A stretch of DNA of 64,000 nt, taken from positions 804,124,817 to 804,188,816 of the forward strand of contig CM061142.1 in NCBI GenBank assembly GCA_030789695.1. The letters are read 5' to 3'. Position 1 is the first letter of the stretch. The number at the start of each line of letters is the position of its first letter. This document shows, piece by piece, positions 1 to 64,000 of the stretch. The stretch is from Scilla litardierei. Taxonomy: Eukaryota > Streptophyta > Magnoliopsida > Asparagales > Asparagaceae. The notes beneath the pieces were generated by a model. The model ran no database searches, was not told where the DNA came from, and worked only from the letters and a program-made list of their open reading frames with translations. The translations under genes were made by a program, and so were the position numbers.

Positions 1-483
1 TATGTAGCCTGCTTTCAGCAGGGGTTGCGCTTCTCCCACATCCCTTCGTGCTGGAGGTCTTGAACTTCCTGGAGTTGCCCCTGTACCACCTGATGCCGAA
101 CCTTTTTAGCGCGATCATCGGCTTTCTGGTGTTGTGCGTGAGCAACCTAGTCTATCCGTCCCTGCCACTATTCAGGCACTTCTTCACAGTGAAGAGGCTG
201 AGGTCCTACTATTACCTGTCCTCAAAGAGAAGACATCCCCTCATCAGAGGGCTGCCGGGCAAGATCAAGGGGTGGAGTAAGCAATACATGTTCGCCTCGT
301 TGCCCGCGGACGTGGTTATGCGTGCAAAATGGGGGGAGCTGAATCCCGAGGCGACGAAGGGGATCAAGCTGAGCGATGAGGAAGAAGATGTAGCCCAGTT
401 CCTGATGGCAATCCCAGGAGAGGGCTGGGAATACGGGATGCTTGCTGAGTCCGACATGATAGCCCGGCTCATTTGGCCCGAAG

Positions 484-546
484 GTAAAACGAACTCTGTG
501 ACTGCGGCCTCTGAAGTGCTCACTCTAAGCTTTCTCTCTCCTGCAG
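484..546 (+). other. Intron 1 of antisense gene A
   Basis: GT donor after LIWPEG and a tctctcctgcag acceptor. The intron of gene B aligns with it base by base at both ends (for example ctcactctaagctttc), although B's intron has since received Cop-2. Gene C has an equivalent intron at 42786-42728. The same position in three copies supports a real, conserved intron. Confidence 0.65.
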
Positions 547-1244
547 GTCGGACCATGAGTATCTAGCTGGAGGAGATGAAGAAGTGAGCTACGGAGCAGG
601 CGGTGCAGAGAGTGAAGAAGGCGGATCCGAAGAGGTCGTGCGAGGAGGCCGGAGGGGATGCCTCGAAAAAGGGGAAGGTGTCCTCGAAGAGGGCGAAGCT
701 GCCCGTGACGTCGGCCGTCGCCGATCCTCGGAGGGAGAAGGGTGTCAGTCGGCCCGTGGGAGGGACTGGTAAGGGGACTGTCGCCTCGGTCATCGATCTT
801 AAGGGCGGAGGTGAGGGGCAGGCCGAGCCCAGGGTGGTGGCCCCCGAAGTCCGTCCGACGAGCCCAAGGGTACCCCCCTCTACCGAGGAGATCATAGCCC
901 CAGATCGCCCGGAGGGTTCGGGCGGAACGGGCTCCTTGCCCCGGTCGTTGGTTTGGGAGGGCTGGCCGTACGACTGTCTGCGGTTTGGGTTGGAGAGGTA
1001 GGCCCACCCCAGCTGCGAGGCCTCGCTTATCCGCTTCAAGGCCCGAAAAGCCGAGGTGGAGGATTATCCGGATGAGGCCCTTCATCGGATGCCCTTCCGA
1101 GTCGGGACCGACGAGTCTGTCTTTGAAGACGGTGGGGTGGCGGCCAGGTTGGCGGAGAACGTTTTCCTGCCCTGCGATAGGGAGGGTTTATCTGCAGTCG
1201 AGCATGAAGGGCCGTGCGGCACCGCGATATGGCCTGGCATGCAG

Positions 1245-1323
1245 GTAGGCGGTCCGATCTGGGTCAAGTCTCCCCCGTGGTTTTGTGGAGTATCACAACA
1301 AGCTTTTTTTTCTTGTCTTGCAG
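1245..1323 (+). other. Intron 2 of antisense gene A
   Basis: Donor GCAG|GTAGG and acceptor ttttttttcttgtcttgcag. It joins the GVAARLAENVFLPCDRE exon to the coiled-coil exon in phase 0. Gene C has an intron at the matching place (42126-42056), where the donor reads GC instead of GT. Confidence 0.55.
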
Positions 1324-1945
1324 TCCATTGTTATGATGCTCGCTGCTAGGAACCATGTGCCAGCCATAAACAAGGCCGAGGGCGCCGTTGTGAGAAAGGC
1401 GTCCGAGCTTGCTGAGCTTCGCAAGAATGCCGAAGAGCGGCTGGAGAAGGAGAGGGGCAGGTGTAGCCAGTTCGACTTGGAGGTCCAGCGCCTGAAGGGG
1501 CTCCTTGCGGATCACGAGGTGAGGGCCGCCTCCGCAGTAGATAGGGTGAAGAAGCTGGAGGGCGTGCTAGAACGGGGGGGAAGTATGCGTCGCCGGCCTA
1601 GAGGCGCGGGCCACCGACCTGGAGGCCCAGGCGAGGTCCGCGAGAGAAGAGTTGAACCGGGCGACCGAGGTGTTTAGGTCGTATCAAGAGTCGACCTTAA
1701 TCCCCGCCCTTGCAGATGCGACGTATGAGGGCCTAATGGAGGGTAAGGCCACGGGCTGGCGGGCCTGCCTAAGCCGGGTGAAGGAAAGGGCGGGCAAACT
1801 GTTCGAACCATGTATAAATAATGAACTTTCTGTTAGTTTTGCTTTCTCTTGTTTGGCGAAGCCCCGAGTTATATATGTGGGATTAAGGGGGAGCGTGCAT
1901 CTCGGCCTTTTTCTCTTCGCCGCGAGGGGTGGCCTAGCTTCGTGA

Positions 1946-3550
1946 GCTCGCCCCGCACTTCGAAGGGGATCGTTCCCAAGTTAGAGCGCCCTTAGATTAG
2001 GGGTTCGATTGGAATAACCTTTTTCATTTAGCTTTTACAAGAATTTAACAAAAACGACAGAAGTTGGACAACTGTTTGACTGCGGAGTTCTGGTGGGATC
2101 TGGTGCGTAATCCAGTCTGTGGACGAACTGTGGAGCCGTTTTACTTATGGTAAGTTGCACCGGGATTGGTGAACTCCTATCTGTAGGGTGGCCCTCCTTA
2201 TCTTCCATTGCTCATCGTGTTTCGCTACGTCTTCCCTATGCTGAATGGTTGCAAGGGCTCCGCCTGGGATTCGCTTCATCCTGTTGTAAATTGCGTCAGG
2301 ATGAGCCAACTCCTTAGCAAGGTCCTCATATTTATCGTTATTTGTTGCGTCCCCTTTTGTCGATGCGCCCATGAAGGGTTACAAGGTCTCTTCGGGGGTT
2401 CCTTACATCGAAGGGGAACCCCGGAAGAGGTGGGGGACGACATGTCGGAGGTGGAGAGCGATGCCCGGCCTCCATGGGGAGATAGAGGAATGGGAGGCGG
2501 GGTGGGCCTTTGGTGGCTGGGCTGTCCAGCGGGGCTCTTGCCTTTCCACCGGTTGGAGTCCTCCTGGAGTATGTGCGGATGGGGAGGGGCGGTCTGCCGC
2601 GGGTCCTCTTCTTCCCATGTCGCAAGTTGTCTAGGAGAAGTCGAGGAGTGGAAGACATGGCGCCCCTCCTGTAAGAGGAATAGCCCATCGGTGGGAGGCG
2701 CTTCCGGAGGCAGGCCCGTGGAGGCTGCTATGCCCAGTGGGGCAATTTGGCGGGGCTGTCCCGTCCCCCATAACCGGCTGCTTTGAGTGTCAGCGCGTGT
2801 CAGACGTCGGAAGAGGGGAACGGTCCGTCGCAGGCCCTCTAGTTCCCCTGTCTCAAGTTATCCAAGGGGTGTCGAGGGGTAGAAGGCGGGTCGTCCCATG
2901 TGCAAGAGGAGTAGTCCATCAGGCAGGGCCGGTTCGCCTGTGATCAGTGGTCTTCCCCACAGTTGGGCCAGCAGCGGGCTGTTCTGGAGACGGCAAGTCA
3001 TCTGTAGGGAAGATCGACCTATCGGGGTATCTTGCCCCGTCTCAATCCTCGTGGGAGACGGGTTGCAGCTTACTTGCTCACTCCCCCTTTTTTCCCTTTC
3101 TGCGAGGGGATGTGGGGGGTATTTATAGATGGTGAAGGCTAACGATTCCTACCCCGTTAATGCGATGAGCTGGCATCATCAATAGGCCCCTCAAAGTCAC
3201 GCCCTTTGAAACCGTCTTTGACAGGTAGCGTTGGACATGATTCGTCAGTCCTTGCCTCTCGGGGGGTGTGTCGTCATTAATGGCGCGTCTCCCGAGTGTC
3301 CTTGGGTTACAACGAGTGACATCGGGGGCATGCTTTATTGGGATCCGGCGTTGACCACCAGTTCTTGGCCTGTGCGGGGCCAACCTCAGTCTGCGTGCCC
3401 TTGTCCTTTTCCCAAGGTTCGAGTTTTCGAGAATATTGGGTCCGATTGGTGGGATGGTGAGCGGGGGGGGGGGGGGGATCTCAGTCCGCGCTCCTCTTCG
3501 GCTCGGGTGGTTGGAACTCGTCTGACCTGCCTTGGCTTTTGATGGGGATG
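1946..3550. repeat. Tat-1 3' spacer with degenerate tandem repeats
   Basis: No convincing coding sequence. Two diverged copies of a block lie about 235 bp apart (about 2585-2700 and 2815-2935); each holds a variant of cgcaagttgtcta/ctcaagttatcca followed by a gtaagaggaatagcccatc-like string. A run of 15 G lies at 3463-3477. This appears to be the hypervariable 3' untranslated part of a Tat element. A TATA-like tatttata occurs at 3120-3127 with no obvious transcript attached. Confidence 0.5.
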
Positions 3551-4966
3551 GGAGCGAGCGCGTAGCTTGGACCGTGACCTTTCCTGGTTTAGGAGACGAG
3601 GGTTGCCCATGCCCCAGTGTCTGGAGGGAGGGAGCGAGCACGTAGCTCGGCCCGTGCCCTTCTCTAGTTTGGATGGTGAGGATTGGTCCTGCACCGGATT
3701 CTTTGAGAGGGCGGGTATTGGGCCGTCACCTCCCTGCAGCCTTTATAGTCGGACGGGTATTGAGCCGTCGCCTACCCTGCATATGGCACTCTGGTTTGGG
3801 TGGCGAAGCTCAGTAAGCTTGCCCCAGAGGTCTTCACTGGAGGGGGGAGCGAGCGCGTAGCTCGGCCCGTGCCCTTCTCCGGTTTGGGTGGCGAGGATTG
3901 GTCCTGCCCCAGAGTCTTTGAGAGGGCGGGTATTGGGCCGTCGCCTCCCCGCAGCCTCTATAGTCAGGCGGGTATTGGGCCTTCGCCTACCCCGCATATG
4001 GCACTCCGGTTTGGGTGGCAAAGCTCAGTAAGCTTGTCCTGGAGGTCTTCACTGGAGGGGGGAGCGAGCGCGTAGCTCGACCTGTGCCCTTTTTCGGTTT
4101 GGGTGGTGAGGATTGGTCCTGCCTCGGAGTGTTTGAGAGGGTGGGTATTGGGCCGTTGCCTCCCCACAGCCTCTATAGTCGAACGGGTATTGGGCCGTCG
4201 CCTACCCCTATATGGCGCTCCGATTTGGGTGGCGAAGCTTAGTAAGCTTGCCCCAGAGGTCTTCACTGGAGGGGGGAGCGAGCGCGTAGCTCGGCCCGTG
4301 CCCTTCTCTGGTTTGGGTGGCGAGGATTGGTCCTGCCCCGGAGTCTTTGAGAGGGCGGGTATTGGGTCGTCGCCTCCCCGTAGCCTCTATAGTCGGGCGG
4401 GTATTGGGCCGTCGCCTACCCCGCATATGACGCTCCGGTTTGGGTGACAAAGCTCAGTAAGCTTGCCCCGGAGGTCTTCACTTGAGCGGGGAGCGAGTGT
4501 GTAGCTCGGCCCGTGTCCTTCTCTGGTTTGGGTGGCGAGGATTGGTCCTGTCCCGGAGTCTCTGAGAGGGCGCGTATTGGGCCGTCGCCTCCCTGCAGCT
4601 TCTATAGTCGGACGGGTATTGCGTCATCGCCTACCCTGCATATGGCACTCCGGTTTGGGCGGTGAAGCTCGATAAGCTTTCCCCAGAGGTCTTCACTGGA
4701 GGGGGGAGCGAGCGCGTAGCTCGGCCCGTGCCCTTCTCCGGTTTGGGTGGCGAGGATTGGTCCTACCCCGGAGTCTTTAAGAGGGCGGGTATTGGGCCGT
4801 CGCCTCCCCGCAGCCTCTATAGTTGGACAGGTATTGGGCCGTCGCCTATCCCGCATATGGTGCTCCGGTTTGGGTGGCAAAGCTCAGTAAGCTTGCCCCG
4901 GAGGTCTTTACTGGAGGGGGGAGCGAGCGCGTAGCTCGGCCTGTGCCCTTCTCTGGTTTAGGTGGC
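3551..4966. repeat. 215-bp tandem array, left part
   Basis: Units repeat at 214-215 bp, judged by the agcgagcgcgtagctcggcc landmark at about 3633, 3848, 4063, 4277, 4492, 4707 and 4922. A truncated unit precedes them. Each unit is an internal near-dimer: two copies of ggtttgggtggcga and two of gggtattgggccgtcgcct. The last five bases, GTGGC (4962-4966), are the TSD of Ath-1, and the array resumes at 13105. It lies in the 3' region of Tat-1, where Tat elements are known to carry tandem repeats. Short open frames across it are by-products of the repeat. Confidence 0.9.
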
Positions 4967-6075
4967 TAGTCGATCCAAAATGTAACCCTAGAGAGACCTA
5001 GTTATGGCACAAATTACACGGAGATAAATCCCCGGTAACGGTGCCAAAAACTTGATCGGCTCCGGATATACACCCGGAGAACGATTGTAGTTTTACCGCA
5101 AGCGCACGGTCAAGTGGCGAGCGGGTATCGAACATGAGGAGGTGGTGTTGGTTCCAATATATCCTAGATTGGCTTGACTACGAATGTTTTATTGGTGGAG
5201 ATGGTTATGGTATGATATAATGGAAATGGTGGTGGATGTCGGTGTTGGTGTCGGTGATAAAGATGTTGGTCAAATAGTGATTCGAATTCAATACAATAAA
5301 AGAGTCTAGGGCTAGGGAATCCCCACTATGGATCGTCATTCATCCTTGTAAATAGTGAATCTCAATATTACTAGACTTGTGTTGAGGTGAACTAGTCGTA
5401 ACTGAATATAGAACCAAGCTCACACTCTCTCGCTATTGCCGGTCTATGGCAACCAAGATTAGGGACCACTCTCGTGCAAACCCTAACCTAAGCCACTATC
5501 ATGAAGATCGACATCATCGTCCAATCGCACCTCGACCCCACTCTCGTGCAAACTAGAGTTACGATCTAGGTTGTGATAGTTCGTATTCGTCCAATATCTT
5601 GCAAATGAATATGTGTATAGATTTATAATAAAAATCCTAACTTTGGTCCAATCTCTTGCAAACCAAGTCTAAAGAATCTCGATTATAAACCTAAATCGAT
5701 ATCTAGGCCTTCCCATCGATTAGAATCCAATCTCTTGCAAACCCCAATCGATGGAAATCCCTAGCTATCCGTAATAAATCAATCACAACCTAACCTCCTA
5801 GCAATTCTATCAACTTAAAAATTCATTCATCACAAATTTGAAATTAGATCCATAGGGTTCATCCCCATGTCCTAGAACAACAATCAACCAAGCATAGCAA
5901 CAACGATATAAAAATCAATATGAGACATTCCTTGTATATGAAAAGATAGCAAATCAAAGATTCAAATAATAAGAACAAAGATACTTAGCTTTGATGAAGA
6001 ACTTCAATCTAATTACAAGCTTTTAGATCCAAGAGGGGGCCTAGGGCATGGCCTAACCTCTAAAATAATCACTAA

Positions 6076-6906
6076 GGGTGTGTTTGGATTGAAAGAAAAT
6101 GCATGAAAGAAAAGTGAAATGAAAATGAAAAAGAAAGAAAAGTGAAATGAAAATGAAATGAGATTATTTCTCATGTTTGATTACCAAAGAAAATTTTGAA
6201 GAAAGTTGAAAGGAAAATAATGTGATAATGTGATAATGAGACTCATAATTCTCTAACCCTACAAATATCATGATTCGTAAATAATGTGATATTAAATAGT
6301 ACATAAATAATTTACAAATTATATGAAAACGTTGGAAATAATTTGCAAGCTATTAGAAAAATTCGTGCATAATGCGCGAATTTTTCAAGCAAAACACGAA
6401 AATTACATGAATTATTCGCTAATTTTTCGAACAAGTTCATGAATAAAAATATTTTAAATATTCATGATTTTAAAAAAAATTCGAATTATTCACATACTAT
6501 TTTGAAAAATTCGTGAAAAATTCGCAAATTTTGAATAATTTGCGAAATTTAAATAATTCATGTGTAAAATTTTGATAATGATTCGTGATTTTTTGAAAAA
6601 TTCATTCCTAATTTTTTGAAAAAAATTCTTGAATTATTCATGAATTCATTAAAAATAGCCACTAATTATATTTGTTAAAAAACACAAATGCATGAATGTG
6701 AGAATAGTTAGTTTTGCTTTCTTTTCCCTCATTTTCCTTGGGTCAAGAGGAGGAAAACTTGAAAGAGAAGTTTTACTATTTATTTTCCTCTCTTTTCCTT
6801 CATTTTCTTTTTCTTTTCACTTTTCTTTTAAGCCAAACAATGGAAAGTCATTTTCCTTCATAATTTCTTTCATTTTCTTTCATTTTCCAACTAACCAAAC
6901 ACACCC
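6076..6906. mobile_element. Tourist-like MITE with TAA target duplication
   Basis: It is present in the Ath-1 3' LTR and absent from the other LTR, where the empty site reads cactaagaaaa. Ends are GGGTGTGTTTGG...CCAAACACACCC, flanked by TAA (6073-6075, 6907-6909). The terminal inverted repeats extend imperfectly into GAAAATGAAAGAAAA-type sequence. The interior is very AT-rich with many aattcgtgaattatt-like inverted repeats and no transposase. Ends and TSD fit PIF/Harbinger (Tourist) MITEs; 831 bp is long for that class. Confidence 0.85.
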
Positions 6907-7052
6907 TAAGAAAACATCATGGAACTCCCCTCTAATGACGGCTACAAACCCCTTATATAGCCCCACAAAACCATAGCAAATAACCCTTCAACACCCTCTC
7001 AAATTTGTACCCTAAATCAGCTTGGCCGCAACTTAAAATCTGGGCCCGCAGT

Positions 7053-7718
7053 CACTCGGGCCGAGTGGGAATATGACTCGGCCGAGTGGAAATTTCAGCA
7101 ATGCAGCATCACATCAACTTACAGAAATTCTCCAGATTTTATCTGACCTCAGATTGGTGTGTTCTTAGTGGCGTTGGAACCTTCATGAAGTCTACTATCC
7201 ATAAAAAATATGATAAAAATACTTTGATTGCTAGAATGATAGCAGATTTCAAAAGAGTGGGAGGATATCTGAAAATCTGGGCGCTCGTGTCATTCGCGTC
7301 ACTCGGCCGAGTGGGATTCTTCACTCGGTCGAGTGGGCTTCTCTACTCAGCCGAGTAGGGTCTTCTGCGGTTCTCCAAAAATTCCAGAGAGTCTGCTTAG
7401 ATCTCAGGAGAAAAACCATGTAATACTCGAGCAAGTGGGCTTCTTCACTCGGTCGAGTGGGTTTTGCCACTCGGCCGAGTGAGGCTTCTCTAAATTCCAG
7501 TAAATTGGCCTCTTCTCTGGACGAAATCTCTGTAGAACTCGGACGAGTGGGCTTTCTCACTCGGCCGAGTGGTCTTCCTTGCTCATCCGAGTGAACATGG
7601 CAAATCTTCGGTGCGTATCTGTTTCACTCGGGCGATTGCGGTCCTTCACTCGACCGAGTGAGCAGTCTGCTCGGCCAAGTGGGGTACTTTTGAGCTCTTT
7701 TCTTCTCCTTTTCACCTC
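7053..7718 (-). repeat. ACTCGGCCGAGT dyad array, Ath-1 3' LTR
   Basis: About 14 variants of the 12-bp palindrome ACTCGGCCGAGT in clusters of two or three, with centres about 22 bp apart. In element sense the array ends about 93 bp upstream of the TATA-like box at 6960-6951. It matches the partner array at 12199-12799 except for an extra unit near 7325-7350. Confidence 0.85.
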
Positions 7719-7986
7719 CTCGTCGATTCTATCAAATTCCTTCTTCTTCCACTCATCATCCAATACAGTTAGCTTCTTGATAGGGCCATAGGCGATGCTC
7801 CGGTACATGTGCAAGTCATTTAAGCTCATTTTTGCTCCCGTTTGCTCCATATTCCCTGAAATCCGACAAAAACAAGAAATAGTGAAAAGTAACGTGATAT
7901 CGTCAAATACTCGTGAAAATCGCAATATGAGCAATCGAAATGGCGTGAAAACATGCAGAAAAAAGGTGTAAAATATGGAGCGATCA

Positions 7987-9952
7987 AAATCCCCCAAGCT
8001 TACCTCTTACTCGTCCTCAAGGAAGATGAGTAGAGAGACGAACTCGGGAAATAAAAAAAGAAAATGAAATGAAAAAGAAAGAACACGAGGGGGAAGGGGT
8101 CGCTAGATTATTCTCTCAGATCTCAAGCCATAAGCTACACATCACGATAACTTGGAAAATACGAATCACATGCTATAAGGATTTCAAATCTTACTTAGAC
8201 ATGATACTTGCAAGCTTTTAAGAACAACAAAAGGGACTCTCTAAATTCATACAATCAATTCATATCCACATCACGCATTTCATAGAATCTAATATACAAA
8301 TGTTGGCAATGCACTTTTCAATCAAGAGTTATAACAGAAGCATATAAGAATCACACCAAACATGCAGTAGAGAATAGAATAAGAGTCATGGCATTCACAT
8401 ATTTATTTCAAATCATGAAAAATCTCCATATCAAATATATTTTGCAAAGTCGAAGCATTATCGAATATTCCCATTAATGCATGTCTCCACTCTAATGTCA
8501 TACTCATTCATTTGGTCAAATGAATTCACCCCCCAAGCTTAGATTGAGGCGTCGCATCCAAAGGAACATAATACTGGAAAATGGGATTTTTGCCTTGGTT
8601 TTTCCAAGCATTTTTGTGGCTCCGATAATGAGATAAAGAAAATTTTGTCTTTTGGACTTTGTTTCTCATTTTTCTTCTTGGATTTTTGTAGGATCAATTT
8701 GATTTGTATTTTTGATTTTTGGCTCCTTTTTGGCTTTTTGGACCTTTTGGAGCTAACTTTTTCTTTTGTAGGGATTTTTGGGAAATAGATGCGATATAAG
8801 TAGCTTTAGGAGGTGAACTCAAGTGACATGTAGAGAATAAAAAGATATATGTGGAGAAGGAAATGATGTAACACTCAGTTCACTCTAAGATGTGCGCGAA
8901 CGGTTCAATAGAATAATACTTCAACTAAAACTCATATGTAAGCATGTATATTCTCAATCATTTCAATAAATAGTGAAGTCAAGCAGTAAAGTTTACAACC
9001 ATATCAGGCATGCAACAGAAGGTGAATACGACAATAAAACTGATGCTTCAGATATACTAATGATGCGTGAATCTTGGTGTATTTCCAACAATAGCATACT
9101 AAACACTAATCAATACATTCAGCTTCAATTAATATCATGCATTCATATAGAGGAATCATCTAAAGAATATATAAGCAAGCACGTGTGAATAGCAAGACTA
9201 TGGAATACTCTAAGTAGCATGGTAAGGAATAATAAGCATCGTGATGGTTGCTAAAACAATAAAAGATATCATCATACGAAATTCATCTAGCGGAAGAAGA
9301 GAAAGAAAAATAAAGAGATAAAAATAAAAGAGGGGAAAGAAAAGAAAATCAAGTACACAATATGATGCATGAACACACATAAAAGGAAAATAAGATGGAA
9401 AAATAAAAAAGATGATGCAAAAATTTTGAAAAATTTTAAAAACCCTAAAATAAAGTAAAAATGCAACTAATGCATCTAAATGGCATGGAAATGCACTCCC
9501 CCAAGCTTAAACTTCACATTGTCCTCAATGTGATCATAGTGGAAGAATATGAGGAACAACAGTAATAATAAGGGGGTGAATGAAAAATGATGAAATGAAT
9601 GACATGAAATCCTAATGCAACTACATGCACATACAATAATGCATGAGAGCGCCTTCCCCCAAGCTTATACCAAACAATCCTATTCAAATGACTCGATCAA
9701 AAATATCACGGCTTCACTAAGCGAGATCAAGTCAAACAAATAAGAAAGTAAGGTTTCACTTGAAAGAAATGCTCGGTGGTGGTGAGCAAAAGGGTGTGGC
9801 GTATCAAAATATGAAGAGGGCAATTAATATATATAACAGGTTTGGGGTGTAAAAGATTATTGTTGCCGTCATATGAGGTGATATTTATTCAAGCAAATCT
9901 ATACGGTCCTCTCGCCGTCGAGAGGATTCGTGTTTATTTAAAGCATAAAATA
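7987..9952 (-). other. Ath-1 3' non-coding internal region with polypurine boxes
   Basis: No supportable ORF. In element sense it contains four AAGCTTGGGGG-type boxes (complements at 9655-9667, 9497-9509, 8529-8540 and 7987-8001); the last abuts the 3' LTR and is the expected plus-strand primer. The box at 9497-9509 is preceded in sense by cattgaggacaatg (about 9517-9541). The rest is AT-rich with runs of A and T. Confidence 0.7.
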
Positions 9953-10744
9953 CTACACTAATGGATTGATATCACCTATAGCAAAAGGCGGGTCCAGTAT
10001 CTTTGTCGGTGCAGGCAACTGCTCCAACTGCTCCTTCCGTGGCTCCGCCAGGCGCGTGTGTCCATGGACACCAACGAAATCTAGTAATGCATCCTCCAGC
10101 ATTCCCACAAGGACTCCACCTGTACCCTGCAGAGAATAGGATGCATCAGTTCGCTGCAAAAATTTCACACTCATAATAAAAGTATTCCAAAGAGGATCGT
10201 CTATAGAAATATATGAAATAAATAGCGGTGGATGATACTTCCCTGGAAATAATTCAATATCCTCTTGCACTGTGATAGCTATCTTCGTGGTATCCTCTCT
10301 CAGCTGCTCAGGTAACTCTGCTCCCGAATCAATTGAACTACCACGCTCCTCTTGTTCGCACCTGCCATCAAAGGATAAGTCAGTGTATAAACCGGTGTCA
10401 CAAAAGGATTCATCAAGTATACTTCCCGGAACGTGGGTATCCCAACGTAGCTCTTCTCGAGCGTTGATCTCTTCATTGCATGTTTCGATGACTTCATTCA
10501 TTGGCAGCTGAGGGACTCCGTCAACTTCCAGATACAGCTTATCATTTCTAATATCGACCCTAATGTTGCCTTTGATTGTTCCTTCTGGGGAGAGTTGATC
10601 AATGATGTAGGTGGCGAATAGTTGTTCAAGGTGGTCCCCTATATTGATGGCAATAGGTCCCGTGGTCTGAACTTCATCCATGAGTTCCTCCAGTAGGGAT
10701 GCAAAAGTTTCATCGTGTTGCAGGCTAGAGTCTGTACTCATCAT
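9953..10744 (-). CDS. Ath-1 gag-like protein, 263 aa
   Basis: Open reading frame with ATG at 10744 (MMSTDSSLQHDET), the only intact gene of Ath-1. The N-terminal third (LLEELMDEVQ...YLEVD) matches the middle of the Ath-3 protein. The C-terminal ~120 residues (PEQLREDT, PPLFISYISIDDPLW, LEQLPAPTKILDPPFAIGD) are almost the same as in Ath-3, and the end motif LEQLPxPxxILDPxFA also ends the Ath-2 gag ORF. No zinc knuckle, protease or RT motif is present. I do not recognise the C-terminal domain; position suggests a gag derivative. The 11-residue repeat and coiled coil at the Ath-3 N-terminus are missing, so this may be a deleted version. Confidence 0.7.
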   Translation of the reverse strand: MMSTDSSLQHDETFASLLEELMDEVQTTGPIAINIGDHLEQLFATYIIDQLSPEGTIKGNIRVDIRNDKLYLEVDGVPQLPMNEVIETCNEEINAREELRWDTHVPGSILDESFCDTGLYTDLSFDGRCEQEERGSSIDSGAELPEQLREDTTKIAITVQEDIELFPGKYHPPLFISYISIDDPLWNTFIMSVKFLQRTDASYSLQGTGGVLVGMLEDALLDFVGVHGHTRLAEPRKEQLEQLPAPTKILDPPFAIGDINPLV

Positions 10745-10946
10745 TGCCCTTTCCGGATAACCTGATCAATAAAGACAAATACCTGAAGAAAAATATCAGT
10801 GGCACAAGAGAATATAGAAATGATAATAATGGTGGCGAGGGTGAAAATTTCTTTTTATTAATTAATTTTTTCGTAGTCTAATCAACCTAATTGTGACAAA
10901 TTGGCACCCAACGGGAAACACCTCCCCGGCAATGGCGCCAAAAACT
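10745..10946 (-). other. Ath-1 leader with tRNA-Asp PBS
   Basis: Between the ORF and the 5' LTR. The PBS (complement at 10923-10940) reads TGGCGCCATTGCCGGGGA, one mismatch from the complement of the plant tRNA-Asp 3' end. A similar leader with an almost identical ttcttcaggtatttgtct string precedes the Ath-3 ORF. Confidence 0.8.
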
Positions 10947-13104
10947 TGGTCGATCCAAAATGTAACCCTAGAGAGACCTAGCTATGGCATAAATTACACG
11001 GAGATAAATCCCTGGCAACGGCGCCAAAAACTTGATCGGCCCCGGATATACACCCGGAGAACGATTGTAGTTTTACCGCAAGCGCATGGTCAAGTGGCGA
11101 GCGGGTATCGAACATGAGGAGGTGGTGTTGGTTCCAATCTATCATAGGTTGGCTTGACTACGAATGTTTTATTAGTGGAGATGGTTATGGTATGATATAA
11201 TGGAAATGGTGGTGGATGTCGGTGTCGGTGTCGGTGATAAAGATGTTGGTCAAATAGAGATTCGAATTCAATTCAATAAAAGAGTCTAGGGCTAGGGAAT
11301 CCCCACTACGAATCGTCATTCATCCTTGTAAATAGTGAATCTCAATATTACTAGACTTGTGTTGAGGTGAACTAGTCGTAACTGAATATAGAACCAAGCT
11401 CACGCTCTCGCGCTATTGCCGGTCTATAGCAACCAAGATTAGGGACCACTCTCGTGCAAACCCTAACCTAAGCCACTATCATGAAGATCGACATCATCGT
11501 CCAATCGCACCTCGACCCCACTCTCGTGCAAACTAGAGTTACGATCTAGGTTGTGATAGTTCGTATTCGTCCAATATCTTGCAAACGAATATGTGTATAG
11601 ATTTATAATAAAAATCCTAACTTTGGTCCAATCTCTTGCAAACCAAGTCTAAAGAATCTCGATTATAAACCTAAATCGATATCTAGGCCTTCCCATCGAT
11701 TAGAATCCAATCTCTTGCAAACCCCAATCGATGGAAATCCCTAGCTATCCGTAATAAATCAATCACAACCTAACCTCCTAGCAATTCTATCAACTTAAAA
11801 ATTCATTCATCACAAATTTGAAATTAGATCCATAGGGTTCATCCCCATGTCCTAGAACAACAATCAACCAAGCATAGCAACAACGATATAAAAATCAATA
11901 TGAGACATTCCTTGTATATGAAAAGATAGCAAATCAAAGATTCAAATAATAAGAACAAAGATACTTAGCTTTGATGAAGAACTTCAATCTAATTACAAGC
12001 TTTTAGATCCAAGAGGGGGCCTAGGGCATGGCCTAACCTCTAAAATAATCACTAAGAAAATATCATGGAACTCCCCTCTAATGACGGATACAAACCCCTT
12101 ATATAGCCCCACAAAACCCAAGCAAATAACCCTTCAAAACACTCTCAAATTCGTGCTGTAAATCAGCATGGCCGCAACTTAAAATCTGGGCCCGCCGTCA
12201 CTCGGGCCGAGTGGGAATATGACTCAGCCGAGTGGAAATTCCAGCACTGCAGCATCAACTTGCAGAAATTCTCTAGATTTCATCTGACCTCGGATTGGTG
12301 CGTTCTTAGCGGCGTTGGAATCGTCATGAAGTCTACTATCCATAAAAAATATGAGAAAAATAATTTGATTGCTGAAATGATAGAAGAATTCAAAAGAGTG
12401 GGAGGATGTCTGAAAATCTGGGCGCTCGTGTCATTCGCGTCACTCGGCCGAGTGGGCTTCTTTACTCGACCGAGTAGGGTCTTCTGCGGTTCTCCAAAAA
12501 TTCCAGAGAGTCTACTTAGATCTCAGGAGAAAAACCCTGTAATACTCGGGCGAGTGGGCTTCTTCACTCGGTCGAGTGGGTTTTGCCACTCGGCCGAGTG
12601 AGGCTTCTCCAAATTCCAGTAAATTGGACTCTTCTCTGGACGAAATATCTGTAGCACTCGGGCGAGTGGGCTTTCTCACTCGGCCGAGTGGTCTTCCTTG
12701 CTCAGTCGAGTGAACATGGCAATCTTCGGTGCGTATCCATTTCACTTGGGCGAGTGCGGTCCTTCACTCGACCGAGTGAGCAGTCTGCTCGGCCGAGTGG
12801 GGTACTCTTGAGCTCTTTTCTTCTCCTTTTCGCCTCCTCATCGATTCTATCAAATTCCATCTTCTTCCACTCATCATCCAACACAGTTAGCTTCTTGATA
12901 GGGCCATAGGCGATGCTCCGGTACATGTGCAAGTCCTTTAAGCTCATTTTTGCTCCCGATTGCTCCATATTCCCTGAAATCCGACAAAAACAAGAAATAG
13001 TGAAAAGTAACGCGATATCGTCGAATACTCGTGAAAATCGTAATATGAGCAATCGAAATGGCGTGAAAACATGCAGAAAAAAGGTGTAAAATATGGAGCG
13101 ATCA
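10947..13104 (-). repeat. Ath-1 5' LTR
   Basis: In sense: TGATCGCTCC at 13104, dyad array (12799-12199), TATA-like box near 12105-12095, and an end at 10947 reading ...GATCGACCA. The stretch 11032-10947 is an 86-bp extension holding a second PBS-like copy (11026-11009). The right flank GTGGC (13105-13109) is the TSD. Confidence 0.87.
12199..12799 (-). repeat. ACTCGGCCGAGT dyad array, Ath-1 5' LTR
   Basis: Dyad centres on the + strand are at about 12206, 12227.5; 12447.5, 12469.5; 12549.5, 12571.5, 12593.5; 12661.5, 12683.5, 12705.5; 12749.5, 12771.5, 12792.5. Spacing inside clusters is 21-22 bp. Three clusters are full triplets, about 90-110 bp apart. Confidence 0.88.
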
Positions 13105-15281
13105 GTGGCAAGGATTGGTCCTGCCCCGGAGTCTTTGAGAGGGCGGGTATTGGGCCGTCGCCTCCCCGCAGCCTCTATAGTCGGACGGGTATTGGGCCGT
13201 CACCTACCCCGCATATGGCACTCCGGTTTGGGTGGCGAAGCTCAGTAAGCTTGCCCCGGAGGTCTTCACTGGAGGGGGGAGCGAGCACGTAGCTCGACCC
13301 GTGCCCTTCTCCGGTTTGGGTGGTGAGGATTGGTCCTGCCCCGGAGTCTTTGAGAGGGCGGGTATTGGGCCATCGCCTCCCCGCAGCCTCTATAGTCGGA
13401 CGGGTATTGGGCCGTCGCCTACCCCGCATATGGCGCTCCAGTTTGCATGGCAAAGCTCAGTAAGCTTGCCCTTGAGGTCTTCACTGGAGGGGGAGCGATC
13501 ACGTAGTTCGGCCCGTGCCCTTCTCCGGTTTGGGTGGCGAGGATTGGTCCTGCCCTGGAGTCATTGAGAGGGCGGGTATTGGGTCGTCGCCTCCTCGCAG
13601 CCTCTATAGTCGGAGGGGTATTGGGCCGTCGCCTACCCCGCATATGGCGTCCCAGTTTGGGTGGCAAAGCTTAGTAAGCTTGCCCTGGAGGTCTTCACTG
13701 GAGGGGTGAGCGAGCGCGTAGCTCGGCCCGTGCCCTTCTCCGGTTTGGGTGGCGAGGATTGGCCCTGCCCCGGAGTCTTTGAGAGGGTAGGTATTGGGCC
13801 ATCGCGTCCCCGCAGCCTCTATAGTCGGACAGGTATTGTGCCGTCGCATACCCCGCATATGGCGCTCCAGTTTGGGTGGCGAAGCTCAGTAAGCTTCCCC
13901 CGGAGGTCTTCACTGGAGGGGGGAGCGAGCGCGTAGCTCGACACGTGCCCTTCTCCGGTTTGGTTGGCGAGGATTGGTCCTGCTCCGGAGTCTTTGAGAG
14001 GGAGGGTATTGGGTCTTCGCCTCCCCGTAGCCTCTATAGTCGAACGAGTATTGGGCCGTCGCCTACCCCGCATATGGCACTCCGTTTTGGGTGGCGAAGC
14101 TAAGTAAGCTTGCCCCGGTGGTCTTCACTGGAGGGGGAGCGAGCGCGTAGCTCGGCCCGTGCCCTTCTCCGGTTTGGGTGGCGAGGATTGGTCCTGCCCC
14201 AGAGTCTTTGAGAAGGCGGGTATTGGGCCGTCTCCTTCCCACAGCCTCTATAGTTGGACGGGTATTGGGCCGTCGCCTACCCCGTATATGGCGCTCCGGT
14301 TTGGGTGACGAAGCTCAGTAAACTTACCCCTGAGGTCTTCACTGGAGGTGGGAGCGAGCGCGTAGCTCGGCCCGTGCCCTTCTCCGGTTTGGGTGGCGAG
14401 GATTGGTCTTGCCCCGGAGTCTTTAAGAGGGTAGGTATTGGACCGTCGCCTCCCCGCAGCCTCTATAGTCGGACGGGTATTAGGCCGTCGCCTACCCCGC
14501 ATATGGCGCTCCGGTTTGGGTGGCGAAGCTCAGTAAGCTTGCCCCAGAGGTCTTCACTAGAGGGGGGGTGCGAGCGCGTAGCTCTGCCCGTGTCCTTCTC
14601 CGGTTTGGGTGGCGAGAATTGGTCCTGTCCCGGAGTCTTTGAGAGGGCGGATATTGGGCCGTCGCCTCCCCGCAGCCTTTATAGTCGGACGGGTATTGGG
14701 TCGTCGCCTATCCCGCATATGGCGCTCCGGTTTGGGTGGCGAAGCTCAGTAAGCTTGCCCCGGAGGTCTTCACTGGAGGGGGGAGCGAGCACGTAGCTCG
14801 ACCCGTGCCCTTCTCCGGTTTGGGTGGCGAGGATTGGTCCTGCCCCGGAGTCTTTGAGAGGGCGGGTATTAGGCCGTCGCCTCCCCACAGCCTCTATAGT
14901 CGGACGGGTATTGGGCCATCGCCTACCCCGCATATGGCGCTCCGGTTTGGGTGGCGAAGCTCAGTAAGCTTGCCCCAGAGGTCTTCACTGGAGGGGGAGC
15001 GAGCACGTAGCTCGGCCCGTGCTCTTCTCCGGTTTGGGTGGCGAGGATTGGTCCTACCCCGGAGTATTTGAGAGGGCGGGTTTTGGGCCGTCGTCTCCCT
15101 GCAGCCTCTATAGTCGGACGGGTATTGGGCCGTCACCTACCCCGCATGTGGTGCTCCGGTTTGGGTGGCGAAGCTCAGTAAACTTGCCCCGGAGGTCTTC
15201 ACTGGAGGGGGGAGCGAATGCGTAACTTGGCCCGTGCCCTTCTCTTGTTTGGGTGGCGAGGATTGGTCCTGCCCCAGAATC
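13105..15281. repeat. 215-bp tandem array, right part
   Basis: Continues the 3551-4966 array after Ath-1. Unit landmarks are at about 13280, 13494, 13709, 13924, 14138, 14353, 14569, 14784, 14998 and 15213 (steps 214-216). The first piece (13105-13279) completes the unit that began at 4922. The full array held about 16 complete units, some 3.6 kb, before Ath-1 arrived. It stops abruptly at 15281 within a unit. Confidence 0.9.
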
Positions 15282-15572
15282 TTGTGCCTTAAACTGAAAC
15301 TTTCAAGTGGAGACAACGAGATTTGAAAATTCGAAGAAAAAGAAGTATTTCATTAAGGGCTTACAATTACTGGCAGCGTTTTAGTAGGCGCTTCGCGTTT
15401 CACGAATGACCCAGATTTCTCCTGTCGAGGGTCGTTGGTACGTATGTGGCCGGTCCGACGATGTCGCATGGTCCCTCTCATTTTGCTGCCAGCTTCCCTT
15501 GGCGAGTGGTCTTGACGGGCTTGGAGGTAGCGCCTCTGGGGAATTGATCATCGATTCCGAAGCTCCGTTTTC
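15282..15572 (-). other. Junction where Tat-1 pol is missing
   Basis: Sequence between the protease region and the tandem array. It has no RT, RNase H or integrase motif on either strand. An autonomous Tat element would have several kilobases of pol here, so an internal deletion is inferred. Confidence 0.55.
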
Positions 15573-16255
15573 TTACCTGGGAGTGGCAGTGCTGACTGAG
15601 ACGGTCTTGTCTTGCCCTGAGGCCATGGGTACCTCCTCGACTTCTTCAGCAAGAGTTGGCCGTCGGTTGAAAACGCCCTCCCTCTCAGGAAGGAGGTCGA
15701 TCGACAAGGTCTGCTCCGAACCCTTGTGCTTGGTTGACCCTACGTAGCAGCTCCTAGATAGCTTCTGGCTCCCCCGCACTAACCCCACTCCTCGCGGGGT
15801 TTGGAACTTGACCATCTGATGGAGCAGGCTGGGGAGCGCTTCGATGGCCGTCATGTATAGTTGCCCTATGATCCCGTTGTATGCTGACGCTATGTCGACG
15901 ACAACGAACTGCGTCATGTGAGTGACGACCTTTGGTTCCTCTCCGAGTGACACTGGCAAGGTGATCACCCCCACGATAGGAGTCGAGTGGCCAGTGAAGC
16001 CGACGATGGGTCCAGTGCAAGGTCTCAGGTCCGCCTGCCCTAGCCCTTCTCAATCGTTGACATAAATAGAATGTCGCAAGAGCTCCCAGTGTCAATCAGG
16101 AGGAGGCTGATGACGGTCGTCCCGATCTGAGCCTCGATGATGATTGTGTCGTCATGCGGTAGCTCGATTCCCTCCAGATCTTCGTCGGTAAAGGTAGTGG
16201 GATGTCGGGTTATCCTTCTCCCCTTCGTATCACTGCCGAGGCTCGCTGCCATCAC
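15573..16255 (-). pseudogene. Tat-1 aspartic protease, broken
   Basis: Retroviral-type aspartic protease that would mature gag-pol. The active-site motif is in SLLLIDTGSSCDILF, preceded by IELPHDDTIIIEA. The second half is in a different frame (VITLPVSLGEEPKVV, VVDIASAYNGIIGQ, FQTPRGVGLVRG), as in Tat proteases. At least two frame breaks lie between about 15974 and 16080, so no intact enzyme is made. It follows gag on the minus strand. Confidence 0.75.
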
Positions 16256-18344
16256 CTACCGTGCGTACGCCTTCCTGATCGACGACGACGCCCCTCCAGA
16301 GAACGATCCGCCACATATTACATTTATGCGCATGACCGGCTTCGGCGGACGAGGTTCCTCCCGCTCATTGTCCAGTGGTGGATCCGGCCTCCGCGCTCCT
16401 CGCGAGGCCCTCTCCTCCTGGATCGGCCTTCTGCCCTCCACAAAGCCTCCCAGGTGACCCGCTTGGATCAATCGCTCAATCTCCCTCTTGAGGGTGTAGC
16501 AATTGTCGGTATCATGACCGTGGTCCCGGTGATACCGACAATACTTTCTGAGATCTTGCTTCACCGGGTCGTACTTCATTTCTCTGGGGGGGTCTGGCAA
16601 CAGTCCGGCCCTCGCCGCCGCGGCCAACACCTCTATCATTGGGCATTCAGCTATGTGTACTGGGCCCACAGAGGTCCTTCCAGCCTCAGGATCACTCGAG
16701 CAGGCTCTCGGGTGGGAACAAACTCTCGCATCGGGCCCGGGCGGTCTTGCGGGCAACGCCCAGGGGGGTTGCACCTTGGTTGGGTCTGTTGGTCGCGGCC
16801 CTGGGGCCCGTCTTCTTGCCTCGGCCTGGGATAGGGCCGAGGCTCGCCTTGGGACGACCTCGTCGGGGCGACTGATTTCTTGACACTGAGAGTCTCCTCG
16901 ATCAGCGCATATCTTTTCGCCTGAGCGATTAGCGCGTCGTAGTCGGTCGGAGGATCTTGGAGCAGGGATTTGTGGAGGCTCCGATTTTCTAGCCCCGTCT
17001 TGAAGGCTAGCATGAGCATTTCATCACTGCAGGTCACCACCGCCCGCCTCTCATCATGAAAGCGGCGCAGGTATTTTTCTGTCGTCTCTCCTTTACCTTG
17101 AATTATCATGCTGAGACAGTCCAAAGGCTTCTTCTTGGTGCGCTCGGCCCAAAACTCCTGACAGAACTTGTGGGACAATTCGCCAAAGCTCCCGATGGAT
17201 CTTGCGGGCAAGCTGTAATATCATTCCAGTACAGTGTCCCACCGGCTCTGTGAGAAAAGCCGGCACAGAAACGCATCACCCACGTCTTGCGGCTCCATCG
17301 CCCCCCGGTATTGTTGCACGTGCGAGAGGGGGTCGTCCCTTCCGTTGTAGGTGGCCAGCGGGGGCCTTGAACCTTGCGGGTCTCGGGGCTGGCATGATCC
17401 ATCACGCTAATGATGTGGTCTCCTCAGGGTAGGCGGGGCGCTCTGGCGCACGCCCTCTCTGCCATTCTGGGTTTTCGCTCCGGTCCCGCCTCGGCTGCCG
17501 ACGGTCATCATGCCCCGGGGAATAGCGAAGCGGTCACCGGGGTGGACTCCTTCCATGTACTGGGGACTCGACGGGCGGTGGGCTATGGTCATTCCAGTAC
17601 CTCCGACCTACAGCCGTCGCCTCCGGGATCTCTCTCCGCTCCTGATTCTCCCTTAGAAGCTTTTCGCGCTCTGAGGCGAGGAAGCGGAGTTGCTGACGAA
17701 TGACTTTCTCGTCCAGAGGATCTGGGGAGAGATGTCGATGGGACAGAATTCGCCCCCGGGGTGGGGACCTGGCGAGCAACGGGCTGCGCTCGTTCATGTG
17801 TCGCCGGCCCGTCGCCGACACCTTTGTGATCTCCCAGTTCTCCTCATTCTCCCTCCGGAGCCTTTCGCGTTCTGTGATAATGAAGCAGAGCTGGCGTCGG
17901 GCAGTCTCTTCAACGAGGAGGGCTTGCCGGGCGGCGTCGGCCGCTTCATCCAGATGCCTCTGTGCGGCCGCCGCTTCCTCCTGGCACCTTCGCAACCGCG
18001 CGATCTCCATTTCTTCCTCCAAGAGCTTCTGTTGGGCCGCGATCTGCTCGGCGAGCCCTTTGTCCCCTCATTTCTTCGACGAACTGAGGGTGAAGATTCC
18101 GCCTCACGTTCGGGGGCTCAGAGGGGCCCGAGGATACCTCGGCTCTAGCCGTTGTGAAACCTGCCATCATCTTGGCGAAGGCATCGAAGCTCTGCTGTAC
18201 CGCGCAGGCTGAGGCCTGGACCGTTTCAACCTCCACCTCCGGGGGTGGATTAGTTGCAGGAGTCACGGGATGAGAGTGTGATTCTTGATCCATAGGGTTA
18301 TTGCCGTGGTCAGGGTTTTGGTTGATTAGTATGGGATCTGACAT
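16256..18344 (-). pseudogene. Tat-1 gag, broken
   Basis: Capsid/nucleocapsid protein. It starts at ATG 18344 (MSDPILINQNPDHG), just inside the PBS. The N-terminal part is a charged helix-rich region with an internal duplication (LCFIITERERLRRENEENW and LRFLASEREKLLRENQERR). The Retrotrans_gag core is at about 17405-16850 (PARSIGSFGELSHKFCQEFW, LDCLSMIIQGKGETTEKYLRR). The nucleocapsid-like CRYHRDHGHDTDNCY motif lies near 16540-16500. Frame changes separate these parts (near 18000, 17530, 17210 and 16770). Confidence 0.75.
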
Positions 18345-18359
18345 GGGTGTGACCCTTCA

Positions 18360-18377
18360 TTCCCACAGACAGCGCCA
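18360..18377 (-). other. Tat-1 PBS
   Basis: In sense TGGCGCTGTCTGTGGGAA, two bases inside the 5' LTR end. This type of PBS is usual next to Tat LTRs; I do not assign the tRNA. Confidence 0.7.
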
Positions 18378-18379
18378 AT

Positions 18380-19508
18380 TGTTGCGAGGCGGAACTCGCG
18401 TATAATGAATTTGTATTATAGGGAACCAAGGGCACGGTGGTTATGTTAATGGCGGGATTAGGGTAGGCTATTTGACAGGTGATTAGTGGGGTGATGAGGC
18501 TAAGCTTGTTGCGGAAGCTGACCATGGTATCGGACCCGGCATGATGTGATAATGGGGCCGAACTGCTTAGGTTGAGGGCATGCGCAGCCAGTGACGACGA
18601 GCTAACATGTGCAATGAGCAAATCGTCAGAAAAGCCGGGTTGGGATCTAACCCTTAGCCTCTCCGATGCCTAAGTCAGCAAGAGGACTTAAAGTGGGGGC
18701 TAGGCACGCAGGTCGGACTTAAGGTGAGTCGACCGTACGTGACGAGCTATGAGTGGAAGAACAAGGATATGGACGACCCTTGCTCTTGTGTGTGAGTAAT
18801 AAGATTAAGAGTAAATTTGCCAACCCCTTCACCGTTGGAGACGAAGGGGTATTTATACCTGATGGAAGGCGGTTAAGTGGGGCTGACCTGGCATGCTGAC
18901 TCGATGTGCTGAGCTGGCCCAGGTGTCAATGGAAGCTTTGGACGAGGATGTCAAGAACAGAAGTGTCAGCCACGCTTTTGTCAGACGGCGCAACGGCCAG
19001 GGGCGCTTTTGTCAGAGTGTCAGGAACGAAAGCATTAAGTGTCAGGGGGCGCGGCGGCCAAGGGGTGCTTTGTCAGATGGTCGGGCGGTGTAAGTGTCAG
19101 TAGTGTCCTTGTACTAGGTTATTTGTCATGTCCGATGTGCCAAAGATCCGTCGGAGCGCCTCCCAGGGGCAGGGCCCAAAACGCGTCGTCGGTCCGGCCC
19201 GGGCTCAGGCTAGGCGGCCCGGATGCACATTTTGCACGCTGGTCCTGGCGAACTGGGGGCGGACTGACGCGTGTCCTGCTGGGGTCGTGTCAGGGAGTAC
19301 CCCCATCAGCGGCCAAGGCAGGGTGTGCCCATCTCCCTGTCGTGTCGGACTCTAGGGTCGACAGGCGCCCTGCGGGCCTCTGAAGGTCGGGCGTGGAGCT
19401 CCCCATTGCGGGGTTGGCCGTCCCTTCGGGGGGAAAGAGGCGTGCAGACGGTGTACTTCGGCGGTTTAGGGCGGAAGGTTGGAATACCACGATCTTTAGG
19501 TCGTAACA
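18380..19508 (-). repeat. Tat-1 5' LTR
   Basis: In sense TGTTACGACCTAAAGATCG... to ...CCTCGCAACA, 1129 bp. TATA-like TATAAATACC lies at 18858-18849. Upstream of it are repeated CTGACA motifs around CCCCTGGCCGTTGCGCC-like blocks. The truncated Tat-2 LTR at 44022-44794 has the same start, CTGACA blocks and TATA context, so the two elements are of related families. Confidence 0.82.
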
Positions 19509-20546
19509 ATTTCAAAGCTAATATACCCAATGTATGAAAGTAGATAACAAAAGACACTCCCCTCAATCCAATTCAAAGAAAAGTGAAGTAATAAGCACGG
19601 CATTGCATTCTTTGGGATATATCACGATGTCAAAGTTTCCAATTTTCAAGGAAATGGCCAAAACAAAAGAATTTCCTCTAAGTTGTGGGAGATGAGATTG
19701 CATCACTCATGTTGCTTATTCACTCATTTATTCATTCATTTTTTTCGTTTTCTTTTCTTTTTTTGTATTTTTTTTGGATGTTTATGTTTTGCATTCACGC
19801 AATAACGCTATGAAATGCAAACACCGCCCCCTTTGCATACACGCGATAACGCCATATAGGCAAAGGGATGCAATGATCCCCTAAATCTCATTTTTGGCGT
19901 CCTCCCCAATGTTTCGTGGGGCACCGGCTACTCAATTCGATTAGGAAAACCATTCACTTATATTATAGCTCTCTTTCTCTCATTCCAACACAATCAATCA
20001 ATTCATCCACCCATTCTTTAGAAGAAAACAAAGCATAACAAATTTGCCATTCCCAATCCAATCAAAAACTACATCATTCATCCCAACATGAAATCGCTTA
20101 CACCAAACTTTTCCCAAATTGTTTCAAAGAGAGCATCACGACATATGAAATAGTCTCATACATGGCATATTAGCATTTGAATCCAAATTGGAAAAGAAAT
20201 GAAACATGCCAATCAAACATTAAGAAAGTTGATACAAAAATAATAATCCGAAAAAATTGCATGACATTAAAGCATGTAGGGGCTACGCATAAAGCTAGCG
20301 GCGTAGGGACGAGGAGGACAAATATGATATGCAATAAAGAGCAATGGGTGATGGCAAAATGGAGGTATCTCAAAAAAAATTTGAGCCAACATCAAAACCC
20401 TAACAATCCTAAAGATTTTAACACTCCCCCCAACTTAAAATAAACAGTGTCCTCAATGTTGGAAGAGTATTAGATCTCACAAAAGATCCTAGAAAAGAAA
20501 AGAAAAGCATACGAAAGTACTAAAATAAAACATTTATTTATTTACA
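19509..20546 (-). other. Ath-2 3' non-coding region
   Basis: AT-rich, no supportable ORF. In sense a caacattgaggacactg box lies near 20455-20438. A duplicated string gcattcacgcaataacgcta / gcatacacgcgataacgcca lies at about 19790-19860. No 3' LTR or terminal polypurine tract before the Tat-1 junction. Confidence 0.55.
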
Positions 20547-21900
20547 CTATTGGAAAGAACACACCGTGGCAAATGACGGATCCAAAATTTCCATCGGCGA
20601 TGGCAATTGTTCCAACGCTTCTTTTATTTCCTCTGCCAATGCTCCTCGGCCAAACGTGGCAATGGCGTCCACGTACACAACCCCAAGCATCTCCTTAAAG
20701 TATGTACCTATATAAGGAAGGAGACGGGTTGTGTAAGAAAGAGATGGGGACACATTCCCGAAAAAAGACATCCACACATAATCATTAATATAAAATACGG
20801 AATGAAAAGTATGATGAATGTGTGAGAAAACTCCCTGGATGGTTGAATATGATGTGGTTTGAAGCTCATCCCCGCGGCATTCAATATCAATCGGCGGAGG
20901 AATTGCCATCTCCATAGAAACTACCGAATGAGAGGGAAGCTCGGGATCCATGATAGCATGTGGTATAACCTCACCCTCGCTTGCCTCTTCTTCGGGCTCA
21001 TCAATAAAAGAACACTCCCCCTTGCCCACTTCGCTCCTAAGTGTGTACACGATCGGCTCCTCTATCTCCACCATGTCAACAACCAATTCTTCAACAACTA
21101 ATTGACACGGCCCAGCAGAAATAGGAGATGTCGTCATAATAATTTCCTCCACCGGCTCAACCAACTCCTCCATGCCAACACTTGGTTCCTCAAATACTAA
21201 TTGGCATGGGGAACTCAATTCTCCAACTACCGGTGGGGTGAGATCCATAAGAACTTCTTCATTCGGGGCTTGGTGGACCAAAACTTCATGGCTTGGCTCA
21301 TCTGGAGTCACAACCAATGTGTGATCTTCATCCTTATAGGACTCCAAATAACGCCAAGCCGCATTCTCATCCATGTCCAAAAAGTGGCCGTTGTCCAAAA
21401 AATCCACAAAATTCTGTGTCTCCGGAAGCAGACCCTCCAAGAAGAATCCAAGAAGACGCATCCTATCAAATCCATTATATGGACAACCGTACACTAACTC
21501 TGAGAAACGCGTCCAAGCCTAAAAAAATGTCTCACCGATGCGCTGAGCAAAGTTCACCGTTCTTCCTTGCCATGTTTTGGTCCTGTAAGATGGAAAAAAC
21601 TTCATACAAAATTTTGATTTAGTACATGCCAAGATGGAATAAGATGTGGGAGATAAACTTTAAACCACTTTAATGCATTACCATCCAAAGAATAGGGAAA
21701 GAATTTAAGATAAAACTTTTCTGCACACGCGTTCCCATCAAAATGAAGCTTACAAGCACTCTCAAACTTCTTAATATGTAGGTAGGGGCTCTCCGCATCC
21801 TTACAAGGAATCTCGGTAGGGATTTGGTCACCCGCATGTCAAATCCAAGAGAGTTTGAAGTACTTGCCATGTTTGAAAAAAAACAAAAACAAACAATCAA
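20547..21900 (-). pseudogene. Ath-2 gag, broken
   Basis: In sense, sequence near 21830-21640 reads in frame segments such as SPYLHIKKFESACK and FFPYSLDGNALKWF, a Retrotrans_gag core. A second part (21494-20547) is open for 315 aa: YGCPYNGFDRMRLLGFFLEG, then an acidic proline/glutamate-rich middle, then YIGTYFKEMLG and LEQLPSPMEILDPSFA at the C-terminus. In-frame stops and frame changes separate the two parts around 21500-21640. The C-terminal ~100 residues align with those of Ath-1 and Ath-3. No CCHC knuckle seen. Confidence 0.7.
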
Positions 21901-22039
21901 AAAGACTCAAAAAGCAAAAGTAAATAGGGATGAACAATAAGTGAAAGATGAAGAATCGAAAAGACTCACACTAAGAGATAGTAATATCACACTAAAACTT
22001 TCAAAATCAATCAAAAAATGCTAATAATAGAAACTGTTG

Positions 22040-22057
22040 TCCCCGGCAACGGCGCCA
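22040..22057 (-). other. Ath-2 PBS, tRNA-Asp
   Basis: In sense TGGCGCCGTTGCCGGGGA, a full 18-nt complement of the plant tRNA-Asp 3' end, two bases from the LTR end. The leader between it and gag (about 21901-22039) is AT-rich without an ORF. Confidence 0.85.
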
Positions 22058-22059
22058 AT

Positions 22060-23645
22060 TGGTTGCGACGGGAGGACGCGCAAGGAGCACGCCTTCCACT
22101 CCCAAGCGTAGGAGTGTTAATGCAATAAAAATAACCGGCGAGTACCGGGTCGGATCACAGGGACAAGTCGTTCTACATTCACAAGTTTGATCGATAAAGA
22201 AAAATAATAGCGTGTTACAACTACCTCGCTAATGGTGGATGAGTGTGGGAAAACGTGTGGTGAAATACAATTCTAGCCTACGCACTAAGGGTGGAGAGCC
22301 GAATCGGCAAGTAACGAGGAGGACTCATGTGGTGTGCATGTGAATGAGGCAGTGGGCGCACGAAATCATCCCCAAATATAACTCAATTGATTATCTGGCT
22401 AAGGAAGCTCAATCGAAAAATGCGGCATTTCATCGAACAAGTGGAGTGCAATAAGTAATGGATGAAACCCATGCGAGTAATAGACAATGAGCGCATTAGA
22501 GAGGGTCCGCTAGGATGGTCCTCTTCTTGGATTTCTCCTTAGGGTTCCAATAAACAAACTAACTCAAGTTTCATCCACCAATTTAGAAGATAAACACATG
22601 CTAGAGATGAAATTCACAACCCAACAACAACAATCACACAACACAACCACACAAGCAAGATTTAGAGAATCATGCCGAAAAAGGAGAAATATTTACTCAA
22701 AATTATCATCCAAATTACAACAAAATAACCTAAATCAAATACACAAGAGAATAGAGAAATTTCACCCAAATATCACTCCAAAATGAAATTTTCCTCTCCC
22801 AAATGCTCCTCCAAGCTCCAAGCTTCATCAATGGCCTCCAACTCTAATCCTAGCCCTATTGGGGAAGAAGAAACCCCAAAAAATGTCAATGGCCGAAAAA
22901 AACTAAAAAAAAACCAACTGGCCTTCACAAATTTCACCCCAGGCAAAAATACTCATTAAAACGGGCTTGTGGCCCGACCGGCGCCCAAATGGGCCGCCCG
23001 TAAGAGAAAAGGGGGGCACGCGCAAAGCGCGTGCCCCCGCTGCCTGTGCGCCCGCTCAGTGTTTTATTTTTTTCAAAAAACACCAACACACAGCGGCCCG
23101 CTCCAAGAGCGGGCTGCAGAACTGGGCCGACCAGTGGGCCGGCCCAAACGCTGGATTTTGTAGTTTTATTTATTTTATATATTTTTTAATTTTTTCTTTT
23201 AACTAAAATCCAGAATAGCCAGAAATGCCTCTTTTGCTCCAATAATTCTCTAAAAATACCTAGAAAAATCCCAGAAAAATCCCAGAAAATTCTGGAAAAT
23301 CCCCAAGACTCCTAGGAGTACCTGAAAAATAGAGAAAGGAGAAATTAGTTCAAATGATGATAAAATAAATATAATGGCTATTAGAACACAATATTGACTT
23401 CCAATAATCCTATAAAATAATCCATCACTCAATTAATTCTCAAAAATTGACAATATTATCACAATAATAGCAGGAGCGCATGAAAAATATCAGGAAGCCA
23501 ATAAAGACGATAAAATCCAAATTTTGTGCCAAGAATGAGAGTAAGCCCTAAAATGAAATGAAATGAAAATATACCCAAAAGAGCAAGTTTAAGCCTATTC
23601 TTTAGCAAAATGGGGGTAGCTAGGGGTATAAATATACACTTTTCA
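22060..23645 (-). repeat. Ath-2 5' LTR
   Basis: In sense TGAAAAGTGTATATTTATAC... to ...CGTCGCAACCA, 1586 bp. A GC-rich block with repeated GGGCC strings lies at 22967-23155. TATATAAAATAAATAA lies at about 23185 in sense. It shows no clear 21-bp dyad array of the type seen in the other LTRs. The end may be three bases shorter (22063). Confidence 0.7.
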
Positions 23646-24806
23646 CCCCGAATCATTCCACTTGTACTTTTTCTTATGGCTTTACAACCAACATAGTCTG
23701 CGTCATTAGACGAAGTTAAATTAAATGTGCTGCCTTTGGGATAAAATAGTCCAAAGTCAGAAGTGGTTTTAAGATATCTAAATATGTATTTTACCATTTT
23801 AAGATGTGATTCTCTACGATCACATTGAAATCTAGCACATGCACAAACACTAAACATAATATCAGGTCGGCTAGCGGTTAAATAAAGCAGAGAACCGACC
23901 ATATCTTGATATGTTTTCTGATCGACCTTTTTACCTGTTTCGTCTTTGTCTAAAGAAGTAGATGTTGCCATAGGTATGTTCTTCCCTGATGTGGTTTCCA
24001 TCCTGAACCTTTTGATCAAGTCTTTGGCATACTTCGTTTGATAAATAAAGGTTCCTTCTTTTCCTTATTTGATTTGCAATTCGAGAAAGTATGTGAGCTT
24101 GCTCATATGGCTCATTTCGAATTCCTCCTGCATTAACTTAGCAAACTCTTGACAAAGATCTTCATTAGTAGATCCGAAAATGATGCCATCTACGTAAATT
24201 TGGATAAGAATAATATCATCATGGATTTTCTTAACGAATAAAGTGATATCTATTTTTCCAACAATGTAACCTGAGTCAATTAAGAATTTTCTTAATCTTT
24301 CATACCAAGCTCTTGGAGCTTGTTTTAGGCCATACAAGGCTTTGTTAAACTTGTACACATATTCTTTTTTTATCATGTTCAAATTCGTTAGGTTGTTCAA
24401 CGTAGACTTTCTCCTTTATGTATCCATTCAGGAATGCGCTTTTCACATCCATTTGGTATAATTTAAAGTTTTTATATGATGCAAATGCAAGTAGCATCCT
24501 AATAGATTCTAATCTAGCAGCATGAGCGAAAGTTTCATCGAAATCTATACATTCTTCTTGTGAGTATCCTTGTGCTACTAACCTTGCTTTATTTCTTATT
24601 ACATTTCCATCTTCGTCTAGTTTGTTTCGATACACCCATTTAGTGCCGATAACTGGACGATCTTCCGGTCTAGGTACTAACTCCCATACTTGATTTCGCT
24701 CAAATTGTAGAAGTTCTTCTTGCATGGCTTCAATCCATGCTTCATCTGCAAAAGCCTCATCTACCTTTTTCGGCTCAATGTTAGAAACAAATGCAACATG
24801 TGTCAA
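23646..24806 (-). pseudogene. Cop-1 reverse transcriptase and partial RNase H
   Basis: RNA-dependent DNA polymerase region. In sense: VPRPEDRPVIGTKWVYRNKL, DVKSAFLNGYIKEKVYVEQP, YGLKQAPRAWYERLRKFL, then IYVDGIIFGST where copia RT normally has YVDD; the second catalytic aspartate is glycine. RNase H starts around ASRPDIMFSVC and stops at KSTSGMIRG, where the Ath-2 LTR begins (23645). Frame breaks lie near 24350-24400 and 24020-24065. Not functional. Confidence 0.82.
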
Positions 24807-24835
24807 GTGTTCTATTTGAGATCTAGTTCTAATTC

Positions 24836-25700
24836 CTACATCAAATCACCTATCACTTGTGTGTATGGGTGATGTGTGACTTCAGGAAAGGATTTTGGCA
24901 ATAAACTAGAAGTGTTATTAACAGTGATTGGTTCATTATCAAAAGTAGGTGCAGTGAATATGTTAACATCATCATTGTGAGCATTATGAGAAAGAGATTC
25001 ATCAAATGTTACATGTAAAGTTTCAACAATAGTTTCGGAACTTTTATTGTAGATTCTATAAGCTTTACTACGTAAAGAATAACCGATAAATATGCCTTCA
25101 TCCGATTTGGAGTCAAATTTATCTAAGTTATCTTCAGAATTCAGAATATAGCATTTACAACCAAAAACTCTGATAGGGATTCGTTGGAGTTCATACAGAG
25201 TCTTTTCAAAATGTTTTCTTATTAAAACTTTGTTTTGAATATAGCATGCGGTTGCTACAGCTTCCGTCCAAAAACTTTTTGGAAGGTTGCTTTCACACAA
25301 CATTGTTCGTGCACACTCTTGGAGTGTTCTATTTTTCCTTTCAACTACCCCATTTTGAGGAGCAGCTCTAGGAAAAGCAAAAGTGTAAGAAATACCTCGT
25401 TCTTCACAAAATTGTTTAAAAAGTTCATTTTCAAATTCGACACCGTGATCACTCCTTAGAGAAATAACTTTTAAAGAGTATAGACGTTAAATTCTTTTGA
25501 AAAATATTTCGAATTCTCGGAAGGCATCATTCTTATAGGTTAAGAATAATACCCACGTATATCGAGTATAGTCATCAACTATAACAAATACGTATTTAGA
25601 GTTACAAAGAGATGGAGTTCTAGTTGGGCCAAACAAGTCCATATGAAGTAGTTCAAGTAGCATGTTCTAACTGAGGGCTCCAATATTCTTAAATGAACTC
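24836..25700 (-). pseudogene. Cop-1 integrase core, broken
   Basis: DDE integrase. In sense: HMDLFGPTRTPSLCNSKYVF, VDDYTRYTWVLFL, then an in-frame TAA near 25488, SDHGVEFENELFKQFCEERG, and PQNGVVERKNRTLQECARTM; the last aspartate and glutamate of the triad are seen there. The C-terminal part (25303-24836) is open: FWTEAVATACYIQNK, RVFGCKCYILN, FIGYSLRSKAYRIYN. Confidence 0.82.
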
Positions 25701-26266
25701 TTATGCATTTTGCCAAATTGACATGAATCACATATTTTATCCAATTTAAAATTTATTTTGGGATGTCCTTGCACCAACTCTTTCCTAGAAATCTTATCCA
25801 TGTTTTTGATGTTCACATGACCAAAGTGTCTATGCCAGAGCAATGGGTCATTTTTTGAAACAATCAAACATACATTTGATTCACATTCATTTAATCTAAG
25901 TACATAGATATTTTCTACTCGCTTTCCTTTAACAAGAAAGTTTTTCATATCCTTGTCGTATACTAAACAAGAGTCAAGTGTAAAGAGAACCTTCATACCT
26001 TTGTCGCATAATTGTCTTATGCTCAATAAATTATGCTTTAGCCCATTTACCAAGCTTACGTCTTTGATGAGTAATTTTGAAGGACTGCCGATGTTGCCTA
26101 TTCCGATAATTTTACCTTTCTTGTTGTCGCCATATGTTACGGTCCCGCCGTCATACATTTTTAAAGCGCTAAGTAGTTTTGCATTCCATGTCATGTGTGC
26201 GGAGCATCCGCTATCCATTATCCATATGTCCTGAAAGAAGATAATTTTGACATGTTTGGTACCCAC
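25667..26266 (-). pseudogene. Cop-1 protease and GAG-pre-integrase region
   Basis: The protease active site is DSGCSAHMT (near 26220). Downstream are GLKHNLLSIRQLCDKG, typical of copia proteases, and the HHCC-type pre-integrase segment LLWHRHFGHVNIKNMDKI...CDSCQFGKMHKSS. The frame is open for 199 codons but is separated by breaks from gag upstream and integrase downstream. Confidence 0.85.
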
Positions 26267-26390
26267 TTATGATTGGGTCCGATTTGTTAGGGAGGAAAAT
26301 TTCTATCATTATGTATAGTCTTAAATGTTGGGTATCAAAGGAATATACATGAAGCATGCGGATACCCTAATATATGCACATATGGGAGGA

Positions 26391-27530
26391 TCATTCATTA
26401 GGAACCCAAATTCGATTTGAATTTGATTTCCTATGTACAATTTCTAACATGGTGGAAACATTAGTATTCTTTTCATGCTTGCTTAAATGTTTTGGTACCC
26501 AAATTGTGTTATTATCAAAACTATTAGAACCATGCATGTGATGTGCATTGTGTGTGACATTATTGCGACGATAGACTTTGTGGTAGGATTTGTCATAGTG
26601 ATTATGCTTGGCATTTTTGCTATAAACAAGAGTATTTTGTCTCACATTTTTATGAACAATATTTTGAACTATTTTATCATGAGAGGTGGATGCACGCATC
26701 CTGGATATGATAGCTTTTTCATTTGGTTTGTTCTTAACCTTTTCAAGTCGTAGAACAAGTTCCTCATGTTTGAGCTTACTTAAAGATAAATCACTTGCAA
26801 GAATGTTGAATTTGTCATTCAAGGTAGAAACATACAAAGCAAATTCAAATTTCTGAGCATCGTGATCACACACTAATTTATCATACTGGTTAATCAATTC
26901 TTTTTGATTATTACAAGAGAGTTTTAGAGACTCATGTTCATTAGCAAGAGAGTCAAATTCATTCTTGAGTTTATCATGTTCTTCATGTAGAGTCTTGTGC
27001 TTTTTGTCTAGAGTTTTGTGCTTCTTTGACAGATGTTCATATTCTCTATAAAGATTTTCATATGCGCTCGCAATATTAAATTCATTTTCTTCATCGGAAC
27101 TAGAATCACTTACCTCGTTCTTGTCGTTCTGACGAGTCATCATGCATACTTCTTCTAAAAGTTCTTTATCATTGTCTTGAGATGTCTTCATTAGTGTTTG
27201 GATCTCATTAGATCTTGATCCGAATCTTTCGTCCAACAAGTTTAAGATTTGGTGTGCAGTTTCCGTCTTTTCTACAAGATCTAGCATTTGATCAGTTAAG
27301 CTAGTGTAAAGTAAGTGCATTACCTTTATGTTGTTGAAATAGGCTTTCTCTTGATCCAAATTCCATTGCGTTTGAGGAATGGTTGGAATCTCATAAGATT
27401 CTCTGAGAGATCTTGAATAATTCAAATCTTGTGCTTCCAAGAAGATCTCCATTCTCCTTCTCCATTGGCAATAAAAATTGCCGTCAAAGATTGGAGGAGT
27501 ATGAGTGTTGTAGACGTTTGTTGATGCCAT
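26391..27530 (-). pseudogene. Cop-1 gag
   Basis: Frame open from ATG 27530 (MASTNVYNTHTPPIFDGNFY). The N-terminus has the copia gag signature FYCQWRRRMEIFLEAQD and VEKTETAHQILNLLDERFGS. A long coiled coil follows (YREYEHLSKKHKTLDKKHKT and on). The C-terminus ends NRIWVPNE. The middle of gag and the CCHC zinc knuckle expected between DERFGS and the coiled coil are absent, which points to an in-frame internal deletion. The frame closes before the protease. Confidence 0.75.
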
Positions 27531-27542
27531 CGCTTTGACCTT

Positions 27543-27554
27543 GCTTTGATACCA
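27543..27554 (-). other. Cop-1 PBS, tRNA-iMet type
   Basis: In sense TGGTATCAAAGC, two bases inside the 5' LTR; one mismatch to the usual TGGTATCAGAGC. Confidence 0.8.
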
Positions 27555-27751
27555 AGTGTTGAATCCTGTGGATGGCAAACAACGCTAGAAGGGGGTTGAA
27601 TAGTGTTTATAAAAATAAACTTTTTCTTTTTAATAGATTAGCACAATTCAAAGCCTTCTAATGTTGCCTAAGAAACCAAGTAGAGTGATCTACCCTTGGT
27701 TCTTAATCAACTTAAGTAATCTTAAAGGCAGATCAGAAATAAAACTCTTCT

Positions 27752-27785
27752 GGTAGTCGACTCCCTAAAAACAGTAGTCGACTCC
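27752..27785 (-). repeat. Extra AGTCGACT dyad pair near the Cop-1 LTR 3' end
   Basis: Two GTAGTCGACTCCC copies with centres at 27758.5 and 27779.5, 21 bp apart. The solo LTR of the same family (58662-58900) lacks this pair at the matching place. Confidence 0.75.
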
Positions 27786-28030
27786 CAGAGTGATATTATG
27801 CACAGCTCAGTTAAAGGAATACTTAATGAAGATATAAAAGATTACACAGAAATATAAGATAGAATCTTTTATACAGCAAATACAAAAATTGATCTTGCGA
27901 TGTATTATAAATGAGTTACAATATAATACTAAATGAATCAAGATAAATAAATAGAGATAAACAATCATAGAGAGTGCAAACGCAAACATAAGGATTTTTA
28001 TCCTGGTTCCCTACAACCCTGGGTACGTCC

Positions 28031-30533
28031 TGTCACGCCCCGCTTCCCAAAAATATGGAGGCAAAGCGTGAGAAGGTCCGCTCAGGCTTGGAGCTGCGAA
28101 GCTCCAGCCTGTAAAGCGTCTGGAATAACACACAGGTCCCTGTAATGTGACACGGAACAAAGATAACAAAAATAGAAAAAGAGAGCAAATAAATAAATTA
28201 TTAATCTCCAAGTCCAAATAATATTTCAACAACCAGAAATGCCACCAGGCAGACAAAAGAGTCTAAAAAAGAAAAGGCCCAGCATGGCCAACAAGAAAAC
28301 GTCTAATAAAACGGTGCTACTCACCGACAAACAACAAAGTCTAAAGAAAGAACTGCGAAGGAACACTAGGACTGGTCACCGGTGTCCTCGTACTCAACGT
28401 CAACAACGGGATCGGGCATGTACTCCACGAACTCGTCGCCCTCAACAGCAATCTCTGGCTCAGCAACTAACATGCGACTCCCAAAGAGAAGGGGCACATG
28501 TCAGCAAGTCTACAAGACTTGTGCAAGGAAACTAAGGAAGGTAAAAACAACCTAGCAGTTCTAGAGCATGGTATAACATGACATATTATGCAAGGTGAAC
28601 AGCATGTAAAGTAAACAGCAGTTTATGACATGGCATGATTTAAAGCATGGCAGGCAAAGCATGACATGGGCAAGTAAACATTTACAAGGACAAGGACAAG
28701 TATTGTAAGCACGGCGTGCACAGAGATTCCGCCCTTTGGCTAGAGTGGCTGTACAGGCCAACTCTTACGCTCAAGTGACCGTTTATCCCTACCCCTCCAC
28801 GTGTATCGAGCCAGGGCCTTACCCCCGACATGGAATGCTCACTTCTGGATCACGAGCCAGGAAGTGTTTTTAATAAGGATGGCGTAGGGTTATGCCCGCC
28901 TAACGGGTGCCTAGCCATAACACGGAAACACGGATTTGTACAAGGATTTGTAGCGTGTGCTACGATGCAACATGCAAACATGATATGTAAAATGGATGCA
29001 CATGACAATTATTCAAAATGAAATTGCGTACCGTTAAAGAAATTTAAACATGACAGGCATTTCATGACATGATGTGACAAATGGCAATTCTAGCTTCGTT
29101 GTCAAGCTAGAATTTGAATTTGCGCCTAGACCGCTATCATTTTACGATCTAGTCTCTTTCACGCTAAATCGAGGTAATGGCCTAAAAACATGGCCTAAAG
29201 CAAGGTTGGCAAGTTTCACTTGCCTGGCACTGAGGTTGTTGTTCGACGAGAGTCTCAAGATCGGTATCCTACGGAAATTGGGTTCACTGTTTTGGCAAAA
29301 TAGAAAATTGGAATCAAGATCTAATCCATATTTTGTATTGGAATCCTATATCGTCTAGTAATCAATTTTTTTATTAGGTTTTCTAGATTACGGTGAGGGT
29401 TATGGGGAAATTAATGGTAGATCTACTAACCGTATTTGTAGCAGAAGATTGATGATCACGATGCCTACGAACTGCATGTAGAAGAGGATCTCGCTGGATT
29501 TCGGATTGCCGTCGCTAAACCGAGCTTAGCACGACAACGGAAGAGGCGATCCGGAAGAACTATGGTTGAAAGGATTCCTTACGACCGAATTGCTACAGAT
29601 CTGGAGATTGGAGTTCGTCGGGAAAATCTGGACCAAAAGAGATTTTAGGGTTTTTTGGAGATCGACCGGTGGCCTACGGGGTGATCACCGATGCAACGGA
29701 GGGTGAGAGGAGGCTCGGGAGGGTGGAGGAAGGCAAGAGGAAGATCGGGGGATGATTGGGGAAAAAGATCAGCTAGGAGAAGTGAATAAAGAATATAAAA
29801 TGCATAGGGTTTAAATAGAAAGAATAGGCGGCGGCTACGACTTAACCTAGGTTTACTGGGCAATTTAGTCGGTCAATGAAGAGCGGTCGACCGACTAGTT
29901 TGGGATCTAGTCGGTCGGTCGCCCAACTGACACCGACTAAAATCAAATAGTGAACAGGGTTTGGTACATGGAAGGCATAATTAGTCGGTCTGTGAAGACC
30001 CGTCGACCGACTAGTTTGGGATCTAGTCGGTCGGTGAACGTTCATGAACCGACTAAAGGTCGAATAAGATAGATAGTGAGTACTGACAGTTAGTCGGTCT
30101 GAGAACAAGTCTTGACCGACTAGTTTCACAACTAGTCGGTCGATGAAGGTGCTAGACCGACTAATTGTAAACAGTAACTCAGTCGAAATTTACTGACAAG
30201 AACTAGCCGGTCTGAGAAGTGTTGCCGACCGACTAGATTACAATCTAGTCGGTTGGCTCTCCTTCATGAACCAACTAAGATGCATGAAAAATGCCGATTC
30301 GAAGCGCGAAGCTTCGGGAAGATTCCTATGGCCTCTAGGATCACTCTAGTTCAAAGATTATGACGCTATGAAGCTTATCGTAAGAATACTTACTCCAAGC
30401 CCCAACGAGATATGCTACGGAAGATAAAAGATCAGAACGAACCGAACGAAACGTCTGACAGAGAAAACACACAAGGAGAGAACATCCAATATTATTATTC
30501 ATATAATATTCATTACAAAAACCGGTCGTTACA
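28031..30533 (-). mobile_element. Del/Tekay-like solo LTR nested in the Cop-1 LTR
   Basis: 2503 bp with ends TGTCACGCC... and ...GGTCGTTACA, flanked by CGTCC (28026-28030 and 30534-30538). The Cop-1-family solo LTR reads straight through the empty site, which fixes both borders. TGTAACGACC-type ends and the length fit LTRs of Del/Tekay chromoviruses; no internal domain is present to prove it. Orientation is taken as minus because a dyad array (30278-29866) then precedes a TATTTAAA box (29817-29810). No gene seen. Confidence 0.85.
29866..30278 (-). repeat. ACCGACTAG/CTAGTCGGT dyad array, Del-like LTR
   Basis: Four units starting at 29866, 29982, 30091 and 30204 on the + strand. Each has four 9-bp arms, alternately TAGTCGGTC and ACCGACTAG, at offsets 0, 24, 41 and 65-66. 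Neighbouring arms form inverted repeats, giving three dyad centres about 21 bp apart per unit. Unit period is about 109-116 bp. Confidence 0.9.
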
Positions 30534-31249
30534 CGTCCAGTCCCCGACCAATCCGGTACGAGATTTCCACTATCTGCCTTGGCAAATGCAAGCACCTAAC
30601 TTCACTCGTTAGGATTTTCCCACGCACCTAGCCTTGACCAGGATTTCCGATTGCAACACTGCAATATCTCAACACCTAGACTTGTCTAGGGTTTCGAACA
30701 CCCTTACAGCAAATGGCAAACACAAAATGAAAATCAATATCCAACTTACCACAATATTTAGTGGAGTTTGGATTTACACCCAAATTCTATAGCCAATAGT
30801 AATAGACAACTATGTGTATTCGTGGCTTAATAGAATATGATTTTAGATCACACAAAGATACGAATTCAGTCTTTGTGATCTAAATCAATGTTTTTAAATA
30901 AATCCTTTCAAATAAAAATCAGAGAATAAAGAGCATGGATTTTGAAAACAAATAGCCAAAATAAAAAGTTGATCTCAGAAAAAGAGAAGAGATCAGAAAT
31001 ATAACAACAAATTTGGCTAAAAGAGTGAGAGCTGAAAATTGAGATCGTTTAGAACTTTTGCGCAAGAGAGAATTTGAATTCAAGTATATTGTATATATTA
31101 TTGTTTTCTTTCAAAGAAATAGTCCTCTATTTATCGGTAAAAATGGAGAATTCAAAATTCAAATTCGTTTGACTTTTGCCCCGAGAATCATGGGAGCAAT
31201 AAGTGAGAGATATGTCAAAAGTCAGGTCAAATGTTAAATTTTGACAGCT

Positions 31250-31350
31250 GGTAGTCGACTCCCTAGGATTGCTAGTCGACTCCTAGTGTGTTTCAGGAGA
31301 AAATGATTCTCAGCTGGTAGTCGACTCCCACTCCTTGGTAGTCGACTCCC
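31250..31350 (-). repeat. AGTCGACT dyad array, Cop-1 5' LTR
   Basis: Four GTAGTCGACTCCC-type copies; centres at 31256.5, 31277.5, 31322.5 and 31343.5. Pairs are 21 bp apart. In sense the array ends about 115 bp upstream of the TATA-like box. Confidence 0.85.
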
Positions 31351-31504
31351 AGAGGGGTTTCTTTTAAAACACAGCAAGTAAGACATGTAGTTAGCTCCAG
31401 GGTGTAATGGAGTTTAACTACTAGAATGATAAGTGACTAGCAAAAGCTCTCAATAGTTTTGAAAATGATTTTAAAAGTATTTAAAATATTTAACTTTGAA
31501 ATCA

Positions 31505-31506
<2 letters not shown>

Positions 31507-31574
<68 letters not shown>
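31507..31574. repeat. (TG)34 microsatellite
   Basis: A 68-bp uninterrupted TG tract in the Cop-1 5' LTR. The related solo LTR has only a short atgtgtgtg at the matching place (about 60045), so the tract expanded after the copies diverged. Confidence 0.95.
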
Positions 31575-31575
<1 letters not shown>

Positions 31576-32261
31576 TCTATACTTTTGGCTTTAACATAAC
31601 CTTAAGAAGGACACAACTCACATATTGTAGACTAGGACACATCTTCGGAAGCTTGATCAGATGATGATGTAGATGCGAGCTTCTTGTGAGCTTCTATTCC
31701 ATTTGATCTTGAGCTTCATCATTAAGCTAGCAACGTTTTGTCCTTGTCTTTGCTAAGTGAGCGTAGATTGTGCTTCTTCAGAGTATGTGAAACGCTGTCC
31801 TTTTGTCGCATAATCTACACTTAATATTAGTGTAGTTAGTACACTAAGCTTCATTTGGTGTGCTCATCATCAAAATCACTTGGGGTGAAATTCAATTTCC
31901 ATCAGCCCCGACTTCTGTCCGCTCTTCGCCACCGCCTTCAAGATCGACAAAAGGGGTGGCGGCTTCACGAGCGATCCCCTTGTCGGACCGATGGGTATCC
32001 CTCTCCTTCTGAGGATAAGAAGCAGACTACTTCACGACCAGCTTCGGCCTCTTCGATCCACCGGACACCTTCCCCTTCTTCGCCGACTGCTCCCCCTAGG
32101 TTGTCTCCTCATGCAACCTCTTTCGGTCGGCCTTCTTCGTCTGCTGGGCCTGCTCCGCGGCCCGCCGCTTCAACTCTTCAAGTGGTACGCTCATTGTTCG
32201 ACCTACAAAGGAGGAAAGCTTAGAGTGAGCGCTTTAGAAGCAGCAACCACGGAGCTCGTGT

Positions 32262-34429
32262 TGTTGGACGCAACGATCTAGGAACTCTAGTTTGATGATG
32301 ATAAACGTGTGCGAACTATTTAACGTGTGTGCTAAGTGTGTTTCAGGAAGGGCAAAGCCGTTATTCTAAGAGTTGGAGAAATTTCTATCCACACAGCTAA
32401 TATCAAATCAATTTGGGATTTGATTAAATCAATTATCAAAGATTTGCTTCTACCCATTTCCTATTCAAACCCATTTAGACCAAGTCAATCTCTAGTACGA
32501 ATTTAGATCCAATTACCAATTCAAACTTGTTGCAAACATATTATCATACATTCAAATCTCAAAATCCTTTAATCATTGGATTCTCCTTGATCATCATTGA
32601 TCCCCTCCTAATCCTATAAAACCCCTCAAGTTATGAGATGTCTTTTTTGAGAGAGAGGCTACAAAAATTGTGCGGCAACATGTAATTGAAGGTGTGTGCA
32701 TGCAATTTTCTTCTCCAAAGGGAATTCACACAACATCTCAAAACCCTAATCTCCATATCCTTGCAGCAAACCCAAAGCCTCATTGAGAATTTCATACAGC
32801 CAAAGATCTCTCCGTTCTTGTTCTTCCAAGGGTAAGAAAGATCACTGCTCGAACTTCCTAGCCTCAACCTCTTCAACATCCTACAGCTTGTGCCCACAAA
32901 GCCTCACGTCACCGAGAGCTGTCGAAGACCCCCCGCTGTTCAAAACCACGCTACGAAGTCGAGGCGACACACGTTACTGTAGAGAACCCCAACCTTGTCT
33001 TCGTTTGATGTGTCCATTGAAGCCCGCCGCAGGCCCTAGTGACGAGAGGAGACATCGACAACAACACAAAGCGATCACCCGAAGGGGAAGTTGCCAAAGG
33101 CCAGTCTCTCGCCGTGCTCGAAGTTTCCAATGCCACTGCAGTCAGAGTTCGCCGAAGAGGACGCCGCTGCCATCATCTGCTCGCTGTCGAAGGAGCACCG
33201 TTATTGCTGAAGAAAATCACAACGTTGCTTGGAGAACTCGGGGTGGCCGCTGCCGTCACCGTCGAGCACATGAAGAAGTTCACGCCATCAGAGAACACGT
33301 CGAAGATGACGAAGTCGACGTTCCCCTCGCTGTATGCCCTAAGTCGAAGAACTCCACCGTCGCCGACAAGAGAGGAGCACCGTTGTGAAGTCACCATCGA
33401 CTGAAGCTCTCTCCGGAGTTCTTGTCTCCATTCAAAGACCCCAGCTCGTCACCACCGTGAACTGCTACGTCGCCGTTCAAAAGTACTGCAGGTCGATTCT
33501 CGCTGTCGAAGTAGATAGATCAAAGAAGACTAGAATGACGCCGCCACTATCAAGAAGTCGAGCTCACGCTGTCGAAGGAGGACAGTCGGAGTTTCAGAGA
33601 AGCCACCATCACCGAAGCAATCTACCGCCGGATTTTTGCCGCAGACGAACGAAGACCGTCGCCGTTCGAAGAGCTGCTGAATGCCCTGGGTTGCAAACGA
33701 ATTAATATTCGGGGCTGTGTGGCAACCACATCAAATCGAAAAGCAAAACGAATCAACGGAGGAGATTGACCGCATGCAATCGAAACGAACGCAAAAATGG
33801 TGCTGACGTGGCCTTGGTTTTTAAGGGAATTGCTGAGCGCACAGCCCGCTTATAATTCAGTTAGAACTGCAATTGCTATACGTACAGACCAGTGTACAAC
33901 TTGACATCCAGGAGTCGGATCGAGACACCGTTTGCGTCAGATTGGGGCTGACGACGTGCTGATTGACAGAGACGCCTATACGGACATGAACTGATCATTT
34001 CTAAACCCTTTACTCTTTATATTCGTGTCTTAGTGTAACGTTCTCTGTAGGGAAAACTTTTACCATATTTTGTGACTATTTTGGACTTGTCTGGTTGGGT
34101 TAGACAAGAGGGTCTTGACATGTTGTTGCAGTCAAGATACACATTTACTAGGTTGATAGAGTTCTGCACTTTGTTGAGTATGATACAGTCTAGGTGGGGA
34201 GTTGAAGCTAGGACCCCATTGCAGGTGTACAAAAGGAACATATTAATGCTAGTATTTGCTTGGGGCTGGACGTAGGTCATTGTTGCGACTGAACTAGGGT
34301 AAATCTGTGCGTACTCTGTGATTGTCTCTTATTTACTCTGCTTGTGCTTAACAGCGTGTGATTTCTCGTGGGTTGCGCGAGAATTTTTTATTAGCCTATT
34401 CACCCCCAGGCTAGGATCCAGATCCAACA
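32262..34429 (+). repeat. Cop-2 5' LTR
   Basis: TGTTGGACGCAACG... to ...GATCCAGATCCAACA, 2168 bp. Compared with the 3' LTR it lacks about 68 bp near 32400. The downstream half (about 32880-33700) has many scattered GTCGAAG strings and short open frames that also occur in the 3' LTR with changes; I do not call these genes. Confidence 0.87.
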
Positions 34430-34431
34430 AG

Positions 34432-34443
34432 TGGTATCAGAGC
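34432..34443 (+). other. Cop-2 PBS, tRNA-iMet
   Basis: TGGTATCAGAGC, two bases after the 5' LTR end. Confidence 0.9.
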
Positions 34444-34472
34444 ATGTTTTAGGATCTAGCCTATGATTGACC

Positions 34473-36212
34473 ATGGATCACATTGACAGTGCTTTTGCTG
34501 AGGGTCAGTCTATTTCACGTCCACCTAGATTTAATGAAGTAGATTATGCTTATTGAAAAAATCGTATGAGAAGCTACTTGATTTCTATTGATTATAAAGC
34601 TTGGCAAATTGTTAAAAAGGATATAAACCACATGTCATTAAAATTGAAAATGTAGAGATGCTTAAACATGATGATAAATGGGATGATAATGATTGGAGGC
34701 TTTATTCTCTTAATGCTAAAGCTATGAATGCTCTCATTGTTCATTAAAATAAATCTGAATTCAATCATATCTCACATTGTCTAACTACACAGGAAATATG
34801 GCTTACATTGGAGGTGACGCACGAGGGAACGTCACAGGTGAAGGAGTCTAGACCTGCACTTCTGAGCACGAAGTACGAGGGATTTCGCATGCTACCATTA
34901 GAGACCATATCAGAGATGTTTGCGAGGTTCACTAACATCGCCTACAAGTCTAGCTCGCTCGGTAAGCCATATTCTAGTCTTGAACAGGTGAGGAAACTAT
35001 TACGAGCGCTACCAAGCTCTTTCAGGTCTAAAGTCACTGCCATCCAAGAAGCGAAGGATCTATCACAGATGAGGGTGGAGGATTTGATAGGTAATCTAAT
35101 GTCCCATGAGCTTGAATTGCAAAATATTGAAGAAAGAGAGAAACCTGAGGAGAAGGAAAAAAGCTTCAAAGCCACTTGCTCTGAAAGCTAGCGAAGAAGA
35201 AGATGAGGAGGAGGAGATGGCGCTAATGGTTAGAAATTTCAAAAAGTTCGTCAGAACTCCTCAAGGAATATCAGAAATGCATAGAAGGTTCATTTGCTCT
35301 AACACTTTTAATTACGATAAAAATTCTTCTAAACAAGATTCTGCTAATAGAGTTGAATGCTTCAAATGCAGGCAAAAGGGGCACTTCGCAAAGCAATGCA
35401 GACAAGAGACTGCTCAGGTTGCCAAAGATAAAGGAAAAGCCAAGATGCTAACTTGGGACATGGACAACGAAGCTGAGGATGAGGATGAAGAGGTGGTAGC
35501 CCACTCCGCTGTCCTCTGCTTAATGGCAAAGAGCGATGAGGTAAATTCCTTCACTAAAGCTGAATTGTTTGATATTTGTAAAGGAATGCAAAATGAAATT
35601 AATGAGTTAGAACTCACATTGAATGACTATAGGGATGCTAGCTTTAAATTACAAAAAGAAAATCGCGACATTTCTGAAGAAGTTGACATCCTTAAAGAAA
35701 AACTTAAAGAACGTGATTCTACCATTGCCATTATGAAAAAGGAAAAATCATGCTTTAATGAAGAAGTTGTTTGTCTTTCTTGCCCTTCCTTATTGAATAA
35801 TATTAGCATGCTTAAGCATGATTTGATTAAGCTCGAAACTGAAAAAGACTATATTATTAAAGAGCTTAATGATAAGTTATGCATGCTAGATAATGATTTG
35901 AAAAAGAAAATAATTGAACTTGAAAAGAAGGAGGAGGAAAACAAGAAAGTATTTATAAGTAAATGTACGTTGCTTATGGAAGAAAATAAACAATTAAAAC
36001 CCAAAGTTTCTAATCTAGAATTGTCTTTAAGAAAATTTTCAATTGGTAAACATTCGTTGGATACCATAATTGAAAATCAATTATATGGAAATAATAGAAG
36101 AGGACTTGGTTTTGGATTAAAAATGTTGAAAAGTCAAAATTCAAGAAATTCCACAATGTACCCTCTATTGTTAAAAACATACATGCAAAGTGCTTTACTT
36201 GTGATAGTGTAG
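34473..36212 (+). pseudogene. Cop-2 gag, broken
   Basis: Starts at ATG 34473 (MDHIDSAFAEGQSISRPPRF). A TGA at 34554-34556 replaces the tryptophan expected in the YAYWKNRM-type motif. More stops lie at 34640-34800. The capsid-like part is open at 34808-35191 (YEGFRMLPLETISEMFARF). After a frameshift near 35150-35190, 35193-36212 holds the zinc knuckle CFKCRQKGHFAKQC and a long coiled coil ending near TIIENQLYGNN. The order fits plant copia gag of the SIRE-like type. Confidence 0.8.
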
Positions 36213-37619
36213 GCCACATCATACTATTGTAAATTTAGGAACACAAATATCAAGTTTAAACAAGTGTATGTTCCTAAAACAATAATGGCTAACACTAGTG
36301 GAACTTGTTGGGTTTCAAGGTCACACTTAACACCTTTCATGTAGGTGTGGTGGAAATTTGGCTAGGAGCAATGAATTGAAAGTTTCATTCTTTTAGCTCC
36401 TTAGTCAAATAGCGACGCGAAGGTATATTTATCTTCCCTCTTTGCATTCACTGCATATCTTGCATATTTTTTTGTGTGCTTCACTTATTTTCGTTTGTGT
36501 GCTTGTTTGTATGCTTTTTAGGCTTGTTTTAGTTCTTTATAAAATAAAAACAAAAAAATTTGAAAAACCAAAAATCAAAAAAATTTGTGCTTATTGAATA
36601 CCTCCTTATGAATCTTTATAAGTAGTATTATTGAATGTTCATTCATATCCATTGTAGAAATCAATTCATTATTGTTGTAGCCACATGGACATGTTGATAT
36701 CTATTTTAGTAGTCATGACATGACTCATGAATTATTAATATGATTTCTACACCTACATGTGCACTTCCACGAATATTAGACCTTTAGTATTTTTGGAGAT
36801 TCTTTTGAAGAATATTGGAAAGTGAATGTATGTTGATTAAAATCTGAGTTTTTCTAAGGGATATGATGTGTATAGCCATGAATAAAAATTAAGCACAAAA
36901 GAATTAAATAATAATAATATTTTTGCTCCGTATGAAAAATGGATACACTTCATGGCTAATACACAACCCACGAGCATCCAACTTATGCTACATGAGTAAT
37001 CATTAATGTTGGTGTATATTACTTGTCAAGCAATGCCACCCCACATTTAAAATTCCTTTAGGCTATGTTTTGGGGTTTGGTAACTTGAACTCATCTTTGA
37101 TGAGGTGGGAAAATTCAATCCTAGCTATTTTCATGAAAAATGGGAAATGTGGATTGTTTTGGTTGATTGTTCTAAAATTGAATCTCCCTTAGTACTTTAT
37201 TGTCTATATCATTACACTTACACAAAGGTGGAGACGTCACTTTATGAATTTCTATGAGCTTGAATTGTTTGCTATTTAGAAGACACATGCACTTGCAAGT
37301 TACAATTTATAATGGTTTATTTTTGCATGAGATATGATCATGAATTCATTTAGCCCACTTTTGATGCTAACAAAGGGGGAGAAAGGAAAAGATTTGTTGA
37401 AGGGGGAGTATTGTCACATAATAGTCATGGTAATGGTCATGGTATTACTTGTTGAAGGGGAAGCTTGGAAATAGGGGGAGCATGCCTTTTTTCCATTGGT
37501 ATATTGTGCATTGCTCATTATATTGCTCATATGCATGACATCCTTCAACACACTTCACGCACACTTCACATTCTATTTGCTCAAATCTTTCATTGGGTTG
37601 TCATCATCAAGGGGGAGAT
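36213..37619 (+). other. Cop-2 3' non-coding region and polypurine tract
   Basis: AT-rich, no supportable ORF and no pol motif. A short RFRNTNIKFKQVYVPK-like remnant follows gag near 36230-36280, then stops. Several gggggag strings occur (37375, 37400, 37476); the last, caagggggagat at 37608-37619, abuts the 3' LTR and is the likely plus-strand primer. Confidence 0.7.
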
Positions 37620-39856
37620 TGTTGGACGTAACGATCTAGGAACTCTAGTTTGATGATGACAAACGTGTGCGAACTATTTAACGTGTGTGCTAAGTGTGTT
37701 TCAGGAATGGCAAAGCCGTTATTCTAAGCATTGGAGAAATTGCTATCCACATAGCTAATGGAATTGGTCAAAGTGTCATTCACATAGCAAAGATGACTTG
37801 TTCAAGATGAAGAGATGGGATGAGATCTCATATCAAATCAATTTGGGATTTGATTAAATCAATTATCAAATATTTGCTTCTACCCATTTCCTATTCAAAC
37901 CCATTTAGACTAAGTCAATCTCTAATATGATTTTACATCCAATTACCAATTCAAACTTGTTGCAAACCTATTATCATACATTCAAATCTCAAAATCCTTT
38001 AATCATGGGATTCTCCTTGATCATCATTGATCCCCTCTTAATCCTATAAAACCCCTCAAGTTATGAGATGTCTTTTTTGAGAGAGAGGCTACAAAAATTG
38101 AACATCTAATTGAAGGTGTGTGCATGCAATTTTCTTCTCCAAAGGGAATTCACGCAACATCTCAAAACCCTAATCTCCATATCCTTGCAGCAAACCCAAA
38201 GCCTCATTGAGAATTTCATACAGCCAAAGATCTCTCCATTCTTGTTCTTCCAAGGGCAAGAAACATCATTGCTCGAACTTCCTAGCCTCAACCTCTTCAG
38301 CATCCTACAGCTTGCGCCCACAAAGCCTCACGCCGCCGATAGCAGTCGAAGACCCCCGCTGTTCAAAACCACGCTGCGAAGTCGAGGCGACGCACTTCAC
38401 TGTGGAGAACCCTAACCTTGTCGTCGTGTGCTGTGTCCATTGAAGCCTGCTGCAGGCCCTAGCGACGAGAGGAGACATCGACAACAACACAAAGCGATCA
38501 CCGAAGGGGAAGTTGCCAAAGGCCAGTCTCTCGCCGTCCTCGAAGTTACCGACGCCACTGCAGTCGGAGTTCGCTGAAGAGGACACCGCTGCCATCGTCT
38601 GCTCGCTGTCGAAGGAGCACCGTTGTTGCCGAAGAAAATCACACCGTCGCTTGGAGAACTCGAGGTGGCCGCTACCGTCGCCATCGAGCACATGAAGAAG
38701 TTCACGCCATTGGAGAACACGTCGAAGATGACGAAGTCGACATTCCCCTTGCTGCATGCCCTAAGTCGAAGAACTCCACCGTCGTCGACAAGATAGGAGC
38801 GCCGCTGTGAAGTCACCATCGACTGAAGCTCTCTTTGGAGTTCTCGTCTCCGTTTAAAGACCCCAGCTCGCCACCACCATGAACTGCTACACCGCCATTC
38901 AAAAGTATCGTCGCTGCAAGTCGATTCTTGCCGTCGAAGTAGAGAGATCGGAGAAGACTAGAATGACGACGTCGCTGTCAAGAAGTCGAGCTCACGCTGT
39001 CGAAGGAGGACAGTCAGAGTTTCAGAGAAGCCGCCATCACCGAAGCAATCTGCCGCTGGAGTTTTACCGTCGAAGAATGAAGACCGTCGCCGTTCGAAGA
39101 GCTGCTAAATGCCCTAGGTTGCAAACGAATTAATATTCGGGGCTGACGTGGCAACCACATCAAATCGAAAAGCAAAACGAATCAACGGAGGAGATTGACC
39201 GCATGCAATCGAAACGAACGCAAAAATGGTGCTGACATGGCCTTGGTTTTTAAGGGAATTGCTGAGCCTGCTTATAATTCAGTTTGAACTGCAATTGCTA
39301 TACGTACAGACAAGTATACAACTTGACATCCAGAAGTCAGATCGAGACACCGTTTGCATCAGGTTGGAGCTGACGACGTGTTGATTGACAGAGATGCCTA
39401 CACAGACACGAACTGAGCATTTCTAAACCCTTTACTCTTTATATCCGTGTCTTAGTGTAACGTTCTCTGTAGGGGAAACTTTTACCATATTTTGTGACTA
39501 TTTTGTACTTGTCTGGTTGGGCTAGACAAGAGGGTCTTGACATGTTGTTGCAGTCAAGATACGCATTTACTAGGTTGATAGAGTTCTGCACTTTGTTGAG
39601 TACGATACAGTCTAGGTAGGGAGTTGAAGCTAGGACCCCATTGGAGGCGTACAAAAGGAACATATTAATGCTAGTATTTGCTTGGGGCTGGACGTAGGTC
39701 GTTGTTGCAACCGAACCAGGTTAAATCTGTGTGTACTCTGTGATTGTCTCTTATTTACTCTGCTTGTGCTTAACAGCATGTGATTTCTCGTGGGTTGCGC
39801 GAGAATTTTTTATTAACCTATTCACCACCCCTCTAGGCTAGGATCCAGATCCAAAA
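37620..39856 (+). repeat. Cop-2 3' LTR
   Basis: TGTTGGACGTAACG... to ...GATCCAGATCCAAAA, 2237 bp. The final CA has become AA. It is followed directly by the CGTGT TSD and the donor end of intron 1 of gene B. Confidence 0.88.
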
Positions 39857-40940
39857 CGTGTTACCTTCGGGCCAAATATGCCGAATTATCATCTTCTTAT
39901 CGGCGAGCATGCCATATTCCCGGCCCTCCTCAGGGATCGCCATCAGAATTCTGGCCCACTCCTCCTCCTCCTCACTCAGACTGACCTCCCTCTTCGCCTC
40001 GGGGTTCAGAGTGCCCCAGTTCGATCTCAGCGCCAAGTCAGAAGGCATCGAGACGAACACAAATTGTTTCCTCACCCTTTGATTTTGCCAGGCAAGCCTC
40101 AAATGAGGGGATGACTCTTCTTTGCGGACAAATAATAGTATGACCTCAGCTTCTTTAGCGCGAAGAAATGACGGAAGAGGGACAGGGACGGGCAGACGTT
40201 GTTGCTCACACAGAGAACCAAAAAGCCGACGATCGCGCTTATGGAGTTCGGCATTAGCTGGAACAGCGGCAGCTCCAAGAAGTTTAGAATCTCGAGCACC
40301 AAAGGATGAAGGCAGAAGCGTAGCCCCTGCTGAAAGCAAGCCAGGTACACCCCGACCTCGTAGTCCCTCGAGAAGAACACCCTCTCAGTCGCGGTGGGCA
40401 GACAAGCTGAGTAGAGCGGCCTAATGTACCACGCACGGATGTCAGATATGACGGATGTCTTCGTCACCGACACCGCGCTCATGATCTCATTGGGGACATC
40501 TCCCGCCTCGACAATTGTAACAACGTCTGGAGTGGCACGCTTCGACGTCATCGCTATGGGCCCCTTCCCCTTTCACGGATCCCTTTGAACTCCCGGGGCG
40601 GGCTCACTGATTGCTCAACACCCGCAGTCCGACTTCGGCTCTCTGATGACCTCTCATTTGTGCTCGGCATCGAATCTGCGTCAGAGCTTTCCACCTCTGC
40701 CCGACTCCGAACCCACTTCCCCACCTCCCCTGATACCAATGAACCGGAAGAAGACGTCAACGAAGACATATCGACAAAGAAAAGATTCAATACCTGTACG
40801 ACTGAGGTTGCTAGGGTGACAGTGCTGCAACGGCGGCTCGATCTCTGACGGCGACTGCGATGGTAACGGCGCAATATCCGGCGATCGCAAATACTTATAG
40901 AATTTCGAAAGTGAGAAACTCTCACTCGTCTCCACCCAGG

Positions 40941-40950
40941 CCTATTTATA
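40941..40950 (-). promoter_or_regulatory. TATA box of antisense gene B
   Basis: TATAAATAGG on the minus strand, about 390 bp upstream of the ATG at 40551. Position and sequence fit a plant core promoter driving the antisense gene independently of the LTR. Confidence 0.5.
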
Positions 40951-41386
40951 ACACACTCAGAACGATCGCAACCGCAGAGGTCCAGCCACACGTCGAAAAT
41001 CTGCGCCTTCTGACACTTCGACTGATGGCCGCAGTCACGTCCGCCATGTGTCAACTTAGGAGCGGTCGAGGCACTTCGATTACCCCCACCTCCGATTCGA
41101 AATGATTGCATCGAATTGTGAAGCGGGCTTTTCAAAAAATACTCCCGCCTCTTTCCTCACTCAGGCTAAGGACCGGCCTCACTGCAATTAATGCGGCCCG
41201 AGAAACAAGGCGACCAACGGACGGGGCCGAACCGCCACACCAACCATAGGTGACCAAGTAAGGAAAACAAAAATACTTCATGTATTTAACATTTCTACAA
41301 CACAGAGCCCGTCTAGAATACCATTCGACATCAGGCTCAGCCAATAGCCGACCGTACAAAATTCCTCTATTCTAAGAGCGCCTCGA

Positions 41387-43470
41387 CTATGTAGCCTCAC
41401 CCTCGGCCTCCGTCCCCTGAGCCGGCATCTCCTCCAGGTCATCCGTCGCACCTCCAACCACGGTCAGATCGTCCGCTTCCTCTCCTTCCCCTTCCAAGGG
41501 CACGTCGAGCTTGGGGAAATCAGCCTCGAGCCAGGGATACAAGCACACCAACCGGGCCTTCATCTTCCCCATCCCCTCCTCGACGCTTGCTTTCCTTGTC
41601 TCTTGAAGCAACGGGATGAGTACCTCGTCCTGATAGCGATGGACAGCAGCGTCCGTCATGCCCCGGTCGACCTTCCCCTTCTCCTCCACCTGCTTCTTCA
41701 GGACAACCTTCTCCTTCTTCTCCGATTCGATCGCCTCCCTCAGCTCGGCTATCCTCTCGTGCTGGAGATCGATTACCCTCTTCGTACCGGACATTTCCTC
41801 GGCATGCCTCTTCAGGAGGTCTGCCTGTCTGCCCTCTTCCTCTTGAAGCTGACGCTCGAGCGTAGCCTGCTTCGCCCCGAAGTACTCGGCCCGCGCCATC
41901 TGAACATCACGGGCCGTCGTGACCTGCTCCAGCTCCGCCTCCTTTTCTCGCAGCTTTTCCCTTGCCTCATTAAGCTCGGTCCTCGCCTTCTCGAGAGAGA
42001 CCTTGGTTAAGTCCACAGGCGTGTAGCGTTGCAGGGCCACCATAGCTTCCACCGCCTACAAAAGGATCCAACAGTCAGACACGTGAGCAAGAAGACCTCG
42101 AGGGCGAAGTAAGGAGTTCGACCTGCCTGCATAGTATGCCATACCACGGAGTCACATAACCGCTCCACGCCAATATTAGTCAGGGACTCACGATCCCGCG
42201 GCAGCATGCAGTACTCTGCCAGACGGGCCGCCACTCCGATATCCTCGAACACCGACTCCTCCATGCCTATCTGGTAGGTCGGCTGGTGGACTTCCTCACT
42301 CGGAAGGGCCTCGACTTCAGCCCTTGTCGACCTGAAGTGGGCAAGCGCTCTCTCGCAACTCGGGTGTGCCTTCCTTCCCATCTCCCACAGGGGAATTCCG
42401 TAGGGCCACTTCTCGACCGGGGGGGCTACGGGGCTTATCCGAGGTCGGGATCTGCGTAGAGGCCGTGCTGACCCCTCCTTGGTCGGACGGACCCTCCGGT
42501 ACTGCCTCGCTAGTTCGTTGGGGGAGGAGCATCCGATTCGGACGTCCATCGCCTCATGTTCGCCTATTCTGCATCCGAGACCTCGGTGCTTTGTTTTCGG
42601 GCTACCGCCTTTGCTGGCCCCTCCTCGTCCATCGCCCGCTTCCCTTTATCCCGAGGGTCGGTCTTTTTCGCAACCGACACACTGGCCGCCCTCAGCACCT
42701 CCTCCCGTGAGAGCATCGTATCGTCGCCTGCAAAGGAAAGAGAGATCAGGGTAAGCCTACGTGAGGGCTCGCCAGATTCAAAGTACCTTTGGGCCAAAAA
42801 TCCCGGGCGAGCCGAGTGTCCTGTATCAAGCTCGCCAGTTGGCGGTCCGCCTCGGGTAGCTCTGCCAAAATTTGGGCATTCGCCAAATTTTCACCCGTCA
42901 ATGTCACCTTCTTGTTCATTAGATGGTTTAAAACCCCCCAGTTCGACATCAATGCCACGTCGGCCGGCATCTTGACAAAGACGAAACTCTCCATCTACCC
43001 CACTGCATCAGCCGACAACCCGACAATGAGATCTCGTCCCTTCCTTGCACATACATAATAGTACATCCACCTCTTCATCACCTTAAAGAAATGCTGGAAC
43101 AGTGCCAGGGATGGGCTCAGGGGGCTGGCGAGGTATAGGACGATAAATCCAACCAACAAACCAAAGGAGCAGGGCGTCAGCACGAAGATCGACCGCTCCA
43201 AGAAGTTCAAAAGGTGTAGAAGGTAAGGGTTGATCGGGAAGCGGAGCCCTAACTCGAAAGACCGAACGTAGACCCCAACTTCGTTATCACCCGGCCGACA
43301 TATCCCCTCCTTGGGTCCGGGGAGCCGCACTTCACAAGGCAGATGGGCGAACCGCACGCGAATCTTCCGAATGTTAACACTGTTCGACCTGCACCGGATG
43401 GCCGCAATCGACCTCGGTGTGTCTGTTCGGGACCCCCTCTGCCTCTATGGCTATTGCATCCACTGCTACC
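41387..43470 (-). pseudogene. Antisense gene C of Tat-2, three exons, broken
   Basis: Exon 1 (about 43470-42787) has LLHLLNFLERSIFVLTPCSF, SLALFQHFFKVMKRWMYYYV, then a TAG at 42997-42995 where genes A and B keep the frame, then FVFVKMPADVALMSNWGVLN and FWPKG. Intron 1 is 42786-42728. Exon 2 carries SREEVLRAASVSVAKKTDPR, a stop and frameshift near 42550, and MEESVFEDIGVAARLAEYCM. Intron 2 is about 42126-42056 with a GC donor. Exon 3 (42055-41387) is open: a coiled coil (KARTELNEAREKLREKEAEL) and an acidic tail ending EAEGEAT. A frameshift near 43370 leaves the start unclear. Confidence 0.7.
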
Positions 43471-43709
43471 TCTCCTCTTCCACTGACTCTTCCTTCACTA
43501 CCCGACTACAGTGCCCAGCTCAAAATGAGAAGCCATCGATTGGAAGATCAAAAGATTACCTAGCAGAGCAGTCGAGCTAAGGAGACGATCGGAAGCGGAT
43601 CTCCGGCAAGGGCAACGGCAGCAACGTCGACGAGCGATGAACGGAAACTGGAAAGCATGAAGGTAAGTTGAAATCTGGAGAAACTCTCGATCGATCCTCT
43701 CCTTCCGTA

Positions 43710-43715
43710 CTTATA
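43710..43715 (-). promoter_or_regulatory. TATA-like box of antisense gene C
   Basis: TATAAG on the minus strand, upstream of gene C at a distance similar to that in gene B. Weak call on sequence alone. Confidence 0.35.
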
Positions 43716-44021
43716 GCGAGTTGCAGGCCATCCAGACCGCTGATGCGCCGTCACGCGGCACCCATCTGAGCCTCACTGACGACTCGACTGGCGTGACAGT
43801 CATTTCTACCACGTATCATATGCTCAGTAGCAGAGACTCTTCGATTTCCTCCCGTCCTTTCAAATCGTAATAATGGCTAGCGGGGAGGGTACTCCGAGAC
43901 CACCACTGCCGCTTCCAAGTGCGATGCGAAACCCAAGCCGCCTTTTTCAAGAAAGGGAAGAGAGGGTGCACCATCCGAGCTGAGCCGAGCTTCCGCCTCG
44001 AACCCGAATGACAAGGGCAAT

Positions 44022-44794
44022 TGTTACGATCTAAAGATCGTGATAGACCGAATTTTTGATCCTGCCCAACGGTGAGCGACAGCACTCTCCGCCTTCGCAG
44101 AAACCATGCTACGGTTGACGGGAGGTGCGTAGTTTGACACCTCGGCCTCATTTGTGCATCGCTCGGCTACTCTTCCTAAGCCCGTCAGACCCGAGGTCTG
44201 CCACGACCGGCGGATAGGGTGCCTGGTCACCGAGACCGACGCCCACATGGCGTCCATCCCTGCAGAGCTCTCTAGGGGAACAACAAGGTTGCAGACGACT
44301 GCCCGGTGCGACCCAATGGGTCGAGTAAGGACCACCTACATGGACGCATTCCCGTAGCCCTTGAGCACATCGGTCACGACATACAACCTAGTACAAGGAC
44401 GCTACTGACACTTCCGCCGCTCGACAACCTGACAAAGTGCCCCCTGGCCGTTGCGCCTCCTGACCATTGGTGCTTTCGGCTCTGACACCCTGACAAAAGA
44501 ACCCTTGACCGTTGCGCTGTCTGATAAAAGCATGGTTGACACGCCAAATCCTGACATCCTCGTCCGAAGCTTCAGCTGACATATGGGCCAGCTCAGCACG
44601 ACGAGTCTGCACGCCAGGTCAGCCTCACCTAACCGCCTCCATCAGGTATAAATACCCCTTCGCCTCCATCAGGGATGGGGGGTTGGCAAATTGACTCTGA
44701 ATCTCATTACTCACACACGAGGGCAAAGGTCATCCATATCTTTGTTCTTTCACGATAGCTCGTCGCGCAAGGTCAACTCACTCTTGGTCCGACC
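44022..44794 (+). repeat. Tat-2 3' LTR, truncated by Cop-3
   Basis: Starts TGTTACGATCTAAAGATCG, like the Tat-1 LTR. CTGACA motifs cluster at 44405-44556, and TATAAATA lies at 44647-44654. It ends where the Cop-3 LTR begins. It is preceded by gacaagggcaat, a weak polypurine tract. Confidence 0.78.
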
Positions 44795-46516
44795 TGTTGA
44801 GTATTGATTCCCCAAATTTGGTTTTGGATGATGAGCAAACATAAATATCGTGTACTAACTGTTTGTGAGCGCAGTTATGGAGATCGTCGCCAAAAGAATA
44901 TGTACATCTAAAGCGACGTCTCAAGACTTCTCAATACGCGTGATCGTGTGCCTGAAGCTTCGTTGAAGCTCTAGGAGCAATATTGAAGTCAAGAAGAATG
45001 AAGATTGAAGCTTTGAAGATGGTTCGTCATGTATTATTTATTGTCTTCTAACTTCATAGATTAGACAGTTAAGCCTTGAGTAGGACTTACATTATTATCT
45101 TCATTTCGCTCATATCTTAGAGCTAGGTTTATCATAGAAGCCATTAGAAACTTTCCCGAAGCTTATCGCTTCTTCCCTTGGCTTCTAGTGCATCTTAGTT
45201 GGTTCAAGTAGAGTCACCAACCGACTAGATGACGATCTAGTCGGTCGACAACTCTTCATGAACCGACTAGATGTCCTAACTCATTTCAGCTCATTCCCTG
45301 TTGATCAATTAGTCGGTCAAAGAAGGTTCACCAACCGACTAGATGACGATCTAGTCGGTTAAGAATCCGTCACAGACCGACTAGTTATCATTGCCTAAAT
45401 TCAGCTTGAGTTACTGTTTCGAGTTAGTCGGTCTAAGAATGATTGTCGACCGACTAGTTGTGAAACTAGTCGGTTGGAATCTGTTCTCAGACCGACTAGT
45501 TCAACTTGCATTCAGACTATTTATTTTGACTCTTAGTAGGTCCAAGTTCACTCACCGACCGACTAGTTGTGAAACTAGTCGGTTGGCAAGTCTTCTTAGA
45601 CCGACTAGTTCTTTATGTCTGAACTTTCTCTTTTGGCTGTCGAGCTATAAGTCGGTTCATGTTGAATCACCGACCGACTAGTTCATTAACTAGTCGGTCA
45701 GTGATCCTTCTTAGACCGACTAGTCTGCTTCAGAATAGAGCCATTGGAGCATTTATTGCACGATTTTCTCTCCTCTCTCCTCTCTATCCTATATATACTT
45801 GAAGGGCTTCTTCAAGGATATCAAGGCTGATTATTTGAGATATTTGAGAATCAAAGAGGAGCCATTCAATCTCATTCAAAGCTCATTCATTTCTAATCTT
45901 GAATCTCTCCCTCACTCTTATTTCAAAAGAGAGATTCATTGATTGTGAGCCTTCCAAGCCAAGGAGCTTGATCCAAGGTCACCAACATCCACCTAGGACT
46001 CCATTGCTGGTCATCTTCAAGGAGCTAGGGTTTGGTGACATCTTCCTCCTCAAAATCCCTTCTTGCCCTAATTTGATAAGTATACTCAAGGCAAAGGATT
46101 TCGTGGTAGTGTTTCATTATTTCATTTCAATTGATATTGCAATTGTGTCTCTCGGTTGTGAGAGAGGGTGTGATCCCGGTTTGTGGGAGTCACATGTCAT
46201 TTGTATGATTTGGTCTTGTGAAGGTTTTTCACAAGAATTTCATAGTGCTAAATCTTGAGTTAGGGTTTCTAACTCAAGTATCCGGAGGGGATCCGGGTGG
46301 TTGGGACGTAGGATCACCGGGAACAAGTTGGGGAGACTTAGGTGGATCCGAACCCGTTACATGTTTTGTTTGCGTTTGATAATTCTTGTTGATTGTTGTT
46401 TATTCCGCATTGTCGTTTGTTTCTTGCACAATAATTAGGAATAACTATCTTGATTATTTTAAAGTACTATTCACCCCCCCTCTAGTACATGTGCAGTAGC
46501 TTCACAGGGCACTACA
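44795..46516 (+). repeat. Cop-3 5' LTR
   Basis: TGTTGAGTATTGATTCC... to ...GGGCACTACA, 1722 bp. Dyad array at 45197-45723, then TATATATA at 45790-45797, 66 bp after the array ends. The stretch from there to the PBS has short open frames only. Confidence 0.85.
45197..45723 (+). repeat. ACCGACTAG/CTAGTCGGT dyad array, Cop-3 LTR
   Basis: Five units starting at 45197, 45310, 45425, 45534 and 45649. Each has four 9-bp arms (TAGTCGGTC, ACCGACTAG, CTAGTCGGT, ACCGACTAG) at offsets 0, 24, 41 and 66 in every unit. Adjacent arms form inverted repeats, so each unit has three dyad centres 21 bp apart. The first arm of units 1, 4 and 5 has one or two changes. Confidence 0.93.
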
Positions 46517-46518
46517 AT

Positions 46519-46530
46519 TGGTATCAGAGC
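46519..46530 (+). other. Cop-3 PBS, tRNA-iMet
   Basis: TGGTATCAGAGC followed by CA, a 14-nt match to the complement of plant initiator tRNA-Met, two bases after the LTR. Confidence 0.9.
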
Positions 46531-46564
46531 CAAGGTTAAAGCTACATAGCCAGAGTTCAAAGCT

Positions 46565-48287
46565 ATGACGAATAATGACTACAACGTCTTCAAAGATCGT
46601 CAAGGATCTTCTTCAGTTATGGAAGGACAATCCTCTGTCAGGCCTCCTCACTTCAACGGTACCAACTATGGGTACTAGAAATGCCGGATGGAAACCTTCC
46701 TCCGGAGCGCTTCACTTTGGAGATCCACGATGACAGAGTATGTCGAGCCCGCCGAAGAAGATTTCGCGAAGTGGACTCCCGCAGAGGTCGCCGCAGAGGT
46801 AAGCAATGCCAAGGCGATAAATGCCTTGCAATGTGCATTGGAGCCCGAAGACTTCAACAAGATATGTACATGTAAGAGTGCATATCAAGTATGGAACCAA
46901 CTCCTCATCCTACACGAAGGAACGAGTACGGTAAAAGATTCTAAACTCGTTGTCGCTAACAAAGAATTTGAGTTGTTTCACATGGAACAGGGTGAAACTA
47001 TGAAGGACTACTATGCTCGCTTCGTGGACATATCCAACGAATTGGAAGCACTTGGGAAGATCTACACCCAAAAGGAGAAAGTCACAAAGATAATCGACGG
47101 ACTTCCTTCTTGTTGGGAAAAGCGTACCTTCGCCATCAAGGAAGGTAACGATATGAATAAGTACACGGTTGTACAACTAATGGGTACCTTGTTGTCTTAC
47201 GAGGTACGCAAGGAAAGTAAGATCAAGATGAAGGAAAAGATGAAGGCGTACTTGAAGCAAGATGAGCCAAAGAAAAAGGTGATTGCGTACAAGGCCGCTC
47301 AATCTACCGATGATGAAGAATCGGAAGAAGAATCGGAAGAAGAGTTGGACATGGAAGCTTTGGCCGACTTGGCAAAGAAGTTCAACCGATTCTTCCGACA
47401 AGGTAAGTTGAAGAGTAAATCAAAATTTATTTCGACTAATGCTTCTACTCTCGTGTGTTATAAATGCAATAAGCCAGGACATATCAAGCCGGATTGTCCT
47501 CTATACAAACACAAGGAGAAGCGGAAGGCATCCAAGTACGACAAGTCGAGAAAGCACAAGAAAGGACTTGTCGGCACATTCACCGACTCCGAAGAGGACT
47601 CCTCAAGTGGAGAGTCGGATGATGAACGAGTGGAGAAAGCACACACGTGTTTCATGGGAAAAGAGGAACGTGTTCAAGAGACCTTCTCTGATGAAAGCGA
47701 AGATGAAAGCGATGAAAGCGAGGATGAAGGCGAAGAGGTAACCATGGATGAACTTAAATTAGCCAACGAACAACTTTGGTATAAGTTCTCTAAATTGGCT
47801 AGTAGATTTATTAAGACTAAAAATGAGTTAGATAGTCTTAAAACCTCGCCTAAGCCTTTCATCGTCAACAACGACACCGTTGTTGAAGATTTGAGAAATG
47901 AGATTGTAAATCTCAAATCTCAACTTGAGCATGTTCATATCGAGGATTCGGATGAACATGTGATAGCGGATTTGACGTCTCAAAACTCAACTTTGAGTAT
48001 TGAGAATAAAAATCTCAAATCACGTGTTTGCACACTCACATCGCAAGTGTCCACCTTGGATGCTTCGATGCATTCTCTCACCGAGAAATATGAGTGCACA
48101 TTGGGCCGAATCAATGAATTCAATAAAGGTAAGGGCCATTTGGATAATATCCTAAATGACTTACTTCCGGCCAATCATCACATTGGCTTGGGGTATAAGA
48201 TGGGAGAGTCATCCAAATCGTCCGCCACCTTTATTAGGCCAACGTCCGATGCTTCTACTAGTAGGAGTAAACACTTCATGGGTAGTT
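46565..48287 (+). pseudogene. Cop-3 gag, N-terminal and central part
   Basis: ATG 46565 (MTNNDYNVFKDRQGSSSVME). A TAG at 46676-46678 sits where copia gag has tryptophan in NYGYWKCRMETFL-type motifs. From 46688 the frame is open: the capsid region (YQVWNQLLILHEGTSTVKDS, GLPSCWEKRTFAIKEG), acidic tracts, the zinc knuckle CYKCNKPGHIKPDC near 47455, a second acidic run and a coiled coil (ENKNLKSRVCTLTSQVSTL). Ath-3 interrupts it at 48287 (TSD TAGTT); the frame resumes after 56326. Confidence 0.85.
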
Positions 48288-50415
48288 TGATCGGTCCATA
48301 TTTTACACCTTTTTTCTGCATGTTTTCACGCCATTTCGATTGCTCATATTGCGATTTTCACGAGTATTCGACGATATTGCATTACTTTTCACTATTTCTT
48401 GTTTTTGTCGGATTTCAGGAAATATGGAGCGATCGGGAGCAAAAATGAGCTTAAGAGACTTGCACCCACTCCGGAGCGTCACCCAAGGCTCTTTTGAGGG
48501 CTATTCGGCGATGGGAGACGGGTGGAAGAAGAAGGAACTCCGTAGAAGCGACGGGGAGGAGAAACAGAGAAGATTGGGCATTTACAGCATGCCACTAGGC
48601 CGAGTGGAGCACTCACTCGGCCGAGCAAGAAGACCCCTCGGCCGACCCAATCGGACACGCTCCAACAGAAGGAATTGGGTGTGCACTCGGCCAAGGGACG
48701 ATATCCCACTCGGCCGAGTAAGAAGATCGCATCACCCGAGTGGCATGAGAAATCCACCATCAAAAGAGGCCGACTTACTGGAAATGTACAGGCTTTTGAC
48801 GGTTCTGACTCGGCCGAGTACCGAATGCCTCTCGACCGAGTGAGTAAAGTCACTCGGCCGAGTCACCTCCGAAGACAGACCCCCAAGACCTCCGACTTAC
48901 TGAAATTTTACAAGGTCTATCACTCGGCCGAGTAGAGAAGCCCACTCGACCGAGTGGAGAAGTCCACTCGGCCGAGTGATGCGGAGGACACGCAGCGCCC
49001 AGATTTTCAGATAGCCTCCCACTCTTTTGAAATCTGCTATCATTCCAGCAATCAAAGTATTTTTCTCATATTCTTTATGGATAGTAGACTTCATGAAGGT
49101 TCCAACTCCGCCAAGAACGCGCCAATCGGAGGTCAGATGAAATCTGGAGAATTTCTACAAGTTGACGCTGCAGTGCAGGAATTTCCACTCGGCCGAGTCA
49201 CATTTTCCACTCGGCCGAGTCAGAGGCGGGCCCAGATTTTAAGTTGCGGTTTGGGCTGTTTTTGGGCACGAATTTGAGGGGTTTTCTAGGGTTATTTTGC
49301 TAGGGTTTTGGGGTGATATAAAAGGGGTTTTGTAGCCACCATTAGATGGGATCCCCATTATGTTTTCTTAGCCCCCCATATGTTTTTCTTAGGATTATTT
49401 TAGAGGTTAGACCATGCCCTAGGCCCCCTCTTGGATCTAAAAGCTTGTATTTTGGATTGAAGATCTTCATCAAGCTAAGTATTTTCTTCTTTTTATTTGA
49501 ATCTTTGTTTTTCTATCTTTTTGTATGCAAGCAATGATTTCTATTGATTCTCATATCCTTATTGCTATGCTAGAGTAGATTTGTTGTTCTAGGGTTTGGG
49601 GATGAACCCTATGGATCTAATTTCATATTTGTGATGAATGAATTTCTAAATTGCTAGAATTGCTAGGAGGTTAGGTTGTGATTGATTTACTACGGATAGC
49701 TAGGGATTTCCATCGATTTGGGATTTGCAAGAGATTGGATTCTAATCGATGGGAAGGCCTAGATATTCGATTTAGATTTACAATTGGATTTCTCTAGATT
49801 TGGTTTGCAAGAGATTGGACCAAAGCTAGGATTTTTAATTGTAAATCTATACCAATATTCGTTTGCAAGAGATTGGACGAATACGAACTATCACAACCTA
49901 GATCGTGGCTCGAGTTTGCACGAGAGTGGGCTCGAGAAGCGATTGGACAATGATGTCGATCCTAATGTTAGTGGCTTAGGTTAGGGTGTGCACGAGAGTG
50001 GGCTCTAATCTAGGTTTGCTATACACCGGTAATAGCGCGAGAGCGTGAGCTTGGTTCTCTATTCAGTTACGACTAGTTCACCTCAACACAAGTCTAGTAA
50101 TATTGAGATTCACTATTCACAATGACGAATGACGATCCGTAGTGGGGATTTCCTAGCCCTAGACTCTTTTATTATATTGTATTTGAATCGATATCTGACC
50201 GATTTCTCTATCTCCGACACCGACATCCATCACCATTGCCATTACATTATACCATAACCATCTCCACCAATAAAACATTCGTAGACAAACCAACCTAGGA
50301 TAGATTGGAGCCAACACCACCTCCTCGTGTTCGATACCCGCTCGCCACTTTACCATGCGCTTGCGGTAAAACTACAGTTTCGTCGCTCCGGGACGTGTAC
50401 GCCCGGGCGCGATCA
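48288..50415 (+). repeat. Ath-3 5' LTR
   Basis: TGATCGGTCC... to ...GGGCGCGATCA. Dyad array 48593-49221; TATAAAAG at 49317-49324. Unlike Ath-1, it ends at CGATCA directly before agtTTTTGGCGCC, without the 86-bp extension. Confidence 0.92.
48593..49221 (+). repeat. ACTCGGCCGAGT dyad array, Ath-3 5' LTR
   Basis: Centres at about 48599.5, 48620.5, 48641.5; 48690.5, 48713.5, 48735.5; 48813.5, 48835.5, 48857.5; 48927.5, 48949.5, 48971.5; 49193.5, 49215.5. Four triplets and one pair, 21-23 bp inside clusters. The last dyad is about 96 bp before the TATA box. Confidence 0.9.
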
Positions 50416-50421
50416 AGTTTT

Positions 50422-50439
50422 TGGCGCCGTTGCCGGGGA
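50422..50439 (+). other. Ath-3 PBS, tRNA-Asp
   Basis: TGGCGCCGTTGCCGGGGA, a full complement of the plant tRNA-Asp 3' end. The leader continues to 50607 with an A-rich tract near 50490-50515. Confidence 0.9.
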
Positions 50440-50607
50440 GGTGTTTCCGTTGGGTGCCAATTTGTCACAATTAGGTTGATTAGACTACGAAAAAAAATAA
50501 ATAAATAAAAAGGAAATTTTCACCCCCGCCACCATTATTATCATTTCTATATTCTTTTGTACCACTGATATTTTTCTCCAGGTATTTATCTTTGTTGATC
50601 AGGTGCT

Positions 50608-52206
50608 ATGGATTATACTACGTGGACCACAGATTATGATCAGAGTGCTCAGATGGGAGAATACTATTATGATCAGAGTGCTCAGATGGGAGAATACTAT
50701 TATGATCAGAGTGCTCAGATGGGAGAGTACTATTTTGATGAATGTGCTCAGATGGGAGAATACTTTTTTGAGGAGACGCACTGGCCCGAGCTTGATGAGA
50801 AACAAATGATCTTTTTTGATGAGATGCATGCACACCAGGTTGAAATGCAAGCCGGGCTTGAAAAGAGCAACCTTCAATTGGAAGGGATGAAGAGGGAACT
50901 TGAAATGAATGCGCTCATGCTTAAGATTGCAGAGACTTCCAAAGATATCAGTTCTGCTTCTTCATATTATGGGCAGGAAGCATCGCCAGTCATATTACCA
51001 GAGCCTGAATGTGCCGTCGTCAATCCCACATCCTATGATACAACTATTGCATATAAAGAATGGATGGACGAAGAGGCAATGGAGGAAGCAGAAATTGAGT
51101 CATATGCACAACCAGCAGAGGACGCATTTCAGAGTTTATTGGAGGGCCTCTTGGAGTCAGTGCGGTTCACCGGTTTAGAGAGCATTACAGCAGGTGATGC
51201 ATTTGAGCTACGATTTGCAGATTTTGTTATGAACCGTGTTTCAGCTGCAGGAACAATTGAGGAGGACATCCATATCAGACTTGAGGGGGATAGACTATAT
51301 TTTCGGATTGCTTGCGGGCATTCCCCTCCACATGATACATCCCCACAAGCTGACACACATGAGCAGCCAACATCACCATTCCAGAGAGAGCCTACATTGA
51401 TAGTTGATGAGAAGGAAAAGGAGCACACTGTCGAGCCAGAGCATATTGACGAGGAGGCCTCACATGCGGAGCCTGAGCATGCTTTTGAGGAGGCCTTACA
51501 CACAGAGCCAGAGCTTATCACAGAGGAGGTCGTACATCGGGACGAGGACACAGCCATTCATGAGGATCCCGAGCACTACCCTCCTCCATTAGAGCTTCCG
51601 CAGCCACCTCATCCTTCCACTGACGTCGAGGACTATCCCATAGAGCGTACTGCTCCCACTCAGGGAGATATTTTTACCCATTCCATTTCTGAATCATGTA
51701 TTCCATTTGATATTTATTTTGATTCAGGTATTTTTGACACGTCGTACCTTTTGCAGCACACATACGACTATGGACCGGAGGTATGCTTGGACGTGTCACA
51801 GTTTGACGAGCCTATTGAGGAGGTCCACACTTATGATCTAGATTTACCTGAGCAGCTTAGAGAGGACACCATGGAGACAGCTATCACAGCACATGAGGAT
51901 ATTGGATTATTTCCAGGGAAGTATCGTCCACCATTATTTATTCCATATATTTCTATAGACGATCCTCTTTGGGATACTTTTATTATGAGGGTGAATTTTT
52001 TGCAGCGAACTGATGCATCCTATTCTCTGCAGGGTACAGGTGGAGTCCTTGTGGGAATGCTGGAGGATGCATTGCTGGAGTTCGTTGGTGTTCGTGGACA
52101 CACACGCCTAGCAGAGCCACGAAAAGAGCAGTTGGAGCAATTGCCTGCACCAGCAAAGATACTGGATCCGCCTTTTGCTATAGGTGATATCAATCCAGTA
52201 GTGTAG
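50608..52206 (+). CDS. Ath-3 gag-like protein, 532 aa
   Basis: Intact ORF from ATG 50608 (MDYTTWTTDYDQSAQMGEYY). The N-terminus has four tandem copies of an 11-residue unit (YDQSAQMGEYY), encoded by a 33-bp repeat (about 50634-50765). A short helical segment follows (EMHAHQVEMQAGLEKSNLQL), then a region shared with Ath-1 (FQSLLEGLLESVRFTGLESI), a Glu/His/Pro-rich middle, and a conserved C-terminus (PPLFIPYISIDDPLWDTF, LEQLPAPAKILDPPFAIGD). No CCHC knuckle or enzyme motif. Position after the PBS suggests a gag derivative that could package the element RNA; this is inference. Confidence 0.8.
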   Translation: MDYTTWTTDYDQSAQMGEYYYDQSAQMGEYYYDQSAQMGEYYFDECAQMGEYFFEETHWPELDEKQMIFFDEMHAHQVEMQAGLEKSNLQLEGMKRELEMNALMLKIAETSKDISSASSYYGQEASPVILPEPECAVVNPTSYDTTIAYKEWMDEEAMEEAEIESYAQPAEDAFQSLLEGLLESVRFTGLESITAGDAFELRFADFVMNRVSAAGTIEEDIHIRLEGDRLYFRIACGHSPPHDTSPQADTHEQPTSPFQREPTLIVDEKEKEHTVEPEHIDEEASHAEPEHAFEEALHTEPELITEEVVHRDEDTAIHEDPEHYPPPLELPQPPHPSTDVEDYPIERTAPTQGDIFTHSISESCIPFDIYFDSGIFDTSYLLQHTYDYGPEVCLDVSQFDEPIEEVHTYDLDLPEQLREDTMETAITAHEDIGLFPGKYRPPLFIPYISIDDPLWDTFIMRVNFLQRTDASYSLQGTGGVLVGMLEDALLEFVGVRGHTRLAEPRKEQLEQLPAPAKILDPPFAIGDINPVV

Positions 52207-54193
52207 AAATTTTTATGCTTTGAATAAACACGAATTCTCTCGACAGCGAGAGGACCGTATAGATTTGCTTGAATAAATATCACCTCATATGATGGCAACA
52301 AAAATCTTTTACACCCCAAACCCATTATATATATTAATTCCCCTCTCCATATTTTGATGTGTCACATCCATTTTGCTCACCACCCATCGAGCATTTCTTT
52401 CAAGTGAAACCTCACTTTCTTATTTGTTTGACTTGACCACGCTTAGCAAAATCGTGATTTTATTGATCGAGTCATTTGAATAGGATTGTTTGGTATAAGC
52501 TTAGGGGAAAGCGCTCTCATGCATCATTGTATGTGCATGTAGTTGCATTAGGATTTCATGTCATTCATTTCATCATTTTTCATTCACCCCCCTATTATTA
52601 TCGTTGTTCCTCATATTCTTCCAGTATGATCACATTGAGGACAATGTGAAGTTTAAGCTTGGGGGAGTACATTTCCATGCCATTTAGATGCATTGGTTGC
52701 ATTTTTACTTTATTTTAGGGTTTTTAAAATTTTTCAAAATTTTGCATCATCTTTTTGAATTTTCCATCTTATTTTCCATTTACGTGTGTTCATGCATCAT
52801 GTTGTGTGCTTGTTTTTCTTTTCTTTTCTCTCTTTTATTTTTTATTTCTTCATTTTCCTTTCTCTTCTTTTGCTAGATTTGTTCCTTATGATGATATATC
52901 TTATTGCTTTAGTAGCCATCACGATGCTTATTATTCCATGCCATGCTACTTAGAGTATTCCATAGTCTTGCTATTCACATATGCTTGCAAATCTATTTCT
53001 TTCGATGATTCCTCTATATGAATGCATGATATTAATTGAAACTGAATGTATGGATTAGTGTTTAGTACGCTTTTGTTGGACATGCACCGAGATTCACGCA
53101 TCATTAGTATATCTGAAGCATCAGTTTTATTGTCTTATTCACCTTCTGTTGCATGCTTGATATGAAAGTACTCATTACCGCTTGACTTCGCCTTTTATTG
53201 AGATGATTGAGAATATCCATGCTTACATATGAGCTTTAGTTGAAGTATTATCTTATTGAATCGTTCGTGCACATCTTAGAGTGAACCGAGTGTTACATGA
53301 TTTCTTTCTCCACACATATCTTTTTACTCTTTACATGTCACTTGAGTTCACCTCCTAAAGCTACTTATATCGCATCTATTTCCCAAAAATCCCTACAAAA
53401 GAAAAAGATTGCTCCAAAAAGTCCAAAAAGCCAAAAAGGAGCCAAAAACCAAAAAAATACAAATCAAATTGCTCCTACAAAAATCCAAGAAGAAAAATGA
53501 GAAACAAAATGTTTAAAAGAAAAAGAAAAAGGTTTCTCTATCTCATTATTGGAGCCACAAAATACTTGGAAAAACCAAGGCAAAAATCCCATTTTTCACT
53601 ATCATATTCCTTTAGATGCGATGCCTCAAGCTAAGTTTGGGGGGGTGAACTCGTTTGACCATATAAGTGAGTACGACATTAGAGTGGAGACGTGCATGAA
53701 TGGGAATATTCGATAATGCTTAGACTTTGCAAAATATATTAGATATGGAGATTTTTCATGATTTGAAATAAATATGTGAATGCCATGACTCTTATTCTAT
53801 TCTCTATTGCATGCTTGATATGCATCTTATATGCTTCATTTATAACTTTTGATTGAAAAGTGCATCGCCAACATTTGTATATTAAATTCTATGAAATGTG
53901 TGATGTGGATATGAATTGATTGTATGAATTTAGAGAATCCCTTTTGTTGTTCTTAAAATCTTGCAAGTACCATGTTTATGTAAGATATGAAATCCTTATA
54001 GCATGTGATTTGTATTTTCCAAGTTACCGTGATGTGTAGCTTATGGCTTGAGATCTGAGAGAAGAATCTAGCGACCCCTTCCACCTCGTGTTCTTTCTTT
54101 TTCTTTCATTTCATTTCCTTTGTTTTCATGTCCCGAGTTCGTCTCTTTACTTATCTTCCTCGAGGACGAGTAAGAGGCAAGCTTGGGGGATTT
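52207..54193 (+). other. Ath-3 3' non-coding internal region with polypurine boxes
   Basis: No supportable ORF. It has cattgaggacaatg at about 52632-52645 and AAGCTTGGGGG-type boxes at about 52495-52511, 52653-52666, 53630-53646 and 54179-54193. The last touches the 3' LTR and is the likely plus-strand primer. The order and spacing of the boxes match Ath-1. Confidence 0.75.
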
Positions 54194-56321
54194 TGATCGG
54201 TCCATATTTTACACCTTTTTTCTGCATGTTTTCACGCCATTTCGATTGCTCATATTGTGATTTTCACGAGTATTCGACGATATTGCATTACGTTTCACTA
54301 TTTCTTGTTTTTGTCGGATTTCAGAAAATATGGAGCGATCGGGAGCAAAAATGAGCTTAAGGGACTTGCACCCACTCCGGAGCGTCACCCAAGGCTCTTT
54401 TGAGGGCTATTCGGCGATGGGAGATGGGTGGAAGAAGAAGGAACTCCGTAGAAGCGACGGGAAGGAGAAACGGAGAAGATTGGGCATTTACAACATGCCA
54501 CTCGGCCGAGTGGAGCACTCACTCGGCCGAGCAAGAAGACCCCTCGGCCGACCCGACCGGACACGCTCCAACAGAAGGAATTGGGTGTGCACTCGACTGA
54601 GGGACGATATCCCACTCGGCCGAGTAAGAAGATCGCATCGCCCGAGTGGCATGAGAAATCCACAACCAAAAGAGGCCGACTTACTGGAAATGTACAGGCT
54701 TTTGACGGTTCCGACTCGACCGAGTACCGAATGCCTCTCGACCGAGTGAGTAAAGTCACTCGGCCGAGTCACCTCCGAAGACAGACCCCCAAGACCCCCG
54801 ACTTACTGGAATTTTACAGGGTCTATCACTCGGCCGAGTAGAGAAGCCCACTCGACCGAGTGGAGAAGTCCACTCGGCCGAGTGATGCCGAGGACACGCA
54901 GCGTCCAGATTTTCAGATAGCCTCCCACTCTTTTGAAATATTCTATCATTCCAGCAATCAAAGTATTTTTCTCATATTTTTTATGGATAGTATACTTCAT
55001 GATGGTTCCAACGCCGCCAAGAACGCGCCAATCGGAGGTCGGATGAAATCTGGAGACTTTCTGCAAGTTGACGCTGCAGTGCAGGAATTTCCACTCGGCC
55101 GAGTCACATTTTCCACTCGGCCGAGTCGGCGGCGGGCCCAGATTTTAAGTTGCGGTTTGGGCTATTTTTGGGCACGAATTTGAGGGGTTTTCTAGGGTTA
55201 TTTTGCTAGGGTTTTGGGGGGATATAAAAGGGGTTTTGTAGCCACCATTAGATGGGATCCCCATTATGTTTTCTTAGCCCGCCATATGTTTTTCTTAGGA
55301 TTATTTTAGAGGTTAGGCCATGCCCTAGGCCCCCTCTTGGATCTAAAAGCTTGTATTTTGGATTGAAGATCTTCATCAAGCTAAGTATTTTCTTCTTTTT
55401 ATTTGAATCTTTGTTTTTCTATCTTTTTGTATGCAAGCAATGATTTCTATTGATTCTCATATCCTTATTGCTATGCTAGAGTAGATTTGTTGTTCTAGGG
55501 TTTGGGGATGAACCCTATGGATCTAATTTCATATTTGTGATGAATGAATTTCTAAATTGCTAGAATTGCTAGGAGGTTAGGTTGTGATTGATTTACTACG
55601 GATAGCTAGGGATTTCCATCGATTTGGGATTTGCAAGAGATTGGATTCTAATCGATGGGAAGGCCTAGATATTCGATTTAGATTTACAATTGGATTTCTC
55701 TAGATTTGATTTGCAAGAGATTGGACCAAAGCTAGGATTATTAATTGTAAATCTATACCAATATTCGTTTGCAAGAGATTGGACGAATACGAACTATCAC
55801 AACCTAGATCGTGGCTCGAGTTTGCACGAGAGTGGGCTCGAGAAGCGATTGGACAATGATGTCGATCCTAATGCTAGTGGCTTAGGTTAGGGTTTGCACG
55901 AGAGTGGGCTCTAATCTAGGTTTGCTATAGACCGGCAATAGCGCGAGAGCGTGAGCTTGGTTCTCTATTCAGTTACGACTAGTTCACCTCAACGCAAGTC
56001 TAGTAATATTGAGATTCACTATTCACAATGATGAATGACGATCCATAGTGGGGATTCCCTAGCCTTAGACTCTTTTATTGTATTGTATTTGAATCGATAT
56101 CTGACCGATTTCTCTATCTCTGACACCGACATCCATCACCATTGCCATTACATTATACCATAACCATCTCCACCAATAAAACATTCGTAGACAAACCAAC
56201 CTAGGATAGATTGGAGCCAACACCACCTCCTCGTGTTCGATACCCGCTCGCCACTTTGCCGTGCGCTTGCGGTAAAACTACAGTGTCGTCGCTCCGGGAC
56301 GTGTACGCCCGGGCGCGATCA
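54194..56321 (+). repeat. Ath-3 3' LTR
   Basis: Same length as the 5' LTR (offset 5906). The dyad array is at 54499-55127 and TATAAAAG at about 55223. The right flank TAGTT is the TSD, followed by the rest of Cop-3 gag. Confidence 0.92.
54499..55127 (+). repeat. ACTCGGCCGAGT dyad array, Ath-3 3' LTR
   Basis: Copy of the 48593-49221 array with the same centre positions shifted by 5906. Single-base changes restore or break individual palindromes; for example the first dyad is a perfect ACTCGGCCGAGT here but ACTAGGCCGAGT in the 5' LTR. Confidence 0.9.
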
Positions 56322-56326
56322 TAGTT

Positions 56327-57044
56327 CTTCTACCAATGATGCTTCCACTAGGTACACACCCCCATTTGGAATGAAACCCACTTTGGGTGGACCTCCAAAG
56401 AAGGGTCATGCTTTCATGTATACCATGCCACGTAGAAACACACATCCTACTCCACATGTTAGCACGTATGATGATTTTTATGCTCCGCATCCACGAGCAC
56501 GTGCACACCATGTGAGACACACTCATGCACGTGTTCCACCACAAGCATATGTCCATCCTCTTTCTCATATGAATAATTATCATCATGCACCATTGCATCA
56601 TATGCCATATGCTTACCCACGACATGCATCACATAGAAATCAACAACGTATGCATGTTCCCAATAGGATTAGGACTCCCAAGACATACACCATTTGGGGT
56701 CCGAAGAACACAAGCATGTATAATAAGGATATGTATGTGCAATCGTTTATTAATGATATTATTTTGAATGATGATTATGTTGGGAAATCACGGTCCTCGT
56801 GGACTTGGTTTCTGAAGGGTTAGTTTCCTTTGACCCTTCATTGCTTGGTACAATAAGTTTAATTTCATTTTATGGGTACCAATGCAAATGTGGTAAGAAT
56901 TGGTTTATTTTTTTAATTTGCATATTAATCGTGGATGTGCATGTTAATTTAAATTTAGTTAGGATATGGGTTACATTTAATTTCGCTAAATTTATTGCCT
57001 AACCCATAGGATCCAAAAAGATTTTTGGATACCAAAATAATATG
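56327..57044 (+). pseudogene. Cop-3 gag C-terminal part and decayed sequence
   Basis: Continues Cop-3 gag after Ath-3. It is open to TAG at 56820-56822: TPPFGMKPTLGGPPKKGHAF, a histidine-rich stretch (HHAPLHHMPYAYPRHASHRN) and NRIRTPKTYTIWGPKN. After the stop, AT-rich sequence to 57044 still shows a DPKRF/FWIPK-like remnant near 57010-57035. The Cop-4 LTR starts at 57045. Confidence 0.75.
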
Positions 57045-57594
57045 TGTTGGATATGGACGACATAAATACACCCATGAGGGGATGTATGAGGGTATACTGA
57101 CCTCAGATGTCGCATGCACGAAGGCGTGCACCTAGGGAACCTTTTCTCGTGTGAAAAGGACCACTCGATAAGTGGAAAAAGCCACTCGATAAGTGGAAAA
57201 AGTCACTTTATAAGTGCATAAAGGCACTTGATAAGTGAATGAAGAAGAGGATAAATGAATGTGCTAATATAGGCTAATAAGCTTATAATTGGTTATTTCC
57301 TACAATAACTACCCCTAAAGCCTATAAATAGGACCCAAGGGTAAGGATTCATTCCACACTTTCCATGCCATAAGTTTGCATAAGGCATCTTATGTTCTTC
57401 TTCTCCCTTCCATTAAAATCCTCTTCTAGTTAGAGATTTAGGCGGTGAAACTCTGCTTCGATCCTCCGTGACGAAGTATCGACCGTTGTGGCAAATCCGA
57501 GGGCGAAGTTCCGAGATTACGGTGCCGCGTACGTAAGCGTAAGTCTCGACTTTATTATTCGATCCTAACGTCCTTGTTTTGTCAGGATCCCACA
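57045..57594 (+). repeat. Cop-4 5' LTR
   Basis: TGTTGGATATGGACG... to ...GGATCCCACA, 550 bp. A four-copy 21-bp dyad array lies at 57161-57238 and TATAAATA at 57323-57330, 85 bp after the array. Confidence 0.85.
57161..57238 (+). repeat. CCACTCGATAAGTGG dyad array, Cop-4 LTR
   Basis: Four copies starting at 57161, 57182, 57203 and 57224, exactly 21 bp apart. The first two are identical inverted repeats (CCACT...AGTGG); the last two have changes that mostly keep the arms. They are separated by aaaaag-type spacers. Confidence 0.93.
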
Positions 57595-57595
57595 T

Positions 57596-57607
57596 TGGTA
57601 TCAGAGC
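57596..57607 (+). other. Cop-4 PBS, tRNA-iMet
   Basis: TGGTATCAGAGC followed by CA, one base after the LTR end. Confidence 0.9.
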
Positions 57608-58661
57608 CATACGGGTTCGCCCCGGTCAAACCGCCGCCACGTCGAACCGATGAACGAGACGTTGTGTTTTTCACGAATGGGTATCCTACCATTATGGATA
57701 TGGTAGGAACGCTTCGTGATGGAGAGAATGCAGCGGTTGTTCTTTTCACGTTAGGGTCTCCTACCATTACGGATATGGCAGGAACTCTCCGTGACGGGAA
57801 GAACCGACCGTTCATATCGTCAAGCTCGCACTCTTCATGGATGCTGAGTCTCCATTCATAGGGAATGTGAACTCTCTTCATGTGGAGCGTGTAGTTTACG
57901 AACTTTAAAGTATGTTATTTTTTCATTTTGGCACACGGCCATTAGAGAATAACTACTTTCTCGAAGAACGGGTGCTTCATCGACGAACGGGTGTTTCATC
58001 GAAGAAGACGACAGTGGTTATTCCCATCGGAGAAGATGACTTTTGGTGCATGATCATCATGGCCAAATGGGCTATGGAGGCAATGCATCCCCCCTCCCCA
58101 TGCGGAGGGGGTTGGCTACGGCCAATAACCACCACGGCCACCCTCCGGCGGGGTGTGCGGCCAACCCCATGCAAGGGGGTGGCCGGCCATGGCCATATGG
58201 GCCATGGCCGGCCAAGGCCAAAGGGCCATGGCCGGCCCTGGCCGGCCCTGGCCAGGCCGGCCTCGGCCAGGGCCAAGGGGCCCTGGCCGGCCTCGGCCAG
58301 GCCAGAGCCGGCCTCTGGCCGAGGCCTGGCCAGGGCCAGGGGGGCCCTGGCCGGCCTCTGGCCGAGGCCAGAGTCCCTGGTCGGCCTCGGCCAGGCCTGG
58401 CCGGCCCTGGCCTGGGGCCAGGGGCCTGGCCGGCCCTGGCTGAGGCCAGGGCCGGCACCCTGGCTGACCTGGGCCAGGGCAGAGGGGCCAGGGCCCCTGG
58501 CCGACCAGGGCAGAGGCCCTGGCCGGCCCTTGGCCAGCCTCGGCCAGGGCAGAGGCCCTGACCGGGGGGTGCCAGATCCTTGGTCGGTATTGGTCGACCA
58601 ATCCGGGATTTTTGGTCGACCAATTCGGCGAGAGGCCTTGGTCGATGTAACACGAACATGC
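57608..58661 (+). other. Cop-4 leader, first part
   Basis: Long stretch between PBS and gag without a credible gene. It holds a 75-bp direct duplication at about 57668-57815 (each copy with a CCTACCAT...ATGGTAGG-type hairpin), a GGCC-rich tract (58160-58565) and a pair of TTGGTCGACCAA palindromes (58590-58624). Open frames across the GGCC tract are an effect of composition. It ends at the CATGC TSD of the solo LTR. Confidence 0.65.
58160..58565. repeat. GGCC-rich palindromic low-complexity tract
   Basis: About 400 bp built of GGCCGGCC, GGCCATGGCC, GGCCAGGCC and similar units, densely self-complementary and far more GC-rich than its surroundings. Open in many frames on both strands. Confidence 0.9.
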
Positions 58662-60380
58662 TGTTGGATCCTGTGGATGGCAAACAACACTAGAAGGGGG
58701 GTTGAATGGTGTTGTGTATATAGTAAAATTTTTCGCTCAACGATATTAACACAAATAAATTCCTTCTAATGTTGCCTAAGAAACCAAGTAGAGTGATCTA
58801 CGCTTGGTTCTTAATCAACAAAACAATCTTAACAAGAATATGAAATAGATTGGATTAAGATCAGATAAATATAACTTTGACAAATAGATCTTTACAAATA
58901 GATTTATACACAGCGGAAATTAAAGATACAATCTTTTCAATAAGTTAACAATGAATTACAAAGATGAACAATTAATAAGTAAAGAATACTTGTACAAGAA
59001 AGATAACAAATCACAGAAAAACAAACGCAGACAAAAAGGATTTTTATCCTGGTTCCTCGCAACCCAGGTACGTCCAGTCCCCGACCAATCCGGTACGAGA
59101 TTTCCACTATCTGCCTTGGCAAATACAATTACCTAACTTCACTCGTTAGGATTTCCAACGACCTAGCCTTGACCAGGATTTCCAACCACAACACCTAGAC
59201 TTGTCTAGGGTTTACCCTTGCCTCACAAACCGAGGACTTTCCAACTGGCAACAACTAGACTTGTCTAGTGTTCCAACAATCAACACAATGAGAATTTATC
59301 CAATACTCCACAATAATTGATAGAGATTGGTTTATACACCCGATTCTATAGCCAATCAAAGTTAAGACAATTTGTGTAGTGGCTTGATAGAATGATAGTC
59401 TAGATCACACACAGATATGAGAGAAGTTCTTTGTGATCTAGAGCTTTTCAAAAAATCCTTTCAAATAAAAATAAAGAGAATAATAGTAAGGATTTTGAAA
59501 ACGATTTAGCCAATAAAAAATAAGAGTATGATCTTCAAAAAAAATAAGAAAGTATTGCAAGATCAAATAAAAATTAAATTTGCTAGAGAGAAAATTGAGA
59601 GCTTTGAATTCAAGAGAGTTTTCACAATAGATTTGATTTTTCAATGTTGTATTTTTCACAAAAGAATTCAGCTCTATTTATAGGGAAAAACTGAGATTTG
59701 AATTTCAAATTTCGTTTGACTTTTGTCCCAAAAATTACGGAGTAAATTGCTCAAAAGATTTCAAAATTCAAATTCAAAAACGTCTGAAATTTACAGCTGG
59801 TAGTCGACTCCCTCATATAGGTAGTCGACTCCCAGAGGGATCCAGGAGTTTTTGATCTCTGACAAGTAGTCGACTCCCTACTTTTGGTAGTCGACTCCCA
59901 GAGGATTTTTTCCTGCTGTTCTTCTAGTCAGATAAGTAGTTAGCTCTAGGGTGCGTGGAGTTTCACTACGAAAATTATGAAGTGACTAGAAAAGCTCTCG
60001 AAGATTATTTTGAAGATAATTAAAAATATTTTCGAAATTGTTTTATGTGTGTGTTTTGTCTATTTGATATGGCTTTGACAAATACCCTAAAAGACACGAC
60101 ACACTCACTATGGACTCAGAACATGTCTTCGGAAGTTTGGTAAACTTGATGAAGTGAAAGCGAGCTTCTCTTTGTGCTTTTTGTTCTGTTTGAGCTTGAG
60201 CTTCATCACTTGAGTTTAGTCATGTTCATCTTTGTCTTTGAGCGTTGAAGTGTGCTTCTTTGAGTATGAGTAGAGCTTCGCAAATTTTACACATCTTAAG
60301 TGTAGTGTAGTTAGTACACTAAGCTTTCATTTGGTGTGCTCATCATCAAAATCACTTGGGGTGGACTTCAATTTCCATCA
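58662..60380 (-). mobile_element. Solo LTR of the Cop-1 family
   Basis: 1719 bp, TGTTGGATCC... to ...TTTCCATCA on the + strand, flanked by CATGC (58657-58661 and 60381-60385). It aligns with the Cop-1 5' LTR on both sides of the latter's nested solo LTR. In sense TATAAATAGAG lies at 59683-59673. No internal sequence, so it formed by LTR-LTR recombination. Confidence 0.92.
59799..59899 (-). repeat. AGTCGACT dyad array, Cop-1-family solo LTR
   Basis: Four GTAGTCGACTCCC copies; centres at 59805.5, 59826.5, 59871.5 and 59892.5. Pairs are 21 bp apart. In sense the array ends about 115 bp upstream of the TATA box. Confidence 0.9.
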
Positions 60381-60385
60381 CATGC

Positions 60386-60965
60386 CGACTAGCCCATACG
60401 GGGCCAACGACAGTCGTCTGCAGCAAAATTCTCCTATACGGGGGAAGCGCCTGGATCCATACGGGAGCCGGCGACAATGGCTTGCAGAAAAATCCCCTCA
60501 AGGGGGATCCGACCTTGGCACAGATACGGAACAACCCCGGAAAATGGCCAAGAAGTGCCGAATATTTCGCTAGTATCATAAGGGTACTGGATTGAAATAT
60601 ACTTTTTTGAAAAATACGTTTTCATACGTTTTGAAAAATACGTTTTCAATAACGCTTTTCCGCTGCGAAGTACTATAAGAGTACTATCGTTTGATAAGTG
60701 AGGGGGAAATATTGAAGGATTGTTCTAGATGGTGATTGAAATCGTAGAAACCTTTTCGATTCTATAACACCATCTTCAATATTTTTCGAAAGTAACTTAT
60801 CAAATTATAAATATCATTCCAAGTGGGAGTTGAAATTAGAACTATCCAAATGGAATATTCTATTATCATTTCAAGTGGGAATTGTATTTTTAAGAATTTT
60901 TTAATGCAATGTTTTTTTGATCAAACCTTCGATTTTGTGTCTTTTTGCAGCATTTTAAAAGTAAA
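60386..60965 (+). other. Cop-4 leader, second part
   Basis: Resumes after the solo LTR. It contains repeated atacggg strings (60395-60470), a ttttgaaaaatacgttttca direct repeat at about 60605-60650, and AT-rich sequence to the gag ATG. No gene seen. Confidence 0.6.
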
Positions 60966-61815
60966 ATGTCTTCCGCTTCAAAGAATATCGTCGCTGAGTT
61001 AAACAGAGGTGAAAAACTCAACTGCGATAATTACAAACTATGGTCCATCAAGATACAATACGTTCTAGAGGAGCAAGAAGTGCTCGAAACTCTAAAGAAC
61101 GTAATGATTGAACCCGAGTAGGGCACTACGGCCCAATACAGACGAGACAAGGAAGCTTTTGATGCTTGGTCTCGGAAGCATAAGATAGCTCGTATTACGT
61201 TATTGAGCAGTATGGCCGATGACATAATGCGCATCTTACGAGAGCATGACCTAGCCATGGACATATGGTCCAAGCTAGAGGAGAAGTTTGGTGGCACATC
61301 GGTGTCTAAACTTCGCACCTTAACTATAAGATTTGATTCATACAAGAAACGTCCAGATCATTCCATGGGGAAACATCTGCGACATATGGCGAATCTTATC
61401 TCAGAGTTAAAGGATGCGGGTCATGTGCTCACTGATGAGCAACAAATCCAAGCAGTCATACGTTTCCTACCAAATGGGTGGGACCAAATGAAGATGCATC
61501 TCACTCACAATGAGAGCATCAAGACCTTCAGCGATGTTTCCAAGCACCTCGAATTAGAGGAAGAGCGGATTGCGGCTGCCAAGCCAAGTGCAGAAGTGCA
61601 CATGGTTGCTAGTTCCTCACACGGGGGAAAAGAAAAGGAAAGATCGTTCGAAGTTCACTAATGAACGTAATAAGCAACCTGAGTCTACCAAGAAACCCAA
61701 ACATAAGGGTGGGCACAAGAAATGGCACAAGAAGAAAGACTTGAAGAGGATCAAGTGCTTCAAGTGCAACAAGCTCGGTCACTATGCTCGTTCGTGTACG
61801 AGTGGAGGCGACGAG
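60966..61815 (+). pseudogene. Cop-4 gag
   Basis: ATG 60966 (MSSASKNIVAELNRGEKLNC). The N-terminal DNYKLWSIKIQYVLEEQE is typical of copia gag. TAG at 61119-61121 breaks it; then DIWSKLEEKFGGTSVSKLRT, HLRHMANLISELKDAGHVLT and FLPNGWDQMKMHLTHNE. A 1-nt frameshift near 61630-61645 separates these from a basic region (KPKHKGGHKKWHKKKDLKR) and the zinc knuckle CFKCNKLGHYARSC (about 61757-61800). Confidence 0.85.
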
Positions 61816-64000
61816 GTAACTTGTAATTATGCTAGTTACATATGTGTTTCTAGTTCAATATTTCTTGTGGAATCTAATCCATTTTGGATAATTGATTCAG
61901 GTGCCACCGACCACATAGCAAGGGACAGATGGTCCTTCGTAGAGTATCACCGGATACCCCAAGGAACGAAGTGGATCTATGTAGGAAACAACACACGTGT
62001 TGAAGTGAAAGGCGTTGGGACTTGCAAGCTAGTCTTGGACAACGGCCGCACTCTCCTACTTCATGATGTCCTCTTCGCTCCAGATATTCGAAGGAATATT
62101 ATATCTGTGGTCGTGTTAATGGGTCTTGGTTATAACTGGGTTTTTTCATGATTGTAAAGTGGACTTGTTTTGTAATAATTCCTTAATTGGTACTGGGTAT
62201 GTATTTAAAGTATTTATTGTATTAAATACAATGTATAACTCTTCATATTGTAATGAAAATTTCCTTGTTGCAAATTCTTCGACTTATGAGTCTGATATAA
62301 TTTGTTGGCATGCAAGGCTTGGTCACATTGGACCAACACGTATGGATAGACTTGCCAAACGTGGCATTCTAAGTAATGTTTCAAAAGTTGATATGTCGAC
62401 TTGCGAACATTGCCTTGTAGGGAAATCTTGTCGCAAGCCGTTTGGAACCGGCACAAGGGCCGAGGTTCCATTACAGCTCATCCATTCGGACATATGTGGT
62501 CCGATGAATGTCAAGACAAGGCGCGAGAAGTCCTATTTCATCACTTTTATTGATGATTTCACCCGATTCGGACATATCTATTTGATATCCCACAAAAGTG
62601 AAGCATTAACCTGCTTTAAGAACTATATGAGTTTAGTGGAGAATCAATTAGATCGCAAGATTAAGGTCTTGCGAACCGATAGGGGCGGTGAATATCAATC
62701 AACAAGTTTTAAGGAACTTTATGATGAAAAGGACATAGTACATCAGGTAACTATGCCTTATACTCCGCAACAAAATGGTGTTGCAGAAAGGAGAAATAGG
62801 ACTTTAATGGAAATGGTCCGTTCAATGATGGCGCAAGCTAACCTGCCAATCACCTTTTGGGGTGATGCATTATTGACGGCCGCTTTCATCTTGAACCGCG
62901 TACCCTCGAAATCAGTTAGCTCCACTCCTTATGAGTTGTGGAACCAAAGGTCTCCTGACTTAAACATTTTGAAACCTTGGGGATGTGCATCCTACGCACA
63001 TATTTCCTCCCATAAGTATGGCAAACTTGGGCCAAGGGGAAGGAAATGTATCTTTATACGATACGCAGAAAACTCCAAAGGTTATGTTTTCGTTAGTCAG
63101 GAAGACAATGGAGGTCTAATTGAGTTTGAGTCGAGGGATGTCACTTTCTTGGAAAACGAGTTTCCAAGACAGGGCGAAATAAGTCAGGACTTATCTCTAT
63201 TTGAGATTAATGATCAAGGAGGATTACCTCATTCGAGTGGGAGAATTCTAGGTGAAGAAGAAAATACGTTTCAAACTTCACCAATGGATGATACGAATGA
63301 CACTAATCCTATTCCATACGGGAATAATGATCTAAGTGGGAGCATTTCTAATGACATTCCAAGTGGGAGTGATATTAGAATTGATCTGAATTCGAGTCAA
63401 CAAGGACTTGAAGAATCTCAAATACGACGTAGTAGTCGTACAAGGTTGGCTCCTCTAAGATTTGAGGATGAATTTCCGCAAACCTTTATGACTTTACTAC
63501 AAGATGATGACGAGCCTGCTACTTTCAAACAGGCCGTATCATGCCCTGCGAAAGACAAATGGATGGAAGCGATGAAGGAAGGGTTGGAATCCATGAAAGT
63601 TAACCAAGTCTGGGACTTAGTTGACTTACCCAGAGGACGTAGAGCTATTGGGAACAAATGGGTTCTCAAGATCAAGCATAAGGCTGATGGCTCTATTGAC
63701 AGATATAAAGCTCGCCTTGTCGCCCAAGGTTTTACGCAACAGGAAGGGATAGACTACGAAGAGACCTTCTCACCTATTGTCTGTTTTACCTCGATTCGCC
63801 TGATTCTGGCAATGGTAGCTTGCTTAGACCTCAAATTACATTAGATGGATGTAAAGACTGCATTTCTCAATGGAGAATTGGACGAGGAGATCTATATGGA
63901 ACAACCATCAGGGTTTGTAAAAGAAGGAAACGAACATAAGGTTTGTAAACTTCGTAAATCCATATATGGTCTTAAACAATCCTCGAGGCAATGGTATATA
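61816..64000 (+). pseudogene. Cop-4 protease, integrase and partial RT
   Basis: Protease motif FWIIDSGATDHIARD near 61881-61925, then VGNNTRVEVKGVGTCKLVLD. A frameshift in a T-run near 62145 leads to the pre-integrase segment WHARLGHIGPTRMDRLAKRG with CEHCLVGK, and an integrase core with all three acidic residues visible (LIHSDICGPM, VLRTDRGGEYQ, PQQNGVAERRNRTLMEMVRS). The RT begins at WDLVDLPRGRRAIGNKW. A TAG at 63842-63844 replaces the codon before [20 protein letters not shown]. The window ends at [11 protein letters not shown], before the catalytic YVDD box. Confidence 0.87.

Follow-up and report, generated by a model that had tools for sequence, protein, structure and literature searches.

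Phased dyad arrays upstream of the TATA-like box in Athila-like, Del-like and Copia LTRs of Scilla litardierei: candidate promoter-proximal enhancers

Do the retrotransposon LTRs of this locus share a module close to their promoters, and if so, what could it do and is it new? We analysed one stretch of 64,000 nucleotides from Scilla litardierei (the window), for which an earlier note had proposed that five LTR families from two superfamilies carry such a module. Motif and half-site scans confirm the underlying observation: in the Athila-like (Ath-1 and Ath-3), Del-like, Cop-1, Cop-3 and Cop-4 LTRs the dyad centres lie in groups of two to four (pairs, triplets or a run of four) at a pitch of 21-22 bp (21-23 bp in the Athila-like LTRs). 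The LTR ends were placed by visual inspection of TG/CA termini, TSDs and primer sites, and the script bounds were off by at most 4 bp for Cop-1, Cop-3 and the Del-like LTR.

The Athila-like arrays are built from the dyad ACTCGGCCGAGT. On the minus strand, the Ath-1 left LTR (about 5053-7986) has its array at 7053..7680, with dyad groups at 7626/7648/7669, 7537/7559/7581, 7425/7447/7469, 7301/7323/7345 and 7053/7076 (motif scan, sequence and alignment), and the array of the right LTR (about 11033-13104, minus strand), at 12222..12798, is the left array minus one 22-bp unit (motif scan and alignment). On the plus strand, the Ath-3 5' LTR (48288-50415; element TSD tagtt) carries its array at 48594..49220, with groups at 48594/48615/48636, 48685/48708/48730, 48808/48830/48852, 48922/48944/48966 and 49187/49209, and the same arrangement is found at 54500..55126 in the 3' LTR (54194-56321). 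A scan allowing at most three mismatches gave 13, 12, 14 and 14 matches in the four LTRs, 53 in total, with Ath-1 bounds that began 84 bp outside the LTRs here, in both shuffle tests and in the direct-repeat count. Among the 49 gaps between adjacent matches, 32 measure 21-23 bp (24 at 22, 6 at 21 and 2 at 23) and the remaining 17 measure 44-225 bp, the range of 24-43 bp being empty. The match at 49105 is probably spurious, and two dyads missed by the scan, 7053 (a 1-bp insertion) and 48730 (four mismatches), are visible in the alignment; with these counted, the groups hold 3, 3, 3, 3 and 2 dyads, Ath-1 right being one unit short. We take TGGCGCCGTTGCCGGGGA to be the primer site (tRNA-Asp) of Athila-type Gypsy elements; ttggcgccgttgccgggga follows the Ath-3 5' LTR at about 50421 as such a site, which differs from the Sirevirus junction. 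Three internal ORFs scanned from Ath-1, Ath-2 and Ath-3 matched no Pfam entry at E values up to 10; the elements look non-autonomous. The Ath-2 LTR had been said to lack the array, and this holds only roughly: by the wider dyad definition discussed below it has six pairs at 20-23 bp against a shuffle maximum of five, yet its dyads are unlike one another and form no repeated motif.

The Del-like solo LTR (28031-30533, minus strand, TSD cgtcc) and the Cop-3 LTR (44795-46516, plus strand) use one and the same motif, contrary to the claim of a different motif in every family. The half-site scan and the sequence place four units of four half-sites TAGTCGGTC/GACCGACTA at 29866..30277 in the former and five units at 45196..45722 in the latter; weak extra matches at two mismatches were disregarded. 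In both, the TAGTCGGTC half-sites run +,-,+,- at 23/19/23 bp, so that within a unit a dyad centre falls every 21 bp, by turns inward and outward. This spacing is exact in 26 of the 27 gaps within the nine units, the single exception being a Del-like unit at 23/19/22; the seven gaps between groups measure 44-51 bp. The half-site contains ACCGAC, presumably the CRT/DRE core to which DREB/CBF proteins bind; this core occurs 17 times in the Del-like LTR (0.9 in shuffles) and 20 times in that of Cop-3 (0.4 in shuffles). The two LTRs have about 590 bp of U3 in common, of which 160 bp lie outside the array: local alignment matches 45017..45172, upstream of the Cop-3 array on the plus strand, to Del-like 30301-30456 on the minus strand, with a score of 92 against a shuffled mean of 25 and maximum of 45 (n=300). 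Judging from this homology, the block is common by descent. There are thus at most four independent motif systems, and the five families cannot be counted as five independent cases. The ends of the Del-like LTR (tgtaacgacc...ggggcgtgaca) are presumably those of a Del/Tekay Gypsy element, a putative assignment for a solo LTR without coding region; a literature text search with these ends gave no plant retrotransposon title among the matches listed. Two superfamilies are therefore supported through the Athila-type primer site and not through the Del-like element.

The Copia families have smaller arrays. The Cop-1a LTR (27557-31904, minus strand), which is interrupted by the Del-like solo LTR, carries GGTAGTCGACTCCC dyads at 31250/31271 and 31316/31337 (31250..31350), and the Cop-1b solo LTR (58663-60381, minus strand, TSD catgc) carries them at 59799/59820 and 59865/59886 (59799..59899), so that the spacing is 21, 45, 21 in both copies (motif scan and comparison of the copies). 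The motif scan found an extra pair at a 21-bp pitch in the 3' part of the Cop-1a LTR (27752/27773, 27752..27786, minus strand). The Cop-4 LTR (about 57046-57594, plus strand) has four CACTYGATAAGTG dyads spaced 21, 21, 21 at 57162..57237, in repeat units that resemble each other, and its leader contains a TTGGTCGACCAA pair 22 bp apart, seen in the sequence at 58590..58623 (no strand assigned), outside any mapped LTR. In Cop-2 no array was found and pairs at 20-23 bp do not exceed shuffles by the wider definition, in agreement with the earlier note.

The position of the arrays is equally regular. In all nine LTR copies or pieces examined the array precedes a TATA-like box, according to patterns that we chose after the sequences had been seen; it is confined to the LTR's first half and starts 117-559 bp into the LTR or LTR piece. 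The distance to the box is 94-97 bp in the Athila-like LTRs (97 bp to gatataaaag in Ath-3 5'), 49 bp in the Del-like LTR if its sense is minus, as inferred, 68 bp in Cop-3, 116-117 bp in Cop-1 and 86 bp to cctataaatagg in Cop-4, which bears out the proposed range of about 50-120 bp. The observed/expected CpG ratio, array against rest of LTR, is 1.10/0.56 in Cop-3, 1.22/0.92 in the Del-like LTR, 0.92-1.08/0.89-0.96 in Ath, 0.60-0.62/0.49-0.58 in Cop-1 and 0.75/0.98 in Cop-4.

The pitch was compared with shuffled LTRs under several dyad definitions. Perfect 12-bp palindromes form a pair at 20-23 bp in the two Ath-3 LTRs only, one in each. With one mismatched pair allowed, all four Athila LTRs exceed all 200 shuffles and three Cop-1 pieces reach p 0.010, 0.025 and 0.060, but the Del-like LTR (p 0.135), Cop-3 and Cop-4 show no excess because their dyads are gapped or odd-centred; this definition was therefore rejected as the sole one. 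Similarly, the pattern CGGTC-N5-GACCG has no match since the real centres are longer. Under a wider definition, set after the motifs had been seen, each of the seven array LTRs run has more pairs than any of its 30 shuffles, the margin in three being a single pair; one LTR per element was used, with Ath-1 left, Ath-3 3', Cop-2 3' and the short Cop-1a piece omitted. Within the window, and post hoc in this sense, the predicted excess over shuffled LTRs is thus present. Eleven of the twelve control regions have no such excess; the Cop-4 leader has a strong one and the Cop-3 gag ties its largest shuffle. When the LTRs are pooled, dyad spacing has maxima at 11, 21, 22 and 42 bp; the pooled controls are raised at lags 13, 25, 28, 42, 49 and 53. 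The maximum at 11 bp was not accepted as a signal of its own, since a 22-bp repeat of equal dyads also produces a dyad halfway between them. Of 77 short direct-repeat pairs that bear a dyad, 29 lie at 21-22 bp, against 23 of 344 pairs without one; these counts take in the two LTRs of every Athila element, which are not independent. The groups themselves are unevenly spaced; the gaps between them scatter modulo 10.5, and helical phasing between groups was rejected.

A function of the arrays is supported by sequence comparison. Between Ath-3 5' and Ath-1 left, 26 of 168 dyad positions differ (15%), compared with 34 of 87 in linkers (39%), where placement in the alignment is difficult owing to divergence, and 86 of 353 between groups (24%). 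Between the two LTRs of one Athila element, dyads (17/324) and the rest (45/901) differ equally. Fisher tests, which assume independent sites, give p 0.002 for Ath-3 5' against Ath-1 left, 3e-5 for Ath-3 3' against Ath-1 right and 0.88 within elements. The Cop-1a and Cop-1b copies are identical at 53 of 56 dyad positions, 21 of 45 between dyads and 804 of 1160 elsewhere, with unchanged spacing; the gap-free Cop-1 array was rejected as strong stand-alone evidence, since, although the longest of 27 runs, it seems to us ordinary for that indel density. Across all 36 half-sites of the Del-like and Cop-3 arrays five of nine positions are invariant, linkers are 45-56% identical, and one linker indel is observed against 6.8 expected (p 0.009, from a nine-row tree without support values and 37 of 38 columns). 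It is the conservation of dyads between families, together with this scarcity of indels, that points to function.

Starting from what is observed directly, namely the arrays, their phasing and position, the conservation of dyads over linkers and the common U3 block, we consider it probable that the arrays are promoter-proximal enhancers bound cooperatively by dimers of host transcription factors. In each LTR the U3 array would be an enhancer close to the promoter, and host factors would bind the dyads, or in Del-like and Cop-3 the half-sites, as dimers. The pitch of 21-22 bp would place the proteins of a group of two to four dyads on one face of the DNA, where neighbours could touch and bind cooperatively, and the groups may jointly activate transcription at the TATA box, which lies 50-120 bp further on. 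Against this reading we count the Cop-1a extra pair, which lies downstream of the TATA-like box, the Cop-4 leader pair as an exception to the promoter-proximal rule, the lack of an array in the Sirevirus-like Cop-2, the controls that are not entirely flat, the irregular phase of groups relative to each other, and the weak within-group indel contrast in the Athila LTRs (p 0.06, from a list that also counts events present in just one of two paired LTRs).

It could be argued that the palindromes act as RNA: U3 at the 3' end of the transcript would fold into hairpins and become a small-RNA hot spot, the pitch being incidental. All seven arrays that were folded are more stable than their shuffled versions (z between -4.2 and -14.8), unlike an array-free piece of a Cop-2 LTR (z +1.8), and palindrome-rich regions of maize Sirevirus LTRs are hot spots of small-RNA mapping (Bousios et al. 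2016, as cited in the available parts of PMC5311732 and PMC10760457). However, a gag coding control also folds (z -4.6; 20 shuffles each), and tandem palindromes fold in any case, regardless of role. Changes in the Athila dyads are one-sided in 48 cases, unlike on both sides in 3 and compensatory in none, which fits a protein reading the sequence rather than RNA pairing; the inward pairs of Del-like and Cop-3 show 13 one-sided against 2 compensatory changes and the outward pairs 4 against 1. The fixed pitch would also be left without a reason. A known RNA family was rejected, with no Rfam match at gathering score. We thus find this explanation unlikely, and folding may be a consequence alongside an enhancer role.

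Slippage offers another reading, in which a palindromic unit of 21-22 bp expanded into a functionless minisatellite and the pitch just reflects how long that unit is. The loss in Ath-1 right is exactly one unit of 22 bp, Ath-1 linkers have GGGCTTCT-like sequence in common and the Cop-4 units are alike, so that in these LTRs tandem duplication alone would yield equal spacing. Against it, the Athila dyads are kept between families, though not after insertion, with linkers diverging faster than the DNA between groups; the Cop-1 linkers have kept their length at 21/45 identity; linker indels in Del-like and Cop-3 are too few; and 21-22 bp is common to up to four motif systems. We regard this, too, as improbable. 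A role in silencing or antisilencing, in which the arrays are bound by a silencer of the host, or by an antisilencing factor that host or element encodes, and set the chromatin state of the LTR instead of activating it directly, appears unlikely to us. In its favour, the dyad or half-site consensus of each family contains CpG, and VANDAL transposons attract the antisilencing factor VANC through arrayed short motifs; on the other hand, a partial search of 20 of the 74 ORFs named no DNA-binding antisilencing gene by Pfam, and activation accounts at least equally well for a place immediately ahead of the TATA box and for conservation by active lineages.

The enhancer reading may extend beyond this window. 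Gypsy and Copia elements could have reached independently, with different motifs, a common promoter grammar of two to four dyads at two helix turns, and a U3 block could have passed between superfamilies (Sirevirus and Del-like), enhancers evolving by module capture; we hold this wider proposal only tentatively and rather doubt it. If the pitch holds across plants, it would give a simple rule for recognizing LTRs with working promoters and the host proteins that they use, and conserved dyads amid free linkers should make the binding proteins findable by binding assays. The common block suggests promoter trading between unrelated retrotransposons, which would bear on how families acquire novel expression patterns and on the rewiring of nearby genes by LTRs. 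As a recurring cis-regulatory module, the arrays are backed by two-turn phasing near the promoter and by signs of selection on sequence and spacing, but not by independence or lack of precedent.

Comparable devices are known. The HTLV-1 LTR has 21-bp enhancer repeats in U3, close to two turns of the helix, which lie ahead of the TATA box and are bound by cellular dimers; it differs in being an animal retrovirus with a CRE-like motif and a virus-encoded co-activator, and no kinship by descent is suggested. Scans of viral_contigs and genome_contigs confirmed no related locus (two pattern matches are unconfirmed), which does not imply absence, as these collections are presumed poor in plant DNA. 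In the literature searched, fixed pitch, Athila-like arrays and a U3 block common to unrelated LTR families were not found in print. The earlier note knew of no prior description, yet Sirevirus LTRs carry palindromic repeated-motif boxes upstream of the TATA box (Bousios 2010, PMC2829016). These begin 200-400 bp into the LTR and span 300-500 bp, with variable motif and stable position; as further marks of such boxes we took at least eight palindromic copies per element and a CpG island over the array. Of 13 elements listed there, 12 have a CGG-CCG core, Tnd-1 being the exception (Vitis CGGTCGACCG, Osr10 CGGTCTGACCG, Barbara TCGGTCYCACCGA). Eight copies are reached in Ath (12-14 matches per LTR), Cop-3 (20 half-sites) and Del-like (16), and not in Cop-1 (6 and 4) or Cop-4 (4); the core is present in Ath (CGGCCG), long-centred in Del-like and Cop-3 (CGGTC...GACCG) and absent from Cop-1 (GTCGAC) and Cop-4. 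Sirevirus marks are a CA/ATTGG/TATCAGAGC junction, a C-rich signal near the LTR end and several AGGGGGAG polypurine tracts ahead of the 3' LTR (PMC2829016). Cop-3 has the exact junction and a C-run near its LTR end, Cop-1 a C-run and the junction with two changes, and Cop-4 no C-run, a run judged without the letters of the published signal; Cop-2 has four polypurine tracts, and the 3' ends of the other three lie outside the window. Cop-3 and, less fully, Cop-1 thus look like Sireviruses.

In the maize hot spots the palindromes also lie in the cis region of the LTR, and the focus there, as cited, is on RNA structure and silencing. The tomato Rider LTR carries dehydration-responsive elements, a promoter with DRE-type motifs like Del-like and Cop-3 (17-20 ACCGAC cores), and the available text of PMC6762207 does not mention phased dyad groups as seen here. 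The boxes were called Sirevirus-specific in a comparison limited to Ty1/copia elements, and the available text reports no fixed spacing (PMC2829016); here, many short palindromes likewise lie upstream of a TATA-like box, but at a fixed pitch, and they extend to the Athila-like LTRs and to a copia LTR, Cop-4, that does not appear to belong to a Sirevirus. The enhancers that we propose would then be the same type of device as the Sirevirus boxes, with up to four motifs and one block common to two unrelated LTR families. Because one group of elements was known before to carry clusters of this kind, the phased arrays are, by this analogy, a variant of a known device and not a new one.

Short inverted-repeat motifs (dyads) have centres 21-22 bp apart in LTRs of several families, namely Athila-like (21-23 bp), Del-like, Cop-3, Cop-1 and Cop-4, as the earlier note had claimed. 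In the four Athila-like LTRs, those of Ath-1 and Ath-3, the motif ACTCGGCCGAGT has 12-14 matches per LTR (53 in total, at most 3 mismatches), and 32 of the 49 gaps between neighbours measure 21-23 bp and the other 17 measure 44-225 bp, with none of 24-43 bp. When degenerate copies from the alignment are counted, the sites form groups of 3, 3, 3, 3 and 2, the right LTR of Ath-1 having one fewer. The Del-like solo LTR (28031-30533) and the Cop-3 LTR carry four and five units, respectively, of four half-sites TAGTCGGTC, which alternate in orientation at 23, 19 and 23 bp; therefore, the dyad centres lie 21 bp apart and are inward, outward and inward. Spacings within these units are exact in 26 of 27 cases, whereas the seven spacings between units vary (44-51 bp). 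Cop-1 has two 21-bp dyad pairs separated by 45 bp, laid out identically in its two LTR copies (Cop-1a and Cop-1b), and Cop-4 has four dyads at a 21-bp pitch.

Comparison with shuffled sequences shows this pitch: dyad-centre distances in nine pooled LTRs peak at 21 bp (35 pairs against a shuffled mean of 4.9) and 22 bp (20 against 4.2), as well as at 11 bp (45 against 5.4) and 42 bp (17 against 4.0). Twelve pooled control regions have little excess at 21 (15 vs 10.9) and 22 bp (21 vs 11.0), and their lags of 13, 25, 28, 42, 49 and 53 are raised. At 20-23 bp only the GGCC-rich Cop-4 leader among the controls surpasses its shuffles (22 vs 1.7), and the Cop-3 gag control equals its largest shuffle (5). 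At 58060-58560, outside any mapped LTR, that leader is dense in GGCC palindromes (GGCCATGGCC, GGCCGGCC and similar) at many spacings. Short direct-repeat pairs in the window fall at 21-22 bp in 29 of 77 cases when they bear dyads (26 of 44 with the Cop-4 leader left out) vs 23 of 344 for the others. When dyads are defined as 12-bp palindromes, the spacing excess appears only in Athila and Cop-1 with one mismatched pair allowed, and only in Ath-3 with perfect ones. In the Ath-2 LTR, dyads that are unlike one another cluster at 22960-23135; several are GC-rich (GGGC...GCCC type), and some of their centres are 20-23 bp apart without a repeated motif.

The position of the arrays also agrees with the earlier note, which placed their ends about 50-120 bp upstream of a TATA-like box. 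Such a box lies downstream of the array, in element sense, in all nine LTR copies or pieces examined, at 49, 68, 86, 94-97 or 116-117 bp; the sense of the Del-like LTR was taken from its homology to Cop-3. Exceptions are a Cop-1a dyad pair 3' of its TATA-like box and the TTGGTCGACCAA pair in the Cop-4 leader.

The strongest evidence for selection, as judged from sequence, is the comparison of two time scales in Athila. Between the two LTRs of one element, changes affect 17/324 dyad sites and 45/901 sites of other array DNA, 1/167 linker sites among the latter (Fisher, p 0.88). Between elements, the 5' LTR of Ath-3 and the left LTR of Ath-1 differ at 26/168 dyad, 34/87 linker and 86/353 intergroup sites (dyads vs rest, p 0.002), and Ath-3 3' vs Ath-1 right gives p 3e-5. 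Dyads were thus kept between elements and not since insertion, and therefore it seems that copies still active retained them and dead copies did not. Cop-1a and Cop-1b are identical at 53/56 dyad positions, 21/45 between dyads and 804/1160 in the remainder of the piece, and five of the nine positions of the Del-like/Cop-3 half-site are invariant in 36/36 half-sites. The linkers of the nine Del-like/Cop-3 units hold one indel, where the ratio of substitutions to indels elsewhere in the window's LTR DNA predicts 6.8 (p 0.009, a rough tree estimate). Ath-1 and Ath-3 differ within groups by indels of 1 bp or, in Ath-1 right, one whole 22-bp unit, and between groups by 1 to 10 bp, a contrast that is only suggestive (p 0.06). 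Phasing from group to group was not found in the arrays of the window. Some arrays (Ath-1, Cop-4) probably arose by tandem duplication and, judging by the data, retained their pitch afterwards.

The best reading, which we hold to be somewhat better than an even bet, is that dimers of host transcription factors would bind as neighbours along a single face of the DNA in each group and would act cooperatively on the TATA promoter. It is drawn from the sequence of one 64-kb window of one plant genome with at most four independent motif systems. One could argue that the arrays primarily serve as RNA hairpins, and the seven arrays folded all fold well (z -4.2 to -14.8), which a piece of the Cop-2 LTR does not (z +1.8); however, a coding control folds too (z -4.6). 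Base changes also make hairpins the less likely primary role: Ath dyads have 48 one-sided, 3 unlike double and 0 compensatory changes, and Del-like/Cop-3 pairs have 13 one-sided vs 2 compensatory changes when inward and 4 vs 1 when outward. Since the arrays fold well and work in maize connects such palindromes to small RNAs (as cited in PMC5311732 and PMC10760457), silencing may exploit sites that dimers would bind.

About 590 bp of U3 aligns between Cop-3 and the Del-like LTR (68%). The match extends beyond the motif: linkers are 45% identical vs 25-26% in shuffles, and the approximately 160 bp 5' of the arrays score 92, whereas 300 shuffles average 25 and reach at most 45. Linkers of the two intermingle in a tree without support values, and 3' of the arrays alignment found no clear similarity (p 0.06). 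Upstream and linker similarity and the mixed tree therefore point to a U3 block of single origin, common to two otherwise different LTRs, so that the five separate families of the earlier note reduce to at most four independent motif systems. A passage of the block between Copia and Gypsy would require the Del-like LTR to be Gypsy, a putative assignment that we make by its end sequences only.

The window consists of nested LTR retrotransposons, whose LTR boundaries were placed by eye. A Pfam scan covering 20 of the 74 listed ORFs of at least 120 aa found Copia domains in all four Cop elements: reverse transcriptase and integrase-related domains in Cop-1 (24348-26266, minus strand), gag and zinc knuckle in Cop-2 (34748-36209) and Cop-3 (46679-48445), and gag through reverse transcriptase in Cop-4 (61122-63841); the three internal Athila-like ORFs scanned had no Pfam domain. 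In the Athila-like elements the LTRs are long and the primer site is of the tRNA-Asp type. Ath-1 appears to have inserted into an array of GC-rich 215-bp tandem repeats, which flank it on both sides (3621-4966, 13105-15283), and the primer-site end of its internal region recurs beyond the left LTR (4969-5052), as after unequal recombination between copies. That LTR holds an insertion of about 830 bp (6077-6905) that ends in the inverted repeats GGGTGTGTTTGG...CCAAACACACCC, appears to have duplicated TAA and resembles a PIF/Harbinger (Tourist) element. A perfect (TG)34 run in Cop-1a (31507-31574) is nearly missing in Cop-1b. Four AGGGGGAG tracts, a Sirevirus hallmark, precede the Cop-2 3' LTR (37374-37617), which lacks a dyad array.

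Among the matches listed from openly licensed literature, we found no account of a two-turn pitch, of dyad arrays in LTRs of the Athila-like kind or of a block of U3 common to unrelated LTR families. According to PMC10760457, transposable elements often have cis-regulatory regions built as arrays of repeats, which are sometimes palindromic. The earlier note knew of no prior description, but palindromic boxes 5' of the TATA box are published: the excerpted text of Bousios et al. (2010; PMC2829016), comparing Ty1/copia elements, reports 8-32 box copies in 13 Sireviruses, with a CGG-CCG core in all but one, and terms them Sirevirus-specific. Because Cop-3 has a Sirevirus primer junction and a C-run close to the LTR end, and Cop-1 such a C-run, both are likely members or near members of this known kind.
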